Shown piece after piece: positions 1 to 64,000 of a DNA stretch of 64,000 nt. The notes beneath the pieces are model-generated. The model ran no database searches. It saw only the letters and a list, made by a program, of their open reading frames with translations, and had not been told where the DNA came from. The DNA comes from Selaginella tamariscina (Eukaryota > Streptophyta > Lycopodiopsida > Selaginellales > Selaginellaceae), in NCBI GenBank assembly GCA_003024785.1, contig PUQB01000469.1, forward strand, positions 134,547 to 198,546, given 5' to 3'. The translations under genes and the position numbers were made by a program. Position 1 is the first letter of the stretch. Each line of letters opens with the position of its first letter.

Positions 1-1320
1 CTAATGCCCAAGTGGATAGGAGACTTAGGGTTTAGCCTAAGTCTCCCTAGAATGTCTGCCCCAGAACCCTTGAGGGATAACCCTAGTTGACTTAGGGTTT
101 AGCCTAAGTCTCCCTAGAGTGTCTAAAACCCTTGAGGGATAACCCTAGTTGACTTAGGGTCTTGCCCTAGAAGACCTAGACAGCTCATGCCCTAACCCCA
201 TCAAGGAGACGTGTGTTCCACACATACCCCTGGACAGAGCTAAGGCATCGTCACTTACCCCTTGAGGAATCACCCTCATCTGGGAGTACAACCCCTTTAG
301 GGCAACAAGGGGTACCCTGAACCACGACTAACCCCTAAGGGTTTGAGTGGCCAAGTTATACCCTAGACCTAGGGCTAGTACTTAGTGAGGACACGAGTGT
401 GCGCCGTAGGCGGACACGAGTGTTCTGCTAAGCAAATCCCTAAGGCTAGGTTTGGGATAACCCTAAGCACATGACCTTGCGAGTGCCTCACGAAAGGGCT
501 CCTGCTAACATGTTTAGTTGTTCAACCCTTGAATTCCAAGGAGAACACTCCCCTAGCCAAGTGTGCCAAAGCACACCTAGTTATGAGACCTAACCTCCCT
601 TGAGCAAATGCCCAAGGCTTAGCACCTAGCGCAGCACAAGCATGTTATTTGTTAGAGTATCCAACCCCTTGGCGACAAGCCCATGACATAACCCCAAAGG
701 GTGCCTCAGGCGTTGTACCATGTAACGTTTAGCCCAGTGTCACATCTCCATGTGACACTGCCTTCCCCGATGTGGGCTATCATGCCATAGCCCTTAGATT
801 CAAGAGTTGCACCAAGTGCCACAAACATAGCTCCTAAATGTCAACTCTAGAACCCCTTTAGTGAACCCTTAGGAACTAGGCAACGTGAACCTGTCAAACA
901 AGATCCCACGCCCACAATTGGACAAGGACACGGATGTGCCTTGCTTGGCCATGAGTGCTACACCTAGCTTGACATGGAGAGGAGGCTGGAGACAAGCCTC
1001 TACCTCTGCCTCTTGGAACGTGCATTCCCACAAGACCTCCCAAGCATGGATTCGCCAACGTTAAGGGTAGGCTACCCCGAAGGTGGAACGTACCCCTGGC
1101 ATCTGAAAGCTAGGGTGGCATAACAGAGGGTTGTGCCTTAATGACACAAGCTAGGAGCTTGCACCGGGAGAAGAGTAACGAGCCCAGTCATGAACCCAGG
1201 AACCCTACCTTATTTGTGATACCTAAGTGCACTAAGCGGGCCTGTTTCCTACTAACATAGTACAGTAGGTAACAACAGTCAACGTCCAAAGTAAAGGGAG
1301 TCATAGTAAAAACTATGACA
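1..1320 (-). repeat. 3' LTR, partial (window edge)
   Basis: This is the second copy of the LTR, adjoining the polypurine tract at about 1321-1340. The distal end lies outside the window. Confidence 0.7.
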
Positions 1321-4300
1321 CACTCCCCGCCTTTGAAAATGTCAACGTCCTCGTTGACGTCCAACTCCAAGACTAGATAATGTTAGAAAACTAACCAAAA
1401 CTAACATATCACTCTATGCGGAGTTAGCCAAAAGTTCACATAATTTCATTACCCCCCTTGCATTACGCGAAGCCAAGTACTTCAGAACCGTCGTTCACTG
1501 AGTCGTAAACCCAGCTGCCGGAGGCACCACCTGCGACATGAAGTCACTTGGAGACCTTTTGCACGTCTGCAAAGTCTGTCACCCGACGCACACAACACTG
1601 GTTAATTTCTTTACTTAACTAGAATTTATATTGGAGGCCTCTAGTTAGTGTTGTTGCCGGCCCCTTGGTTAATAAGAAATAAAGACTTGCTTTATTCCTT
1701 AATATTAAACGCTATTGATGACCTCTGTCATCTAGCGCACAACAAGCACTTTCAAATGCTTGACCAAACACCTTCATTTCTTTGATTTTCCAATGGTCCC
1801 ACATTTCCACATGTTACGGTATTATAGCTTACATTTTGCATCCCTCGGTGTTTCTCATTACCCTTTACATAAGGGTCTGCTACTATACCTATCCCTTGTT
1901 ATATATAGCTACGCCAGACTAAGTATGAGACTTTTATCGGAATCAAGCTCTTTTCCGATACAAGAGTACATTCATAAAACCTTGTTCTTTATAAACATGT
2001 CAATCTGGCCAGAGAGCGCATGGCTGTACACATGTATACAACAAGATTTGCCAATGCCAACTGCCATCCACTTGGTGTGTTATTAACATAAATTTATTCC
2101 CGATAGGAATCAAATTCAGTCAAATCCGCGACCAAGTGTGATAGCACTACCATTTGTCTTTCGCAACAACTTTGTACTCTTTCATAACACCGACCAGTTC
2201 AGGGACCAGATAAGCTAACATACCTTTCTTACAAACCAATGTGAAACCAGGAAATTCAACCCATCTCTAGTGCCTCAATCGACAACCTTTAATATAACAC
2301 GTCTCTTAATTGTCATCTCATTGTACTCATTCCCCAAAGAGCACATCATACTAGATGCCGTTCAATACTTCCTAACTCTTTATCTCACTAAGTTCAAAAT
2401 ACCAAATTTTAAAACTTAGTTTCCATGATAAGAGTCTCCTAACTTAATACTGCACGTCATAACATTATATTTATTTCCAACTCTGAAATTGATTATGTAA
2501 ATGTTTCTCAACACTATACCGAAGTATAGCATTTTCACTAATTCGAGCAATTAGTGTTTTGATAAACATCTTTTTAAACTAATCCTTATTCCATAAACAG
2601 TTGTAATTTCGATATTGATACTCTGAAATCGTTTTAACGTTCAAATCCTAAGTTTATCAACTAGTTGTTATACTAGCGGATATAAACTTACAATCATATC
2701 AATTTATCAAAATGCTACAATATAATATAGACATGGTCTTAGTTTACATGAACTGAACTTGAGTTTTTGAGATGGACATATAATTTGAGTTTGACACTTT
2801 GGTAAGGCACTACCTTAGTATTATAACTTGAAACGTGTTTTCAAGTTAGTTGAGAAATGAGGCATTTCTCAATACATTGCTTGAGGGGCAATGTGATACT
2901 TTCTGGATTGCTAGGTGTATAGAATGAATAATGTATCTTAGTTCAATGTACTAAACTAAATATTTATTCATGTTTGGGGAGATTTATTGAATTATAAGGT
3001 ATGACTAAAACATGAAGTTGATATAACACTTCAGTGTTATGATAACATTTATGTGGAGGTTGATATCTTAATGTTATGATAGTATTCCAAGGAATTTATT
3101 CAGAGACTAAGAGGAATCATGAACTACTGTCTAGTTCATTTAATTGATTTTATTCACTTGAGTCTTTATATTATATGATTACGGCCACCTCATGTGATCA
3201 TAACCAAGTTTGATATTGAGCGCTCCAAACTCAATATTGAAAAGATATCATACCATATTTTGACAAGTCATTTATAACCAATCTTGAAAAGATTGTCACA
3301 AATTCTGCCAAAGTTTAGAATATAAATATCTCAACAGATGAGGTGATAGGAAACCTCATATTCTCGAACCGGATATTGACGAACCTTGAACTACAATCAT
3401 CAAGAAGGGACACCATCTTCTTGAGCTAATCCCGCTACACAATATCATACTTACAAGAATATTGAACCAACTCAAGGAACACCATCAAACCTTGAGATAG
3501 AACTAAAATAACCCAAGGAATACAATCAAACCTTGAGTCAAGAATAGTTCTATTTTTAATATTCCGAAAATTGAAGATACATACTTTATTTGTTCTTTAA
3601 GTGCCCACATTTGCGACCATGATGCAGAGTCAAGAAACCGTCTTTTGAATAATCGTATTCGACTCTAAAATGAAATTGATATTGAAAATCAATATCAACT
3701 TCTAATTCTCATCGAACACCGACTCTCTGAGGAGGTACATGCACTTAAACCTCCAATGGAAATCCGACTATTACTAGCTCATTGGTAATTCTCAACATAA
3801 GTTATCAAACTTAGCAAGTTTCCTTACTTAGTCGATAAAAAAGTGAAGAATCCCAAATCATGCTCTTCTTAACCAAGGAATCACCCTTGTTCAAGAACTT
3901 CTCCCACATTGCAAACAACGTTACAGTTTCAAGATTAAAGAGTTAACAATGAAAATGCACAAGTGTGCGCCGAACGCCTTCACTATGCAAGTTCTTCATT
4001 ACTCAGTAAACTAAAAATGTAAACGTATGTTTCCAACATTACTCTTTCTGATAGATCATGCCATCTATCCCAAAAGTTGCATTGATAGGGATGCAACATT
4101 AAATCTCTACTGCCAAAATCTATTATTTATCCATTTTAAGATCCCACATGAGATAACTTCATAATCAAGTTAGTTGAGTAGCTAACTTGAATACAAAGTG
4201 CGCGCTACAACCAACTAAGGTTTCAAGTTGTACTTTGTTCAAATCAGACGACTTGAACTTAGTAAACTATTTCACCTAATGTTACTTGCAGCTAGCGTCA

Positions 4301-5056
4301 TCAAAGTATTACGTCCATCGGACAATACTTTGATTACATTGGATCTTCGAACCAACTGCTTAACATATTCATCATATGTTAATATTCGACATTCCGTTGT
4401 ATTATAAGTTCATCACCATAGTCTGCTTCTAGAGTTACACTCTCGGAAACATGCACTATAATAAGAGCTTATTTTACACTTTATGTCAAAATGTAGTGTT
4501 CATTCTTATGTTTGAATATGCCCCTTCTCCCGAAGTCAAAGATGCACTTCTGAACATAAGTCTTTCCCCGTTTGAACACTATTGCTGAACCGATATTGAA
4601 TCTTGACCTAAGCCAAAACTCAATGGACACTGTCTGTTTCCAAATCATGTGTTATCCCAAATTCAAACACCTTAAAGAAAAAGAAAAATTTTCAATAATG
4701 TGTAGACTTAGGATATCACAAGACCCACTTCAAAGACTTAGTTTGTAAGCCAGAACAAACTAACACGCCACGTCTTGTGGAAGTATATGGTAAAGTAACC
4801 CAAACATCATAAGGTAAAGTAACCTGGCATACAACTTGGAAGTTGCCTTCCAAGTGCTACTTTCAACATTGTCCATAACCCACACCCACTTATGAAGTAG
4901 GTTACTTGAAGAGTTATAGATCTCAGGACCAACTCTCCGCAGAATTCAGACATTAGCCGAAAGTGATAAGTACTTCAAGAATTTAGAACTAACTAAACCC
5001 TAAACACTACACTTTAGGTAGTCCTACTGACCGTAGAGAATAGGCTTGATACCAAT

Positions 5057-6824
5057 TGTCAGAGTTTTAACCCAAAGGGCCAACACGTGGCAACACGTGG
5101 CTGCCAGGTGGCCATTTGGCGTCATCACCCTGTGTGAGCAACGCTAAGTTTTCCCAGAACAACCCCAACGACCCCTAGGGTTAGACTATAATGCCCAAGT
5201 GGACAGGAGACTTAGGGTTTAGCCTAAGTCTCCCTAGAATGTCTGCCCCCAGAACCCTTGAGGGATAACCCTAGTTGACTTAGGGTTTAGCCTAAGTCTC
5301 CCTAGAGTGTCTACCCCCAAAACCCTTGAGGGATAACCCTAGTTGACTTAGGGTCTTGCCCTAGAAGACCTAGACAGGCTCATGCCCTAACCCCCATCAA
5401 GGAGACGTGTGTTCCACACATACCCCTGACAGAGCTAAGGCATCGTCACTTACCCCTTGAGGAATCACCCTCATCCGGGAGTACAACCCCTTTAGGGCGA
5501 CAAGGGGTACCCTGAACCACGACTAACCCCTAAGGGTTTGAGTGGCCAAGTTATACCCTAGACCTAGGGCTAGTACTTAGTGAGGACACGAGTGTGCGCC
5601 GTAGGCGGACACGAGTGTTCTGCTAAGCAAACTCCCTAAGGCTAGGTTTGGGATAACCCTAAGCACATGACCTTGCGAGTGCCTCACGAAAGGGCTCTGC
5701 TAACATGTTAGGTTGTTCAACCCTTGAATTCCAAGGAGAACACTCCCCTAGCCAAGTGTGCCAAAGCACACCTAGTTATGAGACCTAACCTCCCTTGAGC
5801 GGATGCCCAAGGCTTAGCACCCTAGTGCAAGCACAAGCATGTCTGTTTGCTAAGTATCCAACCCCTTGGCACAAGCCCATGACATAACCCCAAAGGGCGT
5901 GCCTCAGGCGTTGTACCATGTGACGTTTAGCCCAGTGTCACATCTCCATGTGACACTGCCTTCCCCATGTGGGCTATCATGCCATAGCCCTTAGATTCAA
6001 GAGTTGCACCAAGTGCCACAAACGTGGCTTAAATGCCAACTCTAGAACCCCTCAATGAACCCTCAGGAACCAGGTAACGTGAACCTGTCAAACAAGATCC
6101 CACGCCCACAGTTGGACAAGGACACGGATGTGCCTTGCTTGGCCTGAGTGCTACACCTAGCTTGACGTGGAGGAGGAGGCTGGAGACAAGCCTCAACCTC
6201 TGCCTCTTGGAACGTGCATTCCGACAAGACCTCCCAGGCATGGATTCGCCAACGTTAAGGGTAAGCTACCCCGAAGGTGGGACGTACCCCTGGCATCTGG
6301 AAGTTAGGGCGGCACAACAGAGGGTTGTGCCTTAACGACACAAGCTAGAGCTTGCACCGGGAGGAGTAACGAGCTCAGTCATGAACCCAGGAACCCTCAC
6401 TCCTATATACTACCTTATTTATGTGACGAGCCCCCCCCCCCTGTTTTCCTATTTACATAAGTGGGCTAGCACTGAAATCTCATTCCCAGAGGGAACATAC
6501 TTGGTGAGTTATCCATCGACCCCTAAACCCTAACCTGTCAAACCTAGGGGTATTTTAAACATATCCGACATGCCGAACTCACCGAACTAACCATTAACCC
6601 AACCGGGACATGGAAAACCAGGGTAAAAGTTTTCTAGAAAGGTAAGTTCTAGCTTCGCCTAGAGTTTCATGCAAATACCTAATGACACCCGGCCGGACCA
6701 TCACCAGATACCAAGTGCACTAAGCGGGCCTGTTTCCTACTACATCTAGAGCTTATCAACATAGTACAGTAGTAACAACAGTCAACGTCCAAAGTAAAGG
6801 GGAGTCATAGTAAAAACTATGACA
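5057..6824 (-). repeat. 5' LTR (element orientation)
   Basis: This is the complete LTR, in direct orientation to the partial copy at 1-1320. It is rich in short CCCTTGAGG and CTTAGGGTTTAG motifs. The outer end at 6824 and the inner end at 5057 are set by TG..CA and by the adjoining primer-binding-site complement. Confidence 0.75.
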
Positions 6825-6839
6825 CCATGTTATATTTTA

Positions 6840-7470
6840 TAAAAATTCAAAACTTGGCTAAGTGTCAATAAACATTTACAAAGGTAAGGAGTATTAATAA
6901 AGATTTTTCATTTATCACAAAGATAACAAATGAAAAAATTAAATGTACAAATAGCTCTTGTTGCAATCATTGTAATTAAGATGCATCAAATGAATATGAA
7001 GAACATTCTTTCACAGGAATATTGATCAAGAAATTTATATAACATACTCACTCATGTTTGAAGTGAAAAATTTATCAAATCTAGTATGTAAACTCAATAA
7101 GTTTATATATGAACTTAAACAAACCCACATATACAATACAATACAATTCATACATACTTTATGGGAGGGTTATAAGAGATTAGAGGTTGATATGAAAATT
7201 TATTATAATTATAATATAAATAAAATTAAAATCAAAGTGTATGTTAGCTTCAAACAATTAATGTGGGTGAAATGTGCTATGGCATATTCAAAAAAATTGA
7301 CAAAATGGATCTATGTTTTTACATTAAAGAAAGTATATTAAAACCATATTTGACCAAAAAGATGCCTCTCACACTAGGTCTAACAACTAAGAAATCAATA
7401 AGTCTTTCATCTTTACTTAATATCGAGAACATTTATTTTATAAATTCACCATAAATCTTTAATATTAAAA
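6840..7470 (+). mobile_element. Ty1-copia reverse-transcriptase fossil
   Basis: The translation of 7054-7341 contains LVCKLNKFIYELKQT, the copia reverse-transcriptase signature usually seen as LVCKLKKSLYGLKQ, followed by GYKRLEVD, also typical of the family. Only part of the polymerase is present and no LTRs are seen nearby. It is a broken, old fragment in AT-rich DNA. Confidence 0.6.
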
Positions 7471-10400
7471 CTTAATAAGTTCACTCTTATTATCTACAAT
7501 AAACTGGCCTGATATATTACATGTTATGGTTCATGTATTACAATTTATGTAAAAGCATTAAAAAACACTAATTTACAATATGTAAGATATTGGACTACTT
7601 TGCAACTACTTATGACTTTGAATTGCTTTACAACACACATGACATACACCAATTATAATGTAAACAAACTAAATAAAATGTGATGGTTTGTCTTTCTCTA
7701 TGGAATATAATATTCTGAAAATGCATATATTTTTATAATTAAGCTTTAATTTAATGTAATTTTTTTATTTACAAATCACTTTATGACATTTGACATGAGC
7801 CTATGGTAATATACAATAATAACTTATATAAAAATAGCTAAGAACCTTATTAAACAGAATATAAATAAACATATGCAAACTCATAATTTTTATCTATTAA
7901 AGACTTAGTTAATGACAACATTATTGAGCTAAAACCCATCTAAAGATCTTTCAATTAACATTTTTTATAAAACAAATCCATGGGGTATATTTAAGGGGTA
8001 TTTATTTATTTAAGATGAATAATTGGTATCATTATTTTTTCTAAAGGGAAGGTCTAAAGAAGGTAGAAAAAAAATTCGAGTTCACAAGCTTAGAGAGAGT
8101 GAAGCTTGTTTGATACATTTATGAAGATAATTGATACTTTTATTGCATTTTTCTGACATGTTGGGTGATTCATTTACTTATATAAAAGAAGATTAAGGGG
8201 TAATGTTGAAGCATCCATACATCATAGAGTTATATATACATTATAAAATAATATACACACACTATTTTATTCTCTTTATTTATTGTTTTCTATAATTTCA
8301 TGTATACTTTGTATACATTTCATCACTTGCCACATTCACACTTTGTCCCCCTCATGCACCTACTTTTTGAAGAAATGTTGACATGTCTTTTAGTTAGTTA
8401 CACTATTTTTAAGTTATTTCTATATTATGTTTGTACCTTTTTAAGACTTAAAATCTTCTTAACAACATTACATTGTTGTTTCACCCAATTCTAATATTAA
8501 ATTATTTACAATAAAGCTTTAATTAATCTTTAACATCTTAATACATTTCAAAAGCTTACCTTTATTTTATGACATTGTGGTAATGAAGTGACATGTCATA
8601 AAGCACCCTTAAACAAAAATGGATGTAAAATGATAAAATAAAATAATTAATAATTCACTAATTATTAAATAATATGAATTAGACATGATAATGAAATGAA
8701 AATATATTACAAAAGTAAATAGATTAAAAAGTTTATAATGTTCATATAATAAAGACTAATTTATTACAATAAATACTAATTAAGTAAGAAAATTATTAAT
8801 TATTAAGAATTCAAGACTATAGAGAGTCCTATTTTTATTTGAAGGTGTTTCTTAAATCTGAAACTTGAAAAATAACAAATAATATTAAAATTTATTAAAA
8901 ACAATTGTCAAACTTGTATATGATGAGCTTGAAAAACTTTTAACATTTTCTAGTCTTAAAAACCTAACAAATAAATGAGGTTATGAATCAATACTATAGT
9001 TTACAATTTTATTATATATGAATTTTGAACTCAAATAAATTTTGAGTCTTGAAGTCTCACCTCATCAATTCTTTGTTTTTTATTATTATTTTTTCATTTT
9101 TATTCATCATTTATTTGTTTCTTCTCATTAGTTTCTTATTAATTCTTTGTTTTTACTCATTAATTCTTGAATATTATTTCAAAATATAAATTCAACTTAA
9201 AAATAAGGAGAGGATTGAAAAGTCGAATTAAATAAATAATTACTTGTTAATTTAACTGAAATAAATTTATGATTTGGATTTTCTCCAATATTAAAGGCTT
9301 CAAAATTTTTAAAGCCATCATATTTATAACCCAGTAATCTTATAAAAGAAAGAAATAATTTTATAAAAAATAATTTAAATATATTATTAACCCAATACTA
9401 ATAATCATAGTACAATTAAATTCAAGTTTTGAAACTATAATAAATCAATTCAAATGTTGAACTATGTTAATGTTTTATTTTTGTTATTACTTTTTCTCAT
9501 TCTTTAAATAAATAAAAACTAATTAAGTATTTATAAATTATAAATTCTTTAATAAAATGTGAAGTTAAATGATCTTATAAATCTTTATCTTTATTTGCAC
9601 AAACTAGACATTTTAAACTAATATGTTATTCATTTTTCATCTCTCAAAAATTACATAATGTACAGTCTCAATATATCCCATTTTTAAGCTTGTAAAATAA
9701 TCAACAATAAGATTTTAAATAAATAAAGAATATGTTGTTTTGTATTGTTTAAACATTTGCATTAGCTTTTTAAAGAGTTTAAATAAACTACTTTCAATAA
9801 AATATATTTTAATTTGAATTAGATTGAAATTGTTTCTTTTCATTATAAATGAAGCATTAACTTAAAATGTTCAGGAAACACATTCACTTGAACCATCTTA
9901 ATTCTTCCATATACTAAGAACAAGAAAACCTTAATATTGATATGTGTTGATTTAAAAACAAACATTATAAGCATGACACGTCTACTTTTGAATATTATAT
10001 AAATATATACATGTACGCATGTTTATCTAATGAAAACTATGTTATTCTCTTAATATATCTCTCATGAGTAAGCGGCAGTCTAATATACAAATGTACTTGT
10101 AATATACACATATGGATGATGTTACAAGTTGATGGTCCATTAGTTATAGTAATAAAGAATGATCTTTGCATGGTTATATAACAAGTTCTTAAGAGTGAAT
10201 CATCTACAAATTTGTAAAAGTTGGTTTGTAGTTAACTTTGTTGCACTACAGAGAGATGTCATCCATTAATATAGTGTTTATTAATTTTGCATATATGCAT
10301 TCATGTGCATGAAAGATATTATATACAACAAAACATGCACATATAGTTCTTTATTTATTGCTTGCTTCGTGCTTTACTTCTTTCTCTCTTTCACACATAC

Positions 10401-10550
10401 ATCCACTCACACACACATTCGTGCATGCACAATAGGACATATCATTCTCCAATTAAAAGTACATATACAATAGAAAATTATAAAAAGACAAAAACTGAGC
10501 CACCAAGGTACAAGTGCCAAAAGAAAATGAAATTTTATTAAGTTAAATTT
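7471..10550. other. AT-rich intergenic DNA, no gene seen
   Basis: The sequence is strongly A+T rich with scattered poly-A/T runs. The short ORFs here (for example 8300-8494) have low-complexity composition and no recognisable domain. Confidence 0.6.
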
Positions 10551-10817
10551 TGGTTGGGATATTCTCAAGGAATTAGTTTTGCATGGACATTGGATGTGAA
10601 CAGTGTATACAAGATATTCTTTTCATATGTCATATATATAGAAGTCGGGAGACTTTTCATCATATCTAGTGTTTTAGATTTAGTTACAGAAGTTGTAAAG
10701 CCAGAGTTTTGAATAATGTTAGTGCCAAATTCAATTATATTAACAAATAGGAAGTGCAAGTATATATTAAAATAATATTGACTAACACACTTAGAAGTGT
10801 CTCTATGTCACTTACCT

Positions 10818-11069
10818 TCACGATGTCTGCTTATCTCCATGCCTTGATGCATGATCTTTGTATATGCTTGCTCGGGTGAGGGCCACAATGCCAGACGGAG
10901 GTTTACGTCGTAAGACAGCAACTCTTTGCATGCCGCATTGCATAGAGCTGTGGACTTGCATGGTTCTGAGATTAAACGGAGTGGAAGATTGAGCCTCGTG
11001 AGGGTGGATCTCGAACTCGACGGTTAACATCATATCTGCACTCGGATGATGCATATTCTCTTTCTGCAA
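10818..11069 (-). other. Possible terminal exon of unknown gene
   Basis: An 83-codon open frame of balanced base composition stands out from its AT-rich surroundings. A splice-acceptor-like TTTGCAG lies at its upstream end. The translation contains ADMMLTVEFEIHPHEAQSS and VLRRKPPSGIVALTRASIY. I recognise no family. It may be a single exon or a relic. The facing DNA at 11200-11380 also looks non-repetitive but has no convincing frame. Confidence 0.25.
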
Positions 11070-11439
11070 AGTTGATAATCGACTCCTTCCTGTTGTTCCG
11101 TGCAGGACTTGAACCGGACTTGACTGTCAGTCTTCGACAAGTATATTAAAAACATGTTATATATTTATACACACACGCACGCAACACAAACACGTACCTT
11201 CTTCTTTGAGCTAGAAACTGTTTCTGCTTTGCTCAAAGGCTTCTTCCGCAGCAAAGACTTCTCACTCTTCTGCAGCAACTTAGCCTTACTCTCCTCTTGC
11301 TCACCTTCTCCTCGTTACCCTGTTCTTCACGTACTCTTCTTCTTTGTCTCAAATATTCTGTCGTAACTTATAATACTGGAAGAGGAAGGTGAAACTCATG
11401 TTTGTACTTTCTATACTCGTGCACCCACACACACATCTA

Positions 11440-12377
11440 TGTGTTGCTGAATGTTTTGAAGAGAGGAATACTCCAAACAGCGATAAACCGATCTTTGATT
11501 TATCCCCAGAGAAGCTACATAATGAGGAGATGGTCCACATTGAACATGATATTCTTGCTGACAAGAGCTTAGAGGAGATCCTGAAAACTATCCTTTCAAA
11601 GAGCCTCAAGTACGTGCATTATAGTACATATACATATTTGTATATACATCTATACATATTATTTATGTATGTATGTAGGCTTGGAATTGAGATATGCATG
11701 CATATGTAACAAAAATGTGTGTGTGCGCGTGTTTTAGTTCTTAAAAGTTTCGGCAGGACGAATAGCACTAGTCCGTTGGGAGTGAACAAGGAATATCCTC
11801 AAGTAGAAAAGAGTGGAGGGATCTCCACCGGACAATCCCACTGTTAGCCGCTGTGATGATCTTCCCAGCAAAGTCCTCCGGGTAATCACATAGTTGGTTA
11901 CTGTATTGTGTGTGCATTGCATTTCTGTAATACTTTTTCTCTCCAGTTTGATGATGAAGATTTCGAAGAGAGCCAACATTAAACCACACCATTGCAGCTG
12001 CCGTTGGACCCTAGTGATCCATCTAAAACACCTTGTGCTACTGCCGAGGACACGAGCCCAGCGCCCGTACTGGATCGAAGCTAGTGACGAAGGTAAAACC
12101 TTTAAACACCCTTTTGTGTGTGTTTTCCCTTTGTTTTACCAGATAATGTGAGGACGTACTAGAGAGATTAGAGAAGCAGCGTTGTATACAACAAGAGAGC
12201 AGCGGGTCCAGGTGCCAGAAGTTGATGTTGTATAGACGAGGCACTTAACCTTGTGCTGGACCAGTATAGAGAGGGTAACTACCGGCCATGTGTGAACCTG
12301 GTAGCGGAAGTTAATGAGTATACTCTGACGTGGAGGGAGATGACGTTGGATGAGCTAGTGGAAGCTGATATGTGGTA
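11440..12377 (+). pseudogene. Companion gene X, copy 1 (unknown function, decayed)
   Basis: This is a multi-exon gene-like unit facing the AKR copy A pseudogene. Plausible coding blocks are 11455-11609 (FDLSPEKLHNEEMVHIEHD, ending at a GT donor), 11750-11886 (relative of LHRTIPLLAAVMIF), 11947-12095 (FDDEDFEESQH then LQLPLDPSDPSKTPCATAED), 12150-12240 (EDVLERLEKQR) and 12244-12377 (VNLVAEVNEYTLTWREMTL, ending DELVEADMW and stop). These blocks recur in copy 2 at 27.4-28.1 kb, which supports real ancestry. Stops and frame changes between blocks indicate decay. No family is recognised. The 3' end lies about 240 bp from the AKR stop codon, in convergent orientation. Confidence 0.5.
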
Positions 12378-13204
12378 AGTGGAGGGGGTTTAGGAATGAG
12401 AGGGTGGAAATCGGGTGGATTGAGAGCGTACGATATCGCGTAACACAATCGAAGATCTTATTTCCGAGTTTGTAGGAGTATCCACGGCCAGGACAGCATG
12501 AGGAGAATAACAGAGAATGAAATCACTTGATAATAGATTTTAACACGTTCAGATTAACGTCAGTAACGCTCACATTATTCAGTTTTATTGTAAACATCAT
12601 AAGACATCGAAAGTCTTTCTACTTCTTCTAAGAAGAGAGAGGAGGTGTAGATGCAAATCTGCAAGTATTGGACATGTGAATGTCGGCGTATCTATTGCCA
12701 TGGACAGCACCAGAAGAAACAACATTCTCAATCTCCTTGACCTCTTCCTGAGAGAGAGTAACATTGAGAGCACCAATGTTCTCCTCCAAGTTCTTCGCCT
12801 TAGTCGTGCCTGGGATGGGCACAATATCATCGCCTTTGCTATGGAGCCATGCAAGTGCAAGCTGCCCAGCAGTACAATTCTTCTTTGTAGCTATCTCACA
12901 CAACTTTTGGTATATCACCTTGTTTCGCTCCAGATTCTCACCTTGGAACCTTGGATTCGTCTGTAATCATCATCATATATATGTGTGTGTGCGCGCGCGC
13001 GTGTGTACCTTACGGAAATCATTTTCTGCAAGCTCTTCCACAACAGCCTTTCCAGAGAAAAGCCTCGCCCCAGAGGACTGTATGCAACTATTCCAATTCC
13101 TAGCTCCCTGTACAAAGAATAAGTTACATATACAGTACATTGCATCAAATATACCTGCAAGTTGGAATGATGTCTTCTTCAACATCGCGAGACCAGAGAG
13201 AGTA

Positions 13205-13212
13205 TTCAATTT
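13205..13212. repeat. Target-site duplication, left, Element 1
   Basis: TTCAATTT is duplicated at 22021-22028. The same sequence occurs once in AKR copy B. Confidence 0.85.
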
Positions 13213-13250
13213 GGAGTGTCGCCATTTTGGAGGCTTGGGGCCCAGGAGGC
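13213..13250 (+). repeat. Left terminal inverted repeat, Element 1
   Basis: It starts GGAGTGTCGCC and pairs imperfectly with the right end at 21983-22020, whose complement starts GGGTCTCGGCG. Confidence 0.75.
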
Positions 13251-13258
13251 CTGGGCTC

Positions 13259-13296
13259 GAATATTCAAGAATATTCTAGAATATTTTGGAATATTC
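13259..13296. promoter_or_regulatory. Subterminal GAATATTC array (heat-shock-element-like), left end of Element 1
   Basis: Eight trinucleotides alternate GAA and TTC with exactly 2-bp spacers. Seven are perfect and one reads TTT. This is the canonical arrangement bound by heat-shock factors (inverted nGAAn units). It could equally be a transposase-binding subterminal repeat. Confidence 0.6.
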
Positions 13297-13425
13297 TTTC
13301 TGGTCGGCAGTATTGGCCTCAGTCGGCAAAAAAAATTCTATTAAAACTGTTGTATTTCTATCTTTTTTTTTTATATTAGCTTAATTTATTACTCAATATA
13401 CATTAGCTAAAGTTTCTTCTTCATC

Positions 13426-16400
13426 TTAAGTAAAGCTGCAGTTCTCGAACCACCAGTTACGCTTGGACGTGGAGGTGTTTGAGTAGGTAATCTCTGGTCT
13501 AATGTTCTCTGCAAGCTTGTTTGTTGCCAACCTAGAGAGTTCGAAACTCTTCTCGGTTCCTATAATATTCCTTCCGAGCTCGACGGCAGCTAACAACGAT
13601 GATCCCGGTTCCGGAACCAATATCCCAGACTAGGTCGCCAGGTCTACTGAGACGCTCGATCAAAAGCTGCATGAGTCGAACACTCTTCGGTTGAATCATC
13701 ATCCTGCACAAACTTCCATTAGGATAAACAAGCAAAGTACTTCCTTACCAAGCCTCCTGAAAACGGTCGGCGGTGTCGACGAGGATCGTGTTCGTCAACG
13801 CCAGAGGGTTTGGCCTCTTCGACTTCTTCTCAGAGCTTTGCAGCACCAAGAGAACTAACAAGTTATCCTGCCACATAGACCAAGTTAAACTTGAACTTGA
13901 ATAGCTAGCTTACCTTAATTTTGTCACGGTATCCCCAGCCTCGTGCACGGTAGACGCTGTAAGTCCCTGCAACCTCCAAGTTGATTACTGCAGCCGCCTG
14001 AATCACCGCCGAAACAGAAGGAGAACTCGCGAAGACGACCATGAAACCACTCGCTGCCAAGTGCATTCCACTGAACTGCAAGGCCTCCTCAAACTTCACC
14101 GGATCTAGCTGCACAATGTCCTTGTTGATGCTAGCACCTCCATATACAAGCTCATTGGGCAAGTCGAGGATGATGAGGTTGAAGCCGTATTCACCTACCA
14201 CTTCCTGGAACACCGTTTGTGACTCAACCGTATGTAGTCTGTCAACCTGTTGTCGGAGCTTGGTGTACACCTCTGTCTGGGAAGCACCCGGCTCGAAGAA
14301 AGACCTGCTCATCTCCTCCATATCGCACACAGCTAGGTCGTAGGATCCACGGGATGCAGCCAGGGTCGGGATGAAGGTCATCAGGTCGTCCTTGATGTCC
14401 AAACTAGCTACAAGTGGCTGCACCTCATTGATTGTAAAGTCGAATGCCGGCGGAGGTGCTGTAGAAGAGCTTGGTCCCGCTCCCGATCCCTTTGCAGGTG
14501 TAGTTGTCTTCCGCACCGTCTTCTTCATCTTGCTCTTCTTGATAGCCTCTACTTCTCTGGCTCCCAAACAATCGCTGGTAGATCATTGCGTGCACGTCGA
14601 ATAGTGAGCTCTCCCAAGCTGGTGGCTGTTGCGACGGACAGTCGAGCCAGAATGGAACATGCTCCCGTTCGAACGGTGTTAGAGCTCCTCTGCTCTTCGA
14701 CCACATGTGAGGCTCGCTTGTATGATCTGTCCACAGCTTCATCATCTAGGGACGGTGCATTTGCTTCGCCAGTATGAACCTGTAACACAAAGTCAGACAG
14801 TAGCAATGCTGGATTGAAAGCTTACCTCCATATCATCCGACGCGCAGACCTCACGCTCCAGAAACTCATTCGGCTCCATCGAATAAGTGAACCGTATGCA
14901 GTCATGGAAGGGCTGAAAGACCAGGCACTTGCTCCGAGTTCTCATCTCGTCAAACCAGCTCATGAAGTCGACATCCGTTCCAACTTCTTCACCATCCTCT
15001 CGCAACCCCTTAAGGATCTGAATGGCTTCCTCGCGCACAGCCTTCCAATATAAGTCCAAGGTGAACCACTTGATCCACTCTTTGTCCTGCATGCCCGGTA
15101 GCCCAAGTGTCTGTTGTTCTGCCTTGGATTCGAGACGGGTGAGCTTGTTCAGTATCGGAGTCGCAGCATGTTTGGAATCTTCGCCTTGACATCGCATACA
15201 GCTTCTCAATGCCCATCCAGCGACACTGCTTATGAGAGATGTTCGTCACCTTCTGGAACCACTCCTCCCCCAAGTCTGGGTCTATGATGGAGAGGAACTT
15301 GTGCATACGCTTGTCATGCTTCTTGTACACTAGCTGCTTCAGGTTCACCTCAACCTGTGATTGCCCTTAGCACTGGTGACTGCTCTGTCGAGATCATCGT
15401 CGATCTCGTTCTGCACATAGAATAAGTTAAAAATTCTTTCCTATAAATTAAATCGGAGGTTACCTTGAAAAGGATCTTTGCGCAGATCAGGTTCGGAAGA
15501 GGATGCCAAGCCGTCTTTCCTGAACTCTCCTTCCACTTCCGCACCTCAAGACGATCAACCTCCGTGAGTGACTCGAGGATTTTCTGAGTTCCTTCTGTAC
15601 TAGTGCAGACCGCCTTTACAGCGAGGAGAATATGTGGTAGCGTTGTTTCCACAGATGTTGCTGAAGATCTGTTCAACGAAACTGTAAGTCTAAACTCTTA
15701 ACAAAAAGAAAAGAAAATACTCACATGTTAATCGATTGGAACATCGAAACCAGTTGAAGAATGTCGAGGTTCTCCGTGGAGATGAAACTCGATCGAACGC
15801 GAATAGCCCATCGCTGGTTGTCCTCTGCATCCTCTCGGTACTTCTGCAAAGCCTGTAGCCTATGGTTCCCGTCCCAGCAGCTAAACTTCCTGTTTGAGAG
15901 CCTTGAAGCCCACTGTTTGTACTCCGGCTGAGTAAGAGCTTGCTCGAAAGACCGGTGCTGCTCGTACTGAATCGTGTCCTTCGACAGCTCCGATAGCTCC
16001 TCAGCAGTGAGTCGATCTCCGATGGACAGAATGAACAAGGCCGTGTTGCGTAGATAACCAGCCTTCTTCAACGATGACACCAGCCTGTCCAAGTCCCCTG
16101 GGTTCACTCGTCGAACCACCTCGTTCGAATGTATTCTACAGATGGGCACATCAGGAGGATCACCAAGTCCCTTGATAGTAATTTTGTCGAGCAGGTTTGC
16201 TGAGCTCTCCAAATGCAGGCTCGCCGGTATGCTGTATAACTCCTTCGGCTCCTTATCGCTCTTCGCCTTCTTGCCTTTTGAATCAGCTTTCCCGCGGCCT
16301 CTCTTTTTGCTGACTGCCTCCTCCAAGTCGTCCTCAACTGCCTCTGTCATCTGCACTTGCTCGTTCAGGACTGCAACCTCAGCGGATGAAGGAGGCAACT

Positions 16401-16604
16401 GCGACGAGCTCTCCGGGAAATCTGTGATGTTGGTGGAGGCTCTTGCTCAACTGGTACTACTCCAGACTGAGTCACTGGAGGATCCTCCTTTGCTACATTA
16501 GATGGTTCTCCTCTCTTGCCTCGCTTCTGCTTCGATATCCTCTTCTCTTCCCGTGGCTCTTCATCAGGCGCAGTCTCTAGTAGACGTTTTGAAGCTCTCA
16601 CCAT
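13426..16604 (-). pseudogene. ParB-like/DNA methyltransferase-like cargo gene of Element 1
   Basis: Six exons are inferred from GT-AG sites and from alignment with the Element 2 gene: 15725-16604, 15464-15681, 14826-15410, 13914-14779, 13749-13867 and 13426-13703. Exon 1 starts MVRASKRLL with a basic/acidic linker, then a ParB/sulfiredoxin-like domain (VPICRIHSNEVVRRVNPGDL, later WDGNHRLQALQKY, the G.HR..A motif). Exon 4 holds the position of methyltransferase motif IV (LIILDLPNELVYG; canonical D/N/S-PPY is not kept). Exon 6 holds the AdoMet-binding motif I (DLVWDIGSGTG) near the C terminus. Motif IV before motif I is the beta-class order. Frame changes, for example near 16400-16430, around 15180 and around 13600, break the reading frame. 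It is transcribed away from the transposase gene. Confidence 0.65.
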
Positions 16605-16708
16605 TTTGTAAACTCTGGAAAGCAAACACACAAGTCAATTGATTAGGAGACAAAATAAAAAAACAAACAAAGATGACTAACCTTGTGGCTGCCGACTCAA
16701 GCTAGATG

Positions 16709-16731
16709 GTGCCGACCCTCTCAGTCGGCAC
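16709..16731. repeat. Type GCCGAC palindrome (first of nine)
   Basis: The perfect arms GTGCCGAC and GTCGGCAC flank CCTCTCA. The same hairpin recurs through the intergenic block. Single GTCGGC and GCCGAC half-sites also occur near both element ends (13304-13325 and 21870-21890). Confidence 0.7.
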
Positions 16732-17379
16732 AGAGATGTAGAAGAGCATTTCCTGCCGACTGAGACAGGTTAGTGCCGACCCTCTCAGACGGAGCTAGGA
16801 TCTCCTAAAATAAAAAATAAAAATAAAAAATGACTAACCTTGTGGCTGCCGACTCAAACTAGATGGTGCCGACCCTCTCAGTCGGCACAGAGATGTAAAA
16901 GAACAAGAATTGAACCCGCAACCTCTACGCTACAAGCTAATCACGTTCTTAAACTCTTCCTCTTCCTGGGAAAACGCAACCTCTACGCTACAAGCTAATC
17001 ACATTCTTAAACTCTTCCTCTTCCTGGGAAAACGCAACCTCTACGCTACAAGCTAATCACGTTCTTAAACTCTTCCTCTTCCTAGGAAAAAAAGTAAGTT
17101 AACAGGACTTGTGGCTGCCGACTCAAACTAGATGGTGCCGACCCTCTCAGTCGGCACAAAGATAAAAGAACAAGAATCAAACCCACAACCTCTACGCTAC
17201 AAACTACAAGAGCTAACCAACTTGTCAATTCTATAAACATGAGAGCATATTGGCATGTGCTGCATATTGACCTGGATTAGTGAAGTGTTAATCACATCCT
17301 TAACCTGCTCCTGCCTAATCCGTCCCTAACCCCGTGGCTGCCGACTCAAACTAGATGGTGCCGACCCTCTCAGTCGGCA

Positions 17380-18300
17380 CAAAGATGTAAAAGAATAGGA
17401 ATCGAACCCACAACCTCTACGCTACAAACTGCAAGATGTAAAAGAACAGGAATCGAACCCACAACCTCTACGCTACAAACTGCAAGATGTAAAAGAACAG
17501 GAATCGAACCCACAACCTCTACGCTACAAACTGCAAGATGTAAAAGAACAGGAATCGAACCCATAACCTCTACACTACAAATTGCAAGAGCTAACCAACT
17601 TGCCAATTCTATAAACATGAGAGCATATTGGCATGTGTTGCATATTGACCTGGATTAGTGAAGTGTTAATCATCACGTCCTTAACCTGCTCCTGCCTAAT
17701 TCGTCCCTAACCCCGTGGCTGCCGACTCAAACTAGATGGTGCCGACCCTATCAGTCGGCACAAAGATGTAAAAGAACAAGAATCGAACCTAACCCCGTGG
17801 CTGCCGACTCAAACTAGATGGTGCCGACCCTCTCAGTCGGCACAAAGATGTAAAGAACAAGAATCGAACCCACAACCTCTACGCTACAAACTGCAAGATG
17901 TAAAAGAACAAAGATGTAAAGAACAAGAATCGAACCACACCTCTACGCTAAAACTGCAAGATGTAAAAGAACAAGAATCGAACCCACAACCTCTACGCTA
18001 CAAACTGCAAGATGTAAAAGAACAGGACTTGAACACACACCTCTACAATACAACCACAAAAGCTAACCAACTTGTCAATTCTATAAACACACAACCTCTA
18101 CAATACAAACCACAAAAGCTAACCAACTTGTCAATTCTATAACACAAAGCATATTGGCATGTGGTGCATATTGACCTTGTCAATTCTATAAACACAAGAG
18201 CATATTGGCATGTGGTGCATATTGACCTGGCTTAGTGAAGTGTTTGTTAGCAAGAATCAAACCCGCAACCTCTATGTTACAAACCACAAGGGCTAACCAA
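17380..18300 (-). repeat. tRNA-derived SINE-like (pol III promoter-like) tandem units
   Basis: On the minus strand each unit reads through TAGCGTAGAGGTTG to GGGTTCGATTCC, which matches a tRNA B box (GGTTCGANNCC) after a tRNA-like body. Less degraded copies near 17154-17240 and 18241-18310 add an A-box-like TGGTTAGC about 35 bp upstream. The units are tandem, some spaced exactly 51 bp. No complete tRNA cloverleaf is present, so I do not call tRNA genes. Confidence 0.45.
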
Positions 18301-18989
18301 CTTGTTAATTCTATAAACACTTATAAACATTGGCATGCAGTATATATGTACTTTTTGTAGCTAAATCCTTAATTTATTATGGTAAGTTTAGTTAACGATT
18401 TAGGATTTAGTGTTAATCATTTTCATAAATATTCTTAATCAAGTGTTAATCACGTCCTATTTTTGCCATTCCAAAAAAGGATTGTTGAATCCTTTTTTGT
18501 CATTCCAAAAAGAATTTGTTAAGGTTATATAAGGATAACTAACTATAAGGGTGAAATATATGCCACTATTGCCAGTAACACATGCGATTGGTGTATCACA
18601 AAGGTTAGTTCATTTCTTTTCTTTCCATCATACAAAGTATAGAATTCATATTTGCCATTTTATTAAGTTAACATTATAACTCTGTAAAAAGAAATACTTG
18701 AGCCACAAAGCAAAAAATAAATAAATTCAAAATACCTTATGGTTGCCGATTGAACTAGGATGGTGCCGTCACTCTCAGTCGGCACAAATGGGAAGACACA
18801 TTAACTTTGAAAAAAAACATTGTTTACAGATACTTGAGCCGCAAAGCAAAAATAAACAAATTCAAAATACCTTGTGGCTGCCGACTGAACTAGGATGGTG
18901 CCATCACTCTCAGTCGGCACAAATGGAAGACCCTTTATCTATGGGATTCCGACACAAATGGGAAGACACATTAACTTTGAAAAAAAAAA

Positions 18990-21829
18990 ACATTGTGATA
19001 CGGATAATTGAGCCGCAAAGAAAAAAATTAAAGTTAAACGAGTCTCTGACCTACCGCAGATATACAATGGAAATGTCATTTATGAACTTCCCCAAAGAAA
19101 GAAAGCACAGAGAAGTACTTGGGATGAATCGCAAGGATGGCTGCTACCATTGGACACACCCGAGCACAACACACTGGCATGTTTCGGCACAAGTCAGTCG
19201 AAGTTCATGTGTCGGACATCTCAAATGCATCAATCCTACCTGCCCTACTTGGCTTTTGAGAAGAAAGCAAATGAATGTCACTTCAAGGGTGCTGTGGAGA
19301 AGGCAAAGACAACTGAGACAGGCAAAGTAATAGGCATGAAATGTAAGCATTGTGGAGAGGAGCCATGATTGCTAGTGCACACTTGTCCGGCTTATGTGTA
19401 CTACATTCTGCCAGACGACATTTCTTTTACAAGGTTGTTCATTCATAGAGGTGTTCATTAGCATCCAGTCAGCCCCTCAGTGTCAGCTTCAAACGTTCAG
19501 CATGCCAGATCTAGTGTCAGCAACGTGGTAAAGAACAGTCCGCAAACCAATCAACGAGTGGTTGAGTTTCAAGCTGCGCGTGAGCTCATCTTTGAAGAAC
19601 TTTTCAAGGAAGAAGAAAGTCTCGTACACTGGTTTACTCTCAAAACTTGAACCTCTAACAAACCATCGAAGGTATTTTTCTTTAGATCTCTACACACTGA
19701 CGTGACCTTTCCTTTAGGACTCGGGACTGGATTACACAATCAAGACAGAAGGAGACACACTTTAGAGAGGGTTACGAGGGTCTTCTGGAGCTGAAGACAA
19801 AGTTGCCAATACCTTTCATTCACGTCATACATGTTCCAGGGATGGAACTATGGTGCTGAGGAGAAGCCTCTGATCTTCAAAATGACAGTTGAGGGACCGG
19901 GTTCAGGAGTTGACTACATCAGAAGGTGTCAAAGTGGAGAGACCTTCATGATCAATGGGTGTTCTGGACCACACGCACCGTATACCAGACTGGGCGACAA
20001 TTGGAATACACCTTTATGATCCATTGTAAGTTGTAGAACTCTTCATAACACTTTCTAATCTTAGTTATCTAATGCTCTCTTACAGTGTCAGATCCATGGT
20101 GACTATAGCTTACGCAGATATGTGCCGCAAAGATAATGTTGCAGTGCTGAAGTTCTTGAACACAATGCTAGAGGTTTGTAAGAAGCAGGGTTTGGAGAAT
20201 GTCAACTTTGCTGGTTTCATGTCGGATGAGGCTGGAGCGATATGGATAGCCTTGCGCCAAGTATTCAACAACGGAGAAAAGATGAAAGGGAGGAAAGAAG
20301 CTGTCTGTTTCACTTTATGCAATCCGTGCGTCAGGTGACAAAGAAATGAATCGCAAAAGAACATCGCGAAGAACACATGAAACTTGCTCGTGCCTGGCCT
20401 GCAGCACTGAATGAACAATCTAAGAAAGAACAACTAGCAATTCTCGAGTCTTTTTGGGAAGGACGAGCGTCAAACATTCGAGCTTTGAAGACATGGCTGT
20501 CTTGGTGGATTAGGCATGAGGACCACATCTCCATGGCGAACTGAGAGACATGACAGAAGAAGGACTCGCGAGCGTTCCAACTACAAACAATGCTGAAGTG
20601 ATCCACACGAGAGCAAGAAGAGCAAGATTGGCCAAAAGAGTACCACTGCTGGAGGCGACAATGTTAGACCTCACCGATGCAGTTATGCAGAGTGCGAAGG
20701 TGAAAGCGGCAATAGAAGGGAGGTATACAGGGTCAGGTCCTTCGAAGGAAACTCTGTTGAAACGAGTGCAACGCAAACTCTCTGAGGGGAAAAGTGTATC
20801 TCCATCAACAATTATCAATCTAGTGGAAGGCGAGGAACACTTGACCAGCCCGGAGTTCACGAGTACCACTAACGTTCAGTGCAAACTGTTAGGAGAACAA
20901 TCACAGGAACAGAACAGTCTGATCGACGTTCACACAGACATGATGTAGAGTACACAGAGCGGGTGGTCCAAAAAACAGGAGAAAGAGGTTAAGGTTCGAA
21001 GAGGTTTTGGAGAGAGAGATTGCTCAAACAGAGTGGGCCATCAGATGAATCGGAGCATCCAGTAAGGTTAAGTGTTTGGGATGAATCAGGAAGGAACTGC
21101 TCTGTGTGGAAAACCAATCGGTTATCCAAGCAGAGTGCCAGCACCAGGATTCTATGGAAAACGAATGTACATTGATGCCTTGGGGAATGAGGAGTATGTA
21201 CAACAGATGATGTGGTTCTGCCCAAAAGATTCAGGGTGTTTCACGGCCAAACGGCAAAATTCTTCGGTCACGAATTCCAACACCACCAACGGTTTGGCCT
21301 GTGCTCAAGGAAACGAAGCTGACAAGTGAGGAGGTCAGAGAACTACAGGATGCAGGCTTTGTTCTGGAAGGTTTACAGGGGATGGCAAGAAGAGTAGATG
21401 AGGGTCAGAAGGACAAAACACCATCGCCACCACGTGGAGCTGGATCTACAACAATTCCACCTTTCGAAGGACGTATGGTCCGGACTCCAACAAAAATGTC
21501 TAAGGAACAAGAGAAGAATTTTCACAAGGCCAAGACGTTTTTAGGTCGTGTGAGAAATGTTGAAGTGACAGTTAAAGGACGGAAGGAGGCTTTCGTTGTG
21601 TCGGCAGGAAATGACTCTGCAAAGGTGACTGTTATACTTATCCTACATGCAGTTGTTCTACACCTTTCAGAAGAGCAAAAGTTGTACTTACTTCGTCTAT
21701 AGCCGTGTGCTTGGCTTGAACCCGGACGTCACATATTTTCTACAAAGGCAATCGCTCAGTGAGATGGAGGTCCACCGTTTGCTGATGAATTACAGCAGAG
21801 TTCATGACCCACCGGTGCTACAAGGATAA
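18990..21829 (+). pseudogene. MULE-like transposase gene of Element 1
   Basis: It is collinear with the better-preserved Element 2 transposase. Visible parts in order: a Cys/His-rich N-terminal domain (CVGHLKCINPTCP, then LPDDISFTRLFIHRG about 19400-19460), the region before and around the first catalytic Asp (PGSGVDYIRRC at 19896 and DHTHR-like sequence at 19966), an intron at about 20030-20085, then FAGFMSDEAGAIW at 20206 (second catalytic Asp region) and a C-terminal block ending HRLLMNYS near 21790 after the SWIM region. Several stops and frameshifts interrupt it. It is divergent to the cargo gene, with the repeat block between them. Confidence 0.7.
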
Positions 21830-21910
21830 ATGGTTTAGGGTTTAGGATAATGCTTTATTAAGCCAGTCGGCATATATTAAGCCAGTCGGCATATTAAAAA
21901 AACTTATCTA

Positions 21911-22146
<236 letters not shown>

Positions 22147-22799
22147 TTAAGATTTGTTTCTTTAATTACATCTCAACACACACACACACACAACTTACGG
22201 TGATTTCAATTGGAACTTTAGTATCCACACGGTGCTGATAATACAGATCAATGCAATCGACATCCAGTCGCTTCAAGCTTGCCTCACAAGCCGCACGAAC
22301 ATATTCAGGCTCTCCATGGATGCTCCAGTTTCCTTTCTCATCGAAGGAATTGGCAAACTTAGTTGCAAGTTGCACTTTCGCTCTGTACCCTTTGATTGCC
22401 TAAGAACACAAACAGTGTACTACACGCCGATGGCAGTAAGATGTTAGACATACCTTTCCTACTAAATCTCATTTGTGTGAGGTCCATACACATCTGCTGT
22501 GTCGATGAAATGATGCCTGATTCAATGGCCTTGCGAATGAGAGCAACCATTTCTTCTTCTGGCTTTGGAGGGCCGTAAGCAGCAGACATGCCCATGCAGC
22601 CAAGTCCCTGCTTTGAGACATCAAGTCCCTGAGAACCGAGCTTCACAAGAGGCGCCATAGCTGCAAAAGAGAAAGGTCTTCCACTTTGTCCTTTCATTGG
22701 CCGCCGTCGTTTTTGACTCCCAAGCCTAAGGGTTTATCATACGATGGTTTTGCTCAATACACACCTACGTTCTGTATAAGCTGAGGTACATCATCAACT

Positions 22800-23340
22800 G
22801 AAACCACTGAAGATTTATAAGAATATTTGGTAGGTGTACAAAATTACAGAAAGAGGGTCTTTTTTTCTTTGGATATATGTACGTGAGAGGTACTGTTTTA
22901 TATACCTCTCACGTATATATACGCAAGTCGCTTATGTTTTTATAAACGATATCCCACCATCTATCTTATACCTCCAGCGTCATAGACAAGAAAGACGCAT
23001 AACCCTCAAGTCTATACGTACATAGATACGCACACAGACACGTATGTTAGTATAAATGTGTATATACACACAAACGAGTGTTCACCCATTATGTGTAGTC
23101 AAGCACATCTATAGGTGTGCACAAACAAACCGGGTTTCTTGAACAACACTCGGAAAGAGCAAGAACAATGCTCAATCTCCCTCCACATTCTCTCCACTTG
23201 TGCAGATGTAAAAACAAAATCTAGAGAGCAGGCAAAATTGGAGTATAACTTCAACAGCATTTGCACGCACACGCACACACACACATGCATTTACTTTGGA
23301 TCTAGTGTAGAATATTATATATTATAGTGCACTAAAAAGT
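22800..23340 (-). promoter_or_regulatory. Conserved upstream block of AKR copy A
   Basis: This block starts about 140 bp upstream of the AKR start codon and recurs at 30650-31220 (copy B) and, inverted, at 61930-62450 (copy D), with a partial copy at 58080-58420 (copy C). It contains a hairpin at 22881-22914 (12-bp arms ACGTGAGAGGTA and TACCTCTCACGT) and a GT-rich microsatellite. It is probably the shared promoter and 5' leader region. Confidence 0.5.
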
Positions 23341-23554
23341 ATACGCGGACTTTCTTCCTTTGGCGATTCAATAACTCAATAGAAGCACGCCTTTCTTAAT
23401 ATGCAAGCAAAAACTTTTAAACATAATACATATATATGTATATATATATATTGTGTGTGTAAACCATCATGTAAATATCTACAGAAGTTTTTGGTTAATA
23501 ATTTTTCAAAAGCATTGTTCTTCATAAGTTGGTGCGATTAATCTGGACCCTGGC

Positions 23555-24760
23555 GTGGTGCGGGTTACATTTATCTTTTCAAGAATTTTAATGCATATTC
23601 GGTCTATCATGGAACATTGTGGTATAGAATGTATTGTTAGCAACATGTGCTCAAAATGTCAAGTGAGAATATGCCTGTTAGGATTGGACAAGCATGGTAA
23701 ATGTAAACAAGACATCGAGGATAAGCATCGTATATGCCAGCCCCGTACTGGATTTTTCTTCCCCCTTACCATCTGAAGCTAGTGATGAAGGCCCTTTTGT
23801 GTCTTTAACCAGTGTTTTGCATTCTTTTACTAGATAACAAAGCCGAGACTACGCTTGTTAAATCCCTATAACAGCTTAAGTTTCTGGGAGGCAGAAGAAG
23901 AACCGACAAGCTTTGAAGGCGATGAGATATTATTGTAAATAAGAGAAGTCCGCGATTGGACAAGTTGTGATACTTACATCCGAACGCCGTTCGGACGTTA
24001 GCTAACGCGTTAGCTAACGCGTGTTAGCTAACACGTTAGCTAACACGTGTTAAAATTAGGGTTTGAAAAGAAACTCTAAAGAAAATCAAAAGAATCTTTT
24101 CATGTTTGACCAGATTTAATTTTGACTAATTAGGGCAAACGTATTTAGGCAAATGTATGTGGGCAAGTGTATGTAAAATACACTGTAGATCTTTGAGAAA
24201 TCTGCAACACCATCGGTGGAATTCACTCCACCACATCACCAATGGAATTCACTCCGCCATTCTTCATGTCTCGCGCGCTGTCTTTTGCTTGTCCACTCCA
24301 GCTTGCCTCTCCAAGCAATTACAATGTCACGCGGTTGTAATTAAAATTATAATTATTTTTTAATGATTTTTTAATTAAGTGAGCCGTAACATCCGAACGC
24401 GTTAGAAACAGTAACTTACGCGTTAGCTAACGTGCTAACGTTAGGACGTTTGGTCAACGTTAGCGTTAGCATGTAAGTGCCACTGAGGACGTACTAGAGA
24501 GATTAGAGAAGCAGCGTTCTATACAGCAAGAGAGTAGCAGGTTCAGTGATGCCCCTTGGTGCCAGAAGTTGAATATATGGATGTATAGGCGAGGCACTTA
24601 ACCTGTATAGGGAGGGTAACTACCGCCATGTGCGAACCTGGTAGCGGAAGTTAGTGAGTATATTCTGACGTGGAGGGAGATGACGTTGGGATTGGTGGAT
24701 GATTTAGTGAAAGTTGATATGTGTACAGCTGCGAGAACGAAAGGGTGGAAATCAGGGTCG
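23555..24760 (+). pseudogene. Companion gene X, copy 3 (fragment with insertion)
   Basis: 23555-23800 reads RICLLGLDKHGKCKQDIEDK, shared with 40368-40598 and, inverted, 60092-60310. 24483-24720 repeats the ERLEKQR and ALNL..VNEY blocks of the other X copies. An insertion of about 508 bp (23971-24478) separates the halves. Frame changes are frequent. No product is assigned. Confidence 0.4.
23971..24478. mobile_element. Small palindromic insertion (MITE-like)
   Basis: The interval is missing from the collinear X copy 2, where sequence corresponding to both flanks is nearly adjacent (27852-27890). The ends are inverted ACTTACAT. The outer 60-100 bp are palindromes built from GTTAGCTAACGCG and TAACACGTTAG. 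No coding potential and no clear target duplication were seen. Confidence 0.5.
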
Positions 24761-25117
24761 ATTTAGAGCATACGACTTCCGTAATCTTATTTCCGAGTTT
24801 GTAGGATATCCACGGCCAGGACAGCATTAGGAAATTAACTTACTTACGAGAGAATGAAAAGAAATGTGTCACTTGATAATAGATTGTAACACGTTGAGAT
24901 TACTTCTCTGTTTCCAGTAAATATTAAACACTCACACACACGTTATATTATAGTTCTAGTAGTTTACTTAATTCTATATAATTCACGAATCACTACAACT
25001 AATTTAAACAATATACATGCTTTAATATACAGAGGCATTACGCCTTTTCTTAATATACCAAGCAAGAAGTTTTTAAGAATATGCATATATTTGTGTGTGT
25101 GTGTGTGAACCATCATG

Positions 25118-25511
25118 CTACATAAGTTTGATGAATATATGATGTTTTCTAGTATCAATGTAACATCGTGAGGTAACTGCTGGATATCCCTTTCGAGGTC
25201 GGTATCTGAGCGAACAAACCACACAGAGGCAGTGGAGTCTCATCCAAACCCTCGCAGCTGTACAAGAATACAGGCTCCATATGTAGCTACTATCCGACCC
25301 CTTTTCACAAAAATGCAAGGAAAGTAACGAAATTTACCGCCGGCGCCTCATCCGGTCCTGACACAATGTACGACGGTATATACCATTGGGGGGTTTTGTC
25401 ATTCTGCAGCTGTTTAGAGATTAAATATATATTTGCACACGTGATGCAAATTGCGTGTGCGTGAGTGCTGTGTGCTTCAGACGTAATTATATAAGAGAAA
25501 ACATTATACAA
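25118..25511 (-). pseudogene. Fragment of kelch-like gene
   Basis: The minus strand at 25150-25290 is close to the first 45 codons of the gene at 49985 (shared frame LHCLCVVCSLRYRPRKGY). Upstream sequence is shared with the right-hand fragment at about 56500. It is a truncated duplicate. Confidence 0.6.
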
Positions 25512-26049
25512 ATGAAAAACAATATATATCTATCTATCTAATTTATACACATACACACGTATGGTTTGAACAAAACTATATAATTTCAGACACATACTAT
25601 AGAATGTATTTAAAATTATATACAAACAAGAGAATATATTATTTTCCCAATTTATAAAGTGAGTTTAATAATCATAAGATGGTAAATTAAACTTCATTTA
25701 AGGAATGACAATGACATTTTTAAAATGTTTATCAGAATAGTAAACATATCAAGGTGAAAGTGTTTTGAAGTTTGGTTGTTTTATACTATTGTATAAATTA
25801 ATAGATTATTTATATTTTAAAATATTATTGATGAGAAATGAAATATAAAGATAAATTAATTAATTATATATGATTTTATTTATTTATTTGAGTTTACTTA
25901 AATGTTAAATTGCTTTATAAATAAATATGCATGCATGTAAATTAGACATGTATAAGTATTTTTTCACAATATCTATAATTAGCTTATAAAGTTAAAATTT
26001 AATTTATGATAATTTAAATTATTAGTTCATGATTACTCATTAATAATAA

Positions 26050-27290
26050 CATAAATCTACTTAAAATATTCTTGAAGTAATGTGATCAAAGATACTTGTG
26101 AGAGAAAAAAATTCATTTTTAATATTGTTAATACGGGTATTTACAAGTGAAACTCTTGTTTTTATTTCATTATTTCTTTTGTATTCATAAGTAATGAAGT
26201 ATGTATACAAAATTATGTTAAATCCATGTAATTTGAATATATTCACATTAATGTGTTTATATCTGATATATATTAAATTATTATTTTATTTTAGCTACTC
26301 GTATATATTCAACATTGTTTTTAGTTTCAGGAAAAGAGTATTTTATTCCATGTATTTTATTTGAATCTTTTCAAATTATACAGCGTATAAATAATCAATA
26401 TTAATTATATTTATACTGTAACTTTAAATATAATTGTTATAGAGCATTTTAATCCCTCTCTGTATAATTACTTTTGATACATGTCAACAACAGTATAGGC
26501 CCGTAATTTGTAATGCTGACTAATTAATAATAATCAATAATTTAAATAAAAAGTCATAATAATTACTATGTAGGTACAGAGCATCTTTTAAAAAGGATAT
26601 CAAGAATGTGTTAATAAATATATCACACTTCATAATTATGCTTTCTTGTGAAGAAATTTCAATGGTTCTTTACTAGTAAATGTAAAGTATATGTTAACTA
26701 TATTACAAAAGAGAACATAATTGTGAAGTGTGGTATATCTATTAACACATTTATAATATTCCTTTTAAAAAATGTTTGTACTCATGTGGTAACTGTTGCA
26801 ACTTTTTCATTGAGAATATTGAATCATTATTATTTAATAATTAGTCAACACTACAAAGCTTATGTACTATTATGTGATGTGTATTAAAAAGATGATTAAT
26901 ATGGAAAAAGGTTGAAAATGCTTTATAATAATTATATTAAAGTTACAATATAAACATAATAAATAAATATAATTAATACTAATTATATATATGTGTATAT
27001 TTAAGAAATTCCAAACAAAATACATGAAATAAATATTCTTTTTTCTTGAAACCAAAAATATAATGTTAAATATATATAATAATTAAAATAAAATAATAAT
27101 TTTAATATACAAATTGGATACAAACACATTAACGTGAATATATTTAAAAACTAAATTAATTTGACATAATTTTATACACATACTTATGAATATGAGAGAA
27201 ACCATGAATAAAAGCAAATGTTTCACTTGCAAATACCTACATTAATAACAATTACGAGTGACTTTTTTCCTCTCACAAGTACCTCTACAC
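26050..27290. mobile_element. Long-inverted-repeat (foldback-like) element
   Basis: Arms of roughly 300-350 bp, at 26050-26380 and 26940-27290, are inverted repeats that begin GATACTTGTGAGAG and GGTACTTGTGAGAG on facing strands. The interior of about 0.5 kb is AT-rich with no gene. A further single arm lies at 55375-55740. Target duplications are not clear. Confidence 0.5.
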
Positions 27291-27379
27291 ATATTATTTA
27301 TGTATGTAGGCTTGGAATTGAGATATGCATGCATATGTAACAAAAATGTGTGTGTGCGCGTTTTAGTTCTTAAAAATGT

Positions 27380-28132
27380 GTGAAAGTTTCGGCAGGACGA
27401 ATAGCACTAGTCCATTGGGAGTGAACAAGGAATATCCTCAAGTAGAAGAAGAGTGGAAGGATCTCCACCGGACGATCCCACTGTTAGCCGCTGTGATGAT
27501 CTTCCGAGCAAAGTCCTTCGGGTAATTACACAGTTGGTTACTGTATTGTGTGTGCATTGCATTTCTGTAATGCTTTTTCTCTCCAGTTTGATGATGAAGA
27601 TTTCGAAGAGAGCCAACATTAAACCACACCATTGCAGCTGCCGTTGGACCCTAGTGATCCATCTAAAACACCTTGTGCTACTGCCGAGGACACAAGCTCA
27701 GCGCCCGTGCTGGATCGAAGCTAGTGACGAAGGTAAAACCTTTAAACACATAACCAGAAAACAAGGCCAAGACTACACTTGTTAGATAAGAGATGACCCT
27801 ATATACAATCATGACAAGCTGTGAAGGAGAGAAGTCCTCTCCAGCTCGGGATTGGGCAAGTTGTACTCAGAAGACCACGTGCCGTGTACAGAGGACGTAC
27901 TAGAGAGATTAGAGAAGCAACGTTGTATACAACAAGAGAGTAGCAGGTATAGTGATGCCCGTTGGTGCCAGAAGTTGATGTTGTATAGACGAGGCACTTA
28001 ACCTTGTGCTAGACCAGTATAGAGAGGGTAACTACCGGCCATGTGTGAACCTGGTAGCGGAAGTTAATGAGTATATTCTGACGTGGAGGGAGATGACGTT
28101 GGATGAGCTAGTGGAAGCTGATATGTGGTAAG
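27380..28132 (+). pseudogene. Companion gene X, copy 2
   Basis: Exon-like blocks are at 27400-27521 (GVNKEYPQVEEEWKDLHRT, then a GT donor), 27588-27735 (FDDEDFEESQH, stop, then LQLPLDPSDPS) and 27880-28132 (EDVLERLEKQR, a frame change, then NYRPCVNLVAEVNEYILTW and DELVEADMW stop). The in-frame TAA after FDDEDFEESQH is shared with copy 1, so it may be a true terminator with the rest being 3' sequence, or an inherited lesion. It ends about 260 bp from the convergent AKR copy B stop. Confidence 0.5.
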
Positions 28133-28390
28133 TGGAGGGGGTTTAGGAATGAGAGGGTGGAAATCGGGGTGGATTGAGAGCGTACGATCTCGCGTAACAC
28201 GATCAAAGATCTTATTTCCGAGTTCGTAGGAGTATCCACGGCCAGGACAGCATGAGGAATAACAGAGAATGAAATCACTCGATAATAGATTTTAACACGT
28301 TCAGATTAACGTCATTAACGCTCACATAGAAGCACGCATGCACATTATTCAGTTTTATTGCAAACATGACATAAGACATCGAAAGTCTTT

Positions 28391-29626
28391 CTACTTCTTC
28401 CAAGAAGAGAGAGGAGGTGTAGATGCAAATCTCCAAGTGAAGGACATGTGAATGTCGTTGTATCTATTGCCATGGACAGCAGCAGAAGAAACAGCATTCT
28501 CAATCTCCTTGACCTCTTCCTGAGATAGACTAACATTGAGAGCACCAATGTTCTCCTCCAAGTTCTTCGCCTTAGTCGTGCCTGGGATGGGCACAATATC
28601 ATCGCCTTTGCTACGGAGCCATGCAAGTGCAAGCTGCCCAGCAGTACAATTCTTCTTTGTAGCTATCTCACACAACTTCTGGTATATCATCTTGTTTCGC
28701 TCCAGATTCTCACCTTGGAACCTTGGATTCACCTGCAATACTCATCATATACATGTGTGTGTGTTTGTGCGCGCGTGTGTACCTTACGGGAATCATTTTC
28801 TGCAAGCTCTTCCACAACAGCCTTTCCAGAGAAAAAGCCTCGCCCCAGAGGACTGTATGCAACTATTCCAATTCCTAGCTCCCTGCACAAAAGAATAAGT
28901 TACATATACAGTATATTGCATCAAATATACCTGCAAGTTGGAATGATGTCTTCTTCAACATCGCGAGACCAGAGAGAGTATTCAATTTGCACCGCTGTGA
29001 TGGGATGAACAGCATGAGCACGACGGATATCAGAAGAAGATGCCTCAGACAAACCGATGTACTTGACTTTGCCTTCCTCCACCAATTTTTTCATTTCCCC
29101 AACCTAGTTAAGATTTGTCTCTTTAATTACATCTCAATACACACACACACACACAACTTACGGTGATTTCAATTGGAACTTTAGTATCCACACGGTGCTG
29201 ATAATACAGATCAATGCAATCGACATCCAGTCGCTTCAAGCTTGCCTCACAAGCCGCACGAACATATTCAGGCTCTCCATGGATGCTCCAGTTTCCTTTC
29301 TCATCGAAGGAATTGGCAAACTTAGTTGCAAGTTGCACTTTCGCTCTGTACCCTTTGATTGCCTAAGAATACAAACGGTGTACTACACGCTCCGATGGCA
29401 TGCAAGATGTTAGACATACCTTTCCTAGTAAGATCTCATTTGTGTGAGGTCCATACACATCTGCTGTGTCCATGAAAGTGGTGCCTGATTCAATGGCCTT
29501 GCGAATGAGAGCAACCATTTCTTCTTCTGGCTTTGGAGGGCCATAGAAAGCAGACATGCCCATGCAGCCAAGTCCCTGCTTTGAGACATCAAGTCCCTGA
29601 GAACCGAGCTTCACAAGAGGCGCCAT
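28391..29626 (-). CDS. NADPH-dependent aldo-keto reductase, copy B (intact)
   Basis: Five exons with GT-AG introns are at 29420-29626, 29162-29362, 28931-29103, 28783-28882 and 28391-28732. They total 1023 bp and encode 340 aa, the usual length for plant AKR13/perakine-reductase-like enzymes, which reduce aldehydes or ketones with NADPH in the cytosol. The protein begins [20 protein letters not shown]. The catalytic tetrad is visible as Asp53 and Tyr58 (FMDTADVYG), Lys83 (LATKF) and His125 (LYYQH). GLSEASS and [13 protein letters not shown] are cofactor-site blocks. I chose the ATG at 29626 because homologues start there; an in-frame ATG at 29686 would add 20 residues. This is the only copy of four here with every exon in frame. 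The substrate is unknown. Confidence 0.92.
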
Positions 29627-29727
29627 AGCTGCAAAAGAGATAGGTCTTCCACTGTGACTAGTTGTCCTTTCATTGGCCGCCGTCATTTTTTGACTCCCAA
29701 GCCTAAGGGTTTATCATAAGATGGTTT

Positions 29728-30634
29728 GGCCGATTCACATTGCACATTAACTTGTGAATATTTAATGCAATTGTCTTTACACCGGTTAATATGTGAACAT
29801 TAACTAAATTTAATGTAATTGTTTTTACACCGGCCAAATTTAATGCAATTGTGTTTACACCGGTTAATATGTAAACATTAATTAAATTTAATGTAATTAT
29901 TTTTACATCGGCCTGAACATTAATTAAATTTTAAAAAGATAATGTAATATTGTTTATTAATGTTACACAAATTAAAAATTAAATTAAAAATAATGTTCAA
30001 CTTGTAAAATTTAGCATTAACTTAATGCTAAATTTTAATACCAAGGCCTTAGGGTTTACATTAGGGCATATAAATGACAAGAGCTCCAAACAAGTAATTA
30101 TGTGTGGGTTAAAATAAGAAATGGAGCCCTCACATTTAATTCTGTAGGTAAGGAAGTGTTACAAGTAGGAGATGTATAACTAAATTTTTTAAATATAATA
30201 ATAAATGAATTAGACAATAGTGATCTGGAAGGAGATCGTAATCGTCCATCTCATGACTTCTCTTCTTGAGACTTTTAAACAAGGCAAGGTAAAGTATAAT
30301 ATGGACTTGAATACTTTGTAATTGCAGTGTAAATAAAATACAAAATTTAATATTTTAATATAAAGTTAATATAAAATATTTATGAAAACACATATACGTT
30401 AATAATTCTAATGTAATAATACAGTGTGAAGTCATTTACATAACATTAAATTAAGTTAGGCTACATTAACTAAATGTTTTTTTAATGTTGTGATTAATTA
30501 ATGTTGTTGTCAAGATCAATAAAGTTAATTAATAATATTAAATTAATAATAGTTAATGTAATGTTCATAACTTAATGTGTAGTGTGAATCGGCGTTTTAA
30601 GTCAGAGAACTTAACGTTTGGTGTGAATCGGCCC
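29728..30634. mobile_element. Non-autonomous TIR element (MITE-like) upstream of AKR copy B
   Basis: The ends are perfect 12-bp inverted repeats GGCCGATTCACA (29728-29739 and 30622-30633). It interrupts the AKR upstream region that is continuous in copy A near 22750. The interior is AT-rich with tandem TTTACACCGGTTAAT units near 29775-29910. There are no ORFs and no convincing target duplication. Confidence 0.55.
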
Positions 30635-30649
30635 ATAAGTCAGAGGTAC

Positions 30650-31220
30650 TTCATCCACGTAAACCACTGAAGAATATTTGGTAGGTGTATAAAAATTATA
30701 GAAAGAGGGTTGTTTTTCTTTGGATATATAATATACGTGAGAGGTACTGTTTTATATACCTCTCACGTATATATACGCAAGTCGCTTATATGTTTTTATA
30801 AAGATATCCCACCATCTCTAGGGTTCCGATCTTATACCTCCAGCATCATAGACAAGAAAGACGCACAACCTATACGTACATAGATACGCACACAGACACG
30901 TATGTTAGTATAAATGTGTACATACAACAAACGAGTGTTCACCCATTATGTGTAGTCAAGCACATACGTCGTGTATACATGTATATCCGTAGGTTGCACA
31001 AACAAACCGGTTTTCTTGAACAAAACTCGGAAAGAGCAAGAACAATGCTCAACTCTCCCTCCACATTCTCTCCACTTGTGCAGATGTAAAACAAACCTCT
31101 AGAGAGCAGGCAAAATTCGAGTATAACTTCAACAGCATTTGCACGCACACGCACACACACACATGCATTTACTTTGGAAGCTATCATATATATAGACTTT
31201 CTTCTAGTGTAGAATATTAA
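30650..31220 (-). promoter_or_regulatory. Conserved upstream block of AKR copy B
   Basis: This is the same block as 22800-23340. The hairpin has 16-bp arms at 30731-30746 and 30757-30772 around a 10-nt loop. It was displaced from the gene by the insertion at 29728-30634. Confidence 0.5.
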
Positions 31221-31444
31221 TATTATATATGAAAAATGCAGATTCAAATTATTGTTAGGAGCACTAAGTGAGTTACCACGTGACCTCTTCACTTGGATAA
31301 ACAAGTTCCCAAGTAGTTCTAGCCTTCCCAAACGCAACGCCTCTAAGGAAGCAAGAACATGTGGCTTCTATGGAGGAGCTTATCAAGATTTGCCAAAGTT
31401 ACTGTACTACTGGCTACTCAGGAGAGAGATATTAAGAGATATCA

Positions 31445-31452
31445 CTAAATAT
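31445..31452. repeat. Target-site duplication, left, Element 2
   Basis: CTAAATAT is repeated at 40251-40258. Confidence 0.8.
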
Positions 31453-31502
31453 CGGGGCACGGCGAAATTCGAGCGCAGGTCAACAGCTTGACCTAGATTT
31501 CT

Positions 31503-31639
31503 GAATATTCTTGAATATTCGTTGTTCCGTACGATTTCCGTCTAAATATCCTCGAATATTCTGTACAGAAATTTTTCGTACTGCCAAGTGTACACACAAT
31601 TGGACTTTCCAAAATTTTCAAGAATATTCTAGAATATTC
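31503..31639. promoter_or_regulatory. Subterminal GAATATTC arrays, left end of Element 2
   Basis: Four perfect alternating GAA/TTC units lie at 31503-31520 and five at 31617-31639, all with 2-bp spacers. Another GAATATTC is near 31554. They lie at the 3' side of the transposase gene. Confidence 0.6.
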
Positions 31640-31739
31640 TAGTGCGGCGGTCGCATACAAAATATGGTAGTATATTTTGTTGTATTTAAAGAAAATATAT
31701 GTTAAATTACTTAAAAATATGCTAAGCATAAAATTACCA

Positions 31740-34700
31740 TTAAAATTTATATTGAAAATTATAAGTTTGAAATAATAAATATAAAACCGAAGCTGTTTGA
31801 AAACAAACCAAACACACTAAATAAATGTGGAGGATGAGGTTCCTTGGTAGCATCAATAAAGAACTTAGTTCACGGGGTGCAAGTGTACGACGTTGCAAAT
31901 GCTTGACAACTCGAGGATCAGCTCCCAGTACACGCTTGTAAACAAAATACATATGTTTGCAAGGCACCCACTGACGACCATTGCAGAACTCCGAGCATGA
32001 ACAAGATGGTGCGCTACAAATGACAACCCAAGCAGATGTATGGTCGTTGTCACATACTCTGAAGCGAATGCATGTTGGAGGATCAACCACGTCAACTTCT
32101 GCGACATATGCTCCCAACGTCAAACATGCTTCAAAACTTACCTGTTGTTTCTTAGACATCCCTAAAGGTGTTCTTGTTGCACGACCACTTGCAGGAACAG
32201 GAGGTCCACGAAATTGTGCAGGGGGTGTTGAAAATCCAGTGACTCCAACAGGAACTGAAGGAACATGAGGTGTTGAAAAACCTGGCACTCCTGCATGAGC
32301 TGAAGGAAGCCCAGCTAGCATAAAACCTGATCTTGCCAGATCATTGATCTCCATTGCTATCAGCTTCGTGCCCACTTGAACTTTCCAAACCGAGGTAGAA
32401 GCTGGCGGAGAAACAATAGTTGGTCTTGGATGTCTGTTGCAAAGCATGTTTGTTGGACAAAAATACATCATTTGTGAGCGAAAGCATTCTTCACCAGTTT
32501 CTTTGTCATTGTATCTGATCCTTCCAAAAAAACAAGGAGCAGCCACTCGATTACCACTAGGACTGATCTTTTTGTCACAAGCACTCCACTGACCTCCTGA
32601 AGAGGGAAAGCCTGCCAGACATTTCACAGAACTTCTTTCACCACATCTTCTAATCGCCCATTGTCCAGGTGTAACATCTTGTTCTTCAACCAGAACATAT
32701 TCTTCATGTTCTTCTGCAAGTTGAAAATCCAATCGTCGCTTCCGTCTACACTGTGTTGGAATAACCTGTTCACTATAGAAGATGTCCGGTCGGTGGGATC
32801 GTTCAGCCTCTGACCCCATATTTCTTTGCACAGTGCGATGTTCAACATTCGTGGCAGCCACAAAAGCAGTATCCTGCATGCTTGATGGAGCAACATCTTC
32901 AACTAAGTCGATGATAACCTTTGCTGTAGGTGTTGTTGAGTTAGCATTTGACATTCTTCTCTCGAACCTTGCTGAGAGCTCCTCTGAAGTCGGCCCGGAA
33001 CCACTATACCTTCCATCTCTAAAAGCCTTCACAAGAGCACATTGTCGCACTGATTCAGTCAGGTCGTGGATTGTAGCTTGGTACAATGAAATGTATTTTG
33101 AATCTCTAGCCCTCCTCCATCTTCCGTGAACAGACTCCGACTGGTTTGTCATGGGCACAACCCTTGCAGCATTCTCCGGCATGCTTTCAAGAACAACATT
33201 TGAAATATGATTCTTCTGTCTTTCCCACCATGAAAACCACGTCTGCATAACTCCAACATCCTTCACATTTTCATTCCAAAAGCGGAAAAGATTATTTTCA
33301 ATTTCTTCACGATCAGTTGTTGATGTGGCTGTTGGCCATGATCTCAAAAGTTGAAGATGTTGTTGTTGATGTTCAAGAGGGACCCACTTCCTTGTCACAC
33401 GTTGTATGGCTTGTTCATAGTGAAAGATACAGCTCCGTTCACGTCCAGGAATTTCTTGGCCATTAAAGAACACATTCCTAATTGCTTGCCAGATCGCTCC
33501 TGCTTCATCGGACATAAACCCAGCGAACTGCACATTGTAGATTCCCTTCTCGGAACAGACATCCAACATAGCACGAAAAAACTTCTCCACAGCTCCAGCC
33601 GTTTGTCTCTTCATGTCACCATAAGCAATGGTGGATAATCGGCGCACACTATAAAATAATCAAAGAGTTAAGCAAACAACAAAAAGATAACATCTTACTT
33701 TGGGTCGTAAACATGCAATGCCAGAGTGATCCACTTATCAACAACACGGTGTGTGTGATCAAGTAGAACCCAACTCTTCTGCAAAGGGCCAAGAGGAGGT
33801 TGGCACATCCTTACATAATCGATTCCAGAACCTGGCCCTGAAACCGTCATCTTAAAAACTAATGCCTGGTCGTCTGAACCACGGAAATTCATCCCAGGAT
33901 AGTGAATCACGTGGATGAATGGGATAGACAACCTTCGTTTCAGCTCCAATAATCCATCAATATTCTCTGGCATTTCAGCAGCAGTTCTCTTTGCGGACGC
34001 TACCCATTGACGAACTCTGCATCAAAGGTATTATCAAAGAATGCTCAGCACAAAGTAAAACTCTAATTGTACCTTCGATTGTTTGATAATGGTTGCAAAT
34101 GATCCATGAGCTTATCCCAACTTCCAGGCTCAGAATTATCTAATAGAAACCAAAGATAGCATCTTTACATGCTGCCATTTCGATGACTCTTGGACTAGCT
34201 CTGGGAGTTCTTTCTGTTGCATTCTGGACCGCCATATGCATTTCTTCTTTGTTCGATGCAGAAACACCATCACCCACTGGATGTGAATGTTTTCCCTGGT
34301 GGATAAACAATCTAGTCTTGGTTATGTCGTCTGGGAAAACGCAAAACGCCACAGCATGACAAACTTCAAGGCACAATGGATTTTCTTTACAGAAAAAACA
34401 TGTCAATCCTTTTGCCAGTTTGTCGATTGAAGGTGGGGAAACAATACATCCTTTCCATTTAGTGCAGTTCGGAAATCCTGCCTTAGAAGCAGGGCAGTCC
34501 GGGTTGATACAGCAAAGGCTCCCAACACATTTGCTCCTGGACACCCTCGCTTGAAAATTCCAGTTGCTGGTCGTTCTGCTGTCCAGGTATGTCCATCCTC
34601 TTTCCGATTCATTCCTTTGTATTTGTATTCGGAAGGAGGGAGCTCAAAAATGACATCCCCATCATACGCAATAGGCAATTCATTTGTATGAATGATCGTG

Positions 34701-35032
34701 GAACCCTCGATAAGAATTCTTCCCTTTTTGCAGGTATTAGAAGTGAAAAGGTTCTTCAACGTTGAGTATTCAGAGTCAGAAGCAACGACAAGCTTAAACA
34801 ATGGTCCTTCATCCGGTAACAAAACATATCCTGGATTATCCTTCCCTCCAGCATCTTGGTCCTCGTTTATTTCGATCTCTAAAGCAGATTGCCCATGAAG
34901 AAGTTTAAAAAGACGAACACTTTGCCAATCAAAAATGCCAAAGAACGTTCTAATCTGATTAGTAAGAATGATTCCAACACCATCTATCACAGGAACATCG
35001 TGATCCAAATTGCCGTAAACAATCCTGGCCAT
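31740..35032 (-). CDS. MULE-like transposase gene of Element 2 (nearly complete)
   Basis: The gene reads 35032 to 31740 on the minus strand, in three main exons: about 34080-35032 (starting MARIVYGNLD), 33699-34016 and 31740-33648. The N-terminal part has a Cys/His domain (CVGSLCCINPDCP ... CFFCKENPLCLE ... IHQGKHSHP) like the GCM1/WRKY-type zinc fingers associated with MULEs. The core has LLDHTHRVV (probable first Asp) and FAGFMSDEAGAIWQAI (second Asp), followed by CIFHYEQAI (the C..H block after the second Asp). Near the C terminus is a SWIM zinc finger (CSCSEFC ... CKH). The last exon is one open frame of 635 codons. Two frameshifts are suspected in the first exon, near 34548 and 34142, so the copy may be inactive. 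The predicted role is to cut and join the element ends. Confidence 0.75.
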
Positions 35033-35599
35033 TTTGCAAGCAGTTACCACAAACGTGACAGAAAAACAACAGCATTACTTAATCATCTTTTGGTAAATAT
35101 CGGATATTACCATTTCAAAAATTCACAATCATGACTCAACGTGGGCGAATATTTAATTCAAGGAAACGTATAGATCTTAGATGCTAATATAGTATAGCAC
35201 TTCACGTAGAGATAGAGCAATCTTTATTGTCTTTTAAATAAATGTGTGTCTAATCTACATTCATCTGACATATTTATTTATGACTTGTTTATATTCTGTT
35301 AATTTATTATTATAATTATATAGTTATTTGATCCAGTATTTTATCAAATGTAGACATTAATAATACATATTTTTACACGAATATTTATTTAATTATATAA
35401 TAATATATTTTTTTAACATACAAATTTTTACTTAAATATGTGTTTGTATTTGTATCCTTTTATATAGTATGTTATTTATCGTAAGTATTATATACTGTTG
35501 TATGGTTTAATTAAACACAGTTTTATAGTTAAGGGTCAAAGGGTTAAGTGTTAGATTTTAGGGTAAAGGTTCAGGACTACCCATTCTTCTTCTCCATTC

Positions 35600-36337
35600 T
35601 CCATTGTTGAGAGAGGGCACTTTTGTTCTTTTTTTTGCGGCGACAAGAGGCTAGTGTGAGCGTCACGGCGACATGGCTACAGGTAAAATCTTATATATGT
35701 GTATAGTAATTTCTGTGAATGTATGTGCAAATTCAGTAGGATTTCTTTGTATTCACAAACGCACGCGCGTGTGCACACACACACACACCTCCGACGCATG
35801 AGTTATTGCCGATTTCGGCAAACACACACACACACACACACACATTTCCTGCCAATTCGGGCAGGAAATCCGTGTGTGTGTGTGTGTGTTTTTGCGCACA
35901 CACATAAATAACATTTTACACAATATTTAAAAAGACTTGTTATATATATATATAATATTTTATCTAATAAAACTTTATATATATATATATATATATATTA
36001 TATTATATGTATGTATATGAATTAAGACTTGTATATATGAGATGATGCTTTTTGTCTGTATATACATTGTGAAGAGATATGAATATACCCATATTCTCTC
36101 TCACAGACACATCACAAAACACAAACAACATTGCACACACACACACATAATCAACATTACACACATACACAAGGAACATTATATAGTGAGCACACACACA
36201 AACAACATTACACGTATAAATATGTGTGTGTGTGCGTGTGTGTCTATATATATTGATAGGTATACATATATAGTAAATGTGTGTCCATAAATTAAAACAA
36301 CTCACACACACACACTTATCAGTTGTTGTAATTGCAG
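35600..36337. promoter_or_regulatory. Intergenic region between the Element 2 genes
   Basis: It lies between divergent genes. It holds (CA)n/(TG)n tracts and two palindromes: TTGCCGATTTCGGCAA at 35806-35821, and ATTTCCTGCC with GGCAGGAAAT at 35844-35869. The second sits between (CA)n and (TG)n, so that 35822-35889 could fold into one long hairpin. A possible non-coding first exon ends at 35681 (donor ACAG/GTAAAA). Confidence 0.5.
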
Positions 36338-36338
36338 A

Positions 36339-39300
36339 ATGAGACAAAGGCAGAGTAAGAGACTACGAGATAAATACAAGACTTTGACACTTCAAGAACA
36401 TATCGTCCAAGAAGCTCTTGCAGATATGGCTCCAAAACCTCGTGGCAAGAAAGGAGGCCGAGGCGCCAAGCAACAACTGCAACACAAGAGATGATGCCGA
36501 CGAACAATGAACCTGTGGATAGTTCGCAAGTCATTGATGAACATACTGTGGTGAGTGAATGGATGCCTAGAAATAGGGAGATTGCAGGAAGCTCTGCAGA
36601 ACACGGTAATGCAGAGGAAGTACCGGATATTGATCTTGGTAGTAAAATGTTCAATAAGAAGAGGAAACTGGATGCTCCTGAGGATGTTGCCGAATCATAT
36701 GCAATTCCGGAGCGGCTGACACTTGAGGCTCCATCCAAGCTTCTTCGGGATCTTGTTATTCGGTATGACACGATATTGACACATCGCTACAAGGACGAGA
36801 CCACTACGTTCCAGTTGAGCTTGGTGAGCCTCCGCGTATCCCGGTTCACAGGTTGCTCCCACACCAACGTTTGAGGAATGTCACTAAGGACGGCGTGAAA
36901 GACCTTGTTGGATGGATTAGAGCTGAAGGATTTTACCAGGAGACGTCAGTGTTCACCTTATCTTTCGGACCACAGCTGAGTGCAGACGAACGCCGAAGTT
37001 GGAATGAGTCAGAAGCACAGGTCGATAGAGAGTTTGAAGCGGATTTGCATAAGCCAGCATTTTCTGCATGGTATCGATTTCTGAAAGATGCAAAGTTTCT
37101 GGTGTGGGATGGGAATCATCGTCGGGTTGCTTTGAACACTTTGCTTGCTGAAGAGCCAGGTTTGAAATGGACTTTGCGTGTACGTGCAACACTCATAGCA
37201 TCCACAGTGCAAGAGGAGAAGAGACTAATCGCTGCTTGCAATCGGTTGAATGAGTAAGTGACTTGTTTGTTTCATTATTTAAATACTAAATAAATGTTGT
37301 TTTGTTTTGCAGAGCAACTGCTCGTGTGGTTCCTACAACAATCATTCACACCTTGCAGTTCTTACGGAATTGTTGTGTGAAGTCTGCAGATCTTTCTACC
37401 GATCATGTTCTTCGCGGGATGCCGGAGGAAGATAGAAAAGCTGTGGAAGTGTGGAGATCGAACAGAAAAGAAGACGTTTGGTACGAGTATCCAAAGACGA
37501 CATTGGTGAAGATTTTTTGGGAGGTAATCTTTTCTTCTTCTTTTGACTGTTTTTTGATTTTCGGTTTCTTTTGCAGAATCAACTGAAGCGACAAATCGCT
37601 ACAAAACTTGCGAACAGAAAACCAAACCAGACAGAATCTCAGATCCTCTCCAGCGTTTACAAGACATTCACAGTTCGGATGAACAAATTCCTCACCATTG
37701 CTGATCCGGCGGTCGGTGAAGATTGGTTCAAGGCGATCACAGATATCACTATCAAACCATCAACGAAGCAAATAACTCTGGAGAAGCTTCAAATGCTCGC
37801 GAAGTCCCAGCTTCCTTCCAACGTCAAGGTTGATATCCTTGGAAAGCTTGTGCACATTCAAGAACGTGGCGTTCTTGAGAAGCTGGTGAACATGACGGAG
37901 AAAGACAAGAAGGAAGGTGTCACCGGCTGGCCTGACAAGGACTTCATCAAGTTTTTGCACATCTTTACTTACTGGTTCCAGGTAATTTAATATTTATATT
38001 TTTCATTTTTATTCGTTTTATCGTGCCAGGTCGCGGGAGCTAAAGAGCTTTTCGGCATGAGCAGTTAGTGAGAGTTTATGGCATGGTATAGAAGATGCAC
38101 AATGAAATTAAGTTGGATATGTACCAGAACATGCTCGAGAACAAGGAGTTCGGTGCGACAATTCCACCTCCTCGACTATTTGAGCTGGAAAAATCTGCAA
38201 AAAGAATGGCATTCAGGCAAGTTTTTTTTTGTTTCTTTACAGATTTTTATCTATTTTTACAGGTTTTTAAAATGGAAAAACGATGCACTCCCTGAAGATT
38301 TCAAAGAGTGGATGGATGTTACCAAGGATTCTAGCATGTGGAGCCGGTTGTTACGTGATATCAGTGATTACGAAGTGGAACACTGTCCTTTCTGGCTGGA
38401 TTTCCTTCCTGGTGACTGTCCCGAATGGGAGATGGCCAGCTATAAGATACACAAGGATGATCGGCGAGAGCTATTATGGAAGAACGACAATGCTGCAAGG
38501 AAGCTCCATGTGAAGATGGATATCAGGTATGCTAGATCGGCGAGCAAGGTCAGCAAGGGACAAGCTTCTTCTTCAGCCCCATCCTTCATCTCGGCTGGAT
38601 TGGAAGAAGATGATATGTTGAGGATGGTGATGCCTGAGAAGGGAAATGGAAGCTGGGAAATCATTCATGCAGATTCAGAGAACCTTGCAGTCCAGTACTT
38701 CAAAGCCGGAAGGCCTTTTCCGTCAGGATTGAAGGAGCTTGAGGATTGGATCGTGAGTCACAAGTCAAGTTGGACTATTCATGTGTTTGGTGCGAAGCCT
38801 CCACCAAAATGCATCCAGGGAGCTGTTGATCTCGTTGTCATCGACCCGCCTACCGGATGCGTTGCTGAGGCAGGCGGGATGGTGGATCAATACACGAAGT
38901 TCTCGGATGCTTTGCTGAAGAACTTGGTGAACCTTGCTTTCGGGATATTAGACAGAGCTGGCCATGTGGTGTGTTTGTGCTACCGGATGATGTTCTAGCT
39001 TTGAAGAACACTGCAGAAACTTGCAAGCTAAAGTTTCTGCAGATGAGTTATGTGCACACGACAAAGTCATGGGGATACCGTTTCTCTAGAAAGGTAATTC
39101 TTCTTTTTGAGAATGTCATTTTTAATGTTTATTTTTTCAGGAAAGCATCATTGCCATGTGTATTTTTGGTTCCCCCTACTCTAAGGTTGCCAAGAACAAG
39201 GAGATCTTGGACACTCGCTACACTCTTCTTTTTGATGAGCCAGAAGATTTCCAGCTCCCATGGTATAATGTTGTTTGTTATTTCTCATGTTTAATATTGT

Positions 39301-39958
39301 AACTTTCAGGATTTCAATTGGCCCGAAATCTCCCAAGTTGTTTGCGATGCTAGTGGAGAAGCTCACAAAGCCTGGTGGAACTGTTGTGGATCTAACAGTG
39401 GGAACCGGTGCTAGTATTCTTGCAGCTTTTCACACAGGGAGACATGGTTATGGAATCGACATCAACAAGGATCTGGTTTTAGCAGCCAGAGATGTCTTCA
39501 GGAAGGTCATTCCAAGTGTTACAGCAGCTGAAGGTGGTGGGGATGATCAAGTTGTTTCCATGATTACTCCTTTTGATGAGTGGAAGAGGGCCATGGAAAC
39601 AGAAGCACAGGATTTGCCTTTGGCTAGCGACAACGATGGAGACCAGGATCCGCCTTCTCGAAACGACAAGGATGTTGTTACAGAAGTCCGTGGAGCACAA
39701 CGACGAGTCATCAGATGAGTCAGCAGAAGAGAGATCATACGAGTCATCAGATGATGAGTGAGATTTGTTTTTCATTTCTTTGGTTTTAAACTTTAATATG
39801 TTTTCAGTATTGTTCTACCAGACTACGCTAATCAGATGGCAAAGAAAATGGTTGAAGAGTTCGAAGTTTACGACAGACAGATTTTGGAAAATTCACGACA
39901 CCGTAACAATGCATTCATTAACGACGAGGCACTGGCTGGTGGAAACGAGTCTTCATGA
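36339..39958 (+). pseudogene. ParB-like/DNA methyltransferase-like cargo gene of Element 2
   Basis: Exons inferred from splice signals and from the Element 1 gene are 36339-37253, 37313-37523, 37577-37981, 38030-38220, 38263-39093, 39141-39262, 39310-39757 and 39808-39958. In order: basic N-terminal linker; ParB/sulfiredoxin-like domain (PPRIPVHRLLPHQRLRNV, then VWDGNHRRVAL); an alpha-helical middle; motif IV position LVVIDPPTG (DPPT, lacking the usual aromatic residue); AdoMet motif I (VVDLTVGTGASILAA, then HGYGIDIN, motif II) near the C terminus; an acidic tail (ESSDESAEE). Motif IV before motif I is the beta-class order (N6-adenine or N4-cytosine type). About five frameshifts are suspected, near 36480, 36813, 38090, 38968 and 39690. 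Start and first exon are uncertain. Confidence 0.65.
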
Positions 39959-40148
39959 TTGAGTTATGTTTATTGTAATTTTTTTTAGTTTGATGCGGTA
40001 TTTATATAAAAATATAATTATAGTTATAAATATAAATTTAAAAAAATAAATAAATATAAATATAAAATATATATATATGTCAGATTAACCCCCAAATTTG
40101 TGAAACTTTGACACATTACCGTGCCGCCAATTGCCCGCCCGCCGCACC

Positions 40149-40196
40149 GAATATTCTTTATATGAAAACGAATATTCTGTACGGAATGGAATATTC
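40149..40196. promoter_or_regulatory. Subterminal GAATATTC array, right end of Element 2
   Basis: GAATATTC occurs at 40149-40156 and 40170-40177, and GAATGGAATATTC at 40184-40196. Confidence 0.55.
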
Positions 40197-40250
40197 CGGT
40201 ATGACGGAAATCCGTACGCTCGGCAACTGCGCTCGAGGAAATGTCACACC

Positions 40251-40258
40251 CTAAATAT
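40251..40258. repeat. Target-site duplication, right, Element 2
   Basis: This is the second copy of CTAAATAT. The following CATGCGAGAA continues the host sequence seen near 61700. Confidence 0.8.
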
Positions 40259-40990
40259 CATGCGAGAACGTAATTAAACAAAACATAACGTAGTGTAGTT
40301 CCTTGAACGTTATAGTATTTGTTTCTAAACAACAACAGCAATGCTGCAATAAAGAATAAAGTCATTTATGCTTTCAAGGATTTTAATGCATATTCTGAAA
40401 TCGAGCATAGTAGAAAACTGCTGGGGTCTTTCATGGAACACTGGTATAGAATGTGTTATTAGCAACATATGCTCAAAATGTCAAGTGAGAATATGCCTGT
40501 TAGGATTGGACAAGCATGGTAAATGTAAACAGGACATCAAGGATAAGCATCGTATATGCCAGGCCCGTACTGGATTTTTCTTCCCCCTTGCCATCTGAAG
40601 CTAGTGATGAAGGCCCTTTTGTGTCTTTAACCAGTGTTTTGCCTTCTTTTACCAGATAACAAGGCTGAGACTACGCTTGTTAAATCAGAGATGGCCCTAT
40701 ACAGCTTAAGTTTCTGGGAGGCATAAGAAGAACCTGGAGGCGATGAGATGATATTGTATGTAAGAGAAATTTTCACAGTCACATAGCAAATTTGTATTAC
40801 ATACACTTTCGTACCCCTGTAAATCAAATCTGGTTTGTGTTGTGTACCATCAAGACATATGGTTTTGGGGAGAAATGGAGAAGCCAAGTGTGCACTCACA
40901 CAAGACTGAACGGTAGTATTGTAATTAACATAGCAAGCCATTATTATAATAAACCTGTAAAACCGTCCAACCCACTTTTGTGACGGTGCT
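40258..40990 (+). pseudogene. Companion gene X, copy 4 (fragment)
   Basis: 40368-40620 is nearly the same as 23555-23800 (RICLLGLDKHGKCKQDI). The part after 40760 is not shared and shows no domain. It lies directly beyond the right end of Element 2. Confidence 0.4.
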
Positions 40991-40999
40991 AGAACCAAG

Positions 41000-43900
41000 T
41001 GATGTACCATTTTTACATTATTACAAATGTGAGATTTAGACACTTTTATACATTTTGTATATTTTAACTAATTAATTCATACACTTTAAAATTAATATTT
41101 ATAGACCATGTGTGTGCGTGCATTTTTATAAAATTATATTTATAATGTTATATTGTGCAAAAAAGCAATTTAATTAAACAAAGTGATTTGGTTGTTAATA
41201 TGGAATTATTTTTAGATTGATAAGAATTTAAACCAAATTTGTTATGGTTAGACATGTGCTTGAAAACTTATGATTTTTATATTTAGATGTGATATTAAAG
41301 TGTAGAGGAGAAGATAAAATGGAAAAGGAAATTATGAAATCAACTTAGTTATATTTTAAAATAAATAAAAAGTGAATTAAATTGATTATGGTTGCTATCT
41401 AATTAATCTTTGCCACATCACATGAACAAGTAAAACAATAAACAATAGATTTAATAGTCAAACATCCGAGGGGTAGGTTGCGAATCAAAATTGGAATATG
41501 TTCGAAATATATACCTCGTTCCATCTAATATAACGTTTTCGGATTTGAAGAAAACTAGATACAACTCAAATCTGAGAGGTTTTGTCAAATTATGAATTAT
41601 GATATTCATGTGTTTACCAACGATATCGATAATGAAATTTTTCTTTAATTAAATGAAATTCCATTTATGAAAAGGATTTGACTAGATATTTTCTTCAAGA
41701 TCTGAATATGCATCAAGTAGGTGTGTTCACAGCAGATTTTGCTTTACAATATAAAAAATTCGCAAATGAAGTAATCTTTTCAAGTATCATTGAAGAAGAA
41801 CATAACAATATTATTAAAAAGATTAAAGGTAGTTCGGTCCCAAGTTTTTTATAGATCACATTCAAATTTTTTTAAAAGCTAAAAGAGTGTGTCATGAATA
41901 CTTAAACAACTCTAATTGGTAATCACACGTGTTGATTATGACAATAAAAGAAAGTCATTTATTTGTCATAAAAAGGATATTACATAAACACAAAGACAAC
42001 TTGATATACCCACAAATATGTATCTCTCTTTCTTTATAAATATACATTAAACATAAATTAATAATATTTATTTGTTTGAAATATTGTTTAAGCCTTATTG
42101 TTAATGTCAAGTTTTTGGATATGTAATCAATAGTGAGAAGTGCTAGTCCGATTTTTTAATTTACATTTTATTAGGATTTTTATTTTTATCCATTTAATTA
42201 ACTTTAAAAAAGGCAATTATTTATTCAAATCTTCATTGCATTTAAGTTATTTTATATTTGACTTTTAGATTGACGGTGTGTAACACTTATTAAAAATATA
42301 ATTATTAATAATATATTGTTGGGTTTCTAAGAAAATACCTCTTAATATTATGTAGGTAAGAATTTCATTAACTTTATTATATAAATCACACATCCTCGTA
42401 CTTAATTATCTTAGAGGAACTTCCCTCTTTAAACATTTAAAAGATTTTTTAAAATTTAATTAAGATCTTTTTATTAACATCATTGACATACAGTTCATTG
42501 TTGTTTATATAAAACTCATTATTGCCTCAAAAGCACAACCCTTTTAGATATATTCAACTCACTATTGCTATCATATATATTAACTTTTTTTTATTCATAT
42601 TAGATGCCTTTTCTTTGATAATGTTAATGTGCTAATTTCATTTCTATATCTTTCATTATCATATTCAAGTTCATTAATAATATTATTATCACGTTTAGAA
42701 GCTTCATTTCACTTTGTTTATATTGTATTTTTTTTAATTAGTTTGTTGAATTACTATAAAAGAATAATTAATATCTGGTTTTACATGTTGTACTATATAT
42801 TTTCTTTGTCTTCATGTATGCACCTCATAAAGAAGTTTAATTAGGGATTTATATATAAATTACAATAAAAACTAATATGGGGAGTTAAAAGGTATACAAC
42901 TCTTCACTTATAAGTTACACATTAGTTACTAAATTAGTTTACATAAATATTATATGTGATCAATATATTTAAACCCATGTGTTTGTGATAGAAAATAAGA
43001 ATAATAATGTGTGAATTTTATAAAATACATAAAAATAGACTAACTCTAAAAAACATTATTTTATCCATATTGGTAATTTAATTGCATTTTACAAATGGTT
43101 ATATATCCACAATGTCCATACATATTGCATATGTACATGTAATAAGAAGTTTCTTATTGTTATGAATTGAACGATTATGATTAAGTTATTTTAAATAAAA
43201 TATACCACTAATTATATGATAAAGGTTTTCATTTATTTAGCAAGAGTAAATATTTATAAATTTATCAAATGTTATATAATTTAATATTTTTATTACAAGT
43301 ATAATGAATATTTATTCATTAAGGATGTGATTAAGTTTTTTATTGTGTAAATGATGTTGATTTTAAAAGTTTTTATTTTAGTAAAATACCAATTGTTACA
43401 ATTTTAGATTATTTACTTTTTATTCATTTAATTATAAGGATTTAAAACTTTATAATTCTTTAAAATTCTTGGATGTATAAGATTTTAATCCAAATCTTCT
43501 TAAATGTATGATAATGAGTATTTTTGTTTTGACTATATTTATTTTATTTCACTTTTACCTATGGTATATAGTAAATTATTAATTTAATAAGTAAATGACA
43601 TAGTTTATTAATATTTAATTTTAAAGTTGGCTTCTAGCTTTAATAAGTACATGAAAGTATATATTAAAACATATTAAAAACTAATGAGTACATAACATGA
43701 TTTATAGACGATTTACAAATTATTTTTTAAATAATAGCCTTCCATTTTTCACAATGAAATAGGCAAATACATAATAACAATTAAATTTTTGTCACCATCG
43801 TATTCATGTCTTTTTAAAATCTATTTTAGGGGTGATGCTTAATTAATTTATTTATTTATGGTCAAGAATTAAGATATAAGAAATGATAATAAATTATGTT

Positions 43901-45150
43901 AGTAATATCTTAATTTAAAGAAAGTAAAAGAAAAATTAAGTAATATTTTATATTTAAGGTAAAGAACTTAAATGAGTTTTATTTTATTTATATAATGTAA
44001 TAATAAAGAAATTAGAATATATTAATAATATTTTATGTTACAATATTAAGTGTAAGGAATGAAGTATTGGGTTAATTATTTATTTATGAGAGTCCATTAT
44101 AGTCAATCCTCTAATAATTTTATATTTGAATAATTAATACTCTTTATAATTTAATTAATTTTTAAGAAACCAATGCCGTTTTGTAGGCGATAATTTATAA
44201 CTCTTATAACTTAATATTTTATATAGTTTTAAATTTTTTTATTTATATGGAAATTTATAAAAAGGTATAGAACATAGGTACAAAGACCTTATCTATGTGA
44301 GAGTGTGTGTTATCTATATATATATATATATTATATATATATATATTATTAAAAATTTTAATTAATTTTAAATTTAAGTAAATATAAAAGTTTATACTTG
44401 GAAAAATATATCTGTAGGACATCTCATGCTCTCTAATAACTTATATTAGGCCTAAATATTAAAGAGGTCACTACTTTATACTTTTATAATATTATATATT
44501 TTTTGTTCACCAAAGATATAAATTATTAAAAGGTTGATTATGTATTATTTAACCATTAAAATAAAAAGATGATGTATTAAATGAGGTGACAAAAGTACCA
44601 AGTGATGAGTCAATTAATTAAAAAATTACATAACAATTAAGATCTTTTGTTCAAACCTCTCTTAAAGGAGATCCCATAAAAATAGTTTTAAAGTTTGTAG
44701 CATGTATTTATTTAATATATATCAAAAGAACCAAATGCTCTACCATTTAATTTTCTTAATTATAATATACATTGATATAATATATTATGTATATGTGTAT
44801 AATATCTTTAATATGCATATGGAAATAAGTTATGCTTCACTGTTCAAACCATTAATGCAAATATAAATAATGTGTGTTTTAAATATATAAATTTTATTTA
44901 AGAAATAGTATAAATATATTAATAATAATTTGATTATAAGGTACAAAATATATTTTTATATATATATATATTGTCATGTTTAAATTAAGTGTGAAACATG
45001 ACACTTTCAATAAACTTGTTTATTAAATGTAAAATTATGAAAAAGAATTTATAAAACTTAATGTTTTTATATATGCATACACAAGAATAATTAACTAGCT
45101 AATGGGTCCTCACTTCACTTTTTTGACTCTGACATGCTAGATTCCTCAAA
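41000..45150. other. AT-rich intergenic DNA, no gene seen
   Basis: The region has very high A+T content, a (TA)n tract at about 44317-44346 and only short low-complexity ORFs. Confidence 0.6.
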
Positions 45151-45183
45151 CATCCTTTAGGAGAAAGGAGACAGAAAGGAAGC

Positions 45184-48031
45184 ATGGCGCCAGTCGATCC
45201 GCATTCCTACACAGACTCGACACACCCTTTCACCCGCAACATACATCTCAATCTCTTCCTGGATTTCAACAAGAAAATCATACACGGCAGTGTCACACTG
45301 GAGCTCAATCGGGAGGCAAATGCGCCAGTCTTCCTGGACACACGCGACCTCACCATCTTCTCTGTACACGACAGCCACAAATCCCCTCTCGAGTTCTCTC
45401 TCGAATCCCATCAGGATCCCATCAAAGGAAGGCGCCTCACAGTTCATCCCGATTTCATCCCGACCCACAAAGGAATTCACGCTCTCATTCGCGACTTTCC
45501 CGAGTTCTTTCAGCTCTGCAGTGGCTCGACCCTTCACAGACATCAAATCCGCACGCATTTGTGTACACTCAGTGCCAAGCAATCCATGCAAGGTCCATCT
45601 TCCCTTGCCAGGACACGCCCTCGGCCAGGTTCACTTACACAGCTCGGCTGAACATTCCCAAGGAGATGAAGGCGGTCATGTCAGCGGCCCATGAGAAGAC
45701 AGACGCACAAGACGGTCGAGCTGTGGAATATTCACAATGCAGCAGCCTTACCTCCATATCTGTTTGCATTTGCTGTTGGGGACCTTGTATACGAGGATCT
45801 AGGACGCCGGTCGAGTGTATATGGCTTGCCGGACGTGATCAAGTCGGCTGCATATGAGTTTTCCAGCACCGAACAGATGCTTGAGCAGGCCGAGAAACTG
45901 TTCGGTCCGTACGAATGGGAGAGGTTTGATCTGCTTGTGCTACCTCCGAGCTTTCCGTACGGCGGGATGGAGAACCCCAGGATGGTTTTCCTCAGTCCCA
46001 CTGTTATCGTTGGGGATACAAGTGGTGTGCAAGTTGTGGCTCATGAACTTGCTCATAGCTGGACTGGGAATCTTATTACGAATGCGTCTGCTAATGATTT
46101 CTGGCTCAACGAGGTATGTGTGTATACGTACAATGAGAGAGACATACATTTACACACACATGTATGACATATATATAGGTGAAGAGTGTGTGCATGTATG
46201 GAAGTTTACGATCATATTGTGTATGGACATATAATGCAGCGAATGTATTGTATTGTCGAGTTGTTCACCATGTGTGTGTGTCATATATATATCTATCAAG
46301 AAAAAACAGTCGTACCATTGATGATTACTTTTGGTGGCTCACTAGATTGACCATATCTTTAGTTCAGCATTTATTACCCTTTTAAAAATGCTCTAATACT
46401 TTATACAATAACGAGTTTGAGGTTTTGTCACTCTGGTATTGGGTTCAAGTGAACACGAGAAGGTTTTCTTGTTGTTTCATGTAGTGGTCCGCACAGTGAC
46501 TAATCCCGACTAGCTCTGGTCTTATTTCTGAAGAGGGCGCCATAAGACGTAAAACAGAACATGCATATATAGTTTTCTTACCCGGAGCAAATGAAGCTAG
46601 CATAAAAGTCAGGGGTACCTTGTAACTGTCTTATGCTCCGCAAGGGGCCAACAAGATGTAAAACAGATCAATCAATCAACATCTACTACTTTATATCTTA
46701 AATAATAAAATATATGATAACTGTAGCACTAATATATATTACAATTTCAGGGATTTACAACCTATGCAGAGAGGCGTATTGTGGAAGTTTTGGATGGTGA
46801 AGAACGTGTAAGTATAACACACATACACACGCCACACAAATATACATATACAACTGAAGGATGTGTATATGTGTGTATGTGTATAATGTTTTAAAGGTTG
46901 CTTTGCATCTGGGACTTGGATGGAATGGACTTGAGGAGGAAGTGGAGCGGTTTAAAGACCGACCTGAGTTCACCAAGTTGAAAAACTAACCAGGAGAATG
47001 TGGATCCAGATGAGGTTTACTCCCAGGTAGAAATTATGTATATTTCTACACAAGTACCAATATGCTAATATGTTATACTCACTGTGAAATACATATGCAG
47101 GTCCCATTTGAGAAAGGCTGCTTCTTTATACGGAGGCTTGAAGCTGAGGTGACACGTCCTGTCTTTGACGAGTTTCTGAAACGTACATCAACAAGTTCAG
47201 GTGCGTGTGGTTGTGTGTGTGTGTGAGAGAGAGAGAGAGATGTATACACACACGTGTATATATAAACATGCATTAATACAGATTTCAATCTTTGGACACG
47301 GAGACTTTTGTGGACTTTCTAAAGGGTTATTTTCCGGGTATTGAGAAGAAAGTGGACCTTGATGTATGGATATATCAGCCAGGAATTCCTCGGATGCTAT
47401 TAAACCTCAGTCCAAGATTCTTGACCAGGTTCAGAGCTTTGTCAAAGCTTTTCCACCACAGGCAAGTTAATATATAGTATATGCACATAATGTATTGAAA
47501 ATATGTACATATATATACGAGGATGTACACACACACATACAACTGTCCGCTGATACATACTTGAATTTCAGGAATCTGTTTCAGATTGGAAGAACTATCT
47601 TGAGAGTTGGAAACAGGAAGCAAAGCAGTGGCAGGCAATAGAGTGGCAAGTTTTCCTCGAAAGTTTGCCAAAGAAGGTACCTATATATACACACATCGAT
47701 AAATATACATGTATACACACACATCGATAAATATACATGTATACACACCCAAACACATACATATACACCTTTACATTATATCATCTTAGGTGTCTCATGA
47801 GGCTTTACGGGATATGAATGAAGCTTTCCATCTCTCCACGACTCCAAATTGGGATATTCGCGTTGCCTTTCTTGTTCTTGCAGCATACTCCGGATTTGAA
47901 GATTGCTATGCTGATATAGAGAATGCTCTCTCATGGTCGGCAGGATGAAGTACGTACACAGAGCGTGTGTGCGTGTGTATAATGATCTATGTGTGTGTTC
48001 TAGCAAAGGTACACCTACATATTTATGTGTA

Positions 48032-48069
<38 letters not shown>

Positions 48070-48257
48070 GTTTCATTTATATATTATGATGAGATATTAC
48101 AGGTATCTACGGTCACTATATAAGTGGTTTGCTGGAGAGTAGAGGTGCTGGAAAGGATCTGGCAAAGGCAGTGTTTGCTAAAGCGAGGAGCAAGTATCAT
48201 CCCATTGCTCAATCTGTTGTTGAAGGTCTCATGAATAAGCATGAGTCAAAATGCTGA
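45184..48257 (+). pseudogene. Leukotriene-A4-hydrolase-like M1 aminopeptidase, frameshifted
   Basis: Eight exons are at 45184-46113, 46751-46807, 46897-47026, 47101-47200, 47282-47461, 47572-47676, 47790-47949 and 48103-48257. The N terminus is MAPVDPHSYTDSTHPF. The M1 signature is present: FPYGGMENP (substrate loop) and HELAHSWTGN with WLNE downstream (zinc ligands His, His, Glu; general-base Glu). The C-terminal helical domain ends in MNKHESKC. The family hydrolyses N-terminal residues of peptides in the cytosol. Frameshifts are inferred near 45480, 45510 and 45710 in exon 1, near 47000 (exon 3, extra A), 47180 (exon 4), 47395 (exon 5), 47935 (exon 7) and 48140 (exon 8). The intron after 47461 has a GC donor (CAG/GCAAGT). 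It is either a pseudogene or a noisy assembly of a real gene. Confidence 0.8.
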
Positions 48258-48438
48258 TCATTATGGTATGTTATACACACACATGCTTCAGGTGTTGTGT
48301 GTGTGTGTGCGCGCGTGCGTGCGTGTGTTGGCCTACTGATTGATATTCTTCTTGTAGATGCAAGGACAATGATTAGCCATCATGATCATAAGAATATTGT
48401 CACTTTTTAATTGAACTTATACTCTCTCCCTTCTCTCC

Positions 48439-48471
<33 letters not shown>

Positions 48472-48619
48472 GATGTTGTAAAGATGATGTGAAGAGAAGC
48501 ATTACACACACAAGAGCTACATTAAACCGGATAAATATACAATAAAACTATGAACTGCCTTGATCATCTTCGTAAGAGAGACCGTCTAATATATCATCAA
48601 CAGTAAACTCGACGAGATC

Positions 48620-49879
48620 TTAGCACCCTTTGGTCATAGAAGGACCGACCTGATTCTTTGCACCCCATGCAACTGTGAAGCACGCCATACGCGCCACGCA
48701 CACTCCACAGAATGCTGCCACTTCACCCGCCTTCTTTATCTCAATCCCCTTCTACACCACAGCCACTGCAAATGCTACCTGCAAAATGCATATAAACACA
48801 TACACTTATATACTGTATATACGTGTGTATATGTGTTTGTATATGCATACACTCCATGCATGAGAGAGAGAGAGAGAGAAACAAGCAAACATGGTTGTTT
48901 AACAATGATGTAAAATGGAGAGTTACACAATATACATACTAGTCCGAGATAACATATCAGGTTTGACGAAAACGGAAAAAAGAAGAAGAAGTATTGTTGT
49001 CCCGCCAACAAACACAAACTTCTGCTTTCTGAGGCTTCGTTCCCATCCTGCTCTTAGCGTGCACACTCTAGGTGGTCTGTCTTCTTTCAAGTAACCCTTT
49101 GTTATGTTCTCCAAACTTGTCTGCAAACCAACAAAACATATATAATACATGCGTATGTACATATTGTAATGTTCCATATAGAATATTCAAGTGAACTCAA
49201 GTGTGTGTAAATGCTCTCTCTCTCTCTCTCTACACACACACGCGAAATATCACTTAATGTTTCGAGTACATAGCAAGTTGTGTATTAAAATATTATATAA
49301 TTACTAACTATGAACATAGAAGTGATAATTTGCATATCTAAAGTCTATATCCCTCTTAATCGTCAACGTCCGGACACAACATCAACACACACACATGTTG
49401 ACTATTTCTGGACATATTTATTTTATGTATATTACGAATACTTTGAGAACAACGGGATATTATAGCTGAAAGATCTGTCTCTGTATATGTAGATGTCTCT
49501 AGATCTAGAATTATAATATATATAGAACTTCTATGTGCTAATTCTTTATCTGAGGAGGCACCCACCGACACACACGTACCGAGGTTTGTTCTGATAAGAC
49601 CATTTCACGCACGTAGTCATCGGGGCTATCTTCAGTTGTTAAACTGCTACTGCTTCCGCTACCTGTGGCATCCCTCCTAGATTTTCTATTCTCTGAGGCT
49701 GTTCTACAGTGTAAAAATCTGCTGCTACTTACCGCTCTTGCCTGAAAACTGGACACAATCTCCCCATAGAAAGCCTCCAAAGCCATTATTGGATTGAGTG
49801 TATTCTTCAAAGAGTTTTGTGCAGAGACAAACTTTGCCTCCTGGTTCCCTGGAACTGGAAAAAGCGTAATTATTAACAT
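48620..49879 (-). CDS. Putative small membrane protein, three exons (tentative)
   Basis: The minus-strand exons proposed are 49580-49879, 48940-49120 and 48620-48778. The first encodes a Ser/Arg-rich stretch (MALEAFYGEIVSSFQARAVS). The second is in phase across its acceptor (LENITKGYLKEDRPPRVC) and ends in a hydrophobic segment (FVFVGGTTILLLLFSVFV), a probable membrane span. The third can read VAFAVAVV with an internal stop, or, in the phase set by exon 2, stop after about 12 codons. The family is not recognised and the start codon is uncertain. It is convergent with the aminopeptidase gene. Confidence 0.4.
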
Positions 49880-49984
49880 AATTAAACCTAATTTAATTAT
49901 AATTACCTTTTTAAAGATAGAAAAGGAAAAAAGGTAAATTCATTATTATATATTGTGTGATCTAGTTAGGGTTTATAGATAGAT

Positions 49985-51214
49985 ATGGAAGGAAGTCGTA
50001 AGGCGGAGCCTGTATTCTTGTACAGCTGCGAGTGTTTAGATGAGACTCCACTGCCTCTGTGTGGTTTGTTCGCTGAGATACCGACCTCGAAAGGGATACT
50101 CCAGCAGTTACCTCACGATGTTAATCGCTCGCCTCCCAGTCACTGGCACGATCAGAATTTCAAGTTGGAGGACTGGCATAATCACTACGAACCCTCGAGT
50201 CGTCTCATCAAACTCCCACACCTGCCAGTAGGTAATTCTTATTGCGATGTATACAGTGCTGGGTCGGGCCTTGCCATGATTCTCACAGAGGAGCTGATCG
50301 TGGTGAACCCGATGGTGGAGGGAGAGTACAAACGTGCTTCCCAACCCAATCACATCGACTTGTCTAGCGATCTTACGTTCAGCATGAAACTCAACATGGA
50401 CCCTGTTTTCATGGAATGGCACAAGGACAGGAACGGGTACTATGTGGTCGTAGCCCGAAGCATGCAAGGAGGATGCCTCACTCGGGGCACGTGGATATCG
50501 ACGTCGAGGTGGAAATATATGACTCCCGCACTGACACGTGGAGGCCAGGCAACCGGTACCAGGTTGGGACGGCAAGGGAGACCTGCCCGACCTGCTTTAG
50601 GCTGGGGGAGCTTGTCGCGCTCAGCCGAGACAGGAAGCGTGTGGCGACTTACGACGTGGAGGAGGACAGGTGGAGGGAATACGAGTTCTACAGCTGTCTC
50701 CCAGAGCTCCAGGATGAAGGCCTTCGCTACTGTGTGCTCAAGGCGAAGAAGCATATGGAGTCGAGGCTCTTGGTAGTTGCGGCCGTCTGTCGAGGGATGG
50801 TGGTGGAGGGAGACATACTCGCCTGGAGCATTGCGCTGGGATCCCCGCCGGTCAAACTGTTACAGCTGAATACTGCAACCTTGTTGGGCCCGTGGACAAG
50901 GTCAACGTGACTGTAGGAGACGGATGCATCACACTTGGGTTTAGGAACTTTCGGATTCCAGACATCCTCTACGACTTTGAATCCGGCACTTTCTACTGGG
51001 CTACCAATTACGAATGCCGAAGGCTCGTATTGCACGGAGCAGTTCGGCCTTGTGCCGCAAAACAAGCAATATTGCCTTCCTCTGGTTGCAAGAGGAGCTG
51101 GGAGTTCAAAACACCTCAATTCTCAGGTCATTCTCAGTGGATCATAGACTTATTTAAGGATAGATCCTTGTACAGCGTACATCCTTTGAGCCCTCAAGTG
51201 GCTTCCAATATGTA
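49985..51214 (+). pseudogene. Kelch/beta-propeller-like protein gene, frameshifted
   Basis: It is a single-exon gene starting MEGSRKAEPVFLYSCE. Repeated blade-like segments are seen: VVNPMVEGEYKRA, VEIYDSRTDTWRPGNRY, VATYDVEEDRWREYEF and ILYDFESGTFYWATNYE. Such repeats resemble plant F-box/kelch proteins, but I see no F-box at the N terminus. Frame changes are needed near 50485, 50875 and 51025 to keep the conserved reading, as comparison with the fragment at 56540 supports at the second site. Partial copies at 25118-25330 and 56500-56740 show that this gene has seeded duplicates. The exact family is uncertain. Confidence 0.5.
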
Positions 51215-52439
51215 AAGTCATTGCACATTTCTCCATGTTGACAGTTTCGCTTGTGACTCACAACTTATCAGCTGGTTGAATTTTAATGGTTAAAATATTA
51301 TAAGTTACAGGAGCGTGATGTGATCCTTCACAACAAATGGCACAGGAGAAGCACGCACGGGCTACTTCAGAGAGAGCAGCTGGATCTCATGAAGCTCCAG
51401 TACAAGAGCACGAGCTTTACAAAGCTACCCTTGGGTTGTTTGGTTGGAAGTGTACCAGATAATATGCGTGCTGGAGTTTACAGTCCGGCCTTTTAGGGGA
51501 GAGCCAGCGATTTGAAGAAGTCAACGAGGACACGCCACTTTCAAGGCCCTCGGGCAACCACAAAGTGAGTTTGATGGCACTGTGGAGTTGTTGGACTGTG
51601 AGCCACGGTTTTGGAGAAGGGGCACACGCACGCACGCACACGACACATGGTAGTACGCTATGGATTTACTTACGAGCATGGACTGTGATCGATAGTTTAG
51701 AAATATCCAAAGGAGCCTATTGACAATCGTGGTGGGAACGGCTAGGTAGCATGGCTGATACTTTTAGAGGCTATAGGCCTTGCAAGATACCTGGGCACAG
51801 AGACAAAGTGTTGAACAGGCATTTCTTCTTTGATCTTTGCTTCATCATAACGTTGTTTCATGGCACATTCTCATCATGGGGATACGTGGAGAATGGGAAA
51901 GCTTAGAAAGATGTTGTGTTTCCCCAAGTGCGATCAGTATGCAGACCTATTCAGCATTCTTCTTCCAGGTGCTAGTGATACATGCCTTGAACAGCAACGT
52001 ATGTAATATCATCTGGTTCAAAGAGTGGATTACATAATCTGGTTCAAAGTAAATCCATAGCTATGTGTCTCAGACTAGTATCAAAATGTAACCCAGGTTT
52101 ATAACTTGGTGTTTTGTTTTATTCTCTTGATTTGTTTATTAAATATATCATAAGGCATTTTATGCACGTTTAATCGTAGGATCTCCAGTTTCCTACATAT
52201 GCATGTTCATACGTGTGTGCGCGTGTAAAACATACATCCATATGGACACACACACATGGAGCGAGCGAGCGAGAGAGAGAGAGCTGCTTGTATGAGAGCT
52301 TCAGTGAAAGTTTGCCAAATTATATGCAATATCCCACCTCTCTCTCACACACACACACAAATAAAAAAGTTATAAAAAGAAAAAAAAAAAAGTAATAAAA
52401 GTAAAGCAGTTATTCCTCGAAAATATCAAAAACGGAATC

Positions 52440-52800
52440 TATGGGGTGTATTCCTATGTGAATATAGCCGAATATCCCCCATTGGAGACCAACTAGGGTT
52501 TGCACATTTGGAAAGCAGTAGAGACTGGCAGACTAAGCGCGATTAGCCAGGTGAGTTTTGTAAATTTTAACATGGATTCTTATAATTATGTGATTTTCAA
52601 TAATTATTATGGGTATCCGCAGGCAAAGGCACTGTTAAATGCACGTTGCAAATGGCCAGGTCGAAACTTATACGGGTGATTGACCTTGGGCGAAGAAGCA
52701 GATCTGCCAGTTTAGCCAAAGAGCACACTTTGCAAATCTTGACTTCTTTCTCGGATAACAATGATATTAATAAAAGTAAGGAGACACTTATAAATCTTAT
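52440..52800 (+). other. Possible two-exon gene start, unknown
   Basis: A GC-moderate stretch ends at a GT donor (CCAG/GTGAGT near 52550), with an acceptor TCCGCAG at 52615-52621. The second block contains MARSKLIRVIDLGRRSRSA from 52653. No family is recognised and there is no clear continuation. Confidence 0.2.
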
Positions 52801-53283
52801 TTATGACTTACGAGTGTAATTTAGGCAATTATTGGAAGTATTATGATTTAGAATAATTAAGTTAATTTAATTTTGAATATTATACAATGTTAAACAATTA
52901 TTATCGAGATATAGAATTACTAAATGTATGTATAACAATACTTTCAAGAATATATGAGGCATAAAAAAATTGTAGGCAATAAAAATGTATTTACAAAGCT
53001 TTGTGAATGCATTAATTTGTATGTTCATAATGTTTCAGCACCGACATAAGTAAATAATGTATCATTAAAACATTGTAAACATACAAATTAATACATTTAC
53101 AAAGTTTTGTAAATGCATTTCCATTACTTACTAAGTTTTGAAAGTAACTGTTATACATATTAATAATTAGTTCCTACTTAATTATAACCCTTTCAATAAT
53201 CACTTAAAATCACTCTCAAGTTTTATATATTAATAAATAGATTTGTAAGTGTCTCTTTACTTTATTAAGTACTGATACCATAA

Positions 53284-55320
53284 ACATATTATTTGAATTC
53301 TTTTGTATACTATTAAATATTTATTGACTTCTACTTTGTTACCTTTGTTATATTTACGTTTAACAAACTTATTTTTATTTATTTCTATTATTTTTCTTGC
53401 TCCTCCAATTTTGATACTACTATTTTGTAAATTAATATAATAAATATCTTCACAAAAATTATACTAATTAATAATAATATGTAAAGAAACTCCACAATCT
53501 ACCGTTACAATCTGTTATTGCATTTTAATTGATCAATAATATATAATATTGATTATTTATTTTAAACTACTATGCCAATTCTAAAACCTTTAATAATATT
53601 ATATATTTTACATTTTTATTTCATCTTTTTTACTGTTGTCTCTTTTTATTTTTCATTAAACTTTTACATCTTTCATAAACAAAGTCCTTTAAAATTAAAT
53701 GGATTTCATTACAAAAATTAATTATTTTTAATGATGAACTAGTCCTTTCACTAACTCATGCATATTCATATTTTCAAGAGAATAATTTGTAAAAGAATAA
53801 AAATTAAAGATTACGAGAATAATAATAATAATGAAAAGAAAAGAAATAACACACAAATGAATGAAATGAAAAATGTTATGTGAAGCACGATAGAAATACA
53901 TTACTTAAATATAACATATATACACTTAAATGGAAATATGAGAATTCATGATTTTTTATTGTTTTAACTTATATCAAGGATAAAGAATGCATCAATTCAA
54001 TATAACGTGTACATCTTTAAATAAGAATGTATTGTTGAAAAGGCATTCACATTTTTTAATTTGTTTTAACTTATATCAAAATATCATAAAGAAAAGGTAA
54101 AAAAAAAATTTCCATTTTATTTAGAAAATAAGACAGCACAAGCGATTCACATTTTTTATTTTTGTTTTATTTTGTTTCATTACATTTTATTCCCATGTCA
54201 TAATAGGCATCATAAAAAGTATTAAAATAACGAAGGGAGGGCTATTTCGCAAATTAATTAATCACAATTATGTTCCTTTATCTTTTAAGTAATGAAAGAA
54301 ATCATGTAAAACGGGTGTATAATAACCATCCGACAGCGACAAAGAAACATATTATTAAATCTTTTTTATATTATTAAACACTAATTAATCCTTTATATTT
54401 TTTACCTTTGTTATAGTTATGTTTACCAAACTTATTTTCATTTATTTATACTATTTTTCATGGTCCTTCAATCGTAATACTATTATTTTATAAATTAATA
54501 TAATAAATATTTCTATAGAAATTATACCAATCAACAATAATATATGAAGAAACTTCACATTCTATCGTAACAATTTGTTGTTACATTTTAATTTTAATAA
54601 TACATAATATTAATCATTTATTGCATTTTAAATTATTATGAACAATACATATCTTACATTTTCATTTCATTTCAACTTTTTTATTACTTGTCTCATCTCA
54701 TTGTTATTAAACTTTCACATCTTTTATAAACACAATTTTTAAAAATAAATCAATTTTAACACATAAATTAATTATTTTTAATGATGAACTAGTCTTTTTA
54801 TGCAACTCACGCATATTCATATCTTTAAAGAATAATTTATAAAATAGCAAAAATTAAAATAGTATAAGAATAATAATAATAATAATAATAATAATAAAGA
54901 AATAACATACAAATGAATGAAATAAAAAACCCTATGTGAAGCATAATAGAAACACATTGCTTAGATATAATATATACACCTTCAATGGAAATGTGGAGAT
55001 TTATGTTTTTTAATTGTTTTAACTTATATTAAGATATAAAAATGCATAAATTAAATATAACATGTACACCATTAAATGAAAATGTGTTGTTAAAAAAGCA
55101 TTCACATTTTTTTAATTTGTTTTGACTTGTATTAAGGTATCACGTAATAAAGATAAAAATAAATCCACTTTATTTAGAAAAACAGACGCACAAACAATTT
55201 ATGTTTTTTAATTTTTATTTCTTTACATTTTCCTTCCATGTCATAACATATAGTCATATTAAATCCTTTTTAAAATATTGAAATAAGGGAAGGCCATTGT
55301 ATAAATTAACCGAGGGTTTG
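53284..55320. repeat. AT-rich tandem duplication, period about 1.06 kb
   Basis: 53284-54345 and 54346-55320 align along their length. Both contain ACCTTTGTTATA near the start, AATTAATATAATAAATAT, AGACxGCACAA-type segments and CCATGTCATAA near the end. They are clearly diverged. No coding sequence was seen. Confidence 0.6.
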
Positions 55321-55374
55321 AAATGCTATGTGGACGGTTTTACTAAAGTTACATGTAATTAAATACCAATTATA

Positions 55375-56740
55375 TATTAGAGTTACTGTATGGACATAAT
55401 AAATAAATGTAATTAATACCGATTATTATAGACGTGTGTATATTCGAGAACCTCCAAACAAAGTACATGGAATGAATATTTTTTTTCTAGAAAAAAAAAA
55501 AAAAAAAAACATAATGTTGAATATATATAAGTAATTAAAATAAAATAATAGTTTTAGTACAAGCAGATACAAACATACTTATGTGAATATATCCAAAACT
55601 GGATTGACATAACTTTGTGAACATTCCTCATTACTTACGAATATGAAAAAATGATAGGATAAAAGCAAAAGCTTCATTTACAAATACCTGCATTGACAAC
55701 AATCAAAACTGAATTTTTTTTCTCTCACAAGTACCTTTGAGCATCGAATACATCATGAAAATGAAGAAGCTACATTGAGAGCAAAATGCAGATCTGTAAG
55801 AAATAGATTCATTTTAGACGAAATGGAGGGATCGAAGGCAAGAACACGTGGCAATAGATACACGTGGAGGTATATGATACTTTAAGAATATTCTAGGTAG
55901 ATGCATGTTATTATTAATGAGTAATCAAGAACTAATAATTACAAATTACCATAAATTAAATTTTAATTTTTATAAGTTAATTATAGATATTGTGAGAAGA
56001 TATTTATACAATGTCTAATTTACATGCAATGCATATCTATTTATAAAGCAATTTAACAATTAAGTAAACTCAAATAAATAAATAAAGCATCATACATAAT
56101 TAACTAATTTATTTCTATATTTCATTTCTCATAAATTATTATTTAAAATATAATAATTTACTAATTTATACAACAGTATCAACAACCAAGCTTCGAAACG
56201 CTTTGACCTTTATATGAATCCAATAATCATAATATGATTCACTTTATAAAATACACTTCTTTTAGGAAAATAATTATTCTCTTGTTTGTATATAATTTTA
56301 GACGACCTATATAAACACATTTCTAGTATGTGTCTGAAATTATATAGTTTTGTTCAAACCATACGTGTGTATGTGTGTAAATTATTTATATATATATATA
56401 TTGTTTTTCATTTGTAGAATGTTTTCTCTATATAATTGCGTCTATCCTAAGCACACAGGATACGCACACACACGCAATTTGGTTTGTTTCAGAATATCCG
56501 AGTGACAAACTCTAATGGTATATTCTGTCATACATTGTGTCAGGAACCGGATCGACTCTTGGTAGTTGCGGCCGTCTGTTGAGGGATGGTGGTGGAGGGA
56601 GACATACTCGCACTGGGATCCCCGCCAGTCAAACTGTTACAACTGAATACTGCCAACCTTGTTGGGCCCCTGGACAAGGTCAATGTGACTATGGAAGACG
56701 CATGCATCACACTTGGATTTAACACATGGTGTAACATTTA
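55375..56740. repeat. Inverted duplicate of the 25.1-26.4 kb segment
   Basis: 55375-55740 corresponds to one arm of the 26050-27290 element. 55900-56550 is the reverse complement of about 25400-26040. 56500-56740 carries a kelch-like gene fragment (LLVVAAVCRGMVVEGDI) joined to sequence that at 25 kb precedes a different part of that gene, so the copies are differently deleted. Confidence 0.55.
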
Positions 56741-56759
56741 ATAATCCTATCTTATTTAT

Positions 56760-58070
56760 GTAAGATTCTCTCTCCTATATTAAATATGCCGTATAAAATA
56801 TTTGTGATTGTTTTAAAACTTTATTAATAACTCACTTTGTGAATATCTTCTTGAATTATTACTTAGTAACTACTAATTCATGTTTCTCCAAAGTTAATGT
56901 TATATTTAAAATTGAAATTGTAAATTAAGATATTTATATTCATATATTATGAATAATGTGTGTTATTAGATCCGATCTGAGATGTTCCATATGTTTACTT
57001 CTTTTTATACACTATACATTCATTATCACATGTCATTTTTGTTATCAAAATTAACATATAATAAACATTAATTTTTATCTTCTTTAAATTGCTAGTTAAT
57101 GTATTACATTTTTTCAACAAGGCAATACTATTGTTACTTATCGCACTAATTACAATCTTGTACATAGTCAACCAAAGTGCAAATATTACATAAAGACACT
57201 TTTAGAGTGTGTTGGTTGTATTTAATAATACAAATGTTAAATTATATTAATGTTTTTATTCTTATTATGTTTTTTTTTCATTCTTAAAGATTTTAAGAAA
57301 AAATTAAATACTCATAAATTGTTTTGTATAAGAAACGTTTTTTAATAATTAAATGATTTTGTAAATTTTGATTACTCATTTATATAAGTTGTATTTTAAA
57401 ATAATATGTAATTCATTGTTTACCTCTTTTAGATTATATAATATACATAATTAATTTCTTTTAATATATTTACAATATATTTAATCTCCATTTTTAATAA
57501 GTGAAATTACCATTTACTCAAGGATTACGTTATATTTATAAAATATTTAATCTTCATTAAGTGAGATTATCATTTACCCAAAGATTAGTAATTATTTTAT
57601 CATTTAATTATTATAACAAATTCAAACTCAACTTTAAGGTGCATAACATTCTCTTGTTTTTTTTGCTATAAAACATTCTTATTATATTCTTATAAAATTT
57701 ATTAACAAGAGAGTAATTGATTATCCAATGTTTGTTATAGCTATGCTTAACCCCACATTGTGTAACAGAAGATTAAACCTGCTTAAAGATTTGGTTCATC
57801 CAAGTGGAAAGGTATTGAAATTTTATGTAGTAATTGCCAAGCACAGTCAATGCTTTTAAAAGCTCACCACCAGTGCAAGTATGTGACTTGGATGATCATA
57901 CATGGAAAGCACTTCTGTGTCTGGACATAGGCTTACTATAAACCAATGCTTCCTGTTTGTTAATATAGAAATAATAATTAAATTTGGTACCGCTTTACAA
58001 CTTCTGTACCTAAATCTGAATTTCTCATATATAACATTATACACTAGATATAATATAATATAAGAAAATC
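56760..58070. other. AT-rich intergenic DNA, no gene seen
   Basis: Only short low-complexity ORFs are present. There are no recognisable domains or repeat ends. Confidence 0.5.
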
Positions 58071-58757
58071 TCGGACTTCTATATATACGAGTAGATCCTG
58101 TGTGTGTGTGCAAATACTGTTGAAGTTATACTCGAATTTTGTTCAAGAGATTTTTGTTACATTTGCAAAAGTGGAGAGAATGCGGAGGGAGAGTCGGTAT
58201 TGTTTCTTGCTCTTTCTACTGATGTATCTGTGTGTAAAGTGCTGTTCAAGAAACCCGGTTTGTTTCGTGATGTTTATACTAGTATCTATGTTATACACCC
58301 ATACATGCATACAAGACGTGTGTGTTTGACTACACATAATGCGTGAATACTCGTCTGTGTATATACACATTTATACTAACATATGTGTCACATACACACT
58401 TGATGGAGATATCTTCCAGCCAAGTTCGGAACACCAGAGATGGTTTTTTTCTGGGGATATCGTTCAAACAGAAAGAAACAGCCAATTGTGGACAGAAACC
58501 ATCTCAGAGAAGCCAGAGATAATGTCTGGGAAAGATGAGCAAATGCGGAAAGGAGCCGCTGAATGGAGAGATGCCGCTCTCACTCACTTATATGTGCTCC
58601 TATCAAATGCCCAATCTAGGCATATCCAGTTACATTATACTCCATTCATCTGCTGCATTCTGTTGATGATGTAAGTGCCTAGGTATGTATTGAGAGTCAA
58701 ACGGTGGCCAATGAAAGGACAAATGGTCACAGTGGAAGACCTATCTCTTTTGCAGTT

Positions 58758-59979
58758 ATGGCACCTCTTGTGAAGCTTGGTTCTCAGGGACTTAAAGTCT
58801 CAAAGCAGGGACTTGGCTGCATGCATGTCTGCTTTCTATGGCCCTCCAAAGCCAGAAGAAGAAATGGTTGCTCTCATTCGCCATCACTTTAATCGACACA
58901 GGAGATGTGTATGGACCTCACACAAATGAGATCTTAGTAGGAAAGGTATGTCTAACATCTTACATGTGCGTGTAGTACACTGTTTGTGTTCTCAGGGAAT
59001 CAAAGGGTACAGAGAGAAAGTGCAACTTGCAACTAAGTTTGCCAATTACTCTGATGAGAAAGGAAACTGGAGCATCCGTGGGGAGCCTGAGTATGTTCGT
59101 ACCGCTTGTGAGGCAAGCTTGAAGAGACTGGGTGTTGATTGTCTTGATCTGTATTATCAGCACCGTGTGGATCCTAAAGTTCCAATTGAAATCACCGTAA
59201 GTTGTGTGTGTGTGTGTGTGTTGAGATGTAATTAAAGAGACAAATCTTAACAAGGTTGGAGAAATGAAAAAATTGGTGGAGGAAGGCAAAGTCAAGTACA
59301 TTGGTTTGTCTGAGGCATCTTCTTCCGATATCCGTCGTGCTCACGCTGTCCATCCCATCACAGCGGTGCAAATTGAATACTCTCTCTGGTCTCGCGATGT
59401 TGAAGAAGACATCGTTCCAACTTGCAGGTATATTTGATGCAAATACTGTATGTGTAACTTATTCTTTGTACAGGGAGCTAGGAATTGGAATAGTTGCATA
59501 CAGCCCTCTGGGACGAGGCTTTTTCTCTGAAAGGCTGTTGTGGAAGAGCTTCCAGAAGATGATTACCGTAAGGTACACGCGCGCGCGCACACACACACAC
59601 ACACTAGCAGATATATACATATAGTATATGTTGATGATTGCAGGTGAATCCAAGGTTTCAAGGTGAGAATCTGGAGCGAAACAAGGTGATATACAGAAGT
59701 TGTGTGAAATAGCTACAAAGAAGAATTGTACCGCTGGACAGCTTGCACTTGCATGTCTCGCAAAGGCGATGATATTGTGCCCATTCCAGGCACGACTAAG
59801 GCGAAGAACTTTGGAGGAACATTGGTGCTCTCAATGTTATTCTCTCTCAGGAAGAGGTTAAGGAGATTGAGAATGTTGTTTCTTCTGCTGCTGTTCATGG
59901 CAATAGATACTCGGATGATCACATGTCCAACACTTGGAGATTTGCATCTACGCCTCCCCTTTCTTCTTGGAAGAAGTAG
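58758..59979 (+). pseudogene. Aldo-keto reductase copy C
   Basis: Exons are at 58758-58945, 58996-59196, 59255-59427, 59474-59572 and 59644-59979. Exon 1 is 19 bp shorter than in copy B and has lost the residues around catalytic Asp53. Exon 4 is 1 bp short and exon 5 is 6 bp short with local frame changes. Exons 2 and 3 are full length and in frame ([24 protein letters not shown]). All splice sites remain. It is opposite in strand to copies A and B. Confidence 0.85.
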
Positions 59980-60091
59980 AAAGACTTTCAATGTCTTATG
60001 CAATAAAACTAAATAACGTGTGTATATGTGCGTGTGCGTGTGTGCGAGTGTTTAATAATTACTGAAATTAATCTCAACGTGTTAAAATTTA

Positions 60092-60440
60092 TTATAAGTC
60101 AAGTGATACCAGTGTAGTCTCGGCGTTGTATCTGGTAAAACACTGGTTGGTGTTTAAGGGTTTTACCTTCGTCACTAGCTTCAGATGGAAAGGAGGAGTA
60201 CGGACACCGGGCTTGGCTGACATACTACGGCCTAAAATATAACGATGCTTATCCTCGATGTCGTTTTTACATTTATCATGCTTGTCCAATCCTGACAGGC
60301 ATATTCTCACTTGACATTTTGAGCATATGTTACGAACAACACATTCTATATCACAGTGTTCGATGAAAGACCCCAGCAGCTTCTTACTATACTCAATCTC
60401 AGAATATGCATTAAAATTCCCAAGAATAAACCTGATATAA
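60092..60440 (-). pseudogene. Companion gene X, copy 5 (fragment)
   Basis: This is the reverse complement of the block at 23580-23800 and 40380-40600 (MRICLSGLDKHDKCKNDIED). It faces AKR copy C, keeping the convergent AKR-X arrangement of the other units. Confidence 0.45.
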
Positions 60441-60449
60441 TAAATAAAA

Positions 60450-61900
60450 CATCGTATTTCATCAACTTCTGTAGAAATTTACATGATGGTTCACACACAC
60501 TACTTGTATATTAAGAAAGGCGTGCGTCTATCTATTGAGTTATTGAATCAAACTGAGCTTCTAAACAAGGAAAGAAGTCCACGTATACTTTTATAGTGCA
60601 CTGTAATATACAAAAGCATGTAAATTACTAGTGAATTATAAAGCTTTTAAATAATTTCTGGGTTGTTTTAGAAGACTTTGTGTTACTTACACGTGATGTT
60701 GACGTTGAATAATTATTTCACAATCACGTGTTATCATCAAGTTAAAATGTTGACGTTGGATGATTATTTCACAATCACATGTTATCAAGTGGTCCTCTGA
60801 GTTAAAAATATAGAGAGAAACCTACGTATACTTTTATAGGGCACTGTAAATACGAATGCATTTAAATTCTCAAACTAACTAAAAATTATAAAGATTTTAA
60901 ATAATTTTTGGGTTGTTTCGATTGTTTAGTGTTGATTATACATAGTGTTAACATAATAACCATTTTCAATCGTATCTCACTGCATGTTGACCCTCTTAAG
61001 TTAAAACTATAAAAAAAAAAAAGCTACTTTTATAGTGCATTATAATATACAAAGCAAGTAAATTGTCAAGCTAATTGTAGAATGATTGATGAATTATAAA
61101 AAATTTTAAATAACTTTTAAATATTTTAGAAAACTTAACATTACTTACGTAATGTGTTGTTTGACTTTGAATAATCGTTTCCAATAGTACGTTACCATAT
61201 GTTGGCCCTTTAAATTAAAATTATATTAGAAAATTTTTTATATAGTTTTTTTATTGTACAATAAAAACATGTAAATTGTCAAAACCAATTGTAGATTGGC
61301 TACTGGATTATAAAGCTTGTAACATACGGAGTTTCTTCTTACAAAATAAATAAATGGAATTTGTATTTAATTAAAAAAGAATGTCCCTTATATACATATC
61401 TGTTATTTAATTATTTTTTTCAATAATGATATTTACATCTTTTAAAAAAAATCAGAAACCGAAAAATAAATATCACCCCTTTTAATGCATAATGCCGGTG
61501 CAAGAACAATGTGCTTACGTGGTAGAAAAAGCTTAAAAGTTACATTAAGTGTAGACTTTCTAACATATATTAATTATAAAGTATTTGTTTCTAAACAATG
61601 CTGTATTAAAGAATAAAGTCAATTATTTAATTAGATTACTTTATTTAAAGGGACTACACTATTATATGTTTATGCTTGTTTAATTATATTCTCGCATGAT
61701 TATTTAGTGATAATTATGTTAATCTCTTAATATCTCTCTCCTGAGTCCAATAGTATATTAACTTTGGTACATCAAATCTTTATAAGCTCCTCCATAGAAG
61801 CACATGTTCTTCGTTCCTTGGAGGCGTGCGTTTGCTTAAGAACTTGTTTATCCAAGTGAAGGTCATGTGATAACTCACTTAGTGCTACTAATATTGAAAG
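60450..61900. repeat. AT-rich spacer with diverged internal repeats
   Basis: Segments at about 60580-60800, 60820-60990, 61020-61200 and 61240-61330 share the order TACTTTTATAGTGCA, TAAATTGTCAA, GATTGATGAATTATAAA and a GTTGAC..TGAATAAT block. They look like four diverged tandem copies of about 200-240 bp. No gene was seen. 61700-61900 corresponds to the flank at 31250-31450. Confidence 0.45.
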
Positions 61901-61929
61901 TTGAATCTAAATTTTTCATATATATATTC

Positions 61930-62450
61930 TACACTAGAAGAAAAGTCTATATATATGATAGCTTCCGAAGTAGATGCGTGTGCGTGTGCGTGCAAATGCT
62001 GTTGAAGTAATACTCGAATTTTGTCTGCTCTCAAGAGGTTTGTTTTACGTCTGCACAAGTGGAGAGAATGTGGAGGGAGAGTTGAACATTGTTCTTACTC
62101 TTTCTGAGTGTTGTTCAAGAAACCCGGTTTATTTATGCACACCTACACATATACATGTATACACGACGTATGTGCTTGACTACACATAATGCGTGAACAC
62201 TCGCTTGTGTGTATATACACATTTATACTAACATACGTGTCTGTGTAGTATAGACTTGAGGGTTGTGCATCTTTCTTGTATATGACGCTGGAGGTATAAG
62301 ATCGGAACCCCAGAGATGGGGGATATCGTTTATAAAAAATTGTAAGCGACTTGCGTATATATACGTGAGAGGTACCTCTCACGTATATTATATATCCAAA
62401 AAAAAAAACCTCTTTTATACACCTGCCAGATATTCTTAGATATCTTCAGT
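61930..62450 (+). promoter_or_regulatory. Conserved upstream block of AKR copy D
   Basis: It is inverted relative to the copy A and B blocks. The hairpin here is a perfect 30-bp palindrome at 62359-62388, centred on GAGAGGTACCTCTC. It ends about 100 bp before the start codon of copy D. Confidence 0.5.
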
Positions 62451-62550
62451 GGTTTCTGACGACCAGCTTATACAGAACGTTAGGCTTGAGAGTCAAAAAC
62501 GGCGGCCAATGAAAGAGACATACAGTCGTATACCTATCTCTTTTGCAGCT

Positions 62551-63805
62551 ATGGCGCCTCTTGTGAAGCTCGTTCTCAGGGACTTGATGTCTCAAAGCAG
62601 GGACTTGGCTGCATGGGCATGTCTGCTTTCTATGGCCCTCCAAAGCCAGAAGAAGAAATGGTTGCTTCTCATTCGCAAGGCCATTGAATCAGGCATCACT
62701 TTCATGGACACAGCCGATGTGTATGGACCTCACACAAATGAGATCTTACTAGGAAAGGTATGTCTAACATCTTACATGCCATTGGCGTGTAGTACACTAT
62801 TTGTGTTCTTAGGCAATCAAAGGGTACAGAGCAAAAGTGCAACTTGCAACTAAGTTTGCCAATTCCTTCGATGAGAAAGGAAACTGGAGCATCCATGGAG
62901 AGCCTGAATATGTTCGTGCGGCCTGTGAGGCAAGCTTGAAGAGACTGGATGTCGATTGCATTGATCTGTATTATCAGCACCGTGTGGATACTAAAGTTCC
63001 AATTGAAATCACCGTAAGTTTGTGTGTGTGTGTGTGTGTGTGTGTTTTGAGATGTAATGAAAGAGACAAATCTTTAACAAGGTTGGAGAAATGAAAAAAT
63101 TGGTGGAGGAAGGCAAAGTCAAGTACATTGGTTTGTCTGAGGCATCTTCTTCCGATATCCGTCGTGCTCACGCTGTCCATCCCATCACAGCGGTGCAAAT
63201 TGAATACTCTCTCTGGTCTCGCGATGTTGAAGAAGACATCATTCCAACTTGCAGGTATATTTGACGCATATACTGTATGTGTAACTTATTCTTTATTCTT
63301 TGTACAGGGAGCTAGGAATTGGAATAGTTGCATACAGCCCTCTCGGACGAGGTTTTTTCTCTGGAAAGGCTGTTGTGGAAGAGCTTGCAGACGATGATGA
63401 TTACCGTAAGGTACACACGCGCGCTCACACACACACACGTATATATATGATGATGATTGCAGACGACTCCAAGGTTCCAAGGTGAAAATCTGGAGCGAAA
63501 CAAGGTGATATACCAAAAGTTGTGTGTGAGATAGCTACAAAGAAGAATTGTCCGCTGGGCAGCTTGCACTTGCATGGCTCCATAGCAAAGGCGATGATAT
63601 TGTGCCCATTCCAGGCACGACTAAGGTGAAGAACTTGGAGGAGAACATTGGTGCTCTCAATGTTATTCTCTCTCAGGAAGAGGTTAAGGAGATTGAGAAT
63701 GTTGTTTCTTCTGCTGCTGTTCATGGCAATAGATACTCGGATGATCACATATCCAGCACTTGGAGATTTGCATCTACGCCTCCCCTTTCTTCTTGGAAGA
63801 AGTAG
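62551..63805 (+). pseudogene. Aldo-keto reductase copy D
   Basis: Exons are at 62551-62757, 62813-63013, 63082-63254, 63308-63410 and 63463-63805. Exon 1 keeps 207 bp but has a 1-bp loss near 62573 and a 1-bp gain near 62667, so about 30 residues, including the GLGCMGMSA block, are read in the wrong frame before [11 protein letters not shown] resumes. Exons 2 and 3 are normal. Exon 4 has one extra codon (DDDD). Exon 5 has a 2-bp gain near 63522 and a 1-bp loss near 63551, net +1, which removes the correct C-terminal frame. It is probably a young pseudogene. Sequence error is the alternative. Confidence 0.8.
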
Positions 63806-63879
63806 AAAGACTTTCAATGTCTTTTGCAATAAAGTTGTGTGAGTGTTTTCTCAACGTTATTATCAAGTCAAGTCTCGGT

Positions 63880-64000
63880 GTTTAAGGGTTTACCTTCGTC
63901 ACTAGCTTCAGATGGAAAGGGGGGGGGGGTACGGACATCGGGCTTGGCTGAATACGACGGCCTAATATATAACGATGCTTATCCTCGATGCTTTTTTACA
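63880..64000 (-). pseudogene. Companion gene X, copy 6 (cut by window edge)
   Basis: The sequence CGTCACTAGCTTCAGATGGA through CGATGCTTATCCTCGATG is the same as the start of the copy 5 block at 60170-60265. It is convergent to AKR copy D. Confidence 0.4.

What the first reader, a model, noticed from the sequence alone, without database searches (positions are those of the whole stretch)
13213..40250. A MULE lineage that carries a ParB-domain/DNA-methyltransferase cargo gene
Two elements of 8808 and 8798 bp, with TIRs and 8-bp target duplications, each hold the same two divergent genes: a MULE-like transposase, and a protein joining a ParB/sulfiredoxin-like domain to a beta-class DNA methyltransferase-like domain. 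Protein divergence between the elements is large, so the association is not one accident copied twice. I infer that the cargo is kept because it helps the element, for example by marking its own DNA or altering host silencing. I know of no described plant MULE with this pairing, but cannot search.
Basis: partly seen in the sequence, partly recalled or inferred. Interest (0 to 1): 0.92.

Follow-up and report, generated by a model that had tools for sequence, protein, structure and literature searches.

The report
Jumping genes carrying methyltransferase-like companion gene
Two very common families of jumping genes in a plant genome, probably a spikemoss, each carry, beside the gene that moves them, the same ancient companion gene for a DNA-methyltransferase-like protein, which suggests that transposons of land plants, like some in algae, may equip themselves to bind or mark their own DNA.

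Summary
Both elements are real insertions: target duplications are 9 bp, not 8, and three uninterrupted paralogous stretches show element 1's empty target. Each holds a transposase gene and, divergently, one gene with a DGxHR (ParB/DndB-like) region followed by a beta-class N6/N4 methyltransferase fold (Pfam 2.4e-9, 5.3e-8). All four genes are broken in the window, but the host genome (300.7 Mb, probably Selaginella tamariscina) holds dozens of near-identical copies of each family; 2 of 20 and 3 of 4 fetched copies have an unbroken cargo gene (992 and 1042 aa). The cargo lies divergently beside 60 of 69 family 2 transposase loci. Between families it keeps 29% identity and five introns at identical positions and phases although synonymous sites are saturated: it has been maintained by selection. 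Cautions: the catalytic motif is DPPT or DLPN, without the aromatic residue of active enzymes, so methylation is unproven; and the transposase is MULE-like by duplication length and catalytic spacing but unrecognised by MULE profiles. The pairing is reported for algal transposons of another superfamily; the land-plant, MULE-like, high-copy form was not found in my searches. Function is inferred: self-targeting through terminal GAATATTC arrays.

The parts
13214..22020 (.). Element 1 (family 1), 8807 bp, inserted in one copy of a repeated host stretch that holds aldo/keto reductase ORFs
   Evidence: 9-bp duplication; three uninterrupted paralogous stretches; Pfam Aldo_ket_red in 2 of 3 ORFs of the repeated stretch that I scanned
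13205..13213 (.). Left target duplication of element 1, TTCAATTTG (right copy 22021-22029)
13408..16605 (-). Cargo gene of element 1 (broken here): DGxHR (ParB/DndB-like) region, middle region, beta-class methyltransferase fold; 5 introns
   Evidence: unbroken 992-aa product in family copies L023 and L024
15724..16239 (-). DGxHR (ParB/DndB-like) region of the element 1 cargo, WDGNHR
14154..14165 (-). Motif IV of the element 1 methyltransferase-like domain, read DLPN
   Evidence: same in unbroken copy L023
18980..21830 (+). Transposase gene of element 1, broken by many frame changes (start approximate)
   Evidence: frame-by-frame blastp to element 2
16650..18920 (.). Intergenic tandem arrays with paired AGTCGGCA motifs and a repeated unit of about 51 bp
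   Evidence: 19 of 19 AGTCGGCA in the window lie in element 1, 16 of them in this stretch, 3 near the ends
13259..13296 (.). Left subterminal GAATATTC array of element 1 (right sites 21911-21930)
31454..40250 (.). Element 2 (family 2), 8797 bp
   Evidence: 9-bp duplication
31445..31453 (.). Left target duplication of element 2, CTAAATATC (right copy 40251-40259)
31740..35032 (-). Transposase gene of element 2 (broken here upstream of the last exon): zinc-finger region, D-D-CxxH-E core, SWIM-type finger
   Evidence: three open exons in family copy L033
36339..39763 (+). Cargo gene of element 2 (broken here); 6 introns, the fourth with a GC donor
   Evidence: unbroken 1042-aa product in family copies L033, L034, L036
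36769..37254 (+). Open frame with the DGxHR (ParB/DndB-like) region of the element 2 cargo, WDGNHR
38843..38854 (+). Motif IV of the element 2 methyltransferase-like domain, read DPPT
39383..39409 (+). Motif I (AdoMet-binding) region, VVDLTVGTG, downstream of motif IV: beta-class order
31503..31639 (.). Left subterminal GAATATTC array of element 2, 5 sites (right sites 40149-40196, 3 sites)

Best explanation
These are two deeply diverged, recently amplified families of one MULE-like DNA transposon lineage whose autonomous copies carry two divergent genes: a DDE transposase, and an accessory gene for a DGxHR (ParB/DndB-like) region joined to a beta-class amino-methyltransferase fold. SHOWN: mobility (9-bp duplications, empty sites), both genes in nearly every copy looked at, unbroken cargo genes in both families and a family 2 copy (L033) with both genes open, common ancestry of the cargo (same intron positions and phases), long maintenance by selection. 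INFERRED: the accessory protein is a self-targeting factor. The DGxHR region and the middle region recognise iterated sites of the element itself (the GAATATTC palindromes within 250 bp of both ends in both families, and in family 1 also the AGTCGGCA arrays), and the methyltransferase fold either modifies DNA there or, with its altered DPPT/DLPN motif, only binds AdoMet and DNA; the result is to shield the ends from host silencing or to regulate transposition. My confidence is about 0.93 for the anatomy and maintained association and about 0.4 for self-targeting as the function; the figure given is for the whole statement.
For: Mobility: 10 of 14 family 1 copies with both ends readable have an exact 9-bp duplication (8 without any shift of the ends; one more has one mismatch; 3 have none), and 3 of 4 in family 2. 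Both genes: 20 of 20 and 4 of 4 fetched loci; 60 of 69 family 2 transposase loci have a divergent cargo exon 2.65-4.28 kb away. Unbroken cargo: 992 aa in 2 of 20 family 1 loci, 1042 aa, identical, in 3 of 4 family 2 loci; three open transposase exons in L033. Methyltransferase: Pfam N6_N4_Mtase 37.9 and 33.5 bits, cut-off 26.7; PDB profile hits led by MboIIA at 1e-4, with RsrI, CcrM, DpnA at 0.02-0.03; motif IV before motif I. Selection: between the unbroken products 933 codons, 29% identity, pS 0.754, pN 0.515, 35 of 109 fourfold sites equal; introns at columns 323, 395, 602, 898, 938 with phases 2, 0, 2, 0, 2 in both families. Self-sites: all 60 GAATATTC in 14 family 1 copies and all 32 in 4 family 2 copies lie within 250 bp of an end; AGTCGGCA is confined to element 1 in the window, 19 of 19. 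Works-like precedent: VANC21 of Arabidopsis VANDAL elements binds YAGTATTAY in tandem repeats of its own element (PMC5735166, passages).
Against: Motif IV lacks the aromatic residue, also in unbroken copies; in a rotifer enzyme SPPY to APPA abolished activity (PMC8885841, passages). No binding of the cargo protein to any site was tested; GAATATTC may be a transposase site or a heat-shock-type element (nGAAnnTTCn, recalled). AGTCGGCA arrays are not shared by family 2 (0-1 per copy). Within old, dead copies the cargo exon evolves near-neutrally (pooled pN/pS 0.79 over 19 loci). 18 of 20 sampled family 1 loci do not give an unbroken cargo under the splice model; 9 of 69 transposase loci have no cargo exon within 8 kb.
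Confidence: 0.5

Rival explanations
1. The cargo is a transposition cofactor, not a silencing or marking factor: a second DNA-binding subunit that assembles the ends through the subterminal palindromes, with a methyltransferase fold that has lost catalysis.
For: Altered motif IV in both families; subterminal GAATATTC arrays in both families, where a transpososome would assemble; conserved co-occurrence with the transposase.
Against: The AdoMet motif is well kept (DIGSGTGSSLL in L023), which a pure DNA-bridging protein would not need; many DDE transposons manage with the transposase alone (established knowledge).
Confidence: 0.3
2. The cargo methylates the element's own DNA (4mC or 6mA at or near the palindromes) in spite of the unusual motif IV, and the mark, not mere binding, blocks silencing or times transposition.
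For: Beta-class fold over the Pfam cut-off; DPP kept in family 2; palindromic 8-bp sites suit a symmetric mark; the same proposal is printed for an Ectocarpus Sola1 transposon (PMC12477816, passages).
Against: The fourth residue of motif IV is T or N, not Y, F or W; family 1 lacks the second of the two prolines' usual pair (DLPN).
Confidence: 0.15
3. A passenger: a gene captured once, without benefit to the element, as in Pack-MULEs.
For: Old copies show near-neutral decay; many copies are broken.
Against: Kept with 29% identity, five shared introns and unbroken frames across saturated synonymous divergence, and present in nearly every copy looked at.
Confidence: 0.03

Closest known systems
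ParB + N4/N6 methyltransferase accessory protein of algal transposons (Sola1-1_Ec32 of Ectocarpus; [quoted passage not shown]
   Same: Same domain pairing in one protein (1104 aa there; 992 and 1042 aa here), on the strand opposite to the transposase, inside a DNA transposon (PMC12477816, passages read)
   Different: There Sola1, 21.5 kb, in a brown alga; here 9-bp duplications, 8.8 kb, a MULE-like transposase, a plant host, two high-copy families. The protein sequences could not be compared here; of the papers it cites, Petroll 2025 is not held and Iyer 2011 was not looked up
VANC of Arabidopsis VANDAL elements (non-TIR MULEs)
   Same: Accessory gene beside a transposase; [quoted passage not shown]
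   Different: VANC has DUF1985 and DUF287 domains and no methyltransferase fold named there; its motifs and effects are measured, ours are not
Bdelloid N4CMT and Marchantia 4mC methyltransferase
   Same: Amino-methyltransferase of bacterial type in a eukaryote (PMC8885841, passages)
   Different: Recruited as host enzymes, N4CMT with the SPPY motif; ours is carried by transposons and has DPPT or DLPN
Beta-class bacterial methyltransferases MboIIA, RsrI, CcrM, DpnA
   Same: Fold and motif order
   Different: Catalytic motif DPPY-type in those (recalled), altered here; none of these has a ParB-like region as far as I recall

Membership tests
MULE (Mutator-like element) | Target duplication of about 9 bp | tested here: met
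   Both window elements, and exact in 13 of 18 copies with both ends readable (10 of 14 and 3 of 4)
MULE (Mutator-like element) | D-D-CxxH-E layout with spacing like a Pfam-recognised MULE | tested here: met
   Motif starts at 404/470/499/593 in L033's product and 228/291/314/401 in a Pfam-MULE of the same genome, L056; motifs chosen by eye
MULE (Mutator-like element) | Match to Pfam MULE (PF10551) or profile similarity to a classical MULE | tested here: not met
   No match at E up to 10; none of 77 PF10551 places in the genome lies within 4 kb of any of 133 transposase places; hhalign probability 0.5 of 100 against L056, with a single sequence on that side
MULE (Mutator-like element) | Terminal inverted repeats | tested here: inconclusive
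   Short, imperfect; above shuffle means but within the shuffle range
Beta-class amino-methyltransferase (N6_N4_Mtase) | Fold match over the curated cut-off, motif IV before motif I | tested here: met
Beta-class amino-methyltransferase (N6_N4_Mtase) | Catalytic (D/N/S)PP(Y/F/W) | tested here: not met
   DPPT (family 2) and DLPN (family 1, also unbroken copies)
ParB/Srx superfamily | DGxHR box in a region of matching profile | tested here: inconclusive
   WDGNHR invariant; only DndB, below cut-off, for one of two members; no PDB sequence hit; models of pLDDT 49 and 47 gave no fold match at E up to 0.001
VANC-type anti-silencing factor | Binding to own motifs and loss of methylation of own family | not testable with these tools
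   Only the motif arrays are seen

The most novel reading that the evidence does not exclude
A land-plant transposon lineage has kept, over a time that saturated synonymous sites, a self-addressed ParB/methyltransferase-type protein that reads palindromes at the element's own ends; in one family it has become a catalytically dead 'reader', so that the element uses a bacterial-type modification enzyme as a sequence-specific shield against its host.
Probability: 0.3. Interest if true: 0.85.

Novelty: new variant of a known kind. Interest (0 to 1): 0.62.

Why it matters
It extends transposon-borne ParB/methyltransferase proteins from algae to what is probably a lycophyte and to a MULE-like lineage, with dozens of near-identical young copies, so the open question whether such accessory genes mark or protect their own transposon becomes directly testable: native long reads over copies with and without the gene, and DNA binding to two defined motifs. 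It also adds a contrast to VANC: another plant element with an accessory gene and self-repeats, built from unrelated domains.

Tried and rejected
Cargo relatives elsewhere: none with the family 2 protein in the 5.8-billion protein set (7998 candidates scored, E up to 0.01) or with both proteins (7996 candidates, E up to 1); none in viral contigs (133 pattern matches, none confirmed) or in one-per-species genomes of bacteria and archaea (58 pattern matches, none confirmed). How many plants the protein set holds I do not know; the other two are not plant collections, so this says little about plants. One transposase relative was found, P0001 (36% identity over 49%, no Pfam domain); its contig was not read, and a scan of viral contigs with it found nothing.

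An apparent 941-aa intronless cargo proved to be a gap of N in the assembly (L034). My first splice model of family 2 had a wrong fourth donor and made the cargo look broken; with a GC donor it is open in 3 of 4 loci, L035 being broken. Structure prediction of the ParB-like region failed. ARAGORN (13200-22030) and Rfam (whole window) found nothing, though the 51-bp unit reminded me of a tRNA-derived sequence. Heat-shock-element reading of the GAATATTC arrays: the spacing fits nGAAnnTTCn (recalled), but the arrays lie beyond the 3' ends of both genes, so a promoter role for these genes is less likely; not excluded. Old copies of the cargo exon gave no clear selection signal. Whether other transposase subfamilies (C443, C562, C213, C502, C498) carry the cargo is unknown.

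Literature; in these listings I found no report of this pairing in a land plant or a MULE; they cover open-licence papers only, and only passages of nine papers were read.
Full report
WHAT WAS CHECKED. The two elements are real. Element 1 is 13214-22020 (8807 bp) between two copies of TTCAATTTG, element 2 is 31454-40250 (8797 bp) between two copies of CTAAATATC. Element 1 sits in one copy of a repeated host stretch; 2 of 3 ORFs of that stretch that I scanned match Pfam Aldo_ket_red. The joined flanks of element 1 match three other copies of the stretch in the window without interruption (97%, 93%, 91%), and the 9-mer occurs there once. For element 2 one paralogous stretch runs 48 bases past the junction at 81%, which is weaker. 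The terminal inverted repeats are short and imperfect and would not stand alone.

HOST. The genome held for the window has 300,702,823 bases in 1391 contigs. I take the host to be S. tamariscina; no tool named it.

THE CARGO GENE. In both elements it is transcribed divergently from the transposase, from the middle outwards. The protein has an N-terminal region with an invariant WDGNHR (the DGxHR box of ParB, DndB and relatives, label recalled), a long middle region without matches, and a C-terminal beta-class amino-methyltransferase fold: Pfam N6_N4_Mtase E 2.4e-9 (element 1) and 5.3e-8 (element 2), both over the cut-off; PDB profile hits led by MboIIA at 1e-4; phage methyltransferase families in PHROGs, the best matched by both. 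Motif IV precedes motif I. The ParB-like label is weaker: DndB only, under its cut-off and for element 2 alone, and structure models were poor.

BROKEN HERE, UNBROKEN ELSEWHERE. In the window all four genes have frame changes or stops. Against the own genome, the cargo exon of element 1 gave 151 matches, most of those listed at 96-100% identity; that of element 2 gave 151, of which by my count 66 at 97-100% over at least 149 of 162 residues. Both lists are cut off by the tool. I fetched 20 loci of family 1 and 4 of family 2. With the five introns of element 1 removed, 2 of 20 family 1 loci (L023, L024) give one open protein of 992 aa, differing by one residue; 18 do not. With six introns removed, the fourth with a GC donor, 3 of 4 family 2 loci (L033, L034, L036) give one identical open protein of 1042 aa; L035 does not. 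L033 also has three open transposase exons. Among 11 of 19 compared cargo rows with 0-4 substitutions from the majority in about 3 kb, short indels number 0-7 each, which fits assembly error as well as decay; the copy in the window is older (27 substitutions, 13 short indels). Two of the 21 rows, L020 and L031, were left out of that count.

MOBILITY. Of 20 family 1 loci, 14 have both ends readable: 10 exact 9-bp duplications (8 at the predicted ends, 2 after shifts of 1-2 bases), 1 with one mismatch, 3 with none; 6 could not be judged. Of 4 family 2 loci, 3 exact within shifts of up to 3 bases, 1 not. An exact 9-mer among the 49 shifts tried is expected by chance in about 1 in 5000 copies of even composition.

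ASSOCIATION. All 20 family 1 and all 4 family 2 loci hold segments of both genes; these loci were chosen by their cargo exon. Taking the transposase first, 69 loci of the family 2 exon were scored and 60 have a cargo exon on the opposite strand 2.65-4.28 kb away; 9 do not within 8 kb.

MAINTENANCE. Between the unbroken products of L023 and L033 (933 aligned codons) identity is 29% (269), synonymous sites are saturated (pS 0.754), fourfold sites agree in 35 of 109, and pN is 0.515 (an earlier run on 634 codons with L035 gave 30%, 0.755, 22 of 71 and 0.504). The five introns of family 1 each have a counterpart at the same alignment column and phase in family 2 (columns 323, 395, 602, 898, 938; phases 2, 0, 2, 0, 2); family 2 has one more. 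So the gene was in the common ancestor of both families and was kept by selection. Against this, 19 old copies of the family 2 exon decay almost neutrally (pooled pN/pS 0.79), as dead insertions should.

CATALYSIS. Motif IV is DPPT in family 2 and DLPN in family 1, including the unbroken copies. Active amino-methyltransferases carry an aromatic residue there, and SPPY to APPA abolished activity in the rotifer enzyme (PMC8885841, passages). The AdoMet motif is well kept. I therefore do not call it an active methylase.

CIS SITES. GAATATTC occurs 16 times in the window, 13 of them in the two elements, all near the ends. In 14 family 1 and 4 family 2 copies with both ends, 60 of 60 and 32 of 32 occurrences are within 250 bp of an end; the copies are related, so these are not independent events, but the two families are saturated at synonymous sites and still share the motif and its place. 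AGTCGGCA is found 19 times in the window, all in element 1, 16 in its intergenic stretch and 3 near the ends; family 1 copies have 9-22, family 2 copies 0-1. Family-specific motifs amplified in tandem repeats of non-coding DNA are what VANC proteins of Arabidopsis VANDAL elements recognise (PMC5735166, passages). This is a resemblance in layout only.

IS IT A MULE? For: 9-bp duplications, catalytic residues spaced as in a Pfam-recognised MULE of the same genome, a SWIM-type finger and a WRKY/GCM-like zinc region (read by eye, names recalled). Against: no Pfam MULE match, no Pfam MULE place in the genome within 4 kb of 133 transposase places, no profile similarity. I call it MULE-like.

WHAT IS KNOWN. 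[quoted passage not shown] The papers it cites for this were not read. A 2026 review of gene capture by plant transposons has no occurrence of methyltransferase or ParB (PMC13317346, term search). So the kind is known; the variant in a land plant, in a MULE-like lineage, in two high-copy young families with altered catalytic motifs, is not in what I could search.

VERDICT. Real, well supported, a new variant of a known kind. Function is the open part.

Noticed in passing
window 12150-13213/22021-23281, 27891-31178, 58090-60095 and 61975-63833: Direct and inverted copies of a stretch with aldo/keto reductase ORFs (Pfam in 2 of 3 ORFs scanned), about 84-95% identical in the longer matches; element 1 interrupts one of them.
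   Followed up: partly
window 16900-18230: Tandem units of about 51-58 bp that contain GAATCGAACCC-like stretches, reminiscent of a tRNA-derived short element; ARAGORN and Rfam found nothing.
   Followed up: partly
window 13259-13296, 31503-31639: GAATATTCTAGAATATTC has the spacing of a heat-shock element (recalled); heat induction of these transposons was not tested.
   Followed up: no
L056-L059 (G000 C102, C158, C169, C291): A separate classical Pfam-MULE family with 16 domain matches of the same score in the same genome.
   Followed up: no
G000 C443, C562, C213, C502, C498 (coordinates): Further transposase subfamilies of the same lineage; whether they carry the cargo is unknown.
   Followed up: no
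window 38217-38262: The fourth intron of the family 2 cargo has a GC donor where family 1 has GT at the same position and phase.
   Followed up: yes
L013-L032: Several near-identical young copies differ more by 1-2 base indels than by substitutions, which points to indel errors in the assembly.
   Followed up: partly
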